Shown here one piece after another: positions 1 to 64,000 of a stretch of 64,000 bases of DNA. The translations under genes and the position numbers were made by a program. A model generated the notes under the pieces. That model ran no database searches, was not told the DNA's origin, and saw only the letters and a list, made by a program, of their open reading frames with translations. How positions within the stretch are numbered: the first letter of the stretch is position 1; the number at the start of each line of letters is the position of its first letter. Source of the stretch: Lachnospiraceae bacterium V9D3004 (lineage in GTDB: Bacteria; Bacillota; Clostridia; Lachnospirales; Lachnospiraceae); assembly GCA_000621985.1 (NCBI GenBank), contig JHWW01000011.1, positions 1-64,000 of the forward strand. Direction: 5' to 3'.

Positions 1-609
1 TATTAACAAAACACAATCCCAGCACGGGTTCATGGTTCCTGTAAGATGTGTTGTATCTACATATATATCCTCTTGATCTATCGTAAAATCCAACCATAGA
101 TCATAAGTTCTTGGATCATTGTTATCAGGTGATACTGTTGGTTCAACCAAAGAAGTCGGCTCCGGAGTGTTAGTAATACTTAAATCCGGAGTTTGTAACG
201 GTTGTGTAATACACGGAGTATTTGTCGGAACTATATTTTTATCAGGTTCAACAGAAGGTGTTACTACTGCTCTGATGCTATTATTCTTTACTACCTTAAT
301 CTTTCCGGTTATCTGCGCCGTGGAATTTTTTGCGGTTATCTTCGCATTACCCGTCTTTTTTGCCTTAATGTATCCTTTTGAGTTAACGGTTGCAACCCTT
401 TTATTATCACTTCTGAACTTTATAGTGTCTGCCTGTACTTTTTTAGGTTTGATCCGTACGGTCTCTCCAACCTTCATCTTAACACTGAAACTCTTTTTTA
501 CATTCAATGTTTTGATCTTGGCATTTCCGTTACTGCTCTCACAGATACCGAATAATCCTGCAACAAGGGATGCCATACAACATAAGGTAAGTATTCTTTT
601 TTTATTCAT
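1..609 (-). CDS. Secreted Ig-like (BIG2-type) domain protein, 3' end beyond window
   Basis: An open frame of 203 codons runs from ATG at 609 off the left edge without a stop. A GGGAGGA ribosome site lies 7 bases before the ATG. The N-terminus (MNKKRILTLCCMASLVAGLF) is a signal peptide. A Lys-rich BIG2-like segment follows (residues about 30-110, with FRSDNKRVA and SKGYIKAKKTGNAKITAKN), then a Pro/Thr/Ser linker and a start of a C-terminal domain containing DTTHLTGTMNPCWDC. It is a close tandem paralogue of the next gene (733-1626); the first 110 residues are almost identical. Likely exported; binding role unknown. It is the last visible gene of the minus-strand run headed by agrD. Confidence 0.75.
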   Translation of the reverse strand, partial: MNKKRILTLCCMASLVAGLFGICESSNGNAKIKTLNVKKSFSVKMKVGETVRIKPKKVQADTIKFRSDNKRVATVNSKGYIKAKKTGNAKITAKNSTAQITGKIKVVKNNSIRAVVTPSVEPDKNIVPTNTPCITQPLQTPDLSITNTPEPTSLVEPTVSPDNNDPRTYDLWLDFTIDQEDIYVDTTHLTGTMNPCWDCVLLI

Positions 610-732
610 GTGTCATTCCTCCCTGTTTATACATTCCTACCTATATGACGATTGTTCTACTTGATTTGTGACATTTTTGATCGTTCATCCTAAGAAACAA
701 TATAAATGCTTTTCAGATATTAGCACATAACC

Positions 733-1626
733 CTAAATTCTTGGTTCATACGTACTTTCCGGAGAATGGGATGGCTCCGGCGTTCCAGGTGCAGGGGTCT
801 GTCCCGGGGCTAGCAGAACATAATGCAATTCCCTATAAGTATTCCATACAGGAAAATGAGGAATCTGTTTACCAATAAATTTTAATGCAATACATACATC
901 ATCACCGGCCTTATATCCGGAAAAATCCACATCAAAATCCAACGTACTTACATTGTCTTCAAGATCAATAGTTTGAATAATGTCTTCTCCACATGATATT
1001 ATCAAAATACAATCTCTGCATTGTGTCATGCTCCCCGTCAGATGTGTTGTATCGGTATATATCTTTTCCTGATCAATGACAAAATTCAGAAAGATATCTC
1101 CTCTTAATTTATCTTTTGGGAAAGGTGATTCAGTTTGTTCCGGAGATGATGTGACCATAGGTGTGCCCTCCGGTACTGCTGTATTTGAAGAATTCACCGG
1201 AGCATAGGTTTCCGTCTGAACAGGTACTGCAGCGGATTCTGTCGGAGCTTTTATTTCTTCAGCTTTAACAGGTGATGTTATCTCTGATTGAATACAATTA
1301 TTCTTCACTACTTTAATCTTGCCGACTATCTGTATCTTGGGATTTTTAGCTGTAATCTTCGCATTACCCGTCTTTTTTGCCTTTATGTATCCCTTTGAGT
1401 TAACGATTGCAACTCTTTTATTATCACTTCTGAACTTTATAGTGTCTGTCTGTGCTTTTTTAGGTTTGATCCGTATAGTCTCTCCGACCTTCATCTTAAC
1501 GCTAAAGCCCTTTTTTACATTTAATGTCCGAATCTTGGCAGTTCCATTACTGCCTGCACAGATACCGAATAATCCTGCAACAAGGGATGCCATACAACAT
1601 AAGGTAAGTATTCTTTTTTTATTCAT
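733..1626 (-). CDS. Secreted Ig-like (BIG2-type) domain protein, 297 aa
   Basis: Start chosen at ATG 1626, because GGAGGA lies 8 bases upstream; the longer frame from 1641 would include that ribosome site. The protein has a signal peptide, one BIG2-like domain (about residues 30-110), a Pro/Thr/Glu-rich linker (110-170) and a C-terminal domain (about 175-275) with DTTHLTGSMTQCRDC, then a Pro/Ser-rich tail. The C-terminal domain is not one I recognise. It is the tandem duplicate of the gene at 1-609, separated by about 120 bases. Likely a secreted or wall-associated protein co-expressed with the upstream protease. Function unknown. Confidence 0.75.
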   Translation of the reverse strand: MNKKRILTLCCMASLVAGLFGICAGSNGTAKIRTLNVKKGFSVKMKVGETIRIKPKKAQTDTIKFRSDNKRVAIVNSKGYIKAKKTGNAKITAKNPKIQIVGKIKVVKNNCIQSEITSPVKAEEIKAPTESAAVPVQTETYAPVNSSNTAVPEGTPMVTSSPEQTESPFPKDKLRGDIFLNFVIDQEKIYTDTTHLTGSMTQCRDCILIISCGEDIIQTIDLEDNVSTLDFDVDFSGYKAGDDVCIALKFIGKQIPHFPVWNTYRELHYVLLAPGQTPAPGTPEPSHSPESTYEPRI

Positions 1627-1650
1627 GTGTCTTTCCTCCAATCATAGAGA

Positions 1651-2259
1651 TTACTTGTTAAAAGTCACCTTTTTTGTCGTGCAAAAATTCTTCACAAATT
1701 CAATATCCGACTTAAGCAGTTCAACAGGGATATTTGCAATATAACTGTAATCCTTATCTGCCCAATATACATCAATCAAACCTTCCTTTACATCATACCA
1801 GTTGGAATATGTATATAACTCTGAATCCGGATATAATTCACACAATGATAGTTGACTAATAGTATTGGCAAGGTACTCTTCAGCATTGTTATCACAATAT
1901 TCCCACACGAATCTTAATTCATTATCATCTATTTCGTAGCTTGTTGCAATTACATTGTCTTCAGAATTGAATTCGTATTCGGTCTCGTCAGCCTTTTTTC
2001 CCATTGAACTTTCAATATAGAAGTACTTATTTGAATTGTTCAGCTTTTGTTCTTCTTTATTTTCTTTAATTATCTCTTGTTTTAATTGCTTGTAATCTAA
2101 CAAGTCTTCTTCTAATGAAATATTAGATGCCGCAACCTTATAACTATGTTCCCAAATGTCATCCATTGACTCTGCATCTATATCATTATATACCACTAAC
2201 GACAATCCTGCAACAAAGCCGCACAACAGTAATATTATACTTAATAATTTTACTCTCAT
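1651..2259 (-). CDS. Membrane-anchored or secreted hypothetical protein, 202 aa
   Basis: The N-terminus (MRVKLLSIILLLCGFVAGLSLVV) is a hydrophobic signal anchor. The rest is acidic and mostly hydrophilic, with a Lys/Glu-rich segment near residues 50-75 that could form a coiled coil, and a lone Cys region near the C-terminus. There is no domain that I can name. It lies 22 bases downstream of the metalloprotease gene and 24 bases upstream of the Ig-like gene, with a purine-rich GGGGGAG ribosome site, so it is probably in the same transcript. A role with the neighbouring secreted proteins is inferred only from position. Confidence 0.6.
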   Translation of the reverse strand: MRVKLLSIILLLCGFVAGLSLVVYNDIDAESMDDIWEHSYKVAASNISLEEDLLDYKQLKQEIIKENKEEQKLNNSNKYFYIESSMGKKADETEYEFNSEDNVIATSYEIDDNELRFVWEYCDNNAEEYLANTISQLSLCELYPDSELYTYSNWYDVKEGLIDVYWADKDYSYIANIPVELLKSDIEFVKNFCTTKKVTFNK

Positions 2260-2281
2260 TTCATAACTCCCCCTTTACAAA

Positions 2282-4954
2282 CTAATCCCACGTATTCTCA
2301 ATAAAATCATGCATACTATCTCTACAATTGTTACACCATATATTATGAAGATCATCAAAAGAAGAATATTCGAATCCTCCGTTCATAATACACCTTTGAT
2401 TCGCTGTACATGGCGGTCCGTCATCTATATTAAAAAAGTGTGTAAATTCATGCTGCTGTAACCGCAGTCTGCTCTTAAAGTCCATATGAGTGACTTTCGG
2501 TTTTGCAAGAATAGAATATTGCCCTCCTACAATTGTTAATCCACCATTAGACATGTGTTCACCATCAATATCAAAACATAAGCCTGTTCCAAATATTCCC
2601 ACTGTAAATTCTCTTGGATCATTAGACGGTGTATAATGCTTATATAATACATCACAGCCTTGTGCCCACCCTCGATGATGTTTTGTACAATCATTTCCAC
2701 ATTTTTCTCTACTACAACCATCTTCTATTTCTTCTACCGTACATTCACTATTTTTAAAATAACTATAATCATTTTTATATATTTCGTTAAACTTAATATT
2801 AAATACATGATCAAATGCTCTTTCGGTAGCTGCAAAATCATTCTTAAGTATACTAAGATAATTTTCTCCTTGCGCCTGACGGTAGGTTTTTTCTATAATA
2901 ACATTTACATCTATTGTTCTTTGTTTCATATTATAGTTTGGAGCTTTTTCCAATATCCATTTTTGTGTTTTTAATCCTTTATACTCAGTAAAAATACATT
3001 CTGAAGAATATTCCTCGTTATTATTTACAAATGTCAATGCTCGTGATTTTTTCCCATATACAGGCATTATTCTATATGTACCATCATTATTATATATTAA
3101 TCTGTATTTGATCCAATCTCCTGTAGACTCAGAACTCCAAAAATCAGCTTTAGATCCATCATTGACTGTATCTGTATCTAACGCCAGATTCTGAAATCCG
3201 TAGAACCACATATTATGAAGCTTATAAAAACCTGTCTTAGGATCCTTTTCAATTTTCCATTCCTGATTGTATTGTCCTTTAAATGGGTACAAAATAGCTT
3301 CTTTTTTGTCAACATTTGCATCAAGATATTTGTATATTTTTCTTGTAATACCTCCTTCGCTTTCTTCTCCAACCGATTCGCTATTTCTCAGATAATATAT
3401 ATCATTACTAACAGATGTATCTTCCCTGTAATTAATTGTAATAGTAGGCGGCTTCTCGGAATCATTAACAGAATAATAATATCTGCTATGCTCGTTTCCG
3501 GCTGCGGCTTTAAGACAAAAACCATTATCTTTTGAAGTAGTAGAATAACCTTCTTTTAATTCGTATCGCAACCAACTTTTAAATAAACCGGTTATATTAA
3601 ACTCACTCCAGCAATCTGATGGTGGATAATTAACATAACTTACCACCCCACCAGTTGTTGCCGGTTTATTATTCCAGCTTATTCCATCCTTTTCCCATGT
3701 TGAGCTTCGCAAGCCATACAGATTAATCTTTGCAGGATAGGAATGTCCAGACCACTCATATATGTTAAACGATACTTTATCTATCTTATCCGGAGAAATA
3801 TACTTGTACGAACTGATGTCCTTTAACCTAATATACATCTCCGTCATACCATAATCCTCTACATTATGCTTGCCGACAAACATAATTGTTGACCATGATA
3901 TTCTTCCGTTCGGATTATCTTCAAATATCATTGTATTATCCATATTATTAGCCGGAACTGTTATTGCAGGATCTATAGTAACCGGATATACAGTATCTTT
4001 TGATGACAGAAAGCTTTTGTCAACATCAATAACCAGTTGATATCTTGAACCATCGATATGTTTTAATGACATTGAGTTCTTAATGGTAACGTGCTTTTCA
4101 CCATCACCGGCACTATCTCCGGAATCATATGCATATACCGGATTGATCAACATTTCACATATATTCGTCTCAGGATTAATCAATTGTATCGATCCACAAT
4201 CTGTCACCATCCTGTCAGGTATAAGTCCGTTAGTATCTATGTCAAAACAGAACTCATGTATCCCTTCATATTTTTCAAGCACGATATTCTCTTTTATTCC
4301 ATTTGCTTCCGATGTATATTCAACATCTATATTGTCACTGAAAATATTCTCATATACTATTCCGTCACTCTCTTTTTTCAGCTTGTAATCGTCCTCCATA
4401 TCCAAACATTCAGTCTGTTTTAGGACTCCAGCCGGACTAAGTTCAACTTTGAACTTATTACATTCAATCTCTACGCCCTTATTTACATTCTTAGAGAATC
4501 TTCTTTTAATATTCCCGGAATTATCAATGTAATCGTATCCTTTGGTCTTTTTGGCTTTAATATTCTCCCCGATGAATCTGACCTTCTTGCCGTCATTCTC
4601 TTTTACGTCAAATGGAAATATATGTGTTGTTAACGACCCGTCATTGTTTTTGACTGTAACTGAATTAGCTGTGTCCATATCATTATCAACAAGACAATAT
4701 GGTTCTTTATCCGAAGAGTAAACAACATTTTTGACAACCTCAGACATATTATCCAATGTATATTCTGAAGTGTCTAATGCGTTAATGTCATCATTATGAA
4801 GTATATCCTTTTCCGCTTTGTCTAACTTTGCAGATGCAACCCCGCTGATATTAACACTTGATAATACCATTGATATACACATTATTATTACAGATTTTCT
4901 CATATAACCACTACTTTTCTTTTCGTTAAGTACTGATAATATATTCTTTTTCAA
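2282..4954 (-). CDS. Secreted DNRLRE / ricin-lectin-like protein with C-terminal zinc metalloprotease domain
   Basis: A large exported multidomain protein of about 890 aa. After a Lys-rich N-terminus and signal segment (RKSVIIMCISMVLSSVNISG) comes a region like DNRLRE-containing wall proteins, with the DNRLRE domain at roughly residues 330-510. A ricin-B-lectin-like repeat region follows (about 520-670, with QEWKIEKD and QKWILEK). The C-terminus carries HEFTHFFNIDD near residue 835 and CIMNGG further on. This is an HExxH zinc site with Asp as third ligand and a Met-turn, as in metzincins. Several Cys near the end may form disulfides. Start is uncertain: TTG 4954 has GGGGG 7 bases upstream; ATG 4975 and ATG 4903 lack a clear site. 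The longest frame (from 5017) runs through a perfect hairpin and is unlikely. It follows agrD on the same strand. Confidence 0.75.
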   Translation of the reverse strand: MKKNILSVLNEKKSSGYMRKSVIIMCISMVLSSVNISGVASAKLDKAEKDILHNDDINALDTSEYTLDNMSEVVKNVVYSSDKEPYCLVDNDMDTANSVTVKNNDGSLTTHIFPFDVKENDGKKVRFIGENIKAKKTKGYDYIDNSGNIKRRFSKNVNKGVEIECNKFKVELSPAGVLKQTECLDMEDDYKLKKESDGIVYENIFSDNIDVEYTSEANGIKENIVLEKYEGIHEFCFDIDTNGLIPDRMVTDCGSIQLINPETNICEMLINPVYAYDSGDSAGDGEKHVTIKNSMSLKHIDGSRYQLVIDVDKSFLSSKDTVYPVTIDPAITVPANNMDNTMIFEDNPNGRISWSTIMFVGKHNVEDYGMTEMYIRLKDISSYKYISPDKIDKVSFNIYEWSGHSYPAKINLYGLRSSTWEKDGISWNNKPATTGGVVSYVNYPPSDCWSEFNITGLFKSWLRYELKEGYSTTSKDNGFCLKAAAGNEHSRYYYSVNDSEKPPTITINYREDTSVSNDIYYLRNSESVGEESEGGITRKIYKYLDANVDKKEAILYPFKGQYNQEWKIEKDPKTGFYKLHNMWFYGFQNLALDTDTVNDGSKADFWSSESTGDWIKYRLIYNNDGTYRIMPVYGKKSRALTFVNNNEEYSSECIFTEYKGLKTQKWILEKAPNYNMKQRTIDVNVIIEKTYRQAQGENYLSILKNDFAATERAFDHVFNIKFNEIYKNDYSYFKNSECTVEEIEDGCSREKCGNDCTKHHRGWAQGCDVLYKHYTPSNDPREFTVGIFGTGLCFDIDGEHMSNGGLTIVGGQYSILAKPKVTHMDFKSRLRLQQHEFTHFFNIDDGPPCTANQRCIMNGGFEYSSFDDLHNIWCNNCRDSMHDFIENTWD

Positions 4955-4985
4955 TATTATACCCCCGTCATTCATTTCAACCACT

Positions 4986-5010
4986 ACACAGGCGGCTTCG
5001 CCGCCTGTGT
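4986..5010. repeat. Perfect 11-bp hairpin between agrD and the metalloprotease gene
   Basis: ACACAGGCGGC (4986-4996) and GCCGCCTGTGT (5000-5010) pair perfectly around a 3-base loop. No T-run follows on either strand, so it is not a typical intrinsic terminator. It sits in the agrD-protease intergenic gap, where it could stabilise or process the short agrD transcript or attenuate read-through. Confidence 0.7.
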
Positions 5011-5053
5011 ACCACAAATCGATTCTGCTACACTACCTTTTGTCAATATGGGT

Positions 5054-5209
5054 TTATTTCTTTCCCGCTAACTTTTTCACCCCTTCCGGTTCCTCGGGCT
5101 GATAATATATCCCCCTGCAGCTGTTAACGGATATTATTGCTGCCAAACTTGCAACTGAACATATCTGTCTCCCATACTTTGTTACGAATTTTGTAATAAT
5201 TGCCTTCAT
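5054..5209 (-). CDS. agrD: AgrD-like cyclic lactone autoinducer peptide precursor, 51 aa
   Basis: A short gene with AAAGGAGG 9 bases before ATG 5209. The 51-residue product has the three parts of an AgrD precursor. These are an amphipathic basic leader (KAIITKFVTKYGRQI), a small-residue hydrophobic segment (about residues 17-29), and a Cys at position 31 in NSCRGIYYQPEEPEG followed by a charged tail ending KKLAGKK. In this family AgrB cuts behind the ring and the Cys thiol closes a thiolactone; the YQPxxP tail is typical of clostridial members. The ring is inferred to be five residues, C31 to Y35. It is divergent from agrB, 210 bases away, and has its own LytTR-type promoter. Confidence 0.88.
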   Translation of the reverse strand: MKAIITKFVTKYGRQICSVASLAAIISVNSCRGIYYQPEEPEGVKKLAGKK

Positions 5210-5241
5210 AATAAAAAGCCTCCTTTGATTTTGATAAAATC

Positions 5242-5309
5242 ACTATAACATTATTCATAAGGTTGCAACCAAAATTTGCAAAAATGGTCAAATATGATAC
5301 AGTTTTGGT
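5242..5309 (-). promoter_or_regulatory. LytTR-type direct repeats and -10 box driving agrD
   Basis: Read on the minus strand, ACCAAAACT begins at 5309 and ACCATTTTTGCAAA begins at 5288, 21 bp apart. A -10 box TATAGT occupies 5247-5242, starting 41 bp from the second repeat. There is no good -35 box, as expected for an activator-dependent promoter. The predicted start is about 26 bases before the agrD ATG. Binding by the AgrA-like regulator is inferred from architecture. Confidence 0.75.
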
Positions 5310-5316
5310 AATTTTG

Positions 5317-5384
5317 ACCGTTTATGTCCGTTTTTTTACCACTTTTGCAAAAAATATAACTAATGTCAATTGATGAGTTATAAT
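5317..5384 (+). promoter_or_regulatory. LytTR-type direct repeats and -10 box driving agrB
   Basis: ACCGTTTAT (5317) and ACCACTTTTGCAAA (5338) are 21 bp apart and TATAAT lies at 5379-5384, 41 bp from the second repeat. ACCGTTTAT fits the published LytTR half-site pattern [TA][AC][CA]GTTN[AG][TG] at every position. The arrangement mirrors the divergent agrD promoter: the 13-base arms TTGCAAAAATGGT (5276-5288) and ACCACTTTTGCAA (5338-5350) are inverted with one mismatch. Confidence 0.78.
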
Positions 5385-5419
5385 ATTGCAAAGAATTGAA
5401 GAGGGAGGAAATAACACAT

Positions 5420-5998
5420 ATGACAAGCATAATCGTTAACTTATTGTATGATAATAACTTTATTGATAAAGATGAAATTGATGCCTATAAGTATTGTCTT
5501 GATTTCATACTGGAATATGTTATTTTCATAATTGTTTCACTTTTTCTCGGAGCTGTGTTTTTCAATATGATACCTGTTGGTTTATTTCTATTTTTTTTTA
5601 TTTTATTACGATCTTATGGGGGCGGATTTCACGCAAAATCACATCTTCGATGCGCAATATACTCATACCTGTCTATAATATTTATGATAGTCGTCTCATC
5701 TGCTATCATAAATAATTGGAATGAGCCAATAAACTATTGCGTCAATATTATTTTTGTATTATCATTTATCATATATATGATCTTTTCTCCTGTAATTCCA
5801 CATACAAAGAAGATTACTCTTGAAGATCATCATATTTTCAAAATCAAAAGTATTATTACCGGAATTATTACTTTTATTATTTATGCTATCTTTATGATAT
5901 CCGGCAATTATGATATATGCACTGCCATATCTTTTGGAACCCTGTTTTCATCAGCTGGCCTTATAATTGCAAAGAAAGGAGTACCTCATGAATCTTAA
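5420..5998 (+). CDS. agrB: AgrB-family peptide-processing membrane endopeptidase
   Basis: This 192-residue integral membrane protein of the accessory gene regulator B family cuts and cyclises the AgrD precursor at the membrane. It shows about five to six hydrophobic segments. The conserved catalytic His is in RSYGGGFHAKSHLRC, and the Cys in that segment (SHLRC) is the expected nucleophile. Length is normal for AgrB (about 190-200). Start chosen at ATG 5420: GAGGGAGGAA lies 9 bases upstream and is inside the longer TTG frame. It is the first gene of the agrB-regulator-kinase operon and overlaps the regulator by 11 bases. Confidence 0.92.
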   Translation: MTSIIVNLLYDNNFIDKDEIDAYKYCLDFILEYVIFIIVSLFLGAVFFNMIPVGLFLFFFILLRSYGGGFHAKSHLRCAIYSYLSIIFMIVVSSAIINNWNEPINYCVNIIFVLSFIIYMIFSPVIPHTKKITLEDHHIFKIKSIITGIITFIIYAIFMISGNYDICTAISFGTLFSSAGLIIAKKGVPHES

Positions 5999-6731
5999 CA
6001 TGGCAATATGTGACGACAACATTAACGAAATTAATCAGATAAAGTCACTTATTGAGACTTATCAGATAAAATATAACGATAATATACATGTAGACACCTA
6101 TACTTCTTCATATTCCCTTTTAGATAATTATTCTCAAGCGGGAAAATATCACATTCTGTTTCTTGATGTTGAAATGCCGCAGATGAATGGGCTTGATCTT
6201 GCAAGAAAAATCAGAGACATTCCTGATAAGTCGGTAAAGATAATATTTGTTAGCAATTATCCCGAATATATGCAAGACAGTTTTAATGTTCATGCATTTC
6301 ATTACCTGAAAAAACCATTGACTTTTGAATACTTCGAATCATTAATCAAAAGTATAATTGACGAATACAAAGATAATCACACTTCAAAATTTGTTTTAAG
6401 ATGTAAGGATCATTTAGAACTTATCACTATGTCTGATATTTTATATATTGAATCAGTGATAGGACATAGAGATTTTATAAAAGTAATTGCCACAGACGGA
6501 GTACATGAAGGAAGAGGATCCATAGCAGAATATCGTCTAACTCTTGACGACAATTATTTTATTGCCCCTCATCGCAGTTATCTTGTAAACCTTCTCCATG
6601 TTAAATTTGTATATAGGAAAGAACTGATACTTGATGATGGCACACACATTCCATTAAGCAGACAACATGAAAAAGAAATCAATGAATTGTTTTCTAAACA
6701 ATCTCTGACTATTCACAAACAAATGTACTAA
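5988..6731 (+). CDS. AgrA-like LytTR response regulator
   Basis: This 247-aa transcription factor has a receiver domain (residues 1-120) with phospho-acceptor Asp60 in ILFLDVEMPQMNG and acidic pair DD near residue 10. It has a C-terminal LytTR DNA-binding domain (about 140-240) with FIAPHRSYLVNLLHVK and IPLSRQ. Start is ATG 5988 (AAGGAG 7 bases upstream), overlapping agrB. By family it is phosphorylated by the adjacent kinase and activates the agr promoters through direct repeats of about 9 bp. Two such promoters lie next to the operon and another at 28.8 kb. Confidence 0.9.
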   Translation: MNLNMAICDDNINEINQIKSLIETYQIKYNDNIHVDTYTSSYSLLDNYSQAGKYHILFLDVEMPQMNGLDLARKIRDIPDKSVKIIFVSNYPEYMQDSFNVHAFHYLKKPLTFEYFESLIKSIIDEYKDNHTSKFVLRCKDHLELITMSDILYIESVIGHRDFIKVIATDGVHEGRGSIAEYRLTLDDNYFIAPHRSYLVNLLHVKFVYRKELILDDGTHIPLSRQHEKEINELFSKQSLTIHKQMY

Positions 6732-6756
6732 ATAATTATCAAGGTGGTTCAATATT

Positions 6757-8106
6757 ATGATTGACATTATTGCAATTATCGCAAGCTCTTTTTTTGATAT
6801 GTTCCTAATAATAATCTATTACTCAAAGATGTTTTCGGAAAGAAAAAAACCTGTTAGCAATGTTATGTTCTATTCCGGCTTCATATTAGTAGAAATACTA
6901 ATAAATATCTATTATGAATTAATATTTAATTCCATGGATGAATCAATGTCTGCAATCAGAACGCTGATAACAATTCTTTTCAGTCTTTTCACACTGTATA
7001 TGTTAACCTTGTATTATTCTGTTCACATTGCACATAGATTATTCGTGATCATTTCTTTTCAATTTTACTGTAATATTGGAGAATTCTTTGTATTTAAAAC
7101 CATTGATTCGTATTTGTCGTCATCAGGAACGGATATTGTTTTAGATGATTATATATTTAATCTTCTATCCAAAATTGTATGTTTCTTTATGATTATAATA
7201 ACAATTCTTATTGTAAAACGAAATAATACAAACTATACCATTCCGTATAGTATCCTTATTATTTCAACACCGATAATATCTATACTTACGATTATTGCCC
7301 TGTCTTTTTCTGAATCAATCAGTTTTGCCTTCCATATCATCAGATTTGTCAGCATTATCGGCCTACTGATTTTCAATATAACGAACTTTTATCTGTTGGA
7401 TCACATAATTCTGACAAAAGAACTGAGATTCAAGGAACAGACTCTTACCAGACAGATAGATTACCAGGCAGAGAAATATGATCTTATCCGTGAATCTTAC
7501 AGGGACACACGAAGGATCATTCACGATACCAAAACGCATTATATGTACATACGAGGTGCCATTGAAAGGCACGAATATGATTCACTCATTAATTATATTG
7601 ACAAACAGATTGACACTCTCGACAACAAATCCATACGTGTCAACAGTGGCAATCTTGCTATTGATTCACTTGTAAGCAGTTATATTCAGATTGCCGAGCA
7701 CGATGGAATACCATTCGAAACCAAGATTCGCATTACTCCAAAAGAAATTGACATAGACAACTATGATATGTGCGTTATTCTTGGTAATTTACTTGAGAAT
7801 TCCATCAACGCGAGCAGGAAGATCTCTTCGGTAGCTGACAGGCATATTCTGTTAGAAGCATATACTACCGCCACTAATTTCATACTTCATATAAGCAACA
7901 GTATTAATGCTTCCGACGAACCAAAACTAAAAAAGGAGATCAATGATTCTTTTTCTCCTGATGTGTTAAATCATGGGTATGGTATTGAGAATGTAAAAAA
8001 TATTGTCGCCAAATATCCTGCCGGAGTATTCAGTTACTTCATTGAAAAAGGAGAATATAATTCAATAATCATAATACCTAATCTTGAAAATACGGATCTC
8101 ATATAA
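6757..8106 (+). CDS. AgrC-like GHKL sensor histidine kinase
   Basis: This 449-aa protein has six or seven membrane segments in the first 210 residues, which is the expected peptide-sensing part. A coiled dimerisation region follows with a candidate phospho-acceptor His256 in RRIIHDTKTH, then a GHKL ATPase domain with N-box ENSINAS and glycine box GYGIENV. This matches AgrC/ComD kinases that bind the cyclic autoinducer outside the cell and phosphorylate the LytTR partner. It starts 25 bases after the regulator with AAGGTGG upstream, and ends convergently with the araC-type gene. Confidence 0.9.
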   Translation: MIDIIAIIASSFFDMFLIIIYYSKMFSERKKPVSNVMFYSGFILVEILINIYYELIFNSMDESMSAIRTLITILFSLFTLYMLTLYYSVHIAHRLFVIISFQFYCNIGEFFVFKTIDSYLSSSGTDIVLDDYIFNLLSKIVCFFMIIITILIVKRNNTNYTIPYSILIISTPIISILTIIALSFSESISFAFHIIRFVSIIGLLIFNITNFYLLDHIILTKELRFKEQTLTRQIDYQAEKYDLIRESYRDTRRIIHDTKTHYMYIRGAIERHEYDSLINYIDKQIDTLDNKSIRVNSGNLAIDSLVSSYIQIAEHDGIPFETKIRITPKEIDIDNYDMCVILGNLLENSINASRKISSVADRHILLEAYTTATNFILHISNSINASDEPKLKKEINDSFSPDVLNHGYGIENVKNIVAKYPAGVFSYFIEKGEYNSIIIIPNLENTDLI

Positions 8107-8122
8107 ATGAACACGTACATAT

Positions 8123-8950
8123 CTACCTGTATTTCCCGGGTGACACTCCCGTCATTTTCTTAAATGCACGTATAAAGTTGGCATAATCGTTAAAGCCTGA
8201 CATTGTACACGTATCGGATACACTGCTGCCTCTTTGAAGAAGTTTTTTGGCAGTGTCAATTCTCTTGTCAAGAATATATTCATGAACGGTCATTCCGGTA
8301 TGTTCCTTGAATTTCAGACCGATATAATTACTGCAGTAATTAAGGTTATTGCTAAGATCAGATAATGTTATATCCTGTGTCAGATTATCATCAATATACC
8401 GCATCGTATCTTTTACGAGGTCAGGCATGACATTTTTGTGCCTGACCGGTTTTTTCTCCATGAATAACATGTTGATATATATAAGCAATCTTGTAATGGC
8501 ATTCGCACACATTATATCGGCTCCATATTCATCCGAACCCGTAAGAGTAAGATACTCATCCACATAATGAATATATAACTTCATATCCTTCATATGAAGC
8601 GATATTATACTTGCTTCTTTTGTTTTTTCAAAACATTCTGCCAGCCCGGTACGTGGAGTAGACAACTCGTCAAGGACATTCTTTCCTATATTGATAACGA
8701 TGCGTTCATAAGGAGACGAATCATTTATTATAAGGCGATGAAGCACTCCGGGGCTTATTATTGCAAGATTGCCCGGAGTCATAATATAGCATTTGTCTTC
8801 TATATAGATTCTTGTATTACCTTTGACATACATATATATCTCATACCTGTCTTCATGTCTGTGATACGGAGGATTCTCTCCGGTAATGAAGTCTGTATTC
8901 GACCTGTGAAAGCACATGATCTTTTCAAGCATATCGTAATTAATTGGCAT
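8123..8950 (-). CDS. AraC-family regulator with N-terminal cupin
   Basis: This 275-aa regulator has a cupin-type sensor domain (residues about 10-130, with PPYHRHEDRYEIY and TPGNLAIISPGVLHR) and two helix-turn-helix motifs at the C-terminus (about 175-275, with LSDLSNNLNYCSNYIGLKFKE and GFNDYANFIRAFKK). Proteins with this plan usually sense sugars and control nearby carbohydrate genes. It is divergent from the GH115 gene (235 bases apart), so regulation of GH115 by this protein is the natural inference. Confidence 0.88.
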   Translation of the reverse strand: MPINYDMLEKIMCFHRSNTDFITGENPPYHRHEDRYEIYMYVKGNTRIYIEDKCYIMTPGNLAIISPGVLHRLIINDSSPYERIVINIGKNVLDELSTPRTGLAECFEKTKEASIISLHMKDMKLYIHYVDEYLTLTGSDEYGADIMCANAITRLLIYINMLFMEKKPVRHKNVMPDLVKDTMRYIDDNLTQDITLSDLSNNLNYCSNYIGLKFKEHTGMTVHEYILDKRIDTAKKLLQRGSSVSDTCTMSGFNDYANFIRAFKKMTGVSPGKYR

Positions 8951-9074
8951 AATTTGCTCTTACTCCTTTTCCGGCAGCTGTTATTCATCACATTGGACCT
9001 GCAAGCAATTACTGACTGAACAGACCAATTACTATTGTGTGATATTTGCAATAAATGATGTGAATTATGCAAGG

Positions 9075-9104
9075 ATTATAGCATATTACTATGATATACT
9101 TCAA
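9075..9104 (-). promoter_or_regulatory. Probable promoter of the araC-type gene
   Basis: On the minus strand TTGAAG (9104-9099) and TATAAT (9080-9075) are 18 bp apart. The 16-mer GATTATAGCATATTAC here (9074-9089, plus strand) recurs exactly at 13204-13219. Confidence 0.5.
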
Positions 9105-9126
9105 GCTGTAGTTCTTATCCACAGTC

Positions 9127-9154
9127 AATGTCATTAACTAAATGTCATTAACTA
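9127..9154 (+). repeat. Perfect tandem 14-bp repeat in the GH115 upstream region
   Basis: AATGTCATTAACTA occurs twice without interruption (9127-9140 and 9141-9154), ending 31 bases before the GH115 start codon. Two adjacent copies could be sites for the divergent AraC-type regulator or a recent slippage duplication. Confidence 0.7.
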
Positions 9155-9184
9155 ACAGTACATTTAATCAGGAGGGTATTTCAT

Positions 9185-12100
9185 ATGTCAAAAAAAATCA
9201 TATCATTTTTGATGGTCATTGGGTTGCTGATTAATATATTAGCGTTAAATGTGGGTGCGGTAAGCGTTAACAGTGCGGAGGTAAGTGCAATGGGAAACAC
9301 TCTGGGTAATCAGGCGGGATTCCTTCTGTCGGATGGAAATACTTCAGCGAAGGTATACGTCGATACCGCCAAAGAAGAGATGAGCAGTGGTGACGGACAT
9401 GAGTATTGCGGACTGGAGATTATTGCAAATACGTTCGCCGGTGATGTCGGTCTTGTTACAGGAAAAGATGCCGAGGTGGTCACAAGTGACGGTGACATGA
9501 GCGGTAATGTAATAATTGCCGGAACGATCGGCGGCAATGAAGTCATAGACAAGCTTATCGCAGCCGGAAGCATAGATGTGACCGGATTATATAAAGACGG
9601 TAAGCTCAAATGGGACTGTTATCAGATGCAGTTTGTTGACGGGAGTGTTCTTGCTTCTGCCGGCTACGGCGGTGTAAACAGGGCGCTTGTTATAACGGGC
9701 TCCAATAAGCGTGGTGCTATGTATGGACTGTTCAACATATCCGAACATATCGGTGTGTCTGCATGGGTATATATGGCTGATGCAGTACCGGCAAAATATG
9801 ACTCTGTATATCTTGATGAGTCTCTGCTTGAATTCGGAAGTGACGGTAATAATGACGGTATGTATCTTGCAAAGGAGCCATCGGTAAAATACAGGGGTTT
9901 TTTTATAAATGATGAATCACCTTCATTTACAGGCTGGGCCGGTCAGGCATTCGGCGGTCTTAACGAGAACTGTTACGAGCATATATTCGAGCTTCTGATA
10001 CGTATGAAAGCCAATTATATGTGGCCTGCAATGTGGGGCAACAGCTTCTCCGATGAAGGTAAGGCATTCAAGCTTGCCAATGTTGTTCTTGCAGACGCTT
10101 ACGGTGTGTGCATGGGTACTTCACATCATGAGGCGTGCTGCAGGGCGGGAGTTGAATGGCAGCGTATATACAGGCAGTACGGTAATAACAATGCATGGGA
10201 TTATTCTGTTAACAGTGATGCGATATATAAGTTCTGGAAAGAAGGAATAGAGAGAAACGGTGATTATGAAAGTACCATAACAATGGGTATGCGTGGTGAA
10301 GGTGACAGTGCCCTTAAGGGTGGCGTTCAGACGAATATTGATATTCTCAAAGATATCATAACCGACCAGAATGAGATCATATCTGATTATATAGCCGCCA
10401 ATCCTGACAGTAAGGCAAAGGATGCGCTCAAGATATATATTCCTTACAGCGAGAATGAAGAATATTATTACGGACCGGATGACGGAAGCATAGAGGGACT
10501 TAATGTGTGGGATGGAATGGATGATGTAACGATCATGCTTACTGATGATAATTATGGTAACGTAAGGTCTCTTCCCGAGGAGAGTGTCCGTAACAGGGAA
10601 GCAGGATTCGGACTGTACTATCATCTTGACGGTCATGTAGGTACCGGTGCATATGAATGGGTAAGCTCAACACAGCTTGAGCATATATGGGATCAGCTTA
10701 CGATGGCTTATGATTACAACGTAAGAAATATATGGGTTGTCAACGTCGGTGACATCAAGCCGGTAGAGATGGAACTCAATTATGCAATGGATATTGCATA
10801 TGACATGGAAAAATGGGGGCAGGAAAATACAGCAGATACATATAGAAAAATGTGGCTTACAGCTCAACTCGGTGGCGTAGGCAATTGTCCTTCCGATATT
10901 GCTGAGGGGATTGCTGAATGTGTGGCTGATTTTCTTAAAATAAGTACATACCGCAAGGCTGAATATGTCAAATCCGACCTATACAGCATTGATAATTACA
11001 ACGAAGCACAGAATGTCCTTGCATTATGCGAAAAGACAATTAATGAAGCTGATGATTATTATGCTCACTTCCGTGGAACCGAATGGGATGATGCATATTA
11101 TCAGATCGTATATTATCAGGCAGTTGGTACAGCCAATGTAACAAGAATGCAGATATACAAGGGACTTAATGATTATTTTGCGGCAAGGAACAGCTCTCTT
11201 GCCAATGTATACGCAGGACTTGTCAATGACTGTGTGGAATATGACAAGGAGCTTACGGATTATTACAACAATAAAATGAGTAATGGTAAATGGAAGAAAA
11301 TGATGTCTTCACCTCATGTAGGCTTTGTATCATGGGATTCAAGCGGATGGAGTTATCCTTCTCCGAAAACTGTTAAGCTTGGACAGGATGCAAAGATGCT
11401 TGTAACTCTGGATGGTTCTTCTGACATATATGAAAAAGGGGACGCTGCCCTTCCATTATTTACCAACACCGTAAAACAGAGATATTGTATAACGTTAAGT
11501 AACGGTGGAACCGATGAATATTCATTTACAATAGGCACTCTTGCAGACTGGATTCAGATCACCGATAAGACCGGCGACAGAATTGTTAACGGAGGAATCG
11601 TAAAAGATGCCGCTTACGTATATGTATCAATCGACTGGAGCAGAGTCCGTTCGGACAAGACCGGAACCATAGTTATCAGATCTGTTGCCGATGGAACGGC
11701 AGATGACAAAGAAGCACAACAGGAAGTAAAGATCACGGTCAACACTTCTTATACAGAATATAAGAGCAAAGGGATCGGAACACATTTTGAAAGCAATGAT
11801 GTCGTTGTTATTGACGGCTGCGAATTCATCAATAATACACCATCGGAAGATGGAACAATATGGAGCCGCATCAACGGTTACGGAAGATACGATTCTGCCA
11901 TGAAGATGCTTCCGACAACTAAGTCATTTACTAAGCCTACAGGAGGAACATACGAGGTCAAAGGCGGCAATACAGTAAGAACGGTAACCGATTATGAAGA
12001 AAACTACGACGCTCCATATCTAGAATACAGATTCTATGTTGATGAGGAAGACGATTATACATTTACAATGTATACCACAACTACCAACAATATATTCAAG

Positions 12101-13000
12101 CCTTCAGGCTGGGGATACGTTCCTGTGGAATTATTCTACGGAATAAGTGTTGATGACGGATTCATGCAACAGATCAACTCACTTCCGGATGGCAAATATA
12201 TCTCCTATGCTGCTGACGGCGATAACAAATGGATAGATGGTATTAAGAATAATATCCATGTATCCACTTCCTCAGAACATATGACCGAAGGACTTCATAC
12301 CGTTAGAATATACGGTATGCATGCGGGACTCGGTGTGGAAAGGCTTGTTATAAGCAACAAAGATATCAAACAGAGTTACCTCGGACCCGAGAAAACATTT
12401 ATGCTTGATTATGATATAATTCCTGAACAAAAGACTGGTGTTCATTCTGAAGCAGCGGTCTCTGAATTAAGTTACGGCAAGCCCGAAAACTTAAGCGATA
12501 TCACGGATGCCTCAGATACCAATGATCCTGCTGACAGTTACGAAGAGGAAACTGCAATTCCGAGACCTTATGTTCCTGATAATTCAGGCAGTCAGAATAC
12601 AGGTAATACCGGCAGTGTTCCGGGAGCGTACAATAATTCTACCGGACAAAGTTCTGCGACAGGTGTACCGACCACAACTGCTACAGGCAATACCGACAGA
12701 TCCACAACCGGCAAGAAAGTTGTCAAGGGTAAGAATTATTCCTATAAGGGCGGTATATACAAGGTAACAAAAGCAACCAAAAAAGGCGGAAAAGTAACCT
12801 ATATGTCACCTGTGAAGAAAAATGTCAAAAAGATCACAATTCCATCCAGAATAAAGCTTGGCAAAAAAACTTATACCGTTACCGCAATATCTAAAAATGC
12901 CTTCAAAAAGTGCAAAAACCTCAAGAGCGTAACGGTGCCGAAAAAGCTTTACAAAAAATGTAAAAAAGCCAATAAAAAGATACGGGTTATCAAGGGATAA
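9185..13000 (+). CDS. Secreted GH115 xylan alpha-1,2-glucuronidase with C-terminal repeat domain
   Basis: A 1271-aa exported enzyme with a signal peptide (residues 1-25) and a GH115 catalytic region (about 50-650). Marks include GSNKRGAMYGLFNISEHIG, SVKYRGFFINDE, NYMWPAMW and GTSHHE. The GH115 C-terminal domain follows (about 890-1080, ending near SYLGPEKTFML). After a Thr/Ser/Asn linker (about 1110-1175) comes a Lys-rich LRR-5-like tail with ITIPSRIKLGKKTYTVTAI. GH115 enzymes remove (4-O-methyl)glucuronic acid from xylan side chains. GGAGGGTATTTCAT precedes the ATG. The basic tail probably holds the enzyme at the cell surface (inference). Divergent from an AraC-type regulator; a terminator follows. 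Confidence 0.92.
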   Translation: MSKKIISFLMVIGLLINILALNVGAVSVNSAEVSAMGNTLGNQAGFLLSDGNTSAKVYVDTAKEEMSSGDGHEYCGLEIIANTFAGDVGLVTGKDAEVVTSDGDMSGNVIIAGTIGGNEVIDKLIAAGSIDVTGLYKDGKLKWDCYQMQFVDGSVLASAGYGGVNRALVITGSNKRGAMYGLFNISEHIGVSAWVYMADAVPAKYDSVYLDESLLEFGSDGNNDGMYLAKEPSVKYRGFFINDESPSFTGWAGQAFGGLNENCYEHIFELLIRMKANYMWPAMWGNSFSDEGKAFKLANVVLADAYGVCMGTSHHEACCRAGVEWQRIYRQYGNNNAWDYSVNSDAIYKFWKEGIERNGDYESTITMGMRGEGDSALKGGVQTNIDILKDIITDQNEIISDYIAANPDSKAKDALKIYIPYSENEEYYYGPDDGSIEGLNVWDGMDDVTIMLTDDNYGNVRSLPEESVRNREAGFGLYYHLDGHVGTGAYEWVSSTQLEHIWDQLTMAYDYNVRNIWVVNVGDIKPVEMELNYAMDIAYDMEKWGQENTADTYRKMWLTAQLGGVGNCPSDIAEGIAECVADFLKISTYRKAEYVKSDLYSIDNYNEAQNVLALCEKTINEADDYYAHFRGTEWDDAYYQIVYYQAVGTANVTRMQIYKGLNDYFAARNSSLANVYAGLVNDCVEYDKELTDYYNNKMSNGKWKKMMSSPHVGFVSWDSSGWSYPSPKTVKLGQDAKMLVTLDGSSDIYEKGDAALPLFTNTVKQRYCITLSNGGTDEYSFTIGTLADWIQITDKTGDRIVNGGIVKDAAYVYVSIDWSRVRSDKTGTIVIRSVADGTADDKEAQQEVKITVNTSYTEYKSKGIGTHFESNDVVVIDGCEFINNTPSEDGTIWSRINGYGRYDSAMKMLPTTKSFTKPTGGTYEVKGGNTVRTVTDYEENYDAPYLEYRFYVDEEDDYTFTMYTTTTNNIFKPSGWGYVPVELFYGISVDDGFMQQINSLPDGKYISYAADGDNKWIDGIKNNIHVSTSSEHMTEGLHTVRIYGMHAGLGVERLVISNKDIKQSYLGPEKTFMLDYDIIPEQKTGVHSEAAVSELSYGKPENLSDITDASDTNDPADSYEEETAIPRPYVPDNSGSQNTGNTGSVPGAYNNSTGQSSATGVPTTTATGNTDRSTTGKKVVKGKNYSYKGGIYKVTKATKKGGKVTYMSPVKKNVKKITIPSRIKLGKKTYTVTAISKNAFKKCKNLKSVTVPKKLYKKCKKANKKIRVIKG

Positions 13001-13022
13001 ACTACAAAACCCTCAGAAAATC

Positions 13023-13063
13023 AGTCCCCCGACATCAGTATTATAGACTGTTGTCGGGGGACT
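13023..13063 (+). terminator. Intrinsic terminator after GH115
   Basis: AGTCCCCCGACA (13023-13034) and TGTCGGGGGACT (13052-13063) form a perfect 12-bp stem, followed by TTATTAATT. It lies 23 bases after the GH115 stop. Confidence 0.85.
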
Positions 13064-13080
13064 TTATTAATTCATCTTGG

Positions 13081-13267
13081 TCATTCCGGTATAAGCTGAT
13101 ATGCTGCTTTCTTAAAAATATATTTATTATACTCGAATTTCTTTGGATCCACATGATTGGCAAGCTCACTTGAGGTAATGAAATCGGAAGATACGTATGC
13201 ATAGATTATAGCATATTACAGGCAATTTCGGCAAATGTGTGTCTTTAGGGCCTTAGGGAAGGTTTAC
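13081..13267. other. Non-coding or decayed stretch between GH115 and the GH115 fragment
   Basis: On the minus strand a short unrecognised open segment ends at 13081 (SSELANHVDPKKFEYN within it) but has no convincing start or ribosome site. Just upstream of it is TATAAT within a 16-mer shared with the araC promoter (13204-13219). It may be the debris of a deleted gene. Confidence 0.4.
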
Positions 13268-13434
13268 CTACTTCATATAACTCTCTACCGGTCCGAGATA
13301 TGATGTCTTAAGCTTGTTAGCTGTCGGAAATATTACATATTTTTCCATGACAAGCGCCGGATCGACAGCATATATTCTCATCGTATGAACACCTTCTTCA
13401 AGTGTTCCGATCGATCTCTCAATCTTTGTATATT
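13268..13434 (-). pseudogene. C-terminal fragment of a second GH115 gene
   Basis: The minus-strand frame ending with TAG at 13268 encodes about 55 residues including GTLEEGVHTMRIYAVDPALV and SYLGPVESYMK. These align by eye with the GH115 gene next door (MTEGLHTVRIYGMHAGLGVE and SYLGPEKTFML). There is no start codon and the rest of the gene is absent, so this is a remnant on the opposite strand of the intact gene. Confidence 0.75.
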
Positions 13435-13437
13435 CTC

Positions 13438-13596
13438 CTATTCAGGTCTCTCTCCCTGCAAATATTCATTATATGCAGCATTCGCCTCTTCGCTGGCTTT
13501 TTTATTCCTCCATGCTTCTATCTCACTGCATATTGCAAGCATTTCATCTACCAGCTCATCTCTTGCATATGCCCACTCTCTATGATTCGAATTCAT
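13438..13596 (-). CDS. Small hypothetical protein, 52 aa, directly after glyA
   Basis: ATG 13596 follows the glyA stop with no gap, and the frame stays open for 52 residues to TAG at 13438. The product is acidic and helical (REWAYARDELVDEMLAICSE), with no membrane segment. No separate ribosome site is visible, so it would depend on coupling to glyA. It may be real or a fortuitous frame, and the family is unknown. Confidence 0.4.
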   Translation of the reverse strand: MNSNHREWAYARDELVDEMLAICSEIEAWRNKKASEEANAAYNEYLQGERPE

Positions 13597-14838
13597 TTAT
13601 TTATAGAGCGGATACTTCTCTGTAAGAGTCTTAACAAGCTCCATTGCCTTAGCCTTGTTAGCATCAACATCATCGATAAGCATTGCGATAGCGTCAGCGA
13701 TCACATCCATATCCTCAGTGTTCATTCCTCTTGTTGTAACAGCTGCAGTACCAAGACGGATTCCGCTTGTAACGAATGGCTTCTGAGGATCGTTAGGAAT
13801 TGTATTCTTGTTACATGTTATGTTGGCTTCATCAAGGAAATTCTCAGCCTCTTTTCCTGTAACGCCCTTCTTAACCAGGTCAACAAGCATAAGATGGTTG
13901 TCTGTTCCGCCTGATACGATATCGATTCCGCGGTTCATAAGTCCGTTTGCAAGTGCCTGTGCATTGTCAATTATATTCTTACCATATTCCTTGAATGATG
14001 GATCAAGTGCCTCTTTGAAGCATACTGCCTTGGCAGCGATAACGTGCATGAGCGGTCCTCCCTGAATTCCCGGGAATACAGCTTTGTTAAGCTTGAGCTC
14101 ATTTGCGAATTTCTCTGATGAAAGGATCATACCGCCTCTCGGTCCGCGAAGTGTCTTATGTGTAGTCGTTGTTGTAACATGAGCATAAGGGATCGGACTC
14201 TCATGATAACCTGAAGCAACAAGTCCTGCGATGTGAGCCATATCTACCATAAGGTAAGCACCGACTTCATCAGCTATCTCCCTGAATCTCTTGAAGTCGA
14301 TCTTACGCGCATATGCACTTGCACCTGCAACGATAAGCTTCGGCTTGCACTCTTTTGCGATTCTCTCTACTTCATCATAATCAATATATCCGTCATCATT
14401 AACTCCATAGGGAACAATATTGAAATATGCTCCTGACATGTTAACCGGACTTCCGTGTGTAAGATGTCCGCCATGTGCAAGATTCATACCCATGACCGTA
14501 TCACCCGGCTTAACAAGCGCGAAGAATACTGCCATGTTAGCCTGTGCTCCGGAATGAGGCTGAACATTAGCATAAGTACAGTCAAATAACTTCTTTGCAC
14601 GCTCGATAGCAAGTGTCTCAACAACGTCAACATACTCGCAACCGCCGTAATATCTCTTGCCCGGATATCCTTCTGCGTATTTGTTGGTGCATGGGCTTCC
14701 CATTGCTGCCATAACAGCTTTGCTTACGAAGTTCTCGGAAGCGATAAGCTCAATATGGTCGTTCTGTCTCTCTTTTTCCTGCATGATCGCTTTTGCGATC
14801 TCCGGATCGTAGTTGTTAATCTCGTCAAATGAATACAT
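13597..14838 (-). CDS. glyA: Serine hydroxymethyltransferase
   Basis: This 413-aa PLP enzyme interconverts serine plus tetrahydrofolate with glycine plus methylene-tetrahydrofolate in the cytoplasm. The PLP-lysine motif is [18 protein letters not shown]; other marks are [15 protein letters not shown] and [11 protein letters not shown]. Length is normal. AGGAGG lies 7 bases before the ATG. It is the last enzyme gene of purM-purN-purD-glyA, which fits its supply of one-carbon units and glycine for purine synthesis. Confidence 0.97.
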
Positions 14839-14877
14839 CGTATAACCTCCTGATTTATATTAAATTTTAATAGTTTC

Positions 14878-16149
14878 TTACGCTTCATCAATTGCCTTAC
14901 CGATATCGTGTCTCATATATTTGTTATCAAAGCTTATCCATTCGGTTGCCTTATAAGCATTGGCTCTTGCTTCCTTAAGATCGGCTCCCTTGGCTGTTAC
15001 ACCCAGGACACGGCCACCGTTGGTAACTATATTATCACCGTCGAACTTTGTTCCCGAATGATATACGTAGAATCCTTCTTTGCCGTCAAATGCATCGAGT
15101 CCGGTAATTACCTTTCCCTTCTCATAGCTTTCCGGATATCCGTCAGAAGCAAGTATTACACATACTGCCGCGTTATCTTCGAATTCAAGTTCTGTCTCAT
15201 CAAGCTTTCCGTCAATGCAGGCTTCCATGACATCTATTATATCAGTCTTCATTCTCGGAAGAACAACCTGTGCTTCCGGATCACCGAATCTTGCATTATA
15301 TTCAAGAACTCTAGGTCCTGCCGGTGTCAGTATAAGTCCTACGAATAGTATTCCCTTGAATGGACGTCCTTCATTTTTCATTGCATCGATCGTAGGCTGG
15401 AACACCTTAGTCTCACAGAATTCCTGAACTTCCTTTGTATAGAACGGACTGGGTGAAAATGTTCCCATTCCTCCCGTATTAAGTCCTTCGTCATTGTCCT
15501 TTGCTCTCTTATGATCCTGCGCACTTGTCATCGGCTTGATCGTGTTGCCGTCACAGTAACAAAGAACTGATACTTCCCTTCCGGTAAGGAATTCTTCTAT
15601 GACAATTGTATTACCTGCATCTCCGAACTGCTTGTCTTCCATAAGAGTCTTAACGCCGTCCATTGCAGCTGCCTTATCCTCACAGATAAGCACACCCTTG
15701 CCGAGTGCAAGTCCGTCTGCCTTAAGCACTATCGGATAATTGCAATCTTTTAGATATTCTCTTGCAGCCTCAGGCGAATCGAATACCTCATATGCAGCTG
15801 TCGGTATGTTGTATTTTTTCATAAGATCCTTTGAAAATGCCTTGGAACCCTCTATGATCGCAGCATTCTTCGCAGGGCCGAATACCCTTAATCCTTTCGC
15901 TTCGAATACATCAACCACTCCGGCAACAAGCGGATCGTCCATACCGATTATTGTAAGATCGATCTTCTCCTTATCGGCAAAATCAGCCAGTTTTTTAAGC
16001 TCCATGGCTTTGATATCAACACATTCCGCAATGCTGGCAATGCCTGCATTGCCCGGAGCACAGTATATCTTATCAACTTTAGGGCTTTTCGCCACACTCT
16101 GAGCGATAGCATGTTCTCTTCCACCGCTTCCGACAATTAATACTTTCAT
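14878..16149 (-). CDS. purD: Phosphoribosylamine-glycine ligase (GAR synthetase)
   Basis: The 423-aa ATP-grasp ligase joins glycine to phosphoribosylamine in the second step of de novo purine synthesis. N-terminal motif VGSGGREHA, ATP-grasp segments YPIVLKADGLALGKGV and NTGGMGTFSP, and C-terminal FNARFGDPEAQ-type motif (EYNARFGDPEAQ) are present. TAGGAGATAAAAC precedes ATG 16149. It begins 3 bases after purN, which indicates one transcript. Confidence 0.97.
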   Translation of the reverse strand: MKVLIVGSGGREHAIAQSVAKSPKVDKIYCAPGNAGIASIAECVDIKAMELKKLADFADKEKIDLTIIGMDDPLVAGVVDVFEAKGLRVFGPAKNAAIIEGSKAFSKDLMKKYNIPTAAYEVFDSPEAAREYLKDCNYPIVLKADGLALGKGVLICEDKAAAMDGVKTLMEDKQFGDAGNTIVIEEFLTGREVSVLCYCDGNTIKPMTSAQDHKRAKDNDEGLNTGGMGTFSPSPFYTKEVQEFCETKVFQPTIDAMKNEGRPFKGILFVGLILTPAGPRVLEYNARFGDPEAQVVLPRMKTDIIDVMEACIDGKLDETELEFEDNAAVCVILASDGYPESYEKGKVITGLDAFDGKEGFYVYHSGTKFDGDNIVTNGGRVLGVTAKGADLKEARANAYKATEWISFDNKYMRHDIGKAIDEA

Positions 16150-16152
16150 GTT

Positions 16153-16779
16153 TTATCTCCTATTCTTCACAACTTTACCATCTATATATATCTTATCATT
16201 GGCTATGAGGTCAACTGCCTGCGGCAGTATCTTCCATTCAGCCTGTTCCATTACACGTTTTTGTAATACTTCCGGTGTATCATCTTCCATTACATCAACG
16301 GCTTTTTGAAGTATTATCGGCCCCGTATCTGTTCCTTCATCCACAAAATGAACCGTTGCACCCGTCACTTTATTACCTCTTGCAAGCACACTTTCATGTA
16401 CGTGAAGTCCGTAATAACCCGGTCCGCAGTGTGAAGGAATGAGAGACGGATGAATATTGATCATCCTGCCGTAATATTTGTCAATAACCTTTAAAGGAAC
16501 TATAACAAGATATCCGGCAAGAACCACAAGATCTGCATTATATTTTTCCAAAGCAGCAAGAAGCGCTTCGGCGAATTCCTCTCCGTTATCATAATCCTTG
16601 GGAGATATGCAATCGGAAGGAATTCCGTGCTTTTCGGCTCTTGTCAGCGCATATGCGTCCTTCTTATTACTGATAACAGCCGATATGGTCGCATTGCTCA
16701 CTTCTCCCGCCTCAATACTGTCTATAAGTGCCTGAAGATTGGTTCCCCCTCCCGACACAAGAACAACAACATTAATCAT
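16153..16779 (-). CDS. purN: Phosphoribosylglycinamide formyltransferase
   Basis: This 208-aa enzyme transfers a formyl group from 10-formyl-tetrahydrofolate to GAR. It shows LVSGGGTNLQALID at the N-terminus, the catalytic region MINIHPSLIPSHCG and the DEGTDTGPII motif. Length is typical for PurN. It lies between purM and purD in the purine operon; the 94-base gap after purM is the largest in the operon and holds no clear terminator. Confidence 0.96.
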   Translation of the reverse strand: MINVVVLVSGGGTNLQALIDSIEAGEVSNATISAVISNKKDAYALTRAEKHGIPSDCISPKDYDNGEEFAEALLAALEKYNADLVVLAGYLVIVPLKVIDKYYGRMINIHPSLIPSHCGPGYYGLHVHESVLARGNKVTGATVHFVDEGTDTGPIILQKAVDVMEDDTPEVLQKRVMEQAEWKILPQAVDLIANDKIYIDGKVVKNRR

Positions 16780-16873
16780 CTAAGTACCGAACCTTTCCTG
16801 TTCTAAATCTGTTCTTATTTTGTCCTGATCCACATCTATCATATAATACCAATTATGTAACTGTTAACATATA

Positions 16874-17899
16874 TTAACCAAGCGTGATTCCCTTATCACC
16901 GGCCACAATCTCACCGACAATATATGGTTTCTCGCCCGATGCTTTGATCGCTTCAACTGCTTTGTCGGCATCAGCCGGAGCAACTGCGATCATCATGCCG
17001 ATACCCATATTGTAAGTATTGAACATCATTTTCTTATCTATATTACCTTCACTTGCAAGAAGATCGAATACCGGAGGGATATCGAAGCTGCCTTCCTTAA
17101 TATGAGCATTCGTCCCTTCCTTAAGCATGCGCGGAATATTCTCATAGAATCCTCCGCCTGTTATATGACTGCAGGCCTTGATACGAACTCCGGCACTCTT
17201 GATTCCCGCAAGTGCCTTTACATATATCTTGGTAGGAGTAAGAAGCGCCTCACCAAGAGTCATGCCAAGACTGTCATACTTCTTGGACAATTCTTTCTCT
17301 TCTATAGTGAACACTTTTCTTACAAGAGAATAACCGTTACTGTGAATTCCTGAAGAAGCAATACCTATAAGAACATCTCCGGCTGCAAGATCCTCTCCTG
17401 TGATCATGTCAGGCTTATCAACTATTCCCACTGCAAAACCTGCAAGATCATACTCGTCTTCCGGATAGAATCCGGGCATCTCTGCAGTCTCACCACCGAT
17501 AAGAGCCGCACCTGCCTGTCTGCAGCCTTCTGCAACTCCGCTTACTATCTGTGCGATCTTCTCGGGATAATTCTTGCCGCAGGCTATATAATCAAGGAAA
17601 AATAAAGGTTCACCACCTGCACATGCAATATCATTCACACACATTGCAACGCAATCAATACCGATAGTATCATGCTTATCCATCTCAAAAGCAATCTTTA
17701 ATTTGGTACCGACACCGTCAGTTCCCGACACAAGTGTAGGCTCCTTCATTCCCATAAACTTCTGCATGGAAAAAGCACCCGAGAATCCACCAAGTCCGGT
17801 AAGCACTTCAGGACGCATCGTTGACTCTACATGCTTTTTCATAAGTCTGACCGCTTCATAACCGGCTTCAATATCTACTCCTGCATTCTTATAATCCAT
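16874..17899 (-). CDS. purM: Phosphoribosylformylglycinamidine cyclo-ligase (AIR synthetase)
   Basis: This 341-aa enzyme closes the imidazole ring (FGAM to AIR). The ATP-binding region has [16 protein letters not shown] and the C-terminal half has [15 protein letters not shown]. Start at ATG 17899 is supported by GGAGG 6 bases upstream; a longer frame from 17953 would pass through that site. It is the first gene of the visible purine operon. No purine riboswitch is apparent in the 100 bases upstream. Confidence 0.96.
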
Positions 17900-18000
17900 T
17901 GCCTGACCTCCGCATATATTAAAAATAATGTAACTTGTTACGATACTGAACAATTAATGATTATACCATAAAAAAATGCTCAAAGCAACGCAATTTCCAA

Positions 18001-18186
18001 TCTGGTAGGGCAGAATTCAGTCCTACCAGATTTCGCACCTGCTAACATTCCGCACTTCGTGCTCCATGTTCCCCAACCCGTAGGGGGTCTGGGATTGTGT
18101 GCTTGCAAGTGACAGACAGCTTATCCATGTCCCCCAACCCGTAGGAGGTCTCCTCGTGCCAGCACGGCAGCCCCCCTACGGGTTGG
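18001..18186. repeat. Intergenic array of inverted and direct repeats
   Basis: The 358-base gap between purM and the CBM9 gene holds TCTGGTAGG/CCTACCAGA (18001-18009 and 18022-18030). CCAACCCGTAGGGGG (18073-18087) recurs as CCAACCCGTAGGAGG (18134-18148) and, inverted and exact, as CCCCCTACGGGTTGG (18172-18186). The 15-base arms can fold into a long stem. No gene is seen. It resembles a REP- or MITE-like intergenic element. Confidence 0.65.
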
Positions 18187-18198
18187 TGCTACAAAAAA

Positions 18199-18225
18199 TG
18201 CCGGGCAGCTTAAAGCCGCCCGGCA
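18199..18225 (-). terminator. Intrinsic terminator of the CBM9 gene
   Basis: On the minus strand TGCCGGGC and GCCCGGCA form the stem, followed by ATTTTTTG. It lies 33 bases past the stop at 18258. Confidence 0.85.
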
Positions 18226-18257
18226 CATATAATTCACTGTTATGTAACATATTAATT

Positions 18258-20039
18258 TTATTTATCTTCTGATTTCTCATTAGTTACAGGCTTATTGACT
18301 GTGATCTTGATAGAAGTGATAGTCACTTTACCGATCATACCGTTCCAGCTTGCTGCCTTGATCATAAGAGCCGTACTTGTTCCGTCACTCTTTCCTTTCT
18401 CATCCTCACGGGATTCAAGCGTCTGCTTGATAGTGAATTCATTGCTGTCATTCACTTCAAGACCGTTAGCCTTAGAGAAAGCTATCTGATCGGAAGTAGT
18501 AGCAGCATCATCACTGCTGAGTGTCTTATCAGGATTGTTACCGATGGTATCAACAAGCCAGATTCTGAAACCGGTATCCGATTCATCTTCATAAGTACCC
18601 TTGATCTCAACATCAACCGTATCACCCTTCTCAACCTTGAACTGATCAGGTATGAAGAAGATTACATTATTGGCTGTCTCACAGTTAACAATACCCTTCT
18701 CTGCATCAAAACTGCACCTTGTATTCATCTCACTGTAGTCATCCAAAGGAACGAACTTTCCGTCTTCAGTTACATAATTACCTGCTTCATCAGTCTTTCT
18801 GAACTGCTCCGGAAGAAGAAGCTCAATACTTTCTTCTGTATTAAGGTTAACTGTCTTCTCATCCTTTTCTGTCTTAATCATGAGCTGGCAGTCACCGAAT
18901 ACGGATGTGCTGTCATAAGGAATTGCAGCACCGCCCGGTACGTCTGCGAACAGATTCCATGTTCCTACTCTGTCTCCGCCCTTTGCATCATTGATCTGAA
19001 CTTCAACACCAACAAAACTCTTATTCTCAGGCTTATCCTTGAAAGGAATCGCAAACTCTGCTACATATCCCGTATCAGTCTTCTTGACCTTGGACTTGAT
19101 GGCATCACCATCCCAGTACTGCTTATCTGTAAGTTCACCGGCCTTAGAAGGATCTATAACCTGTCTGTACTGGAATTCATTATGCTTACCATACTCTTCT
19201 TTATAATTATGTTCATCAAAGAATATCTCAACGGAATCCTGTTTATAAGAAGCTTCGTTAGTTGTGTCTATCTCAGGATCTGTTGCAGTTACAATAACAT
19301 ACAGATACTTGTCTGTCCAAAGCATTGATGCTTTACCATTGGAAGTCTGAGCTGTTCCGTCAGCATCTGCTTTCCAGTATCCAATGCTAAGCTCATCAGC
19401 AAAATCCCATGCCTCTTCTCTATCTCCGTCTACATTAATATCTACGTATGTCTTATAGATCGTTGCATCCGGTGAAGGAACCGGTGTAGCGGTTGGCTTA
19501 GGAGTAGCTGTAGGCTTCTTGGTCGGTGTTGCCGTAGGCTTCTTGGTTGGATCCGGTGCCTTGGTTGTGGGAACTTCGGTAACTACCGGTGCCTGTGTAT
19601 TCTGTGTCGTTGTAGCTGTAGTAGCCTGTGCCGGTGCCTGTGATGCATTCGTCGTTGTTGTCTGATCATCTTTTTTTGCTACTTCGGCTACCTTTACAGT
19701 ACATGTAAGTTTTGTGATCTTACCCTTCAACTTATATTTTGCAGTCAGAGTAGTTTTACCTTTTGCAACGCCTGCAACTGTTGCAAATGCTGAATTACCC
19801 TTCTTGCTTGACTTGGTGATCTTAGCAACTTTTTTGCTCTTGATCGACCATGTTACTTTTGCTGCTTTCTTGCCATTCTTAACCTTAACGGTTACGGTCT
19901 CTCCGACATTCACGTTTGCCGACTTCTTGTCAATCTTAACCTTTGCCTTCTTGGCTGCTGTAGCAGGTGCCTGCGGAGCCATTGAGATCGTCATTGCGGC
20001 TGCAAGAGCGCATGCAATAATCTTCTTTGTCATCCTCAT
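18258..20039 (-). CDS. Secreted protein with Ig-like and CBM9-like carbohydrate-binding domains
   Basis: A protein of about 593 aa with signal peptide (KKIIACALAAAMTISMAPQA) and a BIG2-like Lys-rich domain (about 30-120). A Thr/Pro linker (120-190, repeats of KKPTATP) and a CBM9-like domain (about 195-400, with VDINVDGDREEAWDFA, DSVEIFFDEHN and FAIPFKD) follow. A further beta-rich domain lies at about 415-585. CBM9-type modules bind sugar chain ends and are common in xylan-degrading proteins, and no catalytic domain is seen. Start at ATG 20039 with AGGAGG 11 bases upstream. A role in xylan binding alongside GH115 is inference. Confidence 0.82.
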   Translation of the reverse strand: MRMTKKIIACALAAAMTISMAPQAPATAAKKAKVKIDKKSANVNVGETVTVKVKNGKKAAKVTWSIKSKKVAKITKSSKKGNSAFATVAGVAKGKTTLTAKYKLKGKITKLTCTVKVAEVAKKDDQTTTTNASQAPAQATTATTTQNTQAPVVTEVPTTKAPDPTKKPTATPTKKPTATPKPTATPVPSPDATIYKTYVDINVDGDREEAWDFADELSIGYWKADADGTAQTSNGKASMLWTDKYLYVIVTATDPEIDTTNEASYKQDSVEIFFDEHNYKEEYGKHNEFQYRQVIDPSKAGELTDKQYWDGDAIKSKVKKTDTGYVAEFAIPFKDKPENKSFVGVEVQINDAKGGDRVGTWNLFADVPGGAAIPYDSTSVFGDCQLMIKTEKDEKTVNLNTEESIELLLPEQFRKTDEAGNYVTEDGKFVPLDDYSEMNTRCSFDAEKGIVNCETANNVIFFIPDQFKVEKGDTVDVEIKGTYEDESDTGFRIWLVDTIGNNPDKTLSSDDAATTSDQIAFSKANGLEVNDSNEFTIKQTLESREDEKGKSDGTSTALMIKAASWNGMIGKVTITSIKITVNKPVTNEKSEDK

Positions 20040-20166
20040 AATAATATTTTCCTCCTGTTGAATTGAATATATTTTGTATGCCATCCTATATGATAACATA
20101 TTACTACCCGAATGAATATGACTATTAATATAAAAAATATTGATAATATTTGTAATATGACATGAA

Positions 20167-21849
20167 TCAATAGTGTCCCTGATCAACTCTTAATACGAAA
20201 TCAGCCTCTGCCATCGGTCTGTCGAATATGAATCCCTGAACAATATCGCAATCAACATCCCTCAGATATTCAAGCTGGTCTTTTGTCTCCACTCCTTCGG
20301 CAACCGTGCTCATTCCGAGTTCTCTCGCAATGGCTACGATGTGCTTGAACATGATCATATCTTTTTCTTTCTCCGGATATTCATCTTCAAGAGGAATAAA
20401 TGACTTGTCGATCTTAACAACATCAAGCCTCGTCTTTTTAAGCATATTAAGTGATGAATATCCTGTTCCGAAATCATCTATTGATGTGGATATTCCATAC
20501 GCATGCAGACCCTCTACAACGGACTGCATAATAGCATAATCCCTGAAATCTTCACTCTCCGTAAGTTCCACTTCGATATATCTGTGGTCTACCCTGTATT
20601 TGTCTATGATCTTCACTATGTCATCCACAAGATTCTCATTCTTAAGATGCTTTCTGGAAAAATTAACCGATATACGAGTTAACGGTCTGTTCTCAGATAT
20701 TGATTTTCTTAAGAATCTGCACACATGATCGAGCACATAAAAATCAAGCTTGCATATCGCGCCGTCTCGCTCGAGTATCGGAACAAATCTTGCCGGAGAC
20801 ACCACTTCTCCTTCATGGATCCATCTTACAAGTGCTTCGGCTCCGCACATTTTTTTGTCCTCAAGCTTAACCTTCGGCTGGTAATATACCACAAAATCTT
20901 CCTGTGCAAGAGCGATATTGAATCTTGCAACTACTTCCTTGTGATTCATTACTTCCTTGTATAACGAGCTTGTATAATAATCATATATTATATCTTTGTC
21001 CCTGGCAGACTGATAAGCGATATTCGTCCTAATCATAAAATCTCCCGGTGCAGTCAAACCCTTAAGGTCTGCTATTCCGACAGTTGAATCGAATGTGAAT
21101 TCCTCGATCTTATAATTATGCTGATGAACGATCTTGACATTCTGGATCAGTTCAAGGAATCTGTCCACATTCTCCATGCGTATGACCGCAACAAAATTAT
21201 CGCCGCCAATACGTGCCATCATCTCACTCTGACGAAGATATCCGTTCACTATCTCAGCGTATCTCCTGAGTACGATACTGCCCTGCTCGTAGTTGAACAC
21301 TTTATTAACATATTTAAAATTATGAACATTAAAATAGAAGCCCCAGTAATCGCCGATCATATCACGATCCCTGAGTTGCTCAATATATTCAAGAAAATGC
21401 TTCAGATTGGGAATTCCTGTTCCCATATCCGTTCTCTGAAGATGGCGCACCATATCTATGGATGCTGCCCTTCCGCACAGATTATGAATCTGTCTGCAAA
21501 AATAATCAAGCGAATAATTCTCGCTCCTGCTCCATCTGTAGTGATCGGCAGGAAATACCGAAACCACAGCAATTCCTTTCCCCATGGTCTTGTATGCGGT
21601 CTCAAAAAAGTCCTGTTCTTCCTGATCGACTTCCGGTCCGTACAGTGTACGGCTGTAACTGGTACCTTCCGGATTAAGATCCGAAGGCGGTTCAGACACC
21701 GAATATTCCACCGTTCTTATATGGAATTCGGAAGCTATCATATCAACTGCCCTGTGAATAAGCTGAAATGCCTGTTCTATGGAACTGACATTCTTATCCA
21801 TCATGTCAAAGAAGCCTTCAATATTATCGCTGGCAAATATGCTCCCCAT
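20167..21849 (-). CDS. c-di-GMP phosphodiesterase, EAL domain with degenerate GGDEF domain
   Basis: This 560-aa cytoplasmic protein has an N-terminal sensor-like region (1-120), a GGDEF-fold domain (about 130-290) and an EAL domain (about 300-555). The GGDEF signature reads [11 protein letters not shown], so the catalytic Glu is Asn and cyclase activity is unlikely. The EAL domain keeps [25 protein letters not shown] and TVAEGVET, so c-di-GMP hydrolysis is likely, perhaps regulated by GTP at the GGDEF fold. No transmembrane segment is seen. AAAGGATG precedes the ATG. Confidence 0.9.
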
Positions 21850-22077
21850 AGTAACACATCCTTTGCTGCACTACCCCTATAGTTATTTTTTATCATAACA
21901 TACTTTATAAATAATTTCCACAAGTTTTATATTGTTATCATTCACAATTCCCCACGTCCTTAACCCATAGACCATCTGCTTCGCATATGTCGTGGCTATG
22001 CCGCTTATAAGTTTGACTACATACCGTAATATGTGATATTATAGCTGTAATCATATCTTCCAAGGAGGTTCATAATT

Positions 22078-22455
22078 ATGCAGTTAAACGAATCAGCGGA
22101 AAATTATCTTGAAACAATATTGATAATAGGAAAAAAGACACCTTACGTACGTTCCGTAGACGTGGCTAACGAACTTGGATTCAAAAAGTCCAGCGTAAGT
22201 ATCGCCATGAAGAATCTTCGTGAGAAAAACTACATTACCGTTGCAGATTCCGGCCATATATCCCTGACGGATTCGGGAAGGGAAATTGCCGAGATGATAT
22301 ATGAAAGGCATGAACTGTTATCCAAAGCGCTCATCAAGCTTGGAGTACCTGAAAAGACAGCTCTTGAGGATGCGTGCAAGATGGAGCACGACATAAGCAA
22401 AGAAAGCTTTGAAGCATTAAAAGGATTATTGGTAAAATTTTTGAAAGACGAGTAG
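22078..22455 (+). CDS. DtxR/MntR-family metal-dependent repressor
   Basis: This 125-aa protein has an N-terminal winged helix (SAENYLETILIIGKK, VRSVDVANELGFKKSSVSIAMKNL) and a dimerisation and metal-binding helical region (AEMIYERHELLSKALIKLGV, DACKMEHDIS with His, Glu and Cys ligands). There is no SH3-like third domain, so it is the short MntR-like type. AAGGAGG lies 9 bases before the ATG. It is followed by a potassium channel gene after 17 bases. The family senses Fe2+ or Mn2+; the GTTAG-N6-CTAAC palindromes at 43-59 kb are possible targets (inference). Confidence 0.9.
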   Translation: MQLNESAENYLETILIIGKKTPYVRSVDVANELGFKKSSVSIAMKNLREKNYITVADSGHISLTDSGREIAEMIYERHELLSKALIKLGVPEKTALEDACKMEHDISKESFEALKGLLVKFLKDE

Positions 22456-22471
22456 TCTAAAGGAGATCTTT

Positions 22472-23410
22472 TTGAAAAGAAAACTGTTCGATATACTTCA
22501 GATTGGCGATAAATCCAACTCTGCCAGCAGGCTGTTTGACATATTTATCGCCATTAATATTTTTGTCAATATATTTGCCACATTACTGATGACCTTCAGC
22601 GAGCTTGAAGGTTATTACGATACATTCAAGATCATTGAGATAGTTACTACTATCGTATTCGCTGTTGAATATGTACTCAGAATCTGGACAGCGGATTATC
22701 TGTATCCGCAATACAGCATAAAAAAAGCCCGTCTCAGGTTCCTTGTGTCGTACGACGGCATTGTCGATCTGTTCACGATCTTACCGGCATTCTTCCTGAC
22801 AGGCTTCATAGCATTTCGCATGTTGCGTGTAATACGAATATTCCACTTATTCAGAATAAATAAACAATATGATTCATTTAATGTGATAACGAATATTCTT
22901 GTTGAGAAAAAGAATCAGATATTCTCATCGATCTCGATCATATTCATATTGATGGTCGGAAGCAGCCTGTGTATGTACAGCGCCGAACACGAAGCCCAGC
23001 CGGAAGTATTCCGCAATGCTTTCAGCGGTCTGTGGTGGTCTGTAAGTACAGTCCTTACAGTCGGTTACGGCGACATCTATCCGGTAACCGTTCTCGGAAA
23101 ATGTATGGCAATTCTTATAGCATTCCTCGGCGTAGGCGCCGTTGCCATCCCCACAGGTATAATCAGTGCCGGATTCGTTGAACAATACACAATGAAAAAC
23201 AGAGATCCGGCAGGATATCAAATGCTCGACCTGAAAGATATTGTCGAAATACTCGTTGATGACAAGCTTACAGGAAAAACCGTAAAAGACATCCAGAAAA
23301 ATGAAGGACTCCTCGTATATCTTATTCTCAGAGACGGCTTATCGGTCGTTCCCAAAGAAAGACTTGTCACAAAACCGGGCGATATTATTATTGCAAAGAT
23401 TGATAAATAA
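22472..23410 (+). CDS. Voltage-gated-type potassium channel with C-terminal RCK-like segment
   Basis: This 312-aa membrane protein starts at TTG 22472 with AAAGGAG 7 bases upstream. It has S1-S4-like segments, including an Arg-rich stretch FRMLRVIRIFHLFRIN. The pore carries selectivity filter TVLTVGYGDIYPVT. The C-terminal cytosolic piece (LVTKPGDIIIAK) resembles a TrkA-C ligand-binding end. It probably conducts K+ across the cell membrane. It lies close behind the DtxR-type gene on the same strand. Confidence 0.88.
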   Translation: MKRKLFDILQIGDKSNSASRLFDIFIAINIFVNIFATLLMTFSELEGYYDTFKIIEIVTTIVFAVEYVLRIWTADYLYPQYSIKKARLRFLVSYDGIVDLFTILPAFFLTGFIAFRMLRVIRIFHLFRINKQYDSFNVITNILVEKKNQIFSSISIIFILMVGSSLCMYSAEHEAQPEVFRNAFSGLWWSVSTVLTVGYGDIYPVTVLGKCMAILIAFLGVGAVAIPTGIISAGFVEQYTMKNRDPAGYQMLDLKDIVEILVDDKLTGKTVKDIQKNEGLLVYLILRDGLSVVPKERLVTKPGDIIIAKIDK

Positions 23411-23430
23411 TAAAAAAACCTTCTGTAATC

Positions 23431-23859
23431 CTATTCCGTAACTTCTTCATCAAGCTCAAGTTCTGAAGTACAGTGAGGACATCTTGTTGCTTTGATAGAT
23501 ATCTCGCTCTGGCAGAACGGACACTTCTTGGTAGTCTTCTCTTCTTCCTTCTTTGGAATGATCTTGCTTGATGCAACATTCATCAGCTTGATAATAATGA
23601 ATATGACAAGTGCCATGATAAGGAAGCTTATGATCGCTGTAATGAACTTGCCGTAATACACTGTCGCGTCACCGTTAAGAACAAGACAATACTGATCAAA
23701 ATTCTTGCCTCCAAGCAGACCAAGCAGCGGATTGATGATATCATCCACAAGCGATGTTACGATCGTTGAAAATGCACCACCGATAATAATACCTACTGCC
23801 ATGTCAATGACATTACCTTTGCTGATAAAATCCTTGAACTCTTTTAAAAAGCTCTTCAT
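23431..23859 (-). CDS. mscL: Large-conductance mechanosensitive channel with C-terminal zinc ribbon
   Basis: This 142-aa protein has the MscL N-terminus (FLKEFKDFISKGNVIDMAVG, then TM1 with IIIGGAFSTIVTSLVDDIINP) and TM2 (about 75-100). It opens under membrane tension to release solutes. After residue 105 it carries CPFCQSEISIKATRCPHC, a zinc-ribbon of two CxxC pairs in place of the usual short tail. Start at ATG 23859 with GGAGG 9 bases upstream. It ends convergently with the potassium channel gene. Confidence 0.93.
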   Translation of the reverse strand: MKSFLKEFKDFISKGNVIDMAVGIIIGGAFSTIVTSLVDDIINPLLGLLGGKNFDQYCLVLNGDATVYYGKFITAIISFLIMALVIFIIIKLMNVASSKIIPKKEEEKTTKKCPFCQSEISIKATRCPHCTSELELDEEVTE

Positions 23860-23874
23860 ATGATCAACCTCCAC

Positions 23875-24507
23875 TTATATAATATTCAATGCCTCTTTTG
23901 CCAGGGCATCCGCAATATCATTATACTTGTTATTGGAATGACCTGCAACCTTTACAAACTTAATATCTATCAGTTTTTTCGCGTCATCATAATAATTCTT
24001 ATACGCGACAGTTCCCTCTTTGTTGGTCTTCCACGCTCCTGTACACCAGCTCTCGATCCCCTGATAATCATAATAAATGACAACGCTCTTACAGCCATTG
24101 TCAATAGCATACTGCATTGCGGCTTCGGCGCCTTTTATCTCACCTGCGACATTCCTCATAGATGCAAGATCCGGATCATTCATTTTCTTATTATACTTAA
24201 GTTCTTCATCACCTTGAAGGATCACCATTCCATATGAATATTCACCTGTAGCGGGATTATAACTTCCGTCCACATAAGCTTCTATGTCCTTTGTGGCAGT
24301 TCCATTAACCCGATCATCAGACTTTCCTATACGATCTTCAGCCGTTTCCGGTACATCTATTCCAATAAAAGCAAGAGCTTCCTCTTTTGTACGAAAGCTC
24401 TTATATATCGCCCCGGAAAATCCGTCCACCTGAGCCTTACACTCATCCCAAGTCATATATATTCCGGGTGTGAGACCCTTTTTTACCGCATAATATTTTA
24501 CTGCCAT
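23875..24507 (-). CDS. rnhA: Ribonuclease H with N-terminal viroplasmin-like domain
   Basis: This 210-aa protein has an N-terminal caulimovirus viroplasmin/RNase H1 hybrid-binding domain (residues 1-50, YYAVKKGLTPGIYMTWDECK and VDGFSGAIYKSF). The RNase H fold (about 75-208) has the catalytic set: Asp in AYVDGSYN, Glu in VAGEIKGAE, Asp in IYYDYQGIE and C-terminal Asp in YNDIADALAKEA, plus His in VAGHSNNKYND. It removes RNA from RNA-DNA hybrids. It is 15 bases upstream of mscL. Confidence 0.93.
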   Translation of the reverse strand: MAVKYYAVKKGLTPGIYMTWDECKAQVDGFSGAIYKSFRTKEEALAFIGIDVPETAEDRIGKSDDRVNGTATKDIEAYVDGSYNPATGEYSYGMVILQGDEELKYNKKMNDPDLASMRNVAGEIKGAEAAMQYAIDNGCKSVVIYYDYQGIESWCTGAWKTNKEGTVAYKNYYDDAKKLIDIKFVKVAGHSNNKYNDIADALAKEALNII

Positions 24508-24537
24508 ATATCTAAATATCCTGTTCGTATCATATTC

Positions 24538-26208
24538 TTAATCCAAAAAATATCTGTCCTTGCCATTCTCCTTGGCAATATACATCGCGTGATCTGCTTT
24601 CTCGATAATACCTGCCCTGTCTGTCTCTTCTCCGTCTGTTATATGGACGCCGATACTGCATGATACAACCGCTCTGGTTCCCATTCCGCGAAGGCCGATA
24701 CCCACATGCATATTCTCCATGTATTCGTCAAGTATATTTTTTATATTATCAATAGCCTTATCGTCAGTCATGAAAAATCCGAATTCGTCTCCGCCTATAC
24801 GCCCCACTTCACCTTCAATCACTCTTTCAAGTGAAAGCGCAACAAACCTGATAACCTGATCACCTACCCTGTGACCGTATCTTGTGTTAAAATCCCTGAA
24901 ATCATCTATATCAACAAAACCGACGGCGATACGTGTCTTATTCTCGTTAGCCTCTGTTAAGGCAGCATCAAGAAGCGACTCAAATGCCCTCTTATTATTA
25001 ATTCCGGTAAGTGCATCTGAATCAGCCAGTTCCACCAGATTCTTACGTATCTTCTCACCACTCAAATGATCTCTTTCCATAATAGTCAGCATGGCATCAA
25101 TCTGCTCGGATACATATCCAAGTTCATTCCTGCTATGGAAATCGACTCTGGCTGAATAATCACTGTTTTTCTGAAATCTTGTAAGCGTATCGACGATCTT
25201 GTTGATAGGCTTAACGATCTTTTTACTGAGGAAGAATTCCACAAGAGCCATCGTAAGCAGCACAGAGAACATTATAATTCCGACAAGCACCTTAAAGTCC
25301 TGCGTCGTATTTTTATAAAAACCGGAATCCATAACTACGAGAATATCCCAATTAGTACTTTTGATATCCGAATAGAATACTTTCCTCTCACTGCCGTCTT
25401 TTGTGTAATAGAATTCACCCGAGCCTGTATTATTGCTCTTCTCGCTATGCCACATCTCTTTCATTGTGTCATCATATACACTCTCGTCATAAGCATCTTC
25501 ATAATCTTTGACATCGGACAATGCTTTTCCGGCAGAGATTATCCGGTCATTTCCATCCAACAAAATTATCGTTCCGTGCTCACCCATAAGAGCCTGCGTG
25601 CGAAATCTGCTGAGATATTCGATAGCAAACTTTTCAACAATATATCCGATCAATTTGTTATTGGAAAATACTCCCCTGACAGCTTCAACGTATTTCTCGT
25701 CTTCATCATCATCGGTCTTCTGGCTCTTAATATCCGATATAAAGAAATCTCCGCCTTTGAAATCGTCTTCACTTTCTTCAGCATCGACATATCTGTCACG
25801 ATATTTGAATTCCGTTGATGATACAACAACATAATTCCTATCAATGATTGACAGACTCATAAGATAATCTTTTGAAGTCACCTGTTCCTGAAGAATATTG
25901 TCGAGATAACGAACATCCTTATGCCTTGAATTAAGGCTTGCCCACAACGCTTCTTTAACAACATCAAGCTGGGCGATGATATCCATATTCTCTTTTCGTG
26001 ACTCAAGAAAACTCTGTATACTCTGTATCTGATTCTCAGACAGCATGGTAATGTCATCATGCATTGCCTGTTCAATACGTTCGGAATTCTTATACACAAG
26101 CCATGTTCCGAACACAGCAACAGGCACAGTTGCAGACAAAAACAGTATAACAAATATTATATTGCGAATGCCGTTTTTTTGTTTCTGTTTTTTACTCTTG
26201 CCGCCCAT
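24538..26208 (-). CDS. Membrane diguanylate cyclase with Cache sensor, HAMP and GGDEF domains
   Basis: This 556-aa protein has an N-terminal TM helix (about 15-35), an extracellular dCache-type sensor (about 40-290), a second TM (about 300-320) and a HAMP linker (about 320-375, SKKIVKPINKIVDTL). An intact GGDEF domain follows (about 390-555, GRIGGDEFGFF, with RVGDQVIRFVA). It should make c-di-GMP in response to an external ligand, opposing the EAL protein at 20.2-21.8 kb. No RxxD inhibitory site was clearly found. AAGGAG precedes the ATG. Confidence 0.93.
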   Translation of the reverse strand: MGGKSKKQKQKNGIRNIIFVILFLSATVPVAVFGTWLVYKNSERIEQAMHDDITMLSENQIQSIQSFLESRKENMDIIAQLDVVKEALWASLNSRHKDVRYLDNILQEQVTSKDYLMSLSIIDRNYVVVSSTEFKYRDRYVDAEESEDDFKGGDFFISDIKSQKTDDDEDEKYVEAVRGVFSNNKLIGYIVEKFAIEYLSRFRTQALMGEHGTIILLDGNDRIISAGKALSDVKDYEDAYDESVYDDTMKEMWHSEKSNNTGSGEFYYTKDGSERKVFYSDIKSTNWDILVVMDSGFYKNTTQDFKVLVGIIMFSVLLTMALVEFFLSKKIVKPINKIVDTLTRFQKNSDYSARVDFHSRNELGYVSEQIDAMLTIMERDHLSGEKIRKNLVELADSDALTGINNKRAFESLLDAALTEANENKTRIAVGFVDIDDFRDFNTRYGHRVGDQVIRFVALSLERVIEGEVGRIGGDEFGFFMTDDKAIDNIKNILDEYMENMHVGIGLRGMGTRAVVSCSIGVHITDGEETDRAGIIEKADHAMYIAKENGKDRYFLD

Positions 26209-26322
26209 AACTAATCTCCTTACAAAATTATATACAGACCTTTATAATATTACCATAAAAAGACAATTTTGTAAAGCAATTAACCTCACCATGGGGCCAC
26301 GTTTAGTGTAAACCTCTTAACC

Positions 26323-27009
26323 TTAAGCTTCACACAGAAAACCTGCGTACGGAAATTTGTATAACATGACTTCTGTTCCGAACATATCGACTCTTTTGCC
26401 GCTTGCACTTCCATCAACGATCTCTTGTGCACCGGCAATTAGTTTTCCTATAAGATCAGGTTTAACGGGGAATGAACCGTGCATCGGATATATCTCATCA
26501 TATGTTCCGTCATATTCCGAAAGGTGCTTCAGACTTTCAATATATCTGTCTATATTCCTGTATTTACCAAACATGAATATATTGCCATCCTGAATTGTAT
26601 CACCACTGATCAATATCCTATTCTTTTCATCAAGTATAGCTATGCTTCCGGGCGTATGTCCGGGAATGTCAATGATCTTCAGAACTCTTCCGCCAAGATC
26701 TATAACATCATGCTCGCGTATCGGTATGAGCTTTCCCGTTCCTCCATGTCCCCTGTAATTCTCCTCTTCGTCAGGAGACATATAGAATTCGTCAAATGCG
26801 GCATTGCCGGCAATATGATCCGGATCTGCATGTGTGTATATCATTACAATAGGCAACTTCGTAAGTTCGCAAGCTATAGCTTTTGCATCAGATGTAGTCA
26901 TACCCGAATCTATCAGGGCTGCCCTTTCTTCTCCGCAGAGCAACAAAAAACGCACGTGACCGTCTTCTATCCTCCATGTATTGTTGTTAATCTGAATAAT
27001 ATCAGGCAT
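26323..27009 (-). CDS. MBL-fold metallohydrolase
   Basis: This 228-aa protein of the metallo-beta-lactamase fold has the metal-binding motif TYTHADPDHIAGN-like segment (THADPDH), a further ligand in GHTPGSIAIL, SGDTIQDG and a C-terminal MHGSFPV His. The family includes glyoxalase II-like and quinone-type hydrolases; the substrate is not predictable. ATG 27009 follows the DUF6120 stop directly, with CAGGAGG upstream, so it is translated in the padR operon. Confidence 0.85.
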   Translation of the reverse strand: MPDIIQINNNTWRIEDGHVRFLLLCGEERAALIDSGMTTSDAKAIACELTKLPIVMIYTHADPDHIAGNAAFDEFYMSPDEEENYRGHGGTGKLIPIREHDVIDLGGRVLKIIDIPGHTPGSIAILDEKNRILISGDTIQDGNIFMFGKYRNIDRYIESLKHLSEYDGTYDEIYPMHGSFPVKPDLIGKLIAGAQEIVDGSASGKRVDMFGTEVMLYKFPYAGFLCEA

Positions 27010-27399
27010 TCAATCCTCCTGTTCCGTATATATTATACTTTCTTCTCTTACTACTATTGAATCAATACACTGTCTATATGAATCATACAGCAATATGAAT
27101 TTGACACATGTTATTAAAAGTGCAAGAATTAATACAAGTACAGCCACTTTCCTTACAACACCCGAAAACCTTAACCTCTTAACCAGATAATCAATATCAA
27201 TATCGGTATAATATTCAGCAATTAATTCGGTAGGTTTTCCCATGATATCAACTATAGAATCGTAATCTATATTGGAATTATCATCGTTGATCTCAGTTAT
27301 TCGTTCCTTAATTCGTTGCAAAAAGCGCTTCTCATATTTTCCTTTAGCCGGAAGAAGTGTCTTTATCTCCTTAAAATATCTACTTGAATCTTTATTCAT
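27010..27399 (-). CDS. DUF6120-like membrane protein
   Basis: This 129-aa protein has a soluble helical N-terminal half (YFKEIKTLLPAKGKYEKRFL, PTELIAEYY) and one TM helix (about 88-108). The plan resembles DUF1700/DUF6120 proteins that are routinely paired with PadR regulators in Firmicutes. It overlaps the end of the PadR gene by 8 bases and abuts the MBL gene. Probably a membrane partner or anti-regulator of the PadR system, a role inferred from context. Confidence 0.75.
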   Translation of the reverse strand: MNKDSSRYFKEIKTLLPAKGKYEKRFLQRIKERITEINDDNSNIDYDSIVDIMGKPTELIAEYYTDIDIDYLVKRLRFSGVVRKVAVLVLILALLITCVKFILLYDSYRQCIDSIVVREESIIYTEQED

Positions 27400-27757
27400 T
27401 CAGCTCTTCCTCCTTAATCCCGGAATAATCATAATTCAGTATCTTATCAATAGATTCAGTTGTACTATGATATTCGTTATACAATTGTTCCAAACGTTCC
27501 TCTCCGGCCGGTTCTATATGATAATAAACTCTTATAAGCCTTTTGCCGACCTGCTTCTTGTAATCAGATATATAACCGTTATCTATCATCTTATAGAACG
27601 AAGGATACATAGACCCCTCAGGGAACGACAGATTATTATCGCTTATCTTCTTAATATACTGTGATATCTGGTATGCATAAGAATCACCGAGATTTTTAAG
27701 AATGTGTAGTACAAGCATCTCACATGAACCTGTTTTAAAACCATTTCTTGCAGCCAT
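27392..27757 (-). CDS. PadR-family transcriptional regulator
   Basis: This 121-aa repressor-type protein has a winged helix with EMLVLHILKNLGDSYAYQIS, SFPEGSMYPSFYKMIDNGYI and YYHIEPAGEERLEQL, then a short dimerisation helix. PadR proteins usually repress their own operon and nearby envelope or transporter genes. It is first in a three-gene operon with the DUF6120 and MBL genes, divergent from the frameshifted lipoprotein gene. AGGGAGGGG lies before the ATG. Confidence 0.9.
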   Translation of the reverse strand: MAARNGFKTGSCEMLVLHILKNLGDSYAYQISQYIKKISDNNLSFPEGSMYPSFYKMIDNGYISDYKKQVGKRLIRVYYHIEPAGEERLEQLYNEYHSTTESIDKILNYDYSGIKEEELNE

Positions 27758-27831
27758 AAGCCCCTCCCTTTACAATCTCTTTATATAACAAATAGAGGAT
27801 AATGTCAATGTGTAGTTTTTCTAAATAGTTG

Positions 27832-27860
27832 TTGACAAAGGTGCTAATGATTATTATAAT
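27832..27860 (+). promoter_or_regulatory. Sigma-70-type promoter upstream of the lipoprotein gene
   Basis: TTGACA (27832-27837) and TATAAT (27855-27860) are spaced by 17 bases, a consensus vegetative promoter about 100 bases before the lipoprotein start. Confidence 0.8.
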
Positions 27861-27959
27861 TGATTTCATAGTAATTGTATCTGATCAAACACATCATGGT
27901 GTTCTGATAATTCCATCCTCCATGGGAGACTACCTGAGCCGGAAGGAGATATGAAACAT

Positions 27960-28500
27960 ATGAAACTAAAAAAAACATTACAGTTATCATTATTTTGCAT
28001 CCTTATGATGTGTTTTTTTACAGCATGCTCATCAGAAAATGATATAGCTGACATAGATCCAATTTCCGGTGAGGAAAGTATTGCTTATATAGAAAAACTA
28101 CCGAACTGTCAAAAGAGACAATGGCGATATGGAATTCTACGAAATATGTACCAATTATCAGGTTACAGTAATTGAAAACATTAAAGGCAAACTGAAAAAA
28201 AACTCTCCTATTGAAGTTGCAAAGGATGGAGGCGTTTCCAAAGATAAAACATATATTCAGTTATATGATGAAGATTCATTACCAAAGGAAGGCAAATATT
28301 ATATTATGGTCGGTACAGTACAGCCGGATGGTACCCTGTTAATATCAGGTTCAAATTCTAACATTCAATTAAATGCAAAAAAAAGTAATGATATTGTATC
28401 TGACAATACTTTTAAGGATTATGAAAAGTATTATAAAAACGAAAAAAAATATGATATAGAACACTTTAAATCAAAATACGAAGAAACAAATTCTAAATAA
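27960..28500 (+). pseudogene. Lipoprotein gene interrupted by a frameshift
   Basis: The first frame encodes a lipoprotein signal (LQLSLFCILMMCFFTAC) and then SIAYIEKLPNCQK before running into noise. The reading continues, shifted by one base at about 28113-28116, as DNGDMEFYEICTNYQVTV and goes to TAA at 28500 (KYEETNSK). Joined, the product is about 180 aa with an extracytoplasmic domain of unknown role. One extra base in CAAAAGAGAC explains the break. It could be a true pseudogene or an assembly error. Confidence 0.75.
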
Positions 28501-28680
28501 ATGGTATATTGTATAAGTGGCTACTTCAACTACTCTTCTGCTTATATCGAAACAATTGCAGACAATGTACTTGTCATTAAAGAAGGCACTCTTGTCGCCG
28601 ATGATTCACCTGAACAGCTTGTTAATTCTGTAAACGGGAAGAATCTGGAAGATGTGTATATGCGTTACTTTGATGCCTAA
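28501..28680 (+). pseudogene. C-terminal remnant of an ABC transporter ATPase
   Basis: This 59-residue frame directly after the lipoprotein stop reads SSAYIETIADNVLVIKEG and then ADDSPEQLVNSVNGKNLEDV, the typical end of an ABC-2-type exporter ATPase. Walker A, Q-loop and signature are absent. No ribosome site precedes the ATG, so it is a deletion remnant. Confidence 0.75.
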
Positions 28681-28684
28681 AATG

Positions 28685-28713
28685 ACCACTCGTCGGAAAA
28701 AGCGACCGTTCGT
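28685..28713 (+). promoter_or_regulatory. Second possible LytTR direct-repeat pair
   Basis: ACCACTCGTCGGAA (28685) and ACCGTTCGTCGGAA (28705) are direct repeats 20 bp apart; ACCGTTCGT fits the LytTR half-site pattern fully. No -10 box is seen at the expected offset. It may be an auxiliary or decayed site upstream of the promoter at 28781. Confidence 0.45.
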
Positions 28714-28780
28714 CGGAAGATTGTTGCGGTGCCGAATGTAGAAATGTTATTGTTCTGATATGCAAGAAGCATAACTTTTT

Positions 28781-28848
28781 ACCATTCATGTAGAAAAAAT
28801 GACCACTTTTGCAAAAAATGGTCACGATAGGAAAAAACATGATATTAT
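28781..28848 (+). promoter_or_regulatory. agr-like LytTR target promoter upstream of the C39-like peptidase
   Basis: ACCATTCAT (28781) and ACCACTTTTGCAAA (28802) are 21 bp apart and TATTAT lies at 28843-28848, 41 bp from the second repeat. Both distances equal those of the agrB and agrD promoters, and the second repeat is identical to the agrB one over 14 bases. The predicted start is about 230 bases upstream of the gene at 29084. The 403-base gap has no intact gene: a Lys-rich open segment (28900-29020, ending EVVCSEMKEK) lacks a start codon. Confidence 0.75.
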
Positions 28849-29083
28849 TGAGACGTTAAAAATGTGTGGAATAATAAGTGTGAAAGGTCGGTGAATTCAT
28901 GTAAAAAATAAAAAAAGTAAATACAAAAAACTTAAGACGATCAGTAAAACCAAAATAAAGCTTGCTAAAAAACAAAAAATCAAGGTTGAAGTCGTATGCA
29001 GTGAAATGAAAGAAAAGTAATTGAATTAAATTAGACTTTCCGAAACAATCATAGCTATCTTATTATTATGGGAGGAAGAATAG

Positions 29084-31000
29084 ATGGGTTTATTTAAATA
29101 TAGAAAAATTTTTTACGACAGCGTAATAATATCAATGGTCTTGTTCTTTTTTTGTTCAACCAATATATCAGCTGAATCCAAAGAAAATAACGAGCAAATT
29201 ACAACTGCTTGTATTGAGGCATTAAAAATTATTCAGCCAATAAATACGGAAAAACTTGATGTAAAAATAGGAGACATCTATAATGTAATTAATATAGAAG
29301 GGAATCTTGACGGATATTCATTAGGATATTTTGTTGACGGGAAACCATATGGATATGCAATATACAATATATCATCAAATAGCATTCGAGAGTTTATGTT
29401 CTGTCCAGAAAAAAGGAATTTATATAAGGAGTTGGAAGAAAAAGCTGAAGAATACGATAATGTTGATGAAAATAAGCTAATTAATGGAATTGTATATGAG
29501 GGCGGAATAGATTATTGTACTTATGACAATGCTGGAAATAAAGTGGAATATTCAGAGGATTATACTACTGAAGGTGCTTCAGATGAAGAAAATTCCTACA
29601 ACTCAGAAGAGTTGGATGATATTATTTGTAATAAGAACGTGGTCACTAGAAGTATGTATGGTGGTGATTTCGATAGTTTATGTGATACCATTAAAGAAAG
29701 TGATATAAATAGTCCTAGTACATTTTCTAATTGGAGCGTTGTTCCGGATAGTGGTTTGGCAATGATAACATATAATTATTCAATTGCTAAGCTTAAGTGT
29801 TATTGTTGTGGAATAACAGCAATGACAGGAATATTAAATTGGATGGGTTATAATGATATAGACACTATTTATATGAATTTATGGAATCATTCACCTGTTG
29901 AAGAAATAGAAGAATGTGTTATAAATAATGAAATGACATATTACGGAGGAGTGAATAATAATAAATTAATAAACTACGTTAATAATTCTTATTTATCTGA
30001 TAGCAATACAACAGCATATGCTGATTATGATTTGACATATGATGAAATTAAAAATCATATTGGTAATGCTACATGTGGAGAACGAGCACCATTTCTATTG
30101 TCGATTGAACTTAAACAATATGATAATTCTACAGGCGATTGGATGTATAATGAAGATGGGAAAACTATTACTGACGGACATGCAGTAGTTGCTCTTTCAT
30201 ATATGAATACGAAATCAAATAATACTGAAAATCATTATGTTGGAATATGGAATACTTGGAATATTCATTCTGAAGACAACAAAACAACAGATGAACACTT
30301 ATTAAAATACATTGATAATCTACACGCCAGCAAATCAATAAGATACATTAATTATGATGATTTAATTAAATTTGAAAACATTCATGTAAGTGGCATAATG
30401 TTTAAAAATGTACAGAGCAAGAATATAAAAGAAGTAAAAACCATTTATGCATGCAAAAATAATATCGATTTAGTCTGTGTTGTTCCTAATGGAACTAGAT
30501 ATGTTAAATTCCCTACTTGGTCAATGGCATCTAATGGTAGCGATGTATTTTGGCATGAAGGAGTTGTAGGCGCTGGAAATTATGCTACTGTATCGATAGA
30601 CATGTCAAAACATAATATTTCTCGTGATTACTATGCTACTCATATATATGCATATGATGCCAATATGAAACAACTGGCAAAGTACAGTACAGTATTAAAT
30701 TATGTTGATCCCTATATTTCTAATGTAAGTACCGAGAAAAAAACGATAAGAGGATACACTCTTACCTGTAAGCTTCCAACAGGTACTACACGAGTTGACT
30801 TTCCAACATGGACTAGCTATAACGGTCAGGATGATTTACAATTCCACGATGCTACTTTGAATGGTGATACTGCATATCTAACAATACACAAATCAATGCA
30901 CAATTATGAAAAGGGCGTATATAATACTCATATATATGCATTTAATTCAAGAAATCAAACCATAGATATTGTTGTTTTACCAACGGTCGAATTAAAATAA
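29084..31000 (+). CDS. Secreted C39-like cysteine peptidase with two GBS Bsp-like repeats
   Basis: This 638-aa protein has a signal peptide (residues 1-28), an N-terminal region of unknown type (30-215) and a C39-like papain-fold domain (about 225-400). The candidate nucleophile is Cys242 in KCYCCGITAMTG, and His366 lies in DGHAVVALSYM. Two C-terminal repeats (about 455-545 and 550-635) share TRYVKFPTW / TRVDFPTW and YYATHIYAYD / YNTHIYAFN, the pattern of GBS Bsp-like wall repeats. Such enzymes may cut peptides or wall bonds outside the cell. GGGAGGAAG precedes the ATG. Quorum control is inferred from the promoter at 28781. Confidence 0.82.
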   Translation: MGLFKYRKIFYDSVIISMVLFFFCSTNISAESKENNEQITTACIEALKIIQPINTEKLDVKIGDIYNVINIEGNLDGYSLGYFVDGKPYGYAIYNISSNSIREFMFCPEKRNLYKELEEKAEEYDNVDENKLINGIVYEGGIDYCTYDNAGNKVEYSEDYTTEGASDEENSYNSEELDDIICNKNVVTRSMYGGDFDSLCDTIKESDINSPSTFSNWSVVPDSGLAMITYNYSIAKLKCYCCGITAMTGILNWMGYNDIDTIYMNLWNHSPVEEIEECVINNEMTYYGGVNNNKLINYVNNSYLSDSNTTAYADYDLTYDEIKNHIGNATCGERAPFLLSIELKQYDNSTGDWMYNEDGKTITDGHAVVALSYMNTKSNNTENHYVGIWNTWNIHSEDNKTTDEHLLKYIDNLHASKSIRYINYDDLIKFENIHVSGIMFKNVQSKNIKEVKTIYACKNNIDLVCVVPNGTRYVKFPTWSMASNGSDVFWHEGVVGAGNYATVSIDMSKHNISRDYYATHIYAYDANMKQLAKYSTVLNYVDPYISNVSTEKKTIRGYTLTCKLPTGTTRVDFPTWTSYNGQDDLQFHDATLNGDTAYLTIHKSMHNYEKGVYNTHIYAFNSRNQTIDIVVLPTVELK

Positions 31001-31062
31001 CGATAAACATTCATGTGTTAAACCATTATTACTGACTACCCCATAAATAAGGAGGCTTTATA

Positions 31063-31758
31063 ATGAAACGTCACATAGCAATATTCTCATTACTGATGTG
31101 TTGTGTAATAGCTCTGTCCCTTACAGATAGCATATATACGATGGCTGGAGAAAATGTGGTCACGACAAAATCCATATCTGTAAAAGTTGGACAAAAATAT
31201 AAGATCAGCATTAAGAAAAGAAAAAATTATTCTTATAAATCAAATAACCGAAAGATAGCCACGGTATCAAAAAAAGGAATAATTACAGGTAAGAATACAG
31301 GAAAATGTACGATTATAGCTAAAAAGGGAAAAAAGATCCTTAAGTACAAAGTTAAAGTAACACCGGTCGAAGGGGAAGCACCTGTTAATAATGATAATAA
31401 AACAACCGAAAATGATTCTGAAGAAGTAACTGATTCTGAAAATTCAACCAGCGAGGACATTACGGTTGGCGGTTCTATTAAGCTTACGGGCTTTAAAGTT
31501 TTAAGTATTAACCCTATAGATGAAAACCATTCACAAGTACACATGGAAATTACTCCGGATTCAGCATGGTATGACCCAACCGGACAAGGAGTGCTTTTTG
31601 CAGATATTGTAACCAAATCTTCGAGAGTGGAGAATTTAACTATTGGAGATTATGCCTATATCTTTCTTAATATTTATCATATCAAGAAAGATATAGTCGG
31701 GAACACATTGTACATATCCAATAACAATAACGATATATCAATTGGCAGGTGGAATTAA
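31063..31758 (+). CDS. Secreted small Ig-like (BIG2-type) domain protein
   Basis: This 231-aa protein has a signal peptide (MKRHIAIFSLLMCCVIALSL) and a BIG2-like Lys-rich domain (about 35-105, SNNRKIATVSKKGIITGKNTG). An acidic Thr/Ser/Glu linker follows (105-140), and a beta-rich C-terminal domain of unknown type has DENHSQVHMEITPDSAWYD. It lies 62 bases behind the C39-like gene on the same strand with AAGGAGG before the ATG, so co-transcription is likely. It shares its domain style with the Ig-like pair at 1-1626. Confidence 0.75.
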   Translation: MKRHIAIFSLLMCCVIALSLTDSIYTMAGENVVTTKSISVKVGQKYKISIKKRKNYSYKSNNRKIATVSKKGIITGKNTGKCTIIAKKGKKILKYKVKVTPVEGEAPVNNDNKTTENDSEEVTDSENSTSEDITVGGSIKLTGFKVLSINPIDENHSQVHMEITPDSAWYDPTGQGVLFADIVTKSSRVENLTIGDYAYIFLNIYHIKKDIVGNTLYISNNNNDISIGRWN

Positions 31759-31775
31759 GTTATCAGAATTTTCAC

Positions 31776-33314
31776 TTACTTCTTGATCTTAACCTTAACA
31801 GTCTTGCTCCACTTGCCGGCTCCGGCTGAATTATAGGCACATACCTTTATGAAATATGTCTTTTTCTTTTTGAGCTTCTTTATTGTATAAGAAGTGCCTT
31901 TGAATGTTTTGGTCTTTGCTTTCTTGAACTTCTTATCTGTTCCGTATGATACTTTGTAGCCTGCCACACCGCTTACGGCCTTAACAGTGATCTTAATCTT
32001 CTTTCCTTTGACATTCTTGGCTTTAACGGTAACTTTGCCCGGAACACTCACCTGCGCTTTGCCTGTATTATTGCCTGTTGTTGTGATTCCCGGTGCATTC
32101 TTTGCTACAATACCTGTTACGGTGAATCCGATCATATAATTCATTCCTGTTGCAGTATCCTCGAATCTTGCAACATAGTCACCGTTTGATGTGGCAGTAA
32201 ATGTATTATCTGCGATCATATTCGCTCTGTCCTTGGTATTCCAGAACTTATCGCTGTCAACATATGACGGCATCGGAAGTCCCTGCATAACTCTGATATT
32301 ACCTGCCGCGGTTGTCGTGAACTTAACTGTTGCTGCGCTTGCGTCAGCATTAAGCACAGGTGCTTCTGCCGTGAAGAATTTTGTCACAGGAATAAAGCCT
32401 AAGCAGTTATTCTGCGGATCTTCGGTATCGCTCTTGGAATAACCGTTCCATCTGTGCGTATAGAGATAATATGTACCCGGTTCAACCCATATCTTGTTCG
32501 GCTCTTCTTCGAAGTTCTTCTGTGATGTCTTGGCAATAAATGAACTGAGAGTCTTATCCGAGAACAGATACTGATCAAGATAACCCAGTTTACTTACTGC
32601 GTAAGTTAACAGCCAGCCTGCGCTCTTAACGCTGAAGCTGTATACTTCCGAATTACCGGAACCTGTTGTCTTAACATATGTGATCACACCGGTCATTGAA
32701 GGTGCCGCAGTCTTGAATTCTGCCACGGAATTGAACTCTTTGATCTCTATATTACCGGCCTCATCGTATTTTGTAACCGGAGTTATACATGAAGCTGTTG
32801 GTGTTGCCGGTATTATTCCGATATATGTAGTTGCTGTGATGTCTCCGCTGCCGTTCCATCTCTCCTGCCTGAAATAATACTTTGTTCCTTTTTTTACTTC
32901 ACACTGACCTGCCTCATCTCTTGTCGATTTGTGTGCAGTACTTCCCTTTGCGGTCATCTTGCTTGTCAAAGCAAAATCATTGTACAATACACCGTTAACA
33001 TATCCTTCATTTGTAAGTGTATAGAATACCAGAGTTCCGTCTTCCGGCGCCGTTATGGTATGTACTCCACCCATACCGCTCCATGATTTGGTGATATTCT
33101 CCTGAATGACATGCTTATATTCGCCTGTGTCAGCATTATCCACATAGGATGCAAAGTCATACATGTTCTTGAACTGCGGTACTTCAGCAATTACCGTATC
33201 AGGTATAACTGCTGCCTCCTCGGCAGACACGGAAGGGACATTAAGTTCAGCTGCTCCCATCGATGTTACTGCCATTGTTAGTGCAAGTGCGATTGTTAAT
33301 AATTTCTTCTGCAT
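31776..33314 (-). CDS. Secreted protein with Fn3 C-terminal domain
   Basis: This 512-aa protein has a signal peptide (KKLLTIALALTMAVTSMGAA) and two related beta-rich repeats. Each has GTKYYFRQERWNGSG- or GTYYLYTHRWNGYS-type motifs, near residues 140 and 295. A C-terminal Lys-rich fibronectin type III domain follows (about 425-510, with KITVKAVSGVAGYKVSYGT). Start at ATG 33314 with AAAGGAG 8 bases upstream; the ATG at 33332 lies before that site. Surface-associated function is likely, ligand unknown. Convergent with the Ig-like gene at 31063. Confidence 0.78.
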   Translation of the reverse strand: MQKKLLTIALALTMAVTSMGAAELNVPSVSAEEAAVIPDTVIAEVPQFKNMYDFASYVDNADTGEYKHVIQENITKSWSGMGGVHTITAPEDGTLVFYTLTNEGYVNGVLYNDFALTSKMTAKGSTAHKSTRDEAGQCEVKKGTKYYFRQERWNGSGDITATTYIGIIPATPTASCITPVTKYDEAGNIEIKEFNSVAEFKTAAPSMTGVITYVKTTGSGNSEVYSFSVKSAGWLLTYAVSKLGYLDQYLFSDKTLSSFIAKTSQKNFEEEPNKIWVEPGTYYLYTHRWNGYSKSDTEDPQNNCLGFIPVTKFFTAEAPVLNADASAATVKFTTTAAGNIRVMQGLPMPSYVDSDKFWNTKDRANMIADNTFTATSNGDYVARFEDTATGMNYMIGFTVTGIVAKNAPGITTTGNNTGKAQVSVPGKVTVKAKNVKGKKIKITVKAVSGVAGYKVSYGTDKKFKKAKTKTFKGTSYTIKKLKKKKTYFIKVCAYNSAGAGKWSKTVKVKIKK

Positions 33315-33405
33315 TAGTATTCTCCTTTTCATTTTACGTTAATTCTTAAAGCACCTTGCAATATTATCATATACTGTCACATTAATCAAGTTTTCCATTA
33401 TTTTC

Positions 33406-34179
33406 CTATTCGCTGACTGCTTCCTTCATTTTCTTAACGTAATCATAGATATGCGGTGCGGCATTCTCGCCATGTTCTGCTATTATCTTAACTATCGCGC
33501 TTCCTACTATCGCTCCGTCAGATATACCTGCCATGGCCTGTGCCTGTTCGGGTGTACTTATGCCAAATCCCACTGCGCACGGTACAGCGGTTACTTCTCT
33601 TATCTTTTCTACGATTCCTTTGACATCTGTCGTAATATTGCTTCGAACGCCGGTAACTCCCATTGAAGATACTACATATATGAAGCCCGTTGCTTCGGAA
33701 GCTATACTTTTGATCCTCTCATCGGAAGTCGGCGCTATCATTGATATGAGATCGACACCGTAATAATCCGAATACTCTTTCCACTCTCCCTTTTCCTCGA
33801 AAGGAAGTTCCGGAGTTATGATGCCATCTATTCCCGTTTCATTACATTTTCTGAAGAATTCACCGTAACCGTAATGGTACACCGGATTCATATATGTAAG
33901 AAATACAAGCGGAACTTCTGTCTTCTTTCTTACATTCTCAACCACTTCGAATATCGCGTCCATTGTAACCGGATTCTTCAATGCGCGAAGGTTAGCCTCC
34001 TGTATTACAGGGCCTTCGGCTGTCGGATCCGAGAAAGGAATTCCAATCTCAACAAGATCCGCTCCTGCTCTTACCATCTCCAATATATATTCTTCAGTCT
34101 TCTCAAGCGAAGGGTCGCCTGCAGTAAGAAATGCTATGAATGCTTTTCCATTTTCAAATGCCTTGTTAATCCTACTCAT
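33406..34179 (-). CDS. trpA: Tryptophan synthase alpha subunit
   Basis: This 257-aa subunit cleaves indole-3-glycerol phosphate to indole and glyceraldehyde-3-phosphate and passes indole to TrpB. Motifs include [28 protein letters not shown] with the catalytic Glu and Asp, and [15 protein letters not shown] 34179 overlaps the trpB stop (8 bases, with AGGGGGA upstream), typical of coupled trpBA. It is the last gene of the operon. Confidence 0.96.
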
Positions 34180-35356
34180 GAATATCAATCCCCCTGTATC
34201 TTGCTATTGCTGCAACATCCTTATCTCCTCTTCCGGATATGTTGACAATTATAATGTCTTCGGGTGACATTGTCGGCGCAATCTTAATTGCGTGGGATAT
34301 TGCATGCGCGCTCTCAATTGCGCATATTATTCCTTCTGTTCGTGCAATATATTCAAATGCTTCTACTGCTTCATCATCCGTAACCGGTACATAAGTTGCT
34401 CTTCCCGTATCATGAAGGTATGCATGTTCCGGACCGATACCCGGATAATCAAGACCTGCTGATATCGAATAAACCGGTGCAATCTGTCCCATATCATCCT
34501 GACAGAAATATGACTTCATTCCATGGAATATTCCTTTACTTCCATTGGCGATCGTAGCCGCATTCTGAGGAGTATCCACACCTCTTCCCGCTGCCTCGCA
34601 TCCGATAAGGGCAACATCTTCATCAGGTATGAATTCATGGAATATCCCCATTGCATTGCTTCCGCCGCCTACACAGGCAATCACCGCTTTCGGAAGCTTA
34701 CCTTCCTTCTCAAGTATCTGTGCCTTCGCTTCTTTTCCTATCACGCTCTGAAAATCTCTCACTATCATCGGGAAAGGATGGGGACCCATTACGGAACCGA
34801 GCACATAATGTGTATCACTCACACGGGTTGCCCACTCTCTCATGGTCTCATTTACCGCGTCCTTAAGAGTCATTGTTCCGCTTGTCACCGGATGAACCCT
34901 GGCTCCGAGAAGCTCCATACGGTATACGTTGAGCGCCTGTCTTTCCGTATCCTCTTTTCCCATATATACGTCACATTCCATACCAAGAAGCGCTGCTGCC
35001 GTTGCAGTTGCAACTCCGTGCTGACCCGCACCTGTCTCTGCGATAACTCTTGTCTTGCCCATCTTTTTTGCAAGAAGTGCCTGACCGAGTACGTTATTGA
35101 TCTTATGGGAACCTGTATGATTAAGGTCTTCCCTCTTAAGATATACCTTTGCTCCGCCAAGATCTTTCGTCATCTTCTCTGCATAATACAGAAGCGAAGG
35201 TCTTCCCGCATATTCGTTGAACAGCGTAGTAAGTTCTTTGTTGAATTCCTCATCATTTTTATAGAATTCGTATTCCTTCTCTAGCCTTATCAGCTCATTC
35301 ATCAGCGTTTCGGTGATATACTGTCCTCCGAATTCTCCAAAACGTCCTGTTTCCAT
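34172..35356 (-). CDS. trpB: Tryptophan synthase beta subunit
   Basis: This 394-aa PLP enzyme joins indole and serine to make tryptophan. The PLP lysine is Lys85 in [14 protein letters not shown], and the phosphate loop is [16 protein letters not shown] precedes the ATG. It is followed by trpA with an 8-base overlap, consistent with equimolar subunit synthesis for the alpha2beta2 complex. Confidence 0.97.
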
Positions 35357-35430
35357 ATGTTATTTCACTCCTTTTTTTCTTCATATCGTATTGATCGTTT
35401 TAATTCTTCTGCCATAGATTAAGCATACTA

Positions 35431-36069
35431 CTATAATTTTGCACGCCTCATGGCCTCTACAAGTCTGTCGATAAGTTCGGGATCTTTTCTGCCGTCTCTC
35501 TCAACCCCGCTGCTTACATCTAAGCAGTAAGGTCTGATCTCTGTTACCGCGTCCGCCACATTATCCGGATTGATGCCCCCTGCTAAGAAGAATGGCTTAT
35601 CGATCTTACCGATCATATTCCAGTCAAACTGCTTACCGCTGCCTTTTCCGCTGTCAAGAAGCAGATAATCCGCTGCTGTTTCCATGTTGATACCCAAGCA
35701 GTTGTTATACCCGGTATTTACGCTGTTACCTGTATCATTTTTTATTATAACCGCTCTTATCACGGGTTTTCCCGTATGCTCCCTGATATACTGTATTACT
35801 CCCTCGTCTTCATTTCCATGAAGCTGTGCTGCGTCGATCACTCCGTCATTAAGAAGTGATACGATCTCATCTGTCGGATCATCAACGAATATGCCAACCT
35901 TTATTATCTCAGGTGAAAGCAACTTTCCAAGCCGAGTGGCCTGCTCTCTGTCGATCCGTCTTTTACTCTCTGCAAATACGAATCCGACATAATCAGGTTT
36001 TACGAGATTGATATGATCGATCTCTTCTTCCTTAGTAAGTCCGCATATTTTTAATTTTACTTTTTCCAT
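35431..36069 (-). CDS. trpF: Phosphoribosylanthranilate isomerase
   Basis: This 212-aa TIM-barrel enzyme converts PRA to CdRP. The N-terminal KLKICGLTKEEE holds the catalytic Cys, FVFAESKRRI and QLHGNED follow, and LAGGINPDNV and LDVSSGVERDGRKD mark the C-terminal phosphate site with the catalytic Asp. Start is ATG 36069 (GAGGATAAGATC upstream), 4 bases after the trpC stop. The longer frame starting at 36114 would overlap trpC. Confidence 0.95.
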   Translation of the reverse strand: MEKVKLKICGLTKEEEIDHINLVKPDYVGFVFAESKRRIDREQATRLGKLLSPEIIKVGIFVDDPTDEIVSLLNDGVIDAAQLHGNEDEGVIQYIREHTGKPVIRAVIIKNDTGNSVNTGYNNCLGINMETAADYLLLDSGKGSGKQFDWNMIGKIDKPFFLAGGINPDNVADAVTEIRPYCLDVSSGVERDGRKDPELIDRLVEAMRRAKL

Positions 36070-36073
36070 GATC

Positions 36074-36847
36074 TTATCCTCTAAGCGTTTCGAGCATCCT
36101 CTTCTTATCATCACTTCTCATGAATGTCTCTCCGATAAGCACGGCGTTGGTTCCGTTTTCCTTAAGTCTCTTTATATCTTCCGGGGTCTTCATACCGCTT
36201 TCGGATACGAATATAATATCTCTCGGAACAAGCTTTCTTAATCTTACGGAATTGTTGATATCCACTGTGAAGTCCTTTAAGTTACGGTTATTAACGCCGA
36301 TTATCTTCGCCCCCGCACCAAGCGCCATATCGATCTCATACTCATCATGAGCTTCAACAAGGACGTCCAGTCCCAATGAGCCGGCTATATCATGATATTT
36401 CTTAAGCCTTGATCCGTCAAGTATCGCACATATGAGAAGGATGGCCGATGCCCCGATCGTTCTTGCTTCATATATCATGTACTCGTCCACAACGAAATCT
36501 TTTCTTAGCAGCGGGATTGATACTTTCTTCGATATCTCCTGAAAATAATCATTGCTTCCCTGAAAATAATACGGTTCGGTCAGAACAGATATGGCATCTG
36601 CCCCCGCACTCTCATATTCCATAGCTATATCCACATATGGAAAATGCTCTGCTATCACGCCTTTTGACGGCGATGCTTTCTTTACTTCACATATAAAACT
36701 GATGGAATCTTTACTCAGAGCCTGCCTGAATCTGTGGGTTTCTTCACCGAGAGCAAGCGCTCTTTCTCTCATCTCTTCTGTGGGAACATTTTTCTTAAGT
36801 TCTTCAACACGTTCATACGTTTTTTTTGCGATCTCATCAAGTATCAT
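36074..36847 (-). CDS. trpC: Indole-3-glycerol-phosphate synthase
   Basis: This 257-aa TIM-barrel enzyme makes indole-3-glycerol phosphate. Motifs: FICEVKKASPSKGVI (catalytic Lys and substrate loop), LLRKDFVVDEYMIYEAR and VNNRNLKDF, with FVSESGM near the end. AAGGAGTAGG precedes the ATG. It is a monofunctional protein, separate from trpF, as usual in Firmicutes. Confidence 0.96.
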   Translation of the reverse strand: MILDEIAKKTYERVEELKKNVPTEEMRERALALGEETHRFRQALSKDSISFICEVKKASPSKGVIAEHFPYVDIAMEYESAGADAISVLTEPYYFQGSNDYFQEISKKVSIPLLRKDFVVDEYMIYEARTIGASAILLICAILDGSRLKKYHDIAGSLGLDVLVEAHDEYEIDMALGAGAKIIGVNNRNLKDFTVDINNSVRLRKLVPRDIIFVSESGMKTPEDIKRLKENGTNAVLIGETFMRSDDKKRMLETLRG

Positions 36848-36890
36848 GTCTTGCCTACTCCTTCCTTCACCGGCTCGGTGAGGTTATCCT

Positions 36891-37904
36891 CTACCGATTA
36901 CTCTTCTCTATGAATTCATCAAGCTTCTTTGCTGCAAGTCCGGAATCTATCAATTCCTCTGCTTTTCTGACACCTTCTTCGATAGTGCCGCATTTACCTG
37001 CGATGTATAATGCTGCGCCGGCATTCAGGCATACGGCATTGCGCTTGGTTCCTTTTACACCGTTAAGAATATCTCTTGTGATCGCAGCATTCTCTTCCGG
37101 AGTTCCTCCTGTGAGTTCTCCCTGTATGCCCGGCACATAACCGAAATCTTCGGGTTTTATTACATAAGACTTAAATGTTCCGTTGTTCACTTCACACACC
37201 TTGGTAGGCGCGCATGCTGATATCTCATCAAGTCTGTCCCTTCCGTATACAACAAGCGCTCTCTTTACTCCGAGATTGGACAATACTTTTGCAAGCGGCT
37301 CAACAAGCTCTTCGTCATACACTCCCATTAACTGAAGGTTAGCTCCTGCAGGATTGGCAAGCGGTCCGAGTATATTGAATACTGTACGGATTCCAAGTCC
37401 TTTTCTTACCGGTCCGACATATTTCATTGCACTGTGATACTTCTGTGCGAACAGGAAACATATGTTGATATCGTTAAGAAGCTTTGCGCTTTCTTCCGGA
37501 GCTATATCAATCTTAACGCCAAGTGCTTCAAGCACGTCTGCAGCTCCCGATTTGGAACTTGCGGCTCTGTTTCCATGCTTTGCCACAGGCACTCCGCCTG
37601 CTGCGATCACAAGTGAAGATGTGGTTGAGATGTTAAATGAATTGGATCTGTCACCGCCTGTACCAACGATCTCAAGCACATCCATATCTTCAATCCCGTC
37701 TATCCTCTGACAATGCTCTCTCATAACCTTGGCTGATGCAGTGATCTCTTCTATTGTCTCGCCCTTCATTGCAAATGCTGTGAGATATGCGCTTTTTTGA
37801 ATGTCATCAGCCTCACCGTCCATAATCTCATTCATTACTTCTTTTGCCATATCGTATCCGATATCTTCCTTATTTGCTAATTTGATAATTGCTTCTTTGA
37901 TCAT
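36891..37904 (-). CDS. trpD: Anthranilate phosphoribosyltransferase
   Basis: This 337-aa enzyme attaches phosphoribose to anthranilate. It has the glycine-rich loop [32 protein letters not shown] and GPLANPAGA. Start at ATG 37904 with AGGAGG 8 bases upstream; the longer frame from 37940 would overlap trpG. The gap to trpG is 22 bases. Confidence 0.96.
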
Positions 37905-37926
37905 GTTTTTATCCTCCTCATTTATA

Positions 37927-38496
37927 TCATATCTGTGCAAGAAAGTTCTTCATTATATATATTCCTGCAGGTGTCAGCACCGATTCCGGATGAAATTGTA
38001 CGCCGTATATCTTCTTGGTCTTATGAGCAACCGCCATTACCTCTCCGTCATCTGAGGTGGCGATCACTTCAAGTCCCGGTGGGATCGTATCTTTCATTAC
38101 TGCCAATGAATGATATCTTCCAACCGTTATCTCCTTATCCATTCCGGCAAATAACGGATTGTCCGTATCCAGTGTTGCGATTCCCGTTTTACCGTGCATC
38201 ATCTTACTCGCATATGAGACTGTCGCGCCGCAGGCTTCGCATATTGCCTGGTGACCGAGACACACGCCGAGTATCGGGACCGTATATCCCATTTCCTTAA
38301 CTATGCTTATGCATATTCCCGCATCGGCAGGCTTTCCGGGACCCGGTGACAATACTACGGCATCCGGTTTGTATTCTCTGAGTTCGTCAACTGTCAGCTC
38401 ATCATTTCTGAATACTTTTATATCGGGATCAACCGCTCCGATAAGCTGGTACAGGTTGTATGAAAAACTATCGTAATTGTCTATAAGTGCTATCAT
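37927..38496 (-). CDS. trpG: Anthranilate synthase component II (glutamine amidotransferase)
   Basis: This 189-aa class I amidotransferase supplies ammonia to TrpE. The nucleophile Cys79 is in [10 protein letters not shown] and the His-Glu pair is in [19 protein letters not shown] forms the oxyanion region. The ATG overlaps the trpE stop as ATGA. It could also serve para-aminobenzoate synthesis, but the operon position points to Trp. Confidence 0.96.
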
Positions 38497-39980
38497 CAGT
38501 CAATCCCTCCTTCTGCTTCCATGATCGCATTCTTCACTGCCATTGCCTTATTGATGCTCTCTTCATATTCTTTCTCCGGAACACTGTCTGCAACTATTCC
38601 CGCTCCCGAACGGATGAATAATTTTCCGTTCTTTTTATACGCCAGTCTGATCGCTATACATGTGTCCATATTTCCATGAAAATCGATATATCCGATCGCT
38701 CCGCCGTAGATGCCTCTCTTGCACTGTTCAAGTTCATTTATTATCTCGCATGCTCTTATCTTAGGTGCTCCGGATAATGTACCTGCAGGAAGTATCGAAT
38801 CGATCGCATCAATTGCATCATATCCTTCTCTTATCTGTCCCGTTACGGTTGAACCTATATGCATAACGTGCGAGAATCTAAGTATATTCATGTAATCCTC
38901 AACTCTCACGGTTCCGAGTTTGCTGATCTTACCTATATCGTTACGGCCGAGATCAACTAACATGTTATGTTCCGCAAGTTCCTTTTCATCTGCGAGAAGC
39001 TCGTCCTCAAGCGCATCGTCTTCTTCTTTTGTGGCGCCCCTCGGTCTTGTTCCCGCAAGAGGATATGTGAATAATTTGCCGTTCTCAAGCTTAACCAGTG
39101 TCTCGGGTGAAGCTCCCGCTATCTCTATATCATCACTTGAAAAATAAAACATATAAGGCGATGGATTGCTGCATCTTAATATTCTGTAAGTGTCATAGAG
39201 GCTTCCTTCCGCTGCGGCTTCCATTCTGTTGGAAAGCACAACCTGGAATATATCTCCTTCATGAATGTATTCCTTTGCTTTGGTCACCATGCCGCAATAA
39301 TCTTCCCTGAACGCCTTGCTCTTGAATTCGCTTTTAAGCTTAAGCGGCTTGTTCTCTGCCTTCTCTCCGGTAGTTATGAGCCTTGAGATATTCTCAAGAT
39401 CATGAAGGGCTTTCTTATAATTCACTTCAATATTATCTGTCTTACAATTAACTATTATATATATCTTCTGTCTGTAGTTGTCAAAAGCGATCACTTTATC
39501 GAACAGCATCAGATCCATATCCTTAAAATAATCTTCTTCTCCGTATGTCTCGTTAAACATCTCATCAAGCACCGGCTCGCTGTACCTTATGTAATCATAC
39601 GAGAAGAATCCCACGAATCCTCCGGTAAACGGCGGCAGTCCTTCGATCACCGGACTCTTGTACTCTGACAGTATCTTACGGATCGTATCCCCCGGATGAT
39701 CAACCTTTTCGGTGATCGTTATTCCCGTTGTGATCTTGATCTCATGATTGTGACATGTCAGTTCGAGCACCGGATCGTAACCGAGAAATGTATATCTTCC
39801 CCATCGTTCGTTATTCTCCGCACTTTCAAGTATGTAACAATGCCTGCTGACGTTTTTCAGAATGCTGAGCACCTCGATCGGTGTCTTTCTGTCAGCGTAC
39901 AGCTCTTTCGTGACCGGAATTATTCCATAATCCCCGTTTTCAAGTAGTTTTTTTACGTCTTCGATACATGGATAAGACAT
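38496..39980 (-). CDS. trpE: Anthranilate synthase component I
   Basis: This 494-aa enzyme turns chorismate into anthranilate. The C-terminal catalytic region has DIFQVVLSNRMEA, AGTRPRGATKEED, GSTVTGQIREGYDAIDA and LPAGTLSGAPKIRACEII. Start is ATG 39980 (AGGAGG then 7 bases). The longer frame reads through palindromic leader DNA and is not the start. It is the first gene of trpEGDCFBA and is preceded by a T-box leader. Confidence 0.96.
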   Translation of the reverse strand: MSYPCIEDVKKLLENGDYGIIPVTKELYADRKTPIEVLSILKNVSRHCYILESAENNERWGRYTFLGYDPVLELTCHNHEIKITTGITITEKVDHPGDTIRKILSEYKSPVIEGLPPFTGGFVGFFSYDYIRYSEPVLDEMFNETYGEEDYFKDMDLMLFDKVIAFDNYRQKIYIIVNCKTDNIEVNYKKALHDLENISRLITTGEKAENKPLKLKSEFKSKAFREDYCGMVTKAKEYIHEGDIFQVVLSNRMEAAAEGSLYDTYRILRCSNPSPYMFYFSSDDIEIAGASPETLVKLENGKLFTYPLAGTRPRGATKEEDDALEDELLADEKELAEHNMLVDLGRNDIGKISKLGTVRVEDYMNILRFSHVMHIGSTVTGQIREGYDAIDAIDSILPAGTLSGAPKIRACEIINELEQCKRGIYGGAIGYIDFHGNMDTCIAIRLAYKKNGKLFIRSGAGIVADSVPEKEYEESINKAMAVKNAIMEAEGGID

Positions 39981-40008
39981 TTTCATTCCTCCTTCTTGGG
40001 TATAACTA

Positions 40009-40194
40009 AGAGTTTCGCTTTGCGAAACTCTCCGCGTCGGTGCTGCATGTCCGGGGGACATGCGTTTAGCACGGACCGTAGCGGAGCGAAGACCGCGGTT
40101 GCCGCAGGCAACATTTTCCTTACGCGCGAGTACGCATCCTTAGCGGAGCGCTTTTTGTTTCATAGGAAATGCATTGCATCTTCCTATGAAACAA
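40009..40194. repeat. Four perfect hairpins between T-box terminator and trpE
   Basis: Stems in order: AGAGTTTCGC/GCGAAACTCT (40009-40031, 3-base loop), GCATGTCC/GGACATGC (40045-40063), GTTGCC/GGCAAC (40098-40112), and TTGTTTCATAGGAA/TTCCTATGAAACAA (40156-40194, 14 bp). No gene is present. The first stem lies just before the trpE ribosome site and could influence translation; the rest may be a palindromic intergenic insertion. Confidence 0.7.
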
Positions 40195-40512
40195 AAAAGT
40201 CCCTGACAGAATAATTCACTTATTCTGTCAAGGACGGTTGTACAATACTAATGTAACACCGCGGTGCCACCTTGATTCATGAATCGCTTCATGCTCTCTT
40301 GCAGGATACCTACATATCCCAGGCAACTAACGTATGCCCTACGTCGCAGAATACTCTGGATGATCCGACATCCATTTGACTGCGCCCTCCGTGGTCCATT
40401 TAACAAACTGCGTTCTGTCCGGTTCTCAGCATCCCGGGCTCTCTGTGAGTGCACGATATGTTTTTATCTCCACTTCATCGGTTTGATATACGATATTTGT
40501 TTAACTGGTGCT
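40192..40512 (-). promoter_or_regulatory. Tryptophan T-box leader with terminator
   Basis: On the minus strand the T-box core AAGGTGGCACCGCGGTG lies at 40273-40257. It is followed by an intrinsic terminator with 16-base arms (40235-40220 and 40214-40199, one mismatch) and a T-run at 40198-40193. A Stem I-like region with AGAGAG and GGACAGAACGC lies upstream. A TGG triplet at 40398-40396 (in AAATGGACC) is a candidate Trp specifier, fitting the trp operon downstream. Uncharged tRNA-Trp should favour the antiterminator. Confidence 0.88.
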
Positions 40513-40513
40513 T

Positions 40514-40542
40514 ATGTTAACACAGTTTGAAATATAATGCAA
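40514..40542 (-). promoter_or_regulatory. Promoter of the trp operon leader
   Basis: Minus strand: TTGCAT (40542-40537), 17-base spacer, TAACAT (40519-40514). It directly precedes the T-box leader. Confidence 0.65.
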
Positions 40543-40549
40543 GCACTTT

Positions 40550-40573
40550 TTTCACGCCTGCGAATTGGGGTGT
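40550..40573. repeat. 24-bp dispersed repeat, copy 1 (after feoB)
   Basis: TTTCACGCCTGCGAATTGGG and the following GTGT match positions 42896-42919 at 23 of 24 bases. Similarity continues into CAGTTA with a small gap. This copy lies 16 bases past the feoB stop. Confidence 0.7.
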
Positions 40574-40588
40574 CTGAACAGTTACTCC

Positions 40589-42607
40589 TTATAGAATCAA
40601 TCCACCTATATGATATGCCGCGAATGACAAGAACAGTGCCGTCACCGTGTAATATCCTGCCACGATTGAAGTCCATTTGGCGGAGTGTGTCTCCTTGTAG
40701 GTTGCCGCAAGTGCAACTATACACGGTACATTAAATGTTACCGCAAATATGAATGCAAGCGCTTCAGGCCCGGTAATATTGGCGGTTATGAGCTGGTTTA
40801 TATTATCTACCGACGCATTGGCTCCGCTTACAGCACCGTATACGGTTCCCGCTCCCGAATACAGGGCGCCGAGAACACCGACCGCGCCTTCTTTACCTAC
40901 CGATGACGCGATAAATGCTATGAATAACTGCCAGTTCAATCCGAATACTTTTGTAACGGGTTCGATGGTTTTTCCTATCTGATACAGGAATGAATCTTCT
41001 ACTGAACCGGATGAATAACTGAGAAGCCAGAATATTCCGCACACAAGCAATACAACCTTGGAGACTCTGAAGAATGTATCTTTTGTTCTTCCGAGAACAT
41101 ATCTGAACAGCGCTCCCCACTTTGGCTTATGATAAGGAGGAAGCTCCATTATCATTCCATATCTGTCTTCACCTTTTACAAGCTTTCTTCCGAATATCTT
41201 TGCCGTCACCCACATATGAAGAAGCATTACAAGAAGCAATATTATAATGATCGGAATTGCACCTGCTCCGAAGAAGTTTGAGGCCAACATCGGAACGATA
41301 GCCCATGCTGCTCCGCACGGAACTGCCCATGCAAGTGTTATTGTCAGCATTTTCTGACCCCAGTTATCTATGACTCTCGCACCCGTCGCTCCACCCATTG
41401 TGCATCCGAAGCTGACAAGAAATGGCATTATTGACTTTCCCTGCAGTCCGAATCTTCCCATTGTATTGTCGAATACATAAGAGATCCTTGCCATTACACC
41501 AACTTCTTCAAGCATTCCGAATACAAGTGTGACTCCGAATACGAATCCAAGCATCTGTGCTATATATCCCAATGACTGAATTATTACATCACATAATAAT
41601 CCGGTCAGTATATCCGGACAACCGGCAGAAGCAAGTGCCGATGCCACAGGTACCGATGCCGCCCTTATTACCATTCCTATTCCCATTAACGGAAGTGCCG
41701 GAATAAATGAACCTATCAATCCTCCTATAACAACAAGCACGACCATGACCTTTCCCCAACGTTTGCTTGTGATCGCCCTGTCAAACTTTCCGGGTTTTAC
41801 ATTGCTCTCAACTTTATTTACAGTACCGTCAAGCAGTGAATCGATCCATCTGAACTTGCATTCACCGGTAAGCAGTGCGCCTTTTTTTACACGGTTCAGG
41901 ACATCCTGATAATGTTTTAATTCATTTCCGGAGAGTTCGGATTCTATTGCATTTTTTACAATAGTATCTCCTTCAATTGCCTTAACGGCAAGCCATGATG
42001 AGGAATATCCCTTGATTATACCATCAGGTATGATATCCGTTAATTCAGTATATGCATCTATCTTTTGATATTCTTCTTCAATAGACTTGGTATTAAGAAC
42101 TGTTTTTTTACTGAATGCTTCATCCATTGAACGATAGAATTCATCATAATTCTTAGTATCTGTAGCGGATAAGAGAACTACCGGAACGGACAGCTTCTTG
42201 CTTAATGCCTTAACATTGATCTTTCTTCCCTGTTCCTTTGCCACATCAGCAAGGTTAAGCACAAGAAAACACGGAACATTTATACCCGCATAATCCGCAA
42301 GCATGAACAGACTTCTCTCAAGCTGTGAGCTGTCCGCAAGAATACATACAACATCTGCTTTTCCGGATGCTATATAATCCCTTGTGATTATCTCTTCATC
42401 CGAATTGGCAGAGAGCGAGTATGTTCCGGGAAGATCGGCAACTATATATTCTTTCCCGTTCCTTGCAAATGAACCTTCTTTTTTCTCTACAGTCTTACCC
42501 GGCCAGTTACCTACATGCTGTCTCATTCCCGTCAGCGCATTGAACAATGTGGACTTACCGGAATTCGGCTGTCCGAGAAGTGCAATGACATTCTTACCGT
42601 CTATCAT
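40589..42607 (-). CDS. feoB: Ferrous iron transporter FeoB
   Basis: This 672-aa inner-membrane Fe2+ transporter has an N-terminal G domain (G1 GQPNSGKS at residues 12-19, G3 DLPGTYSL, G4 LNLADV) and gate domains (about 330-650, with FLVSFGCTMGGATGARVID and SSVGKEGAVGVLGA). About ten membrane helices follow the G domain. The start overlaps the feoA stop as ATGA. It is the transport gene of feoC-like/feoA/feoB. Confidence 0.97.
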   Translation of the reverse strand: MIDGKNVIALLGQPNSGKSTLFNALTGMRQHVGNWPGKTVEKKEGSFARNGKEYIVADLPGTYSLSANSDEEIITRDYIASGKADVVCILADSSQLERSLFMLADYAGINVPCFLVLNLADVAKEQGRKINVKALSKKLSVPVVLLSATDTKNYDEFYRSMDEAFSKKTVLNTKSIEEEYQKIDAYTELTDIIPDGIIKGYSSSWLAVKAIEGDTIVKNAIESELSGNELKHYQDVLNRVKKGALLTGECKFRWIDSLLDGTVNKVESNVKPGKFDRAITSKRWGKVMVVLVVIGGLIGSFIPALPLMGIGMVIRAASVPVASALASAGCPDILTGLLCDVIIQSLGYIAQMLGFVFGVTLVFGMLEEVGVMARISYVFDNTMGRFGLQGKSIMPFLVSFGCTMGGATGARVIDNWGQKMLTITLAWAVPCGAAWAIVPMLASNFFGAGAIPIIIILLLVMLLHMWVTAKIFGRKLVKGEDRYGMIMELPPYHKPKWGALFRYVLGRTKDTFFRVSKVVLLVCGIFWLLSYSSGSVEDSFLYQIGKTIEPVTKVFGLNWQLFIAFIASSVGKEGAVGVLGALYSGAGTVYGAVSGANASVDNINQLITANITGPEALAFIFAVTFNVPCIVALAATYKETHSAKWTSIVAGYYTVTALFLSFAAYHIGGLIL

Positions 42608-42840
42608 TTCTTTCCTACCCCCGTTTCTACCATAATGTTACCGCACTCATTCCTGTTAAGAGCTATGATAGTGTCTCTCGAATAGACAAGAAGCGGTCTG
42701 TTCTTATCATTTTTCATAACCCTGATCCTGCAGCCGGGCGTAAGCCCGATCGAAGTGATCCTGCTCAGATACCTCGTATCGCCGTTAATAGAAGCGATAA
42801 CACCTTCAGCATTCATTTGTAGATTGTTAAGACTTGTCAT
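42604..42840 (-). CDS. feoA: Ferrous iron transport protein A
   Basis: This 78-aa SH3-like protein (LMMN-type N-terminus, RYLSRITSIGLTPGCRIRVM, ALNRNECGNIMVE) helps FeoB function in the cytoplasm. AGGGGGA precedes the ATG and the stop overlaps feoB. Length is typical. Confidence 0.93.
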   Translation of the reverse strand: MTSLNNLQMNAEGVIASINGDTRYLSRITSIGLTPGCRIRVMKNDKNRPLLVYSRDTIIALNRNECGNIMVETGVGKK

Positions 42841-42895
42841 TTTTATAGTCCCCCTGAAATTATTTGTAACTGGATAGCGCCCACGTGAGCAGGCG

Positions 42896-42919
42896 TTTCA
42901 CGCCTGCAAATTGGGGTGT
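42896..42919. repeat. 24-bp dispersed repeat, copy 2 (between feoC-like and feoA)
   Basis: This is the second copy of the sequence at 40550-40573. Here it is joined to an inverted arm, GCAGGCGT/ACGCCTGC (42890-42907), forming a hairpin in the 109-base gap between the feoC-like gene and feoA. Confidence 0.7.
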
Positions 42920-42949
42920 TTACAGTTATATTCAAGTTATATTCATACT

Positions 42950-43249
42950 CTATACAACTTCCCATATAACGCCCATATTCTGAAATCCGTTCTCAGGCAT
43001 ACATCCCTTGCACGTATTACCACCACCGGATCCTCCGGTACAACCATTACAGGCCCCGTCACCGCATTTACTGCTGCAGCTTCCGCATGCAACACTGCCA
43101 AGATCCGTCTTTTTAAGAATGCCCATATTCTCCATATATTCGAGCGTTCTCTCAACGTCACCGGGCGTAGTGTTAAGTTCTTCCGCAAGCTTGGCTGTCG
43201 AATGTGCATAACCGTCACTAAGTAATTCAATAAGATGATTCATATCCAT
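42950..43249 (-). CDS. FeoC-like winged-helix protein with Cys-rich tail
   Basis: This 99-aa protein has a winged helix (residues 3-50, LIELLSDGYAHSTAKLAEEL, MENMGILKK). A tail with eight Cys follows (VACGSCSSKCGDGACNGCTG, TCKGCMPENG), likely an iron or Fe-S binding part. This fits FeoC-like transcriptional or post-translational regulators of FeoB. AGGAGG lies before ATG 43249. It is first in the feo operon, downstream of a DtxR-type palindrome. Confidence 0.8.
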   Translation of the reverse strand: MDMNHLIELLSDGYAHSTAKLAEELNTTPGDVERTLEYMENMGILKKTDLGSVACGSCSSKCGDGACNGCTGGSGGGNTCKGCMPENGFQNMGVIWEVV

Positions 43250-43273
43250 GTTATAATCCTCCTGATATGAAAG

Positions 43274-43320
43274 TCTGATAATTCAATCTGATACTTCAAT
43301 ACAATAATCTGATTTTTCAA
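43274..43320 (-). repeat. Three direct repeats TCTGATNNTTCAA in the feo leader
   Basis: TCTGATAATTCAA (43274), TCTGATACTTCAA (43287) and TCTGATTTTTCAA (43308) are spaced 13 and 21 bp. On the transcribed strand each reads TTGAANNATCAGA. They lie between the palindrome at 43355 and feoC-like. They may be extra regulator sites, or leader RNA repeats. Confidence 0.6.
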
Positions 43321-43354
43321 CATAACGATACAACAATACAAAGATACGCAGTCA

Positions 43355-43370
43355 GTTAGTTGTATCTAAC
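43355..43370. promoter_or_regulatory. GTTAG-N6-CTAAC palindrome upstream of feo operon
   Basis: GTTAGTTGTATCTAAC. The core matches the half-sites of DtxR/IdeR-type iron boxes (TTAGGTTAG/CTAACCTAA). It is identical to the site at 54923. It lies 106 bases before the feoC-like start. Confidence 0.7.
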
Positions 43371-43387
43371 CTGCATTCAAAAAAATT

Positions 43388-43762
43388 CTATCCATTTTCA
43401 ATTCCGGTAACACTATACCCCAGATCTTCAATTGCCTTCCTAATTACATCGTCGTCAATATCTTTTCCAAGCTTCAGCGATACCATATTCCTGCTCCTTA
43501 TAACCTTGGCATTAATACCGTCGATAGAATTAAGTACGTTGTGGATCCTTGCGGCGCAGTTATCACATACCATTCCTTCAACAGTAATGTTCTTAACTGC
43601 GATCACCCGGCTTAGCTTCTGTGGTTTGATCAATACAGTTTTGTCTCCGCCTCCGCAGCACGAACTCTCTCCTCTTACCTTCTTCATCGTGCTCCTTACA
43701 GCCAGTACAACAATCCCGGCTATTATGACAATTATTATTATGTTTGAGATAACAGGATTCAT
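43388..43762 (-). CDS. FeoB-associated Cys-rich membrane protein fused to an HMA domain
   Basis: This 124-aa protein has an N-terminal TM helix (residues 4-24) followed by SSCCGGGD, as in FeoB-associated Cys-rich proteins. A heavy-metal-associated domain follows (about 52-122) with metal site GMVCDNCAARIHN. It probably hands a metal ion to the adjacent P-type ATPase or to FeoB. The start overlaps the ATPase stop as ATGA. The feo operon begins 139 bases downstream. Confidence 0.85.
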   Translation of the reverse strand: MNPVISNIIIIVIIAGIVVLAVRSTMKKVRGESSCCGGGDKTVLIKPQKLSRVIAVKNITVEGMVCDNCAARIHNVLNSIDGINAKVIRSRNMVSLKLGKDIDDDVIRKAIEDLGYSVTGIENG

Positions 43763-45909
43763 GTGTCCTCCTCACTTATGATCATATGTTTACAGTCCTT
43801 AAGATCCGTCATGCTGTGCAGCCCCAGTGCGATCGTCGAACCGTTATGTAACATTGCAGACATTGCAGGTGTTATTATGCCGAACAGCCCAAGCCCGATA
43901 AGTCCGAGATTGAATCCCACAACGAATCTGTAATTGAACTTTATACGTTTCATCAAAAGGTCGCTTAACTCCCTTAATGTTATTAGCTTATACAGATCAT
44001 CCTCACCTATCATCACATCGGATATCTGCCTTGCAAGCTGCGCTCCTTCACTGATCGCGATCCCGCAGTCCGATTCTGATAGTGCAGGCGAGTCATTTAT
44101 ACCGTCACCTATCATTATCACTTTGTGCCCCTTTTCCTTCTCTCTCTTAACATAATCGGCTTTCTCCCCGGGAAGTACCTCTCCGTAATAATGATCGACT
44201 CCGACAAGTTCTGCCACACGCCTTGCCGTATGTTTGGAATCGCCTGTCATCATCACTATATTGTCAAAACCGGTCTCATGAAGTCCGGCAATAACATCCG
44301 GAGCCTCATCGCGAAGAGGATCGATAAGACATATAACAGCCGCAAGCTCTCCGCCGATTGCAAGAAACAACCTTGAATATTCCTTACTTATATTATCTAA
44401 AATGTATTGCTCTCCCTCAGGTATCTTACAATGTTCGTCCTCGAATACAAAATGCCAACTTCCTATTACCGCCTTCTTACCGTCAATAACAGACGCTATT
44501 CCATGTGCAACAACATACTCAACCTTACTGTGCATCTCTTCATGGTCAAGCCCCTGTCTTGCCGCCTCATCCACTACAGCATTTGCTATCGAATGAGGAT
44601 AATGCTCTTCAAGACACGCCGCTATTCTGAGCATTTCTTTCTTATCGTTGCCGCCGAATGTGACAACGTCCACCACAGACGGGCATGCCCTTGTAAGTGT
44701 ACCCGTCTTGTCGAATACTATCGTATCCGCTTCCGCAACTGCCTCAAGGAATCTTCCTCCCTTGACAGTAAGCGAATGTTCTTCGCACTCACGCATGGCC
44801 GATAACACCGTTACCGGCATTGATAATTTCAATGCACATGAAAAATCAACCATAAGGATCGACAGTGCCTTCGTAACATTTTTCGTAAGCAGATATGTAA
44901 TAATTGTTCCCGCAAATGTGTAAGGCACAAGAGAATCCGCAATATGTTCAGCCTTTGACTCAACCTCTGACTTGAGCTGTTCCGATTCCTCGATCATCCT
45001 GATAATCTTCTCATATCTGGTCGAACCGGATACCTTATCTACGCGTATAACTATGTCGCCTTCTTCTATAACCGTGCCTGCATATACATATGCTCCCTCA
45101 TGCTTATGTACCGGTATTCCCTCTCCTGTAAGTGCAGCCTGGTTTACCGATGCATCACCCGATACGACCACTCCGTCAAATGGTATCACGTTACCCATTC
45201 TGACGGATATATCGTCGCCGACGCATATATTTATGGCAGGGACAAGAGTCTCAACACCGTCTTTTACAAGCCATACTTTATCAGTTCGAAGCGCCATACT
45301 CCTTGCGAGATCATCCACTGATTTCTTATGTGTCCATTCTTCAAGCAGATCTCCCACACCGAGAAGGAACATTACCGATCCTGCTGTTTTATAATCACCG
45401 CTTACAAGTGAACCGGTGATCGCAGCGGCATCAAGCACGGGAACTTCAGGCTTTCTCTTCTTAGCAAGACATTTTACACCCTTCCATATGAATCCCGCGG
45501 CCTGTATCCACGCTTTTATATGACGTATCTTGAGCGGCATGAATAAAACAAAAGCATAATGAAGCACTACTTTTGTTATAAGTCTCTCTTTATATGACGC
45601 CATAAGAGCCCTGCCGGTATTATCGGGCACAAGTTCCTTTATCTCCTTTGATTCCGGATCGTATTTTAATATTTTCTTAAAAATGTCGTTACGGTTTCCG
45701 GTATACTCGATCACCGCATTAGCGCTTCTCTCATATACATACGCCTTTTTAACACCATCAAGAGACTGAAGGTAATATTGCAGCCTGTCAGCCTCTTCAT
45801 ATGTATATCTTTTTTCCGGCATTGAGAAACGTATTCTGCCGGAGATCTCATGCTGAATCTTAATTCGCATATCAATGTCATCTCCATACACCTGCGCGAT
45901 CACAGGCAT
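43759..45909 (-). CDS. P1B-type heavy-metal P-type ATPase with SCALKL motif
   Basis: This 716-aa membrane pump has an N-terminal degenerate HMA-like domain (residues 15-75, no CxxC) and membrane helices. The actuator reads AALTGEGIPVHK and the phosphorylated Asp is in IVFDKTGTLT (about residue 399). An ATP-binding domain follows (HYPHSIANAVV) and MIGDGINDSPALSESDCGI. The ion site in TM reads DFSCALKLSMP, with Ser-Cys-Ala in place of the usual Cys-Pro-Cys/Ser-Pro-Cys, so its metal cannot be set by standard rules; Fe or Mn is plausible from context. It abuts the DUF6110 stop (TAATG). Confidence 0.9.
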   Translation of the reverse strand: MPVIAQVYGDDIDMRIKIQHEISGRIRFSMPEKRYTYEEADRLQYYLQSLDGVKKAYVYERSANAVIEYTGNRNDIFKKILKYDPESKEIKELVPDNTGRALMASYKERLITKVVLHYAFVLFMPLKIRHIKAWIQAAGFIWKGVKCLAKKRKPEVPVLDAAAITGSLVSGDYKTAGSVMFLLGVGDLLEEWTHKKSVDDLARSMALRTDKVWLVKDGVETLVPAINICVGDDISVRMGNVIPFDGVVVSGDASVNQAALTGEGIPVHKHEGAYVYAGTVIEEGDIVIRVDKVSGSTRYEKIIRMIEESEQLKSEVESKAEHIADSLVPYTFAGTIITYLLTKNVTKALSILMVDFSCALKLSMPVTVLSAMRECEEHSLTVKGGRFLEAVAEADTIVFDKTGTLTRACPSVVDVVTFGGNDKKEMLRIAACLEEHYPHSIANAVVDEAARQGLDHEEMHSKVEYVVAHGIASVIDGKKAVIGSWHFVFEDEHCKIPEGEQYILDNISKEYSRLFLAIGGELAAVICLIDPLRDEAPDVIAGLHETGFDNIVMMTGDSKHTARRVAELVGVDHYYGEVLPGEKADYVKREKEKGHKVIMIGDGINDSPALSESDCGIAISEGAQLARQISDVMIGEDDLYKLITLRELSDLLMKRIKFNYRFVVGFNLGLIGLGLFGIITPAMSAMLHNGSTIALGLHSMTDLKDCKHMIISEEDT

Positions 45910-46214
45910 TATGATTCTTCTTTAGCTTCTTCTTTAGTTTCATCCTCGCCGTTATCTGTTTCTTCATCGGATATAATATCTTCCTCTTCTTTTTTCTTAC
46001 GGTTAAGATTAATATCCTTAGCTTCCGCAAGAATGTCTTCAGCATTCTCCTGAACTTTTCCCGCTGTATCCATCACGCAGTCTTTGGCGCGAAGAACAGC
46101 CGCAGTAGTATGTGTGTAACATTTCTTGGCATCTTTACTTGATAAAATCTTAATTCCCACAGTTCCGAACAATACTCCCCCTGCGAATAATCCTATCTTT
46201 TTCCAGTCAGCCAT
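45909..46214 (-). CDS. DUF6110-like single-span protein
   Basis: This 101-aa protein has an N-terminal membrane helix (IGLFAGGVLFGTVGIKIL), an Asp/Ala amphipathic helix and an acidic tail of Glu, Asp and Lys. It is routinely found beside this kind of P-type ATPase in clostridia. The acidic tail may bind cations (inference). It has a GGGAGG ribosome site and overlaps the ATPase start. Confidence 0.75.
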   Translation of the reverse strand: MADWKKIGLFAGGVLFGTVGIKILSSKDAKKCYTHTTAAVLRAKDCVMDTAGKVQENAEDILAEAKDINLNRKKKEEEDIISDEETDNGEDETKEEAKEES

Positions 46215-46241
46215 AATATATATCCTCCCTTTTTATGGGGG

Positions 46242-46799
46242 TTACGCCCCCGTCTTAACAATCAGCTGATCAAGTGATCTTCCCTGTTCATAACACCTGC
46301 AGTACACTTCCGTACATTTCTTATATCTTGAAAATGTCTTCTCGGCCTGCTCCTTATTACCGTACACCTTCCATACACCGGAACACTTGACGCCTTTCTT
46401 CGGACTGTTCATGAAACCCCTGACATCACAGGGCGGATACCCGAGGAACAAACCTATCTCATGTGGAAATGAACCATCCTTTGATAAATGTTCTATAAGT
46501 TGGACAATACAACGATTGGCATTGTCACATTCATACCCTTTTTCTTCAAGGATCTCGACCGCATCAGGACTGCTCAGATCTCTCTTCAGATAATCCGGAC
46601 GATACAGATATATAAGCACGTTATTATCAGTCTTTCTTACCGGAATTGCACACAAGCCCTTACCACGAAGCAATTTGTTAAGTCTCCTTATCTCTTCATT
46701 GATATCGCTGTCTTCATCGATCACGACCGAAAATAAATTGGCAGTCTTAAGCCCTGCAAGCGTAGGTGAACAGTGCTGTAATATATATTGATCTGACAT
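46242..46799 (-). CDS. DUF3793 family protein
   Basis: This 185-aa soluble protein has CSPTLAGLKTANLF, EIGLFLGYPPCDVRGFMNS, KCSGVWKVYG and YRCYEQ-type Cys residues (EVYCRCYEQGRSLDQLI). The family often sits in iron-controlled operons with flavodoxin, but its reaction is not known. First gene of the DUF3793-DUF6110-ATPase-HMA run. AAGGAG precedes the ATG, and an operator-promoter lies upstream. Confidence 0.85.
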   Translation of the reverse strand: MSDQYILQHCSPTLAGLKTANLFSVVIDEDSDINEEIRRLNKLLRGKGLCAIPVRKTDNNVLIYLYRPDYLKRDLSSPDAVEILEEKGYECDNANRCIVQLIEHLSKDGSFPHEIGLFLGYPPCDVRGFMNSPKKGVKCSGVWKVYGNKEQAEKTFSRYKKCTEVYCRCYEQGRSLDQLIVKTGA

Positions 46800-46862
46800 G
46801 ATGTTCTTACTCCTTGTATGTTCTGGTTAGTTCCGGTATGTTCCGGTTCTGGTTCTGGTTCT

Positions 46863-46909
46863 GGTTAGTTATCTCTAACGATAGTATCATATAACTAACC
46901 AGGTGTCAA
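46863..46909 (-). promoter_or_regulatory. Promoter with overlapping GTTAG-N6-CTAAC operator, DUF3793 operon
   Basis: Minus strand: TTGACA (46909-46904), 17 bases, TACTAT (46886-46881). GTTAGTTATCTCTAAC (46864-46879) covers the start region, and GGTTAGTTAT/ATAACTAACC (46863-46872, 46891-46900) forms a larger 10-base inverted repeat over the -10 box. This placement fits repression. Confidence 0.75.
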
Positions 46910-46956
46910 TATAAAAGTCTGCAAATACGGATTGGTGTATGTGCTCTTTAATAAAA

Positions 46957-46990
46957 AAGTGGTGCTACCATCTCCAAGTAAGCACCACTT
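46957..46990 (-). terminator. Intrinsic terminator after the regulator pseudogene
   Basis: Minus strand: AAGTGGTGCT and AGCACCACTT form a 10-bp stem, followed by TTTTTTATT. Confidence 0.8.
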
Positions 46991-46997
46991 AAAATAT

Positions 46998-47522
46998 TTA
47001 AAAAATAAATGAGTCTTTTAATCTATAAACAAGATTGTTGGTTTCACCATTTGCCTCTACTATCTCAGTGTCAACTAATATTTTCAAATATCTCCAGGAT
47101 GTAGTTCTTGATTTTCCGGTAATATTTATCACATCTTGAACCGAAATATACTTATTTACATTCAAATACTCAATCATTGGAAGAAGTTTATCATAACTGG
47201 ATGGTTTCAAAACTTGTTTCAAAACTTGTTTCAAACTTGTTTCATTTTGAAACGAGTTTAATGATTCACTACTTTCATCATAGAATCCTTCCCTCTGTTA
47301 AATGAAGCTCTTTCAGAAACTCTCCTATACGACGATTACGATATCTACGACTATATACCTTGTACTCTTTGAGTCCTTGAAGTGTAACCGATATGTCCGG
47401 ACCGGGATGTGAGATTATTTCAATCATATCATGATTCACACGAACTTCTATAGGTTCACGTTCATCATAAGCTTTATGATATACTGCATTTGCTAAATTT
47501 ACACTAACTTCTATACAGCATA
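46998..47522 (-). pseudogene. Remnant of an AlbA_2/HATPase-type DNA-binding regulator
   Basis: The upstream frame (47522-47283) encodes VNLANAVYHKAYDEREPIEV and SRRYRNRRIGEFLKELHLTEG, like the GHKL-type domain of AlbA_2 regulators, then stops. A second frame (from TTG 47234 to 46998, 78 aa) encodes the C-terminal winged helix (VQDVINITGKSRTTSWRYLK). The intervening piece and the N-terminal AlbA domain are missing. A GAAACAAGTTTT tandem repeat lies at the junction. Not functional as a whole. Confidence 0.75.
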
Positions 47523-47553
47523 CTCGTTATTTATTCACATATAAATAACACTG

Positions 47554-47934
47554 TTATATCCCCGTAACTCTCATATCTCCATTAATATATGTAAGATTAC
47601 CCATGTATATGGCAATTCCACCCTCCATCTCTATAACTTTTCCTTTTTCAGGCTCTATATAGACCTGTTCACTGTTTCCGGGCGAAAAATTCAGCTTCTT
47701 ATATCCGGCAGAGTCTATGACAGACCATTCACTTTCATAGTTTCTCTCAAGAAATAATCCCCATGCGGTCTTGCTGTTGATCACTTCTTTTTTGCCGCCA
47801 CCAAATACAAAGACATCTCCGCCTTTCAATAAAATCGGTTTAATAATTCCGTTTTTTCCTGCTTCAATGTATCTATGATTATAAACGGTCCCGTTAGTTC
47901 CGTTATAATCCAGATAGAACCATATAACATCCAT
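47554..47934 (-). CDS. Hypothetical protein, 126 aa
   Basis: Product is soluble and beta-rich, with GGDVFVFGGGKKEVI and EMEGGIAIYMGNL, with no domain I can name. Its start lies inside the end of the membrane protein gene (overlap 32 bases), and there is no clear ribosome site, so coupling or a frameshift relation with the upstream gene is possible. Function unknown. Confidence 0.5.
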   Translation of the reverse strand: MDVIWFYLDYNGTNGTVYNHRYIEAGKNGIIKPILLKGGDVFVFGGGKKEVINSKTAWGLFLERNYESEWSVIDSAGYKKLNFSPGNSEQVYIEPEKGKVIEMEGGIAIYMGNLTYINGDMRVTGI

Positions 47935-48250
47935 ATTGCCTGTATGCTCTTCTTACAGGAATAATCGGAAGACAGGTGAATGCTATTATTGAAAAAAGGA
48001 ATGCTATTGAGAAAGTTGCTATATCATATGGGAACGGAGCTAAAAACCATCCCCATTTTGCAATTCCGCCTGCCATCTTAATAGCTGTAAATAATCCGGC
48101 AAAGATGTACGCTACAAGTCCTGCTATAAAACCTATTGAAATAAGCGTGATACCTGCTTTGGATCCGGACAAGCCTCCAAGTAACCCTCCAATAACCGAA
48201 AATGCCGCTGCTCCTAATGCGATAACCTGTGCAATCTTGAATCTGTTCAT
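47903..48250 (-). CDS. Hypothetical four-helix membrane protein, 115 aa
   Basis: Start at ATG 48250 with AAGGGA upstream; the longer frame from 48352 adds an unlikely extension. Product has about four hydrophobic segments (VIALGAAAFSVIGGLLGGLS, AGLVAYIFAGLFTAIKMAGG, TFSIAFLFSIIAFTC). Resembles small uncharacterised clostridial membrane proteins. Overlaps the start of the 126-aa gene. Confidence 0.6.
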   Translation of the reverse strand: MNRFKIAQVIALGAAAFSVIGGLLGGLSGSKAGITLISIGFIAGLVAYIFAGLFTAIKMAGGIAKWGWFLAPFPYDIATFSIAFLFSIIAFTCLPIIPVRRAYRQYGCYMVLSGL

Positions 48251-48388
48251 AATAAGATTTCCCTTTTTTGTTTGTATTATTTTCTCAGCTCTTGCTGATG
48301 TACTAATAATACATACAAATAGAGGCCCTATTTTCAGACAAAGTTTACACATGCCCCATGGAATATAATACCATCTTAAGGCACAAAA

Positions 48389-48431
48389 AAAGAAAAAGAA
48401 TTATCCGTTAACCTGATAAAACTTTTTCTTT
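48389..48431 (-). terminator. A/T-rich hairpin, probable terminator of the 48.5-49.2 kb pair
   Basis: AAAGAAAAAG (48389-48398) pairs with CTTTTTCTTT (48422-48431); a T-run follows on the minus strand. Confidence 0.55.
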
Positions 48432-48483
48432 CTTATGCTGAAAGCAAATAAAATAAGCATTTCAAACACTACAGATTATGCAA

Positions 48484-48795
48484 TCATTCCTTATGTGAAA
48501 GGGCTGCCTTAACCGAACCCTTAGGATCCAGGATCAGGAGTCTCACAACCCAGATAACAAGGCCTAGAGCTACAACCGATAAACCAAGAAATGAATCATT
48601 TATCATATCTTCAAGTGCGGGAGTGAAATATTCTTCCTTGAGCTCAACATATTCAAATATTGCATCAACAAGCCACATAAGCGAAGCTCCCCAATACATG
48701 AACAATAATATTCCCGTTTTCATGCTGTCATCTTTACGATTATACCACAATACAGTAGTAATTACGGAAGCGAATACAGTAATCAATAATGTCAT
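48484..48795 (-). CDS. Small membrane protein, 103 aa
   Basis: Three hydrophobic stretches (MTLLITVFASVITTVLWY, LLFMYWGASLMWLVDAIFEY, LGLSVVALGLVIWVVRLLIL) and a Lys-rich tail. AGGAGG precedes the ATG. It starts 13 bases after the 134-aa gene, so the two form an operon. No known domain; probably an inner-membrane partner of its neighbour. Confidence 0.7.
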   Translation of the reverse strand: MTLLITVFASVITTVLWYNRKDDSMKTGILLFMYWGASLMWLVDAIFEYVELKEEYFTPALEDMINDSFLGLSVVALGLVIWVVRLLILDPKGSVKAALSHKE

Positions 48796-48808
48796 CCCTG
48801 TGTCCTCC

Positions 48809-49213
48809 TTACATTTTTTCAGATGTCTGAGCCGAAACTTTTTTATTGCGTTTTACAATTGAATTGGCCGCAACACACATTCCAACCCAGACTGCGGTAA
48901 TAAGAGACGCCATCGACACTCCTACCGTCGCCATCTCGTTAAACATTTCAGCTGCATCCTCTGCATCCGACATTGCAGTCAAAAACGGAAACCACGGAAC
49001 AACCTCACCGTGCCACACGTGCTCAAAAGCAAGCAACACGGCACCACCCCAAAGCATATAAGTGAGCCATTTTAACTTTCTGCTAAACGGAATCTTGATC
49101 TCATCCACTGCTTCAGTATTCTTTGCTGCTTCACCATGCTCTTTTTTCTCTTCTGCTTTCTCAACAGCAGTTACAACTAATGCTTCTGCCGCCGACACCA
49201 AAAAACATGCCAT
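48809..49213 (-). CDS. Small membrane protein, 134 aa
   Basis: A charged N-terminal segment (EKAEEKKEHGEA) precedes two or three helices (WLTYMLWGGAVLLAFEHVWHG, ASLITAVWVGMCVAANSIV). A HVWHGEVVPWFPFLTA loop with two His looks conserved in similar clostridial proteins that I recall. AAGGAGG precedes the ATG. Function unknown; paired with the 103-aa gene. Confidence 0.7.
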   Translation of the reverse strand: MACFLVSAAEALVVTAVEKAEEKKEHGEAAKNTEAVDEIKIPFSRKLKWLTYMLWGGAVLLAFEHVWHGEVVPWFPFLTAMSDAEDAAEMFNEMATVGVSMASLITAVWVGMCVAANSIVKRNKKVSAQTSEKM

Positions 49214-49273
49214 AATAATGCCTCCTTAATAGTTGTTTTACAGGAAATCACTAAGATTTCCAAAAAAATAAAA

Positions 49274-49305
49274 GCATACATATTTCCCTCAGGAATAATG
49301 TATGC
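49274..49305 (-). terminator. Intrinsic terminator upstream of the membrane-protein pair
   Basis: GCATACAT (49274-49281) and ATGTATGC (49298-49305) form the stem; TTTTATTTTTTT follows on the minus strand. Confidence 0.7.
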
Positions 49306-49444
49306 CTTCATGACAAAATAATAAAAGAAAATATATAAAATGTCTGTACTCCTGTACAGTATCCCGACAGCTTCTGCCATCCTCTGATATTATACTAATA
49401 GTTTAAAAAAAAGTCAAGGTCGGATGATGTACCCTTAAACGGTA

Positions 49445-49714
49445 CTAACTGCATATATTAATAATTCCATCATCACGATCAATAACAAGATCTATCTGAA
49501 CGCCATCTTTCTTCTTCCCGATCTGCCAGGAATATTCATCTGTTCTGATCCCCGATATACCAAGAGCCTTATTTATCTGTTCAATATGATCCATACATAA
49601 TATCTCAAAAGCATGTCCTCTCCAATTCATATACTTTCCCGAATCATTTTTATAGTCCTCAAATCTTTTTACACGTTCCGGGGCGTTTTGTGATAATAAA
49701 TAGAATATTTCCAT
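49445..49714 (-). pseudogene. C-terminal fragment of a DUF234-type ATP-binding protein
   Basis: Encodes NDSGKYMNWRGHAFEILCMD, GISGIRTDEYSW and GVQIDLVIDRDDGIINIC, the nuclease-like C-terminal domain of AAA ATPases with DUF234. The AAA part is gone and the end is cut short at a stop. No ribosome site. A decayed remnant. Confidence 0.7.
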
Positions 49715-49840
49715 TTACAGTTCCGCATCTGTTCCAGAATTCACCAAAGGCCATTAAAAAATCTGATCTTTTCGTTACAAACCACGTAAACTCTATACAA
49801 TCGATGAATATCTAAAATGAAGGCAATATAACCTGCATTC

Positions 49841-50620
49841 TTACCCCAGTGCCACATCAAGTATCATCATAAGAACAAATCCAAATGCAAATGTGATAGT
49901 CCCGATATTGGAATGTTCACCTTCGGACATCTCAGGGATCAGTTCCTCCACTACAACATACATCATGGCTCCCGCCGCGAATGCAAGCAGGTAAGGAAGT
50001 ATCGGTATCACGAAACCGGCGGCAAGTATTGTTATTACCGATGCGACCGGTTCTACAACACCTGATAACAGTCCATACAAAAATGTCTTAGACTTAGGCA
50101 TGCCCTCAGCCCTTAGAGGCATTGATACAATGGCACCTTCCGGAAAGTTCTGGATAGCTATACCTATAGCAAGTGCCAGTGCAGCCGTCTGACTTACGTT
50201 AACATCACCCGATACCCAGCCGGCGTATACAACTCCGACTGCCATTCCCTCGGGAATGTTATGTAAAGTTACCGCAAGTATAAGCTTGGTTGTTCTTTTA
50301 AGTCCGCTTGCAGGACCCTCACTTTTATTATCCATATGCATATGAGGTGTAACCACGTCCAGTAAAAGCAGAAAACCGATTCCTATCAGAAATCCTACGG
50401 CAGCCGGTATAAATGACAGCCTTCCCATTTCTTCGCTGCTGTCAAGTGCCGGTTGAAGCAGACTCCAGAATGATGCGGCCACCATTACGCCTGCAGCAAA
50501 TCCCGTCAGTACTTTCTGAACATTATCCGACATCTGTTTTTTTAAGAAGAATACCATTGCCGCGCCAAGCGATGTGCCCGCAAACGGTATCATTATCCCC
50601 CAGAATACTTCTGTCTGCAT
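49841..50620 (-). CDS. ZIP-family metal transporter
   Basis: This 259-aa inner-membrane protein with about eight helices imports divalent metals. It has the metal-site motifs LHNIPEGMAVGVVYAG (helix 4) and IQNFPEGAIVSMPL (helix 5). HMHMDNK is a short His-rich loop. Zn2+ or Fe2+ are the usual substrates; the neighbouring zinc ABC genes suggest Zn. GGAGG lies 9 bases before the ATG. Confidence 0.92.
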   Translation of the reverse strand: MQTEVFWGIMIPFAGTSLGAAMVFFLKKQMSDNVQKVLTGFAAGVMVAASFWSLLQPALDSSEEMGRLSFIPAAVGFLIGIGFLLLLDVVTPHMHMDNKSEGPASGLKRTTKLILAVTLHNIPEGMAVGVVYAGWVSGDVNVSQTAALALAIGIAIQNFPEGAIVSMPLRAEGMPKSKTFLYGLLSGVVEPVASVITILAAGFVIPILPYLLAFAAGAMMYVVVEELIPEMSEGEHSNIGTITFAFGFVLMMILDVALG

Positions 50621-50720
50621 ATATACTTCACCTCCGATTTATAAAGTTACATGAACAAATTTTTTTGTATGAATCTGCCTTCTTGATTCACAGCTTATTT
50701 ACAAACCACAGAATAACACA

Positions 50721-50760
50721 ATCTCCAATTATAAGCAATATTTTGCCGATAATTGGAGAT
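50721..50760. repeat. Perfect 12-bp inverted repeat downstream of the lipoprotein gene
   Basis: ATCTCCAATTAT (50721-50732) and ATAATTGGAGAT (50749-50760) form a perfect stem in the gap between the ZIP and lipoprotein genes. Weak T-run on either strand, so terminator status is uncertain. Confidence 0.55.
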
Positions 50761-50800
50761 TTCTCAAAGTCACGGATTCGTGGCTGTTCTAAACCTGTCA

Positions 50801-51478
50801 TTATGAGGTTATCTTCGCATCTTTTAATGTACAATATGTATTGTCACCTTCATTATATGTATCAAATACTCCCACGACCGTTATATCATCGCCGGCTTCG
50901 GGATAGTCTTCCGGAAATTTTAATTCATCTGCCGTCACGAATTCGAGTCCCTGCGAACAACAGGCTGTGGCATCCTGTATTATACATGCAAAATAATACT
51001 TACCCGTTGCTTCATCCTGCATGTATGTAAATGCTCCATCCATCTTTACAGTCTTACCGATATAATTCTCAGGTTCCATTAGCATGTTATATACTTCCGA
51101 ATATACCATTGTACTGGAAAGCGTCGTAAGATCGACATCGATATTTTCCAAACCGGAAGCTGTATCTTCAGCTTCTGATCGATCTTCTGCTGACTGATCA
51201 GGAGCCGGAGTATCTTCAGTCAAACCGGCAAGCTCATCAATGTTTTCATAATTATTATCATCACTGCCGCCATCTTCAGCTGCCATCCCTGATTCCGGCA
51301 CGTCTTCTACGCCGGTAGACTGATTGACATTCCCGGTTGCAGAGTCACTCTTACCACATCCGCACATGAGTGATGCAGACAATAAACATGTTACCGCTAA
51401 AAAACTCAGAGTCAGTTTATTCTTTATAATTACATTGTTTATACGTATTTTCTTATAATTCCCGGTTTTGTCCATCAT
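50801..51478 (-). CDS. Lipoprotein, OB-like, co-transcribed with zinc uptake genes
   Basis: This 225-aa protein has a lipoprotein signal (LSFLAVTCLLSASLMCGCGK), an acidic Ser/Glu/Asp linker (about 30-110) and a C-terminal domain (about 125-225) with PENYIGKTVKMDGAFTYM and DITVVGVFDTY, an OB-like fold seen in small lipoproteins of metal loci. ATG 51478 overlaps the znuB stop (AATGATGG) with AGGGGGT upstream. A zinc role is inferred from position. Confidence 0.75.
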   Translation of the reverse strand: MMDKTGNYKKIRINNVIIKNKLTLSFLAVTCLLSASLMCGCGKSDSATGNVNQSTGVEDVPESGMAAEDGGSDDNNYENIDELAGLTEDTPAPDQSAEDRSEAEDTASGLENIDVDLTTLSSTMVYSEVYNMLMEPENYIGKTVKMDGAFTYMQDEATGKYYFACIIQDATACCSQGLEFVTADELKFPEDYPEAGDDITVVGVFDTYNEGDNTYCTLKDAKITS

Positions 51479-52320
51479 TTTCCGATACCCCCTGTAAACC
51501 TTCCTATAACATAACATGATAAGAATACAACAGCATCAATAGCAACTATTGTCGATCCGACCGGCGTTCCCGCGAGTATTGATATCAGTATTCCCGCAAA
51601 TGCACACAATACCGACAAGATTGCCGAACATATTGTTACCATCCTGAAACTGTTAAACAGCCTCATTGCCGATAGCGCCGGGAATATAATAAGAGCTGAT
51701 ATAAGAAGCGATCCCACAAGGTTCATCGCCAGAACAATTATGACTGCTATCACAATTGCGATCAGAAGATTATATCTCTCTGTTTTATTTCCGGTCGCTT
51801 TAGCAAAATCCTCGTCAAATGTCACTGCAAATATTTTGTTATATAACACTATGAATAATACAACTACAGCAACAGTCAGTATTACACATACCCAAACATC
51901 AACTACACTCAGTGTAAGAATAGATGTTGATCCGAACAATGTACTGCACACATCGCCTGACAGATTGGCTGAAGATGAAAATATATTCATAATAAGATAA
52001 CCGAACGCAAGCGATGCAACAGATATCATCGCAATTGCGGCATCTCCTTTTATCTTGGTATTCTGCCCTGTTCTAAGTAAAAGCACCGCACTGATCACTG
52101 TAACCGGCATCATAATAAGCATATCATTGGTCAGATTAAGCACTGCAGCGATCGTCATTGCTCCGAAGGCGACATGTGACAATCCGTCACCTATAAATGA
52201 GAACCGCTTCAAAACAAGCGTCACTCCCAGCAGTGACGAACATAAGGCTATCAATATCCCTACTATCAAAGCGTATCTTACATTCGGGTATTGCATATAC
52301 ATCATTATCTTATCTATCAT
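51475..52320 (-). CDS. Metal ABC transporter permease (ZnuB-type)
   Basis: This 281-aa membrane protein has eight or nine helices (LIVGILIALCSSLLGVTLVL, FIGDGLSHVAFGAMTIA, ALIIFPALSAMRLF). It belongs to the ABC-3 family for Zn, Mn or Fe. AGAGGTGG precedes ATG 52320. It follows the substrate-binding gene by 100 bases, and no ATPase gene lies between them. Confidence 0.92.
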   Translation of the reverse strand: MIDKIMMYMQYPNVRYALIVGILIALCSSLLGVTLVLKRFSFIGDGLSHVAFGAMTIAAVLNLTNDMLIMMPVTVISAVLLLRTGQNTKIKGDAAIAMISVASLAFGYLIMNIFSSSANLSGDVCSTLFGSTSILTLSVVDVWVCVILTVAVVVLFIVLYNKIFAVTFDEDFAKATGNKTERYNLLIAIVIAVIIVLAMNLVGSLLISALIIFPALSAMRLFNSFRMVTICSAILSVLCAFAGILISILAGTPVGSTIVAIDAVVFLSCYVIGRFTGGIGK

Positions 52321-52420
52321 GTACCATCCACCTCTTTTATGCTAGTTATCAATTCCGGTATAACATCTCTCGCCATAACACAGATATACTGATGTGTTTA
52401 ATACGATCTCAAGCTTTGCT

Positions 52421-53515
52421 TTACTTAAGCGCTTCCTTAAGCACTGCCAGATTGCTCTCCATTATTCCGATATAATCTTTACCGTTCTCCACATCATCAG
52501 CAGTTACGGACTGTAAGGAATCAAGTGTCAGTATCTTCTGATCTTTAGTTTTCGTGTTCTGTACGATGGTTTCAGCTATACGCTGATCCGAACCTTCAAT
52601 CGTCATCACAGAATGCAGTGACAACTCATCAACCTTTTCGGAAAGAAATGTTACTGTCTCAAAACTTGCTTCAGTTTCTGCCGAACAACCGACAAATGCT
52701 GCATAATATGATAATCCGTAATCATCCACGAGATATCTGAACGGGAAACGGTCTCCGAACAAAAGCGTTTTTACGGAAGAGTCCGATACAGCTTTCTTAT
52801 ATTCCGAATCAAGTTTATTTAATGAGTCAATATAGGATTCGGAATTACTCTTATAAATACCGGCATTAGCCGGATCAATTTGCTGAAGATCTGTGGATAT
52901 TCTCTCAACCAGCTTAACGGCGTTATTAAGTGAGAGCCATACGTGCTCGTCATACTCAACTTCGCCTTCTTCGTGTTCATGACCTTCATGTTCTTCAGAG
53001 TCTTCATCCTCATGATCACCGTGTTCCTCTGCATCTTCATCACTATGATCATGGTCATGTTCTTCTTCTGCCTGCATACCTTCAACTACCTCTTCCTCTT
53101 TGATCGTATCACCAAGTACATCAAGCAAATTAATGATCTTCATATCCTTGTTAACCGCTTCCTTCAGTGCATCTTCAACCCATTCGTCTGATTCCCCTCC
53201 AACATATATGAACATATCACAAGTTGATATCTTCATAATATCTTCTGCTGTAGGCTGGTAACTGTGAAGATCCACTCCGTTATCAAGAAGCATTGTCACA
53301 TCGGCATTCGATGCGTTATTACCAAGAATATTCATAACCCAGTCGTATTCAGGAAAGATCGTAGTTACGATCTGAAGTTTTGAACCGTCGGAATCCATAG
53401 CAGAATCATCTGCATTTTCTGTATTTCCTGTTTTTGTGGAATTATCCGAACCACATGCTGCAAGACAGCAAACTGTCATAATGGCAGCAATTATCATTAA
53501 AATATATTTTTTCAT
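52421..53515 (-). CDS. Zinc ABC transporter substrate-binding lipoprotein (ZnuA-type)
   Basis: This 364-aa protein has a lipobox (TVCCLAACGSDN) and a cluster A-1 fold with FPEYDWVMNILG and LHSYQPTAEDIM. A long acidic His-rich loop (about residues 145-195, HDHDHSDEDAEEHGDHEDED) ends with YDEHVWLSL. The loop and DRFPFRYLVDDYGL are typical of zinc receptors. It captures Zn2+ at the outer surface of the membrane and passes it to the permease. Preceded by a Cys-rich membrane protein gene and a Fur/Zur-type box. Confidence 0.92.
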   Translation of the reverse strand: MKKYILMIIAAIMTVCCLAACGSDNSTKTGNTENADDSAMDSDGSKLQIVTTIFPEYDWVMNILGNNASNADVTMLLDNGVDLHSYQPTAEDIMKISTCDMFIYVGGESDEWVEDALKEAVNKDMKIINLLDVLGDTIKEEEVVEGMQAEEEHDHDHSDEDAEEHGDHEDEDSEEHEGHEHEEGEVEYDEHVWLSLNNAVKLVERISTDLQQIDPANAGIYKSNSESYIDSLNKLDSEYKKAVSDSSVKTLLFGDRFPFRYLVDDYGLSYYAAFVGCSAETEASFETVTFLSEKVDELSLHSVMTIEGSDQRIAETIVQNTKTKDQKILTLDSLQSVTADDVENGKDYIGIMESNLAVLKEALK

Positions 53516-53689
53516 ATAAATATATCCCCCATATTATATTTTTTTATAACAGTATGCCCCGCCTACGCTCCGCTAATAAGTGGGGACATCTCTGTCTGAT
53601 ATAATGATTCACGATTTCCTGTAACATTCCGGGCACAACAAATCAGCCCTGACCGTATGTAGGACCGCAAACCATAATATGGGGATCAT

Positions 53690-54004
53690 TCAATTATTCA
53701 TTCTGACTTTTACTGAAACGAGAGTCTCATCAGATAATTCTGACGTAGTTGAAATTACTGAAAATAACAATAAGAAAAACGGGACAACCGCAATCAGCAT
53801 TACAGTCCCGTCATAAGCCTGGTGCAGTGTATTGTCGCACTGATCAAGACATGAACATACCGGGCATTCATCACCTGTACATTCATGATCTGTCTCAGAT
53901 GCAATGTATAATGAAGATAACAGCATAATAACAAGCATCATGACGCTCATAATGCCTGCTGTGATCCTGAATGACTTTGACACTCTGCTATCACTCACTG
54001 TCAT
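53690..54004 (-). CDS. Membrane protein with Cys-rich extracellular loop, zinc locus
   Basis: This 104-aa protein has two helices (about 12-32 and 68-90) flanking an extracytoplasmic loop with ETDHECTGDECPVCSCLDQC, a likely metal or disulfide site. AAGGAGG lies just before ATG 54004; GTG 53998 is an alternative start with better spacing. It is probably the first gene of the zinc uptake unit, behind a Fur-type box. Similar proteins occur near zinc transport genes in clostridia (from memory, not verified). Confidence 0.7.
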   Translation of the reverse strand: MTVSDSRVSKSFRITAGIMSVMMLVIMLLSSLYIASETDHECTGDECPVCSCLDQCDNTLHQAYDGTVMLIAVVPFFLLLFSVISTTSELSDETLVSVKVRMNN

Positions 54005-54033
54005 TTCCTCCTTACATTGTACCTGATTCAATT

Positions 54034-54048
54034 TGAGAATCATTCGCA
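54034..54048. promoter_or_regulatory. Fur/Zur-type 7-1-7 box upstream of the zinc locus
   Basis: TGAGAATCATTCGCA: TGAGAAT and ATTCGCA are inverted around one base with a single mismatch, close to Fur-family boxes of Firmicutes. It lies 30 bases before ATG 54004. Confidence 0.55.
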
Positions 54049-54094
54049 TTTTAGCATCTGCAGAGATCAATGTCAAGAGTCTGAGGACTTTATT

Positions 54095-54622
54095 CTACCA
54101 CTCAAACGTTGCCCATCTGTCATTTACTTTTGGAAGAAGCAGCGCAAATATTTTGGCGCGTATACTGTATTTCTTCATCTCTTCATTAAAACTGTGTTCG
54201 TCCACCAAATGTATGCCGTCAGTGAGCGCTTCTATCTCTTTTGCGGAGTCCGTTCCCGACATGAAGCGTGCATTCGTATTTTTCACGGTATCATGATGTT
54301 TTTCATTCTTTTGGAGAATTTTGCTGTTCTGTTCGGCGATCAGTATTCCTCCCATCGGAAAATTATCCCTCAGAACATTCAGAAAATCTCGTATCTGTTC
54401 AAGTATATCTTTTAACTGTCTGTCAAGCATGATAGTGCGGGCAATAACTCCTTCATGTGAAAGGAATTTGTCGTATTTCGAAGTATCAATATTAAGTGCC
54501 TTTATGATCTGCACTGCTTTTTCATCTTTGATACGTGCATTCGGTCTCATTGTTTCATTTGCTTTGACTGCAAGCGGTATAAGCGCAGTCGTCTGAACAT
54601 CACCCAATTGTAATTCCATCAT
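54095..54622 (-). pseudogene. Internally deleted LCM-type methyltransferase
   Basis: The frame is about 175 aa. The first 80 residues (MELQLGDVQTTALIPLAVK, DKAVQIIKALNID-like, SHEGVIARTIMLDRQLKDIL) match the N-terminus of leucine-carboxyl-methyltransferase-like (Tcm/PKS-type) enzymes. The last 95 match their C-terminus (MGGILIAEQNS, WATFEW). The central SAM-binding segment (about 90-100 residues, normally with a GxGxxxR-type loop) is absent. Reading frame is kept, so it may be translated, but methyl transfer is unlikely. GGAG precedes the ATG. Confidence 0.7.
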
Positions 54623-54624
54623 TT

Positions 54625-54893
54625 TCACTCCAATCTGATTTGACTTAAATCAAGCAGAATACAAGGTGCGTTGTGAAGGAATGCTCTTGAAATTCCGATT
54701 CTCTGTCTCTCACCTCCGGATAGTGTACTTCCCTGTTCTCCGACAACTGTATCATAGCCTTCAGGAAGTGACATTATGAAATCATGACAGGCAGCTGCTT
54801 TTGATACATCGATTATATCTTTTTCATCAGCATCGGGATCTCCGATTTTAAGTTTCCGCTGACCAGATTATCTCTTGCATTATTGTTACTCAT
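54625..54893 (-). pseudogene. Degraded ABC transporter ATPase fragment
   Basis: ATG 54893 begins SNNNARDNLVSGN in one frame, then shifts frame into KIGDPDADEKDIIDV. The fragment continues through EGYDTVVGEQGSTLSGGERQ and ISRAFLHNAPCILLDL and then runs to a stop. The signature is kept, but the Walker A part and the membrane domain are missing. Same family as the intact ABC genes next to it. It shares the operator at 54923 with nothing else obvious. Confidence 0.75.
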
Positions 54894-54922
54894 TTTCAAA
54901 ACCTGCCTTTCATTTTATGTGA

Positions 54923-54938
54923 GTTAGTTGTATCTAAC
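54923..54938. promoter_or_regulatory. GTTAG-N6-CTAAC palindrome upstream of ABC fragment
   Basis: GTTAGTTGTATCTAAC, identical to the site upstream of the feo operon (43355), 30 bases before ATG 54893. Would control the degraded fragment and methyltransferase remnant. Confidence 0.65.
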
Positions 54939-55029
54939 CATCGACAAGTATATAACATATTCATTTGAAAAACCGCTCCAATCTGCAACAGATAATCCAA
55001 TCTGCAATTTTTTTGTAAAGTTTATGCAC

Positions 55030-56763
55030 CTAAACCGTCTGCAGCGATACCATATGTGCGTATGTTCCGTTCATTTTCATTAGCTTGGTATGGTCTCCTC
55101 TTTCAATTATTTTTCCGTCTTTTACAACCAGAATCTGATCGGCATCCTTTATAGTCTTAAGCCTGTGAGCTATAACAAGCAGGGTTTTACTCTTACACAG
55201 TTCGGATATGGCTTCCTGTATCGCTCTTTCATTATCCGCATCAACACTTGCGGTCGCTTCATCAAGTATTACTATCGGTGCATCTTTTAATATACATCTT
55301 GCTATGGATATCCTCTGTCCTTCACCTCCGGACAGGGATGCTCCGCCCTCTCCGATAACGGTATCAAAGCCTTCGGGCAACTGCATTATAAAATCATAAC
55401 ATCTTGCTTTCTTTGCCGCTTCCTCGACTTCATCCCTTGTTGCATCCGGACGGCCGATAGCAATATTGTTGTATACGGTATCCTGAAACAGATATACTCT
55501 TTGGAATACCATACTTATCTGATCCATAAGGCTCCCTAGCGATACATTTCTTATATCTTCACCTTTTACAAGGATCCGTCCATCCTTTACATCCCAGAAT
55601 CTTGCAAGAAGAGAGGCTATTGTTGACTTTCCTCCACCGGAAGGACCTACTAATGCCGTCATCTCTCCCTGTTTTACTTTGAATGAAACATCATTAAGCA
55701 CATTCTTTTCTGTATACCCGAAGTTAACTCTGTCGTATTCTATCTCCGGTATTCCGTCATTTAACGTTTTGATCTCCTGCAGATTCATTTTTCCTTCGTC
55801 TTTTAACTCTCCTGCAGCAAACACCTCTTCTATCCTGTCAAGACTTGCCGATGTGACGGTAAGCCTCGCCATCTGACCGTAATAGCTTTTGATGGAAATA
55901 AACAGGTCAAACAAAAAAAGTACCACACCTAACATGTATTCACCGGATAACATTCCGTCCCCAAAAAGGAATCCCGCGAGAGCAAGCATCAATGAGGTTC
56001 CTATACCGAATGTAAGATACAGAGCTCTTGCCCATGGGCTGTATGCAATCTCGAATTCTATGCTCTCCTTGCAGCTTTTCTCGAATTCATCAGTCAGTTT
56101 CTTAGATCTCTCACCAAGCATATTATACGACTTGATGATACCTATTCCTTCCGCAAAATCAAGAACCTCCTCAGTAAGCGACTCGCTGTCCTCCTGTTTT
56201 ATCTTTGAATGTTTAAGCGTGGTCTTAAGCATAAGGTTTCCGACAATTATGAATACAAGCGTAATAAGTAGTGCCATAAGTCCCAATCTGATATCGAGCA
56301 CGAACATCATAACAACCATAAGTCCCTGGGATATTATAAATGATACAAGTTCCGACAATACTCCCATACAGTTTTCTTCTATGAATACCATATCTGTTGA
56401 GAGAACGGCGCTTATCTTACCGATATTTCCCTCCGTAAAATATCCCATCGGAAGCTTTCTTAAATGATCTCCGAGACGTATTCTCATATCAGCAAACACC
56501 ATATATCCCGCTGCCGATTGAAGTATATTGGTGATATGTTCGAATACTGCTTCCAGTATAACACTCCCTGCTATCGCAATACCGAAATACAGACATTTAT
56601 CATAATCCATCTTTCCCTGCATGAAAAAACTGATCACAAAAAAACAGAGGATAAGAGGTGCTTTCATCATGATCCCTTTTATAAAAGAAGTGAGATATGA
56701 TGCCCGAATTCTACCCTTATATTTTCCTGTGATCCCTATAAGTCTGTGTAATATTTTTATCAC
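55030..56763 (-). CDS. ABC exporter-fold ATPase/permease, subunit B
   Basis: This 577-aa half-transporter has six TM helices (1-310) and an ATPase domain (340-577) with Walker A GPSGGGKSTIASLLARFWDV, signature LSGGEGQRISIARCI and Walker B IVILDEATASVD. It starts at GTG 56763, 4 bases after the partner stop, so it should form a heterodimer with the next gene. Like YbtP/YbtQ and IrtAB, exporter-fold pairs in iron operons may import siderophores. The iron-type palindromes upstream favour that, but the substrate is unproven. Confidence 0.88.
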   Translation of the reverse strand: MIKILHRLIGITGKYKGRIRASYLTSFIKGIMMKAPLILCFFVISFFMQGKMDYDKCLYFGIAIAGSVILEAVFEHITNILQSAAGYMVFADMRIRLGDHLRKLPMGYFTEGNIGKISAVLSTDMVFIEENCMGVLSELVSFIISQGLMVVMMFVLDIRLGLMALLITLVFIIVGNLMLKTTLKHSKIKQEDSESLTEEVLDFAEGIGIIKSYNMLGERSKKLTDEFEKSCKESIEFEIAYSPWARALYLTFGIGTSLMLALAGFLFGDGMLSGEYMLGVVLFLFDLFISIKSYYGQMARLTVTSASLDRIEEVFAAGELKDEGKMNLQEIKTLNDGIPEIEYDRVNFGYTEKNVLNDVSFKVKQGEMTALVGPSGGGKSTIASLLARFWDVKDGRILVKGEDIRNVSLGSLMDQISMVFQRVYLFQDTVYNNIAIGRPDATRDEVEEAAKKARCYDFIMQLPEGFDTVIGEGGASLSGGEGQRISIARCILKDAPIVILDEATASVDADNERAIQEAISELCKSKTLLVIAHRLKTIKDADQILVVKDGKIIERGDHTKLMKMNGTYAHMVSLQTV

Positions 56764-56766
56764 TTG

Positions 56767-58500
56767 TCACGCCCCCTTTATCTTCCATGTACTTGCACTT
56801 ACGGATGCGTCCCAGAACCTCTTATATTCAGGACAGGTTGAAAGAAGATCATCATGCTTATCCATCGCTATACAATGTCCTTCTTTCATTACACATATCT
56901 TATCCGCATTCTTTACGGTTGATAATCTGTGAGCAATGACAAGAACCGTCTTATCCTTTATGATCTCGTCAATTGCTGCATTCATCTTTCCTTCATTTTC
57001 CGGATCCATGAATGCTGTAGCTTCGTCAAGAACAATTATAGGCGCATCTTTCAGAATGGCTCTCGCAAGAGATATTCTCTGTCTCTCACCTCCGGACAAC
57101 TGCTTTCCGCCATCACCTGCCTGTGTATATATTCCCTTAGGAAGCCTCTCAAAGAACTCATTGCACTGAGCCCTTGCTGCCGCATCCAGTACCTCCTCCT
57201 TTGTTGCATCCGGTTTTCCTATGAGAATATTATCATAAAGCGTCGTATTGAACAGGAACTGTTCCTGCGAAACATAAGCTACCTGATCATTAAGAGCCTC
57301 AAGCGTCATATCCGTTATATCCTGTCCTCCGATACGTATTGATCCCCCATCAAGATCATAGTAATGGACAAGAAGCTTTGCCAACGTTGATTTTCCGCTG
57401 CCTGACTCCCCAACAAGCGCAGTTGTTGTTCCCTGTTTCAACTCCAGACTTACACCATGAAGCACCTCTTCTTCATTATATCCAAACCTCACATCTTCAA
57501 AAGTTACATCTCTGTCAGTACCTTTAAAAGCAGAATTTCCTTCCTTTAGGGGTGGATGTTCCATCAGCTTTTCAAGTTCATCGATCTTATAATCAAGCTG
57601 TGGGAACTTGCCTGCAAAGTTTAGAGCCTTCAAAACCGACGGGCCAACTGCAAATGACATGCACAATACAAGGATCAGCTTGTCAAGAGTGAGCATTTCC
57701 GAAAGAACCATTGCGGAACCGACAGGAAGCATAAGAAGTGCGAGGCACGGCAGGATACTTGCATACATCGCCATCCACGGCCAGCATACTTTATACCACG
57801 CAATGGTAAAGTCACGGTATTCCCTGACCACTTCACCGAATCTTTTATAGGAATCGCCATCTTTATTGAAGACTTTTACAACTTCCATTCCATTAACATA
57901 TTCGACGATCGTATTATTCATCCTTGCAGCAGATTCATAATAATCATTCATTTTTGCCATGCCTGATCTCATCATCATACCCATGGCGATCATACCAAGA
58001 ATTAACGGAACAAGCGATAACAGTCCCATCTTCCAATCAACTATGAACATGAGTATTATGATGATAATCGGTATAAATATATTGGCTATACCTTCAGGGA
58101 TTGCATGGGCGAGAAGAAGTTCTATCTGATCGATATCATCCGTGAATATCTTCTTGATCCTTCCCGTTCCAAGCTCTTTTATATTGCCGAGCGGCTGTTT
58201 TTCAAGCTTTCCCTGCAGTGATGAACGAAGATTTTTTAAGGTATTGTAAGCACTGATATGAGAGAACTCAAGCCCCTTTACATAGGAAAATGCATACAAC
58301 ATCTCACATACAGCCACCGCTAAAACTCTTATCATCACATAATCAAGACCAATGCTTTCTCCTCTTGTGAGCGGAGCAATGATCTGATACAGGAAAAAGT
58401 ATGGGATTATATTTGCTATAATCCCAAATGACATCATGATAGCCGCCCATATAGTGTACTTCTTATATTCTCCGATATATGGAGCTACTTTTTTTAACAT
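56767..58500 (-). CDS. ABC exporter-fold ATPase/permease, subunit A
   Basis: This 577-aa half-transporter has six TM helices (1-315), Walker A GESGSGKSTLAKLLVHYYDL, signature LSGGERQRISLARAIL and Walker B IIVLDEATAFMDPE. Start at ATG 58500 (GAGGAACATC upstream) is preferred over 58536, which would overlap the flavodoxin gene. It follows flavodoxin by 16 bases and is coupled to subunit B, all behind two iron-type palindromes. Confidence 0.88.
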   Translation of the reverse strand: MLKKVAPYIGEYKKYTIWAAIMMSFGIIANIIPYFFLYQIIAPLTRGESIGLDYVMIRVLAVAVCEMLYAFSYVKGLEFSHISAYNTLKNLRSSLQGKLEKQPLGNIKELGTGRIKKIFTDDIDQIELLLAHAIPEGIANIFIPIIIIILMFIVDWKMGLLSLVPLILGMIAMGMMMRSGMAKMNDYYESAARMNNTIVEYVNGMEVVKVFNKDGDSYKRFGEVVREYRDFTIAWYKVCWPWMAMYASILPCLALLMLPVGSAMVLSEMLTLDKLILVLCMSFAVGPSVLKALNFAGKFPQLDYKIDELEKLMEHPPLKEGNSAFKGTDRDVTFEDVRFGYNEEEVLHGVSLELKQGTTTALVGESGSGKSTLAKLLVHYYDLDGGSIRIGGQDITDMTLEALNDQVAYVSQEQFLFNTTLYDNILIGKPDATKEEVLDAAARAQCNEFFERLPKGIYTQAGDGGKQLSGGERQRISLARAILKDAPIIVLDEATAFMDPENEGKMNAAIDEIIKDKTVLVIAHRLSTVKNADKICVMKEGHCIAMDKHDDLLSTCPEYKRFWDASVSASTWKIKGA

Positions 58501-58516
58501 AATGATGTTCCTCTTT

Positions 58517-58813
58517 TCAACACAAAGCTTTTCCAAGACCCTTGCATTCCGTTATTGCATCATCGTCAGGTGCGTTATTAGCCATAACTCCGTCCATAAT
58601 CAGATTAGCTCCGGCCGTATTACATCTGTCCTCCCAATCTCTCATCCATTGTCCGTCACCCCATCCGTAAGAACCGAACAAACCGATCTTCTTGCCCGAT
58701 AACGATCCTTCAACCTCAGTGAACATTGGATCGAATTCACCTTCTTCCAAAACTTCAGCCCCCATTGCAGGACATCCGAATGCTATGGCATCATATTCTG
58801 CTACTTTACTCAT
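58517..58813 (-). CDS. Flavodoxin lacking the FMN phosphate-binding loop
   Basis: This 98-aa protein runs MSKVAEYDAIAFGCPAMGAE, then GLFGSYGWGDGQWMRDWED and APDDDAITECKGLGKAL, i.e. residues about 48-140 of a normal short-chain flavodoxin. The first strand and the T/S-x-T/S-G-N-T phosphate loop (about 43 residues) are missing in frame, and MSKVA joins directly to the later AEYDAI segment. GGAAGGATT precedes the ATG, so it is still translated. Normal flavodoxins replace ferredoxin under iron limitation, which fits the operators upstream. FMN binding is doubtful. Confidence 0.85.
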   Translation of the reverse strand: MSKVAEYDAIAFGCPAMGAEVLEEGEFDPMFTEVEGSLSGKKIGLFGSYGWGDGQWMRDWEDRCNTAGANLIMDGVMANNAPDDDAITECKGLGKALC

Positions 58814-58846
58814 TGTGTAATCCTTCCTTTCTGTAATGTTTAATTA

Positions 58847-58862
58847 GTTAGCTATAACTAAC
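58847..58862. promoter_or_regulatory. GTTAG-N6-CTAAC palindrome, flavodoxin upstream site 1
   Basis: GTTAGCTATAACTAAC; arms extend to AGTTAG/CTAACT. It lies 34 bases before the flavodoxin start codon. Confidence 0.7.
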
Positions 58863-58936
58863 TCTGTTTTAAATAATAAACAACTAATTTGACCAATGCT
58901 GAATAATTAGCTGTTTATTATTCGTTAATGCATATA

Positions 58937-58981
58937 GTTAGTTGCCACTAACTATATTATCATACATTTGAATTTTGTCAA
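58937..58981 (-). promoter_or_regulatory. Promoter with GTTAG-N6-CTAAC palindrome, flavodoxin upstream site 2
   Basis: Minus strand: TTGACA (58981-58976) and TAATAT (58959-58954), 16 bases apart. The palindrome GTTAGTTGCCACTAAC (58937-58952), with perfect 10-base arms ATATAGTTAG/CTAACTATAT, lies directly after the -10 box, as in the DUF3793 promoter. Confidence 0.72.
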
Positions 58982-58999
58982 GAACTATTATGAAAACGC

Positions 59000-60736
59000 C
59001 TACGCGATCTTCCAGGATATTGCTTCCTTCCTGTCCTTTATAAATCTCTTATATATGCCATCCTTTGCCATAAGCTCATCGTGAGTTCCCTGCTCGGTTA
59101 TCTTACCGTCGGCAATGACAAGTATCCTGTCTGCATGTCTTACTGTCTTAAGCCTGTGAGCTATCATTATTATCGTCTTATTTTTAGTAAGCTCTTCCAC
59201 TGCTTTTACGAGCTCAGCTTCATTTTCCGGATCCACATTGGCAGTAGCTTCATCAAGTATTATAACGGGACTGTCCTTCATTATCGCGCGTGCTATGGAT
59301 ATTCTCTGCTTCTCTCCTCCGGACAGAGATGCTCCTCCCTCTCCGATAACGGTATCATAGCCATCGGGAAGACTTATGATAAAGTCATGACACCTTGCTT
59401 TCTTAGCAGCATCCATAACCTTCTCCATCGGTGCATCCGGATCTCCGAAACGTATATTGTTCGCGATAGTATCCTCGAACAGATATACATTTTGGAACAC
59501 AAAGCTGAAGTTTTTCATCAGACTGTCAAAACTGTATTCCTTAACATTCTTTCCGCCTAACAGCACTTCTCCTTCTCCAACATCCCAGAATCGTGACATG
59601 AGATAAGTAAGCGTCGTCTTACCTCCACCCGAAGGTCCTACAATAGCCGTTGTTGTATTGGCCGGGATCTTTACCGATACGTGGTCAATTATCTTCCTCT
59701 CTTCATATGCAAACGATACATTCTTAAGCTCTATATCCATACCGGCAGGGGTTACATCTTCTCCGTCTATATCCATAGGTGGCAATGAGAGCACTTCATT
59801 GGCCTGACTTACAACTATATTGACATTCCTCATTAACGCCGAGAAACCACCCATCATATCAAGGCTTTCATATATCATAAATGATGAGATTATCATGAGA
59901 ACGGCATACAGAAGCGGCATGCTTCCGTTCATGTAAAAATATACCGAAGCAATGCCCATTACCACTCCCGTAAGTTTCGTTGCGATACCCTGAAGACACA
60001 TCCACGGAATGACCGTATATTCCAGTTTTGTGTCTGCTGCCTGCTTTTCATCGATCGCATTCTCAAGCTTCTTTGCAGTCTTATCGGTAAGATTGAAGTT
60101 CTTAACTTCTGCGATTCCCTGAACATATTCAATGACCGCACTTACAAGACTCTCATCGGCTCTTGCTTTCCTCGGTGCCGCGGGAATTGTCGCTTTCTGC
60201 ATCATCGTATTGAAAAATGAGAATATGCCTACTCCAAGAAGCAGGATCAATGCAATTCTTATATCGAATGCAAGGAGGAATAAAAATATGACACCTGTCG
60301 TAATAATTCCCTGTGTTGTTATCATGACCACAAGAGTTGCAACATCTGCAAGCTGCTCCATAGTATTGGTTGTAATATTGGTTATTCTTCCCAGACTGTT
60401 CGCATTGAAGAATCCCATAGGAAGGTATCTCAGATGCTCCGCTATCTCGATCCTCTTTCCCGAACATGTATTATATCCCGCCTCTGTCTGAAGCATAGTC
60501 GTTTTAAGGCCAACACATACCTGTCCCGCTATCGAAAAACACATGATCCCAAACGACAACCACACATTATTCATGCTCATGTTGTTTTCAAGAATTCCCT
60601 GTAATATTACTGCTATAGCCGGTATTTTTAAGGTCGCGAATATAGCCTTCAGCACTCCGAGAAGCATTGCCTTTATGAGTTTTTTTCTGTTTATCTCGTT
60701 ACTGAAACCAAAATATAATTTTAATGTTGCAAACAT
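59000..60736 (-). CDS. ABC exporter-fold ATPase/permease
   Basis: This 578-aa half-transporter has six TM helices (about 15-305), Walker A GPSGGGKTTLTYLMSRFWDV, signature LSGGEKQRISIARAIM and Walker B VIILDEATANVDPE. ATG 60736 overlaps the stop of the upstream ABC gene (TAATG) with GGAGGTGG before it, so the two are expected to pair as a heterodimer. The substrate is unknown; metal chelate transport is suggested by context. Confidence 0.88.
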   Translation of the reverse strand: MFATLKLYFGFSNEINRKKLIKAMLLGVLKAIFATLKIPAIAVILQGILENNMSMNNVWLSFGIMCFSIAGQVCVGLKTTMLQTEAGYNTCSGKRIEIAEHLRYLPMGFFNANSLGRITNITTNTMEQLADVATLVVMITTQGIITTGVIFLFLLAFDIRIALILLLGVGIFSFFNTMMQKATIPAAPRKARADESLVSAVIEYVQGIAEVKNFNLTDKTAKKLENAIDEKQAADTKLEYTVIPWMCLQGIATKLTGVVMGIASVYFYMNGSMPLLYAVLMIISSFMIYESLDMMGGFSALMRNVNIVVSQANEVLSLPPMDIDGEDVTPAGMDIELKNVSFAYEERKIIDHVSVKIPANTTTAIVGPSGGGKTTLTYLMSRFWDVGEGEVLLGGKNVKEYSFDSLMKNFSFVFQNVYLFEDTIANNIRFGDPDAPMEKVMDAAKKARCHDFIISLPDGYDTVIGEGGASLSGGEKQRISIARAIMKDSPVIILDEATANVDPENEAELVKAVEELTKNKTIIMIAHRLKTVRHADRILVIADGKITEQGTHDELMAKDGIYKRFIKDRKEAISWKIA

Positions 60737-62490
60737 TATGCCACCTCCGAATCTTTTGAAGAAATATGTGCATTCCACATCTCTCTGTACAGAGCCGACT
60801 TACCGAGTAATTCTTCCTGGGTACCCGTAATCTCAACCCTTCCGTCATTTATAACTACTATCTGGTCTGCAGACACGATCGTAGACAGCCTGTGAGCAAT
60901 AACGATAAGGGTTCTTCCGGACACAAGCTTTGCAACAGAACGCTGTACAAGCGCCTCATTCTCGGGATCGGTATATGCTGTTGCTTCATCAAGAATCACC
61001 ACGGGAGCATCTTTAAGCATGGCTCTTGCAATACTTATCCTCTGTCTCTCACCGCCTGAGAGATGTCCTCCGGCACCTCCGGCAACAGTGTTATAACCAT
61101 TCTCAAGCTTCAATATAAAATCATGACATCCGCAAGCCTTTGCAGCGCTGATCACTTCCTCATCGGTCGCATCCGGTCTTCCCATTCTGATATTCTCCAT
61201 GACCGATTCATCGAACAGATAATTATCCTGTGACACATATGCAATATTGCTGTTATAATCATCAAGCGGTATATCCCTTATATCAACACCACCGTAAGTA
61301 ATCGAACCTTCATCTACATCCCAGAACGATGCTATAAGTTTGGCAATTGTTGATTTACCGGAACCCGAAGGCCCTACAAATGCATTGACCGTTCCCTCTC
61401 TTATCGTAAGATCTATTCCGTGAAGCACTTCCTGTTCTTTATAACCAAAATGTACATTCTTCAATTCTATCGTGTTTCCTTCCGGTTTTTTTGTCATTGA
61501 AGAAGGACGCTTAAGTTCCCTCTTCTCAAGAATAGCCGCTACCTCTCCGATTATCGAACCGGCTTTTGACATATTATCCATATGCCCCGACACTACCATG
61601 AATGGTGACACAAGACCCATTGTAAGGATTATAAGCATCAGCGCATCAGAACCGGTCACATTGCCGTTTATGTAATACCATCCCGTAAATGGAAGCAGTG
61701 TGAGAAGCTGCGCCGGCATGAGTGCCAGTGCAAGATTCTGCCACAGATTACAACGCCTCATCCATTCAATAAAACAGTCAGCGCCTTCTTTTGCCGCCAC
61801 TTCGAATTTTTCATATGACGATCTTGTCTTGCCGAAAGCTTTGATAACTTCAATTCCGTTAATATATTCAACTGCGGTATCATTTAATGCTTTCGTCTTT
61901 ACTATGGTATTGTTAAAACTATCCCCTGAACCTGCCATCATCAGACCGAAGAACACCAGTCCTATCGGAACACTTATAAATGAAATAAGCGTAAGCTGCC
62001 AGTTTATCCTAAGCATCATTATGAATATTCCGACAGGCACTATACAGTTGGATATTACTTCCGGAATGATATGAGCCAGAGTTGTTTCTATGGAATCTAC
62101 ACGTTCTATGATTATATTCTTATACGATCCGGAAGAAGCATCCAACACATCGCCCAACGGCATGCGACTGAGCTTCTTTGTAAGTCTTCTCCTTATCTCT
62201 GCAAGAACCCCGAATGTTGCTTTGTGAGACATTGTTGTTGATATTGTATGAAATACCTTGTTGATGACCCAGCATATTGCTATATATCCGCATTGAACAA
62301 GATAATATTGCATATCCTGCTTTCCCTCTATAAGAGAGCTTACAATATTCGCAACGAACAGATAGGGAACGAATCCTGCGGTCACGCTTATCGTAGCCAT
62401 TATAACGCTTACAATATACGCGCCCTTATTCATACCTGCGAATTCCATAACCCATGAGATCGTGGATCTTTGTTTTTTTTCTTTTTTCAA
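60736..62490 (-). CDS. ABC exporter-fold ATPase/permease
   Basis: This 584-aa half-transporter has six TM helices (about 20-315), Walker A GPSGSGKSTIAKLIASFWDV, signature LSGGERQRISIARAML and Walker B VVILDEATAYTDPE. It starts at TTG 62490 with GAGGGTGAC upstream. It is followed by the coupled ABC gene at 59000-60736. It belongs to the same group as the pair at 55.0-58.5 kb. Confidence 0.87.
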   Translation of the reverse strand: MKKEKKQRSTISWVMEFAGMNKGAYIVSVIMATISVTAGFVPYLFVANIVSSLIEGKQDMQYYLVQCGYIAICWVINKVFHTISTTMSHKATFGVLAEIRRRLTKKLSRMPLGDVLDASSGSYKNIIIERVDSIETTLAHIIPEVISNCIVPVGIFIMMLRINWQLTLISFISVPIGLVFFGLMMAGSGDSFNNTIVKTKALNDTAVEYINGIEVIKAFGKTRSSYEKFEVAAKEGADCFIEWMRRCNLWQNLALALMPAQLLTLLPFTGWYYINGNVTGSDALMLIILTMGLVSPFMVVSGHMDNMSKAGSIIGEVAAILEKRELKRPSSMTKKPEGNTIELKNVHFGYKEQEVLHGIDLTIREGTVNAFVGPSGSGKSTIAKLIASFWDVDEGSITYGGVDIRDIPLDDYNSNIAYVSQDNYLFDESVMENIRMGRPDATDEEVISAAKACGCHDFILKLENGYNTVAGGAGGHLSGGERQRISIARAMLKDAPVVILDEATAYTDPENEALVQRSVAKLVSGRTLIVIAHRLSTIVSADQIVVINDGRVEITGTQEELLGKSALYREMWNAHISSKDSEVA

Positions 62491-62506
62491 CTATGTCACC
62501 CTCTTC

Positions 62507-62587
62507 CTATCTCTTCTTATATCCTGTCACCATTGCCATAAAGAAACACCATACAGCCGCCCATGCAAAAAACTTATGCCATTTCAT
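62507..62587 (-). CDS. 26-residue membrane peptide between ABC genes
   Basis: ATG 62587 with AAGGGAG 9 bases upstream; TAG at 62507. The product is a short helix-forming peptide (FFAWAAVWCFFMAMVTGY) with basic ends (MKWHK and KKR). It fills the gap between two ABC genes. Small single-span peptides can tune transporters, but this one is only a candidate. Confidence 0.55.
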   Translation of the reverse strand: MKWHKFFAWAAVWCFFMAMVTGYKKR

Positions 62588-62604
62588 ATGTAACATCTCC
62601 CTTC

Positions 62605-64000
62605 TCACATCTTCCACTCCTGTGTAACCATCTGCTGCCTTACCATATTCGCATATATACCGTCTGCCTTCTTAAGATCTGCAGGCGCTCCCTGCTCAGC
62701 AACCACACCGTCTTTTAACACAACTATATTGTCTGCTCCTGCTATGGTCCTCATCCTGTGGGCGATAATAAGAACAGTCTTATCCTTTATGAGCTTTGAC
62801 AAGGCCTGCTGGATCGTCGTCTCATTTTCAACATCAAGAGATGCGGTCGCTTCATCAAGAAGTATAACGGGCGCATCTTTTAAAAATGCTCTTGCGATCG
62901 ATATACGCTGCCTCTCTCCTCCGGATAATTCGCTTCCGTTCTCTCCTATCACTGTATCGTATCCATCGGGGAGTTTACTTACGAACTCGTCACAATTCGC
63001 AAGTTTGGATGCTCTTATTACTTCCTCATCGGTAGCGCCTTTTTTACCGATCCTGATATTCTCCATAATAGAATTATTGAACAGCGTAACATCCTGGAAT
63101 ACTATGGAGTAAGCCGAGAACAAAGTCTCCGGATCAATTCCCGATATATCCATTCCTCCAAGTCTTATCGTTCCGCCGGTAACGTCCCAGAATCTTGCCG
63201 CCAATCTTGATACCGTGGTCTTGCCTCCTCCGCTCGGTCCGATAAGGGCCGTTACCTTGCCCTGTTTAGCAGTAAATGACACATCCTTAAGCACTTCCGT
63301 ATCATCGTTGTATGAGAAGCTTACATGATCGAATTGTATATCATATCCCTTGTTGGTCATCTTGTCGGAACCGGTCTGCAATTCATACGAAAGCACTTCA
63401 TCAAGCCTCTCGCACTGTACATCGGTTGCAATTATGGCCGCAAAGTTCTGCAGCGTTATCTGCATCGGATCATACAGCCTTGATACGATCATGAGGAACA
63501 TGACGAATGTAAGAAGCGTTATCTCACCGTCAGCATAGAGAATTCCTCCCGCAAGCGCCGTAGTTCCTATTCCGAACTTGAGTAATATTGCAGCAAGATT
63601 TACATATATTGCTAGATTAAGTTCTGTGAATAAAGCCTGTTTCTCAACTTTTTTGATCTTAACATCAAGCCCCTCCATGTAACGGTCTGCAGCATTATTG
63701 GTGCGAAGATCTCTCACCGATTCAAGGCATTCCTGTATCCCGTCGGCAAGGTCCATCTTAATACGGTTATTCTTCTTAACGGCCGCCTTCTGGGCCCCGG
63801 AGGATGTGATTATTATTATAAATGCAACCGGTATCACCCAAAAGCATGCAAGCACCATTCTCCAGTCAAAGAATATAAATAAACTTATGCCGACAAGCAT
63901 TGTCGAGATAACCGCACCGATAAGCTCAGGGATCCAGTGGCTTGAAGCCGTCTCGATCTGGGCACAGTCTGACATTATTGTAGTAGTAAGATCTGCGATA
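62605..64000 (-). CDS. ABC exporter-fold ATPase/permease, 5' end beyond window
   Basis: The frame is open to the window edge (IADLTTTIMSDCAQIE runs through the first in-window Met), so about 100-130 N-terminal residues are missing here. It has TM helices and an ATPase domain with Walker A GPSGGGKTTVSRLAARFWDV, signature LSGGERQRISIARAFL and Walker B VILLDEATASLDVE. It belongs with the ABC cluster and its partner lies beyond the edge or at 60736. Confidence 0.87.
   Translation of the reverse strand, partial: IADLTTTIMSDCAQIETASSHWIPELIGAVISTMLVGISLFIFFDWRMVLACFWVIPVAFIIIITSSGAQKAAVKKNNRIKMDLADGIQECLESVRDLRTNNAADRYMEGLDVKIKKVEKQALFTELNLAIYVNLAAILLKFGIGTTALAGGILYADGEITLLTFVMFLMIVSRLYDPMQITLQNFAAIIATDVQCERLDEVLSYELQTGSDKMTNKGYDIQFDHVSFSYNDDTEVLKDVSFTAKQGKVTALIGPSGGGKTTVSRLAARFWDVTGGTIRLGGMDISGIDPETLFSAYSIVFQDVTLFNNSIMENIRIGKKGATDEEVIRASKLANCDEFVSKLPDGYDTVIGENGSELSGGERQRISIARAFLKDAPVILLDEATASLDVENETTIQQALSKLIKDKTVLIIAHRMRTIAGADNIVVLKDGVVAEQGAPADLKKADGIYANMVRQQMVTQEWKM

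Follow-up and report, generated by a model that had tools for sequence, protein, structure and literature searches.

Does one regulator control three promoters that share a single spacing, one of them 23 kb from the other two? The question arises from a 64,000-nucleotide stretch of Lachnospiraceae bacterium V9D3004 (contig JHWW01000011.1, positions 1 to 64,000; hereafter the window), in which an agr-type locus faces a distant gene with a similar promoter. An earlier note had proposed, from the identical geometry, that the AgrA-like LytTR protein encoded in the locus activates all three and that the distant gene is its one remote target. Our best reading of the sequence is an autoinducing split agr locus together with one secreted-protein gene apparently wired to two circuits. 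Coordinates are collected in Table 1.

The described geometry is borne out. Sites 1, 2 and 3 (the agrD, agrB and remote promoters) all contain the composite ACC-N18-ACCAYTTTTGCAAA exactly, with the first ACC exactly 21 bp upstream of the second and a -10-like hexamer exactly 41 bp past the second ACC. LytTR promoters are recognised by 9-10 bp direct repeats with an 11-12 bp spacer, by a core promoter abutting the repeats, its -10 about 40-42 bp past the second repeat, and by a conserved base at half-site position 10. Here the 21-bp period and the +41 offset are found at three of three sites and G10 in all six half-sites; the first half-site of agrD is degenerate beyond its ACC. The conserved tail of the second half-site, TTTTGCAAA, does not recur in the first half-sites, whereas a same-genus relative (G005) and the second circuit described below do repeat theirs. 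The absence of a good -35 holds for the most part: site 2 has no candidate, while at site 3 TGGTCA, which differs from TTGACA at 2 positions, precedes the -10 by 18 bp, and site 1 has TGGTTG at the equivalent position. The earlier note is right in large part, though not wholly.

Table 1. Features of the agr locus and of the remote promoter region, in window coordinates
Feature	Position	Strand	Remark
911-aa DNRLRE/CBM96 protein	2282..5017	-	start codon uncertain
54-bp element, 11-bp GC-rich hairpin and likely ribosome-binding region	4958..5011	-	between agrD and exoprotein gene
agrD, 51-aa cyclic-lactone autoinducer precursor (...VNSCRGIYYQPEEPEG...)	5054..5209	-	TIGR04223 34.6 bits, cut-off 19
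agrD promoter -10-like TATAGT	5242..5247	-	41 bp after second ACC
agrD promoter second half-site ACCATTTTTGCAAA	5275..5288	-	
agrD promoter first half-site, LytTR-type ACCAAAACTGT	5299..5309	-	most degenerate of six half-sites
agrB promoter first half-site ACCGTTTATGT	5317..5327	+	
agrB promoter second half-site ACCACTTTTGCAAA	5338..5351	+	
agrB promoter -10-like TATAAT	5379..5384	+	
agrB, peptide-processing membrane protease	5420..5998	+	PF04647 107 bits
AgrA-like response regulator, receiver and LytTR, motif FIAPHRS	5988..6731	+	PF00072, PF04397
AgrC-like GHKL histidine kinase	6757..8106	+	PF14501 60.7 bits
second-circuit LytTR-type pair ACCACTCGTCGG-N8-ACCGTTCGTCGG, 20-bp period	28685..28716	+	starts 96 bp upstream of agr-type pair
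weak -10-like TATTGT of second-circuit pair	28748..28753	+	at remote promoter
remote promoter first half-site ACCATTCATGT	28781..28791	+	
remote promoter second half-site ACCACTTTTGCAAA	28802..28815	+	
remote promoter -10-like TATTAT	28843..28848	+	
predicted remote target, 638-aa protein, two GBS_Bsp-like repeats	29084..31000	+	Pfam
Big_2-domain protein	31063..31758	+	62 bp downstream of target

Across the 3.42-Mb genome, the exact composite occurs only at these three sites, against 0.0014 expected by chance (third-order Markov) for a word that was itself derived from them. Relaxing the match adds none with a single mismatch, one with 2 and 28 with 3; the reversed pattern gives 17 in total at up to 3. 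When the -10 box is included, the three sites rank first with 0, 0 and 1 mismatches and the next has 2; at up to 3 mismatches there are 69 matches and 84 in the control. Within the window alone, counting the 14-mer with as many as 2 mismatches allowed proves little (3 observed, 1.46 expected, 3 reached in 19 of 100 shuffles); all three copies are exact, however. A genome search for a fourth target with the union consensus of both half-sites matched sites 2 and 3 perfectly and 12 further places only with 3 mismatches (control, 21 matches), site 1 being too degenerate for that consensus, and we claim no targets in the genome beyond the three promoters. The spacing coincidence thereby becomes a testable three-promoter regulon in a Lachnospiraceae lineage.

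Two of the sites lie in a locus whose AgrB protease, AgrD precursor, GHKL kinase and LytTR response regulator are all identified by profile matches, agrD having no match in Pfam. Kinase and regulator fall far under the cut-offs of the NCBIfam AgrC (Staphylococcus) and AgrA equivalog models. With S. aureus agr (AgrA, P2/P3), as described in PMC4227749, the locus shares these four components, regulator-fed divergent promoters, direct repeats and suboptimal -35/-10 spacing. It departs from the staphylococcal order agrBDCA with RNAIII: instead of a single BDCA operon, agrD and a surface protein run leftward and agrB-A-C rightward, an Rfam search of positions 1-35000 gave no match and hence none to RNAIII, and the word regulon comprises three promoters. 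Clostridial agr loci need not follow the staphylococcal order; C. acetobutylicum, for one, splits these genes between agrBD and agrCA operons. The 911-aa protein is probably secreted, and its gene, downstream of agrD, probably lies on the agrD transcript. A plasmid collection searched with the intergenic region yielded no match.

The remote site precedes a gene whose 638-aa product is, by its sequence, probably secreted, and the Big_2-domain gene beyond it is possibly co-transcribed. As a sole remote target of the agr regulator this gene stood up only in part. The agr-type pair is exact, but the same region also contains, without mismatch, the word of a second LytTR circuit, missed earlier, and so is not a simple one-activator target. 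The second pair has three exact copies in the genome, against 5.5e-8 expected, and none besides with 3 mismatches or fewer. Its other two copies lie in the second LytTR/GHKL locus, whose response regulator is encoded at C1:667291-667980 of this genome; each precedes a 17-aa ORF, and one stands before a paralogue (38% identity) of the remote gene, located downstream of the second circuit. The remote promoter aligns with that circuit's promoter, repeats included (76% over 71 bp, E 8e-9). Since it also has the second circuit's private word, the gene at 29084 probably answers to both circuits. Repeats of GACCACTCGTCGG at 28684 had been taken for insertion-sequence ends, a candidate that was dropped, the pair being the second circuit's promoter word. 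An apparent gene fragment, recognised by eye (28501-28680), adjoins the remote gene.

The kinship with the second circuit lends itself to a different account, in which the agrD and agrB sites are real and the remote one is a relic or duplication accident, gene 29084 being under the second circuit alone, or under no circuit. The paralogy and the promoter alignment would suit such an origin, as would the gene fragment, stops in two paralogues in G009, and the absence of the agr-type pair upstream of five paralogues (L151, L152, L153, L155 and L156, in G009, G003 and G007; a partial sixth copy, L154, was left out), which leaves the remote link without comparative support. Yet the remote agr-type pair shows no deviation in its word, its period or the place of its -10, its TATTAT is better than the TATTGT of the second circuit there, and the 638-codon frame is intact. 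We regard a relic as unlikely and retain the reading in which the remote gene answers to both circuits.

Which protein reads the sites is a further question, and identical spacing alone does not support a single activator, because LytTR promoters in general share the 21-bp period and the -10 offset. The genome encodes six LytTR proteins, five besides the locus regulator. AgrB proved a poor orthologue probe (matches in 43 of 145 genomes, this one included, those elsewhere at 21-33% identity; a peptide-pattern scan of genome contigs found no relative), so footprints were sought through the response regulator instead. Among the repeat spacings at 75 non-redundant regulator loci, 21 bp leads with 41 pairs, against 0-17 at each other spacing from 13 to 45. 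Twelve CC-type 21-bp pairs lie outside the window; five have a -10 (at most 1 mismatch) exactly +62 from the first repeat, and no other offset between 45 and 90 has more than one. Two genomes of the same genus (G005 and G007) have agr loci of the same layout, with the frame in both divergent promoters (21 bp; -10 at +41, one at +42) and words of their own, the G005 pair being confined to its own two agr promoters. The closest regulator found (G001, 47% identity) has the frame upstream of its gene, its first half-site, ACCATTCATGTA, agreeing with the remote site in all 12 bases. In the G011 loci we found no ACC-type 21-bp pair, and two have 20-bp repeats of other types. A composite 1 bp shorter has one exact match in 144 related genomes (G086), is present at up to 1 mismatch in 49 of 145 (this genome included), and outside this genome gives 64 matches, the reversed control giving 42. 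Among relatives the frame is conserved; the word itself shows no sign of conservation.

As the 21/41 frame recurs in relatives with other words, geometry says LytTR; what singles out a regulator is the word and not the spacing. The shared word and the autoregulatory placement point to the response regulator of the locus. This part of the earlier proposal is sustained by the regulator's domains, the agr setting and the two sites at its own promoters, while the argument from spacing falls away. That a different LytTR protein among the six binds the agr-type sites, as a generic frame would permit, seems quite improbable: the second circuit's repeats have another word, as does a pair, ACCGAATA, 0.6 kb downstream of a third LytTR gene, two of the three sites are promoters of the regulator's own locus, and in G005 and G007 the loci of like layout show this pattern again with words of their own. 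The chance that the sites belong to a dyad-binding repressor is close to negligible, for the inverted repeat TGACCA-N13-TGGTCA, perfect-armed at site 3 and partial at site 1, is absent at site 2, whereas the direct repeat is in all three and in relatives, and TGGTCA also suits the -35 position of the HdrR promoter.

We therefore consider it likely that the three are binding sites of the phosphorylated AgrA-like regulator, with the remote gene probably also under the second circuit. In the scheme that we infer, from signal and binder to phosphorylation, activation and start sites, AgrD would be processed and exported by AgrB, and the cyclic peptide would activate the GHKL kinase. The phosphorylated regulator would bind two ACCNNNNNTG half-sites that, being 21 bp or two turns apart, lie on one helix face and directly precede a promoter whose -35 is poor. 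In this way it would switch on agrD and the surface protein leftwards, agrB-agrA-agrC rightwards as positive feedback, and one remote secreted-protein gene.

A 21/41 frame is already on record for a LytTR activator. In PMC6193735, the S. mutans LRS (HdrR, BrsR) use ACC-type 9-bp half-sites and a 12-bp spacer, a 21-bp period. The HdrR site reads ACCTCTTAG-12-ACCACTTAA, then TGGTCA, then TATAGT 41 bp from the start of the second repeat; these numbers equal ours, and TGGTCA occupies the matching place in site 3. The published frame varies, with the BrsR -10 placed at +40 and several others at +42. Positive autoregulation, with overlapping HdrR and BrsR regulons, is another likeness in that source, whereas the LRS have a membrane inhibitor instead of AgrB/AgrD and a kinase; here the second half-site word is longer (to TGCAAA), and two circuits place two words in tandem. 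SilA of group A Streptococcus, as described in PMC2766830, likewise has a 21-bp period and an important position 10, with which G10 in our six half-sites is in line if the registers correspond, as we assume. Its exact spacing is essential and its small regulon was found by genome scan; the peptide there, SilCR, belongs to the competence-stimulating type rather than to the AgrB/AgrD products. Clostridial RgaR/VirR also pair a LytTR regulator with very few direct targets, and in spoZ the G residues at -51 and -72, 21 bp from each other, are critical (PMC10602386). The same paper suggests that clostridial Agr systems are generally not autoregulatory, whereas positive autoregulation, through a different word, is predicted here.

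A broader reading joins two ideas. The region before 29084 would be a two-input quorum-sensing gate, where two circuits with chemically different peptides, a cyclic AgrD product and a linear 17-aa peptide, each with its private word, meet in one promoter region; and LytTR paralogues and species of this lineage would differ in the word alone and hold the frame almost constant, with a period of 21 or 20 and the -10 some 62 bp beyond the first half-site, as an address system. We hold the two together tentatively, at somewhat short of an even chance. If true, the address system would separate sister circuits, and a gene could change allegiance by gaining a word. Two quorum circuits do seem to converge on one secreted-protein gene, and in the open-licence papers searched we found no description of a two-word LytTR promoter. 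A constant frame with words that change between paralogues and species may allow LytTR regulators to be paired with their targets by sequence alone.

As to the remote product itself, Pfam places only the GBS_Bsp-like repeats above cut-off, NCBIfam has no match for the window copy, a PDB profile search gave nothing convincing, and a single-sequence AlphaFold model was useless (mean pLDDT 31). Alignment A2 contains, by eye, what we take to be a papain/C39-like Cys-His domain, which matches no family; paralogue L152 lacks the His block there. The hairpin of the 54-bp element has only one other copy in the genome, at the equivalent position in the second circuit.

The split agr locus (table) has two back-to-back promoters within its 210-bp agrD-agrB gap, and a third promoter lies 23 kb away, 5' of the gene for a 638-aa protein. 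At each of the three, the positions given in the earlier note are exact: the second repeat itself, an ACC 21 bp before it and a hexamer 41 bp after it. All six half-sites read ACCNNNNNTG and have G as their tenth base. Across the 3.42-Mb genome, ACC-N18-ACCAYTTTTGCAAA, a word derived from the three sites themselves, has three exact matches, none at one mismatch, one at two and 28 at three, with 17 matches in total (up to three mismatches) for its reversed control. The genome scan proposed earlier, with the -10 box included, still ranks the three sites top, and random matches at the same spacing, a concern raised with that proposal, are not numerous. A third-order Markov model with the window as its training sequence expects 0.0014 exact copies of the composite per genome; the composite shortened by 1 bp has only one exact copy among 144 relatives. 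A shuffle test within the window only is weak, 19 of 100 shuffles reaching three matches at up to two mismatches.

Coordinates of features in the window and in related loci
Feature	Position	Description
Split agr locus	window 2282-8106	
Leftward arm		911-aa DNRLRE/CBM96 protein, agrD
Rightward arm		agrB, LytTR response regulator, GHKL kinase
Remote gene, 638-aa protein	window 29084-31000	two GBS_Bsp-like repeats; signal peptide by eye
Second-circuit pair, third copy	window 28685-28716	96 bp upstream of agr-type pair
Second-circuit LytTR gene	C1:667.3 kb	
17-aa ORF copies	L146 7153-7206, 8209-8262	G000:C1:667.2, 668.2 kb
G005 (L158) rightward promoter		ACCGTTCACGT twice; -10 at +41
G005 (L158) leftward promoter		ACCGCTCACGT/ACCACTTACGT; -10 at +41
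G007 (L159) promoters		first repeats [A/G]CCGYTTGTTCC; -10 at +41 (agrD, TAAGAT), +42 (agrB)

The geometry, the protein families and LytTR autoregulation are already known. In PMC6193735, autoregulated LytTR promoters carry 9-bp repeats with spacers of mostly 12 bp; the HdrR repeats are ACCTCTTAG-12-ACCACTTAA, with TGGTCA 8 bp after them and TGCTATAGT 15 bp further on, so that the HdrR TATAGT lies 41 bp from the start of the second repeat, and the same sum gives 40 for BrsR and 42 for several others. Two further papers describe G residues at -51 and -72 of the RgaR-dependent spoZ promoter as critical (PMC10602386) and, for SilA, 10-bp repeats with an 11-bp spacer, where 1-nt spacer changes abolish activity and position 10 is important (PMC2766830). 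If the registers match, which we assume, the window's G falls at this SilA position. By analogy with these promoters, the three-site frame can be recognised as the LytTR frame.

The frame recurs outside the window. From 89 loci with response regulators of this kind (nine stretches, the second LytTR/GHKL circuit of the same genome among them, and 80 further loci), 14 were removed for shared sequence, and the non-coding DNA of the remaining 75, the window not used, was scanned for 9-mer direct repeats (at most one mismatch) spaced 13 to 45 bp apart. At 21 bp there were 41 pairs, from 29 loci; each other spacing had 0-17. Twelve pairs at spacing 21 are CC-type, and 5/12 have a -10-like hexamer (at most one mismatch; background 1.7% per position) at a distance of exactly 62 bp to the first repeat and 41 to the second; other offsets from 45 to 90 have at most one pair each. 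The pairs in L158 and L203 had been recognised before the scan; two L221 sites and one in L227 were new. Four of the 12 (three from Paenibacillus and the one in L274) look like terminator hairpins, not LytTR-type sites.

Two genomes of the same genus, G005 and G007, have the agr gene layout of the window and the frame in both divergent promoters. Among six genomes (at most three mismatches), the G005 word pair is exact only at its own two promoters and occurs once, at three mismatches, in G001; its reversed control has eight matches. In G002, ACCATTTATG/ACCATTTATT, with a -10 at +41, precedes a regulator-kinase pair, at which no agrB was found. The regulator closest to the window's (47% identity) is in G001, where ACCATTCATGTA and, at 21 bp, ACCATTCGCCGC lie 5' of the gene with a poor TACCAT (two mismatches) at +41; the first half-site has the same 12 bases as the window's remote site. 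The G011 loci yielded no ACC-type 21-bp pair; two of them, L206 and L165, have repeats of 20-bp period and other sequence. Because relatives keep the frame and change the words, spacing can be taken as the mark of a regulator class, and the word as that of the individual regulator. Just past the regulator-kinase pair in G003 (L217 4871, minus) and G004 (L218 7466, plus), and oriented further downstream, lies a common 21-bp pair, TCCTTTCGTGC/ACCRTTCATGC, with a TATCAT -10.

The window's genome encodes six LytTR proteins. Next to that of the second circuit lie a GHKL kinase and a 17-aa ORF, MLYTSGDFWEWFKKWFG, in two copies, both after an apparent ribosome-binding site and both preceded by ACCGTTCGTCGG-N8-ACCGTTCGTCGG. 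No agrB match was found in the 12 kb examined around it, and the 17-aa product is a candidate linear peptide signal. A paralogue of the remote target (38% identity) lies downstream of one copy. At up to three mismatches the ACCGTTCGTCGG pair has three genome matches, all exact (control 0; 5.5e-8 expected by chance), and the third lies at the remote promoter. Its surroundings match the second-circuit promoter at 76% over 71 bp (E 8e-9, repeats included); similarity below the repeats alone is weak, 1% of 2000 shuffles reaching the same. The second-circuit pairs have a 20-bp period and poor -10 candidates (TAGCAT, TATTGT) 62-63 bp from the first repeat. Directly upstream of the third copy, window 28501-28680 is an apparent gene fragment, with an ORF that by eye resembles the C-terminus of an ABC-transporter ATPase. 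Four secreted-gene leaders (window 28898; L151, L152, L153) contain tiny ORFs, each with an apparent ribosome-binding site and reading ATG-TAA twice, MST-stop and MQNKT-stop, at the place taken by the 17-aa ORF in the second circuit; the leader of the G003 copy (L155) has none.

The best-supported step is autoinduction, in which the locus regulator would switch on agrD and agrB. The same regulator would also control 29084. The exact word, period and -10 speak for this one remote target, predicted earlier; comparison does not, as five inspected loci of relatives showed no agr-type pair upstream of remote-gene paralogues. Dual control, under which the remote gene would answer to both circuits, is supported by the presence of two rare words next to each other. 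We infer that the gene and promoter derive from the second circuit by duplication, and that they either acquired the agr-type pair afterwards or keep both inputs. Open-licence literature yielded no description of a divergent split in which the agrD arm feeds a surface protein, of a private longer word, or of a remote promoter with words of two circuits. Since overlapping control by two LytTR systems, HdrR and BrsR, is already described in S. mutans (PMC6193735), as is one common binding site for BlpR and BlpS in S. gallolyticus, what appears new is the use of two different words.

One further link joins the two circuits. Between agrD and the exoprotein gene, the window has a 54-bp element that contains a GC-rich hairpin of 11 bp; the second circuit has this element too, at 98% identity, in the gap separating its 17-aa ORF from the paralogous exoprotein gene. 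The hairpin was not found elsewhere in the genome at up to three mismatches. Because it has no T run, the element is probably a leader or mRNA-stability element and not a terminator. Window 1-622 matches the right end of contig C1 (L146 11522-12143) as an inverted 622-bp stretch, 98.7% identical, which is a Big_2-like protein gene at two contig ends; window 1236-1762 also matches that end (88.5%). The two contigs may adjoin via this inverted repeat, which would bring the circuits close together. A third LytTR gene is followed, some 0.6 kb further on at L148 5111-5143 (G000:C1:13.1 kb), by ACCGAATAAACA-N9-ACCGAATAGACA, which has a 21-bp period and a -10 (TAAAAT) at +43 and lies upstream of a gene for a protein of at least 1198 aa with a signal peptide by eye; it may be one more private word that precedes an exoprotein gene.
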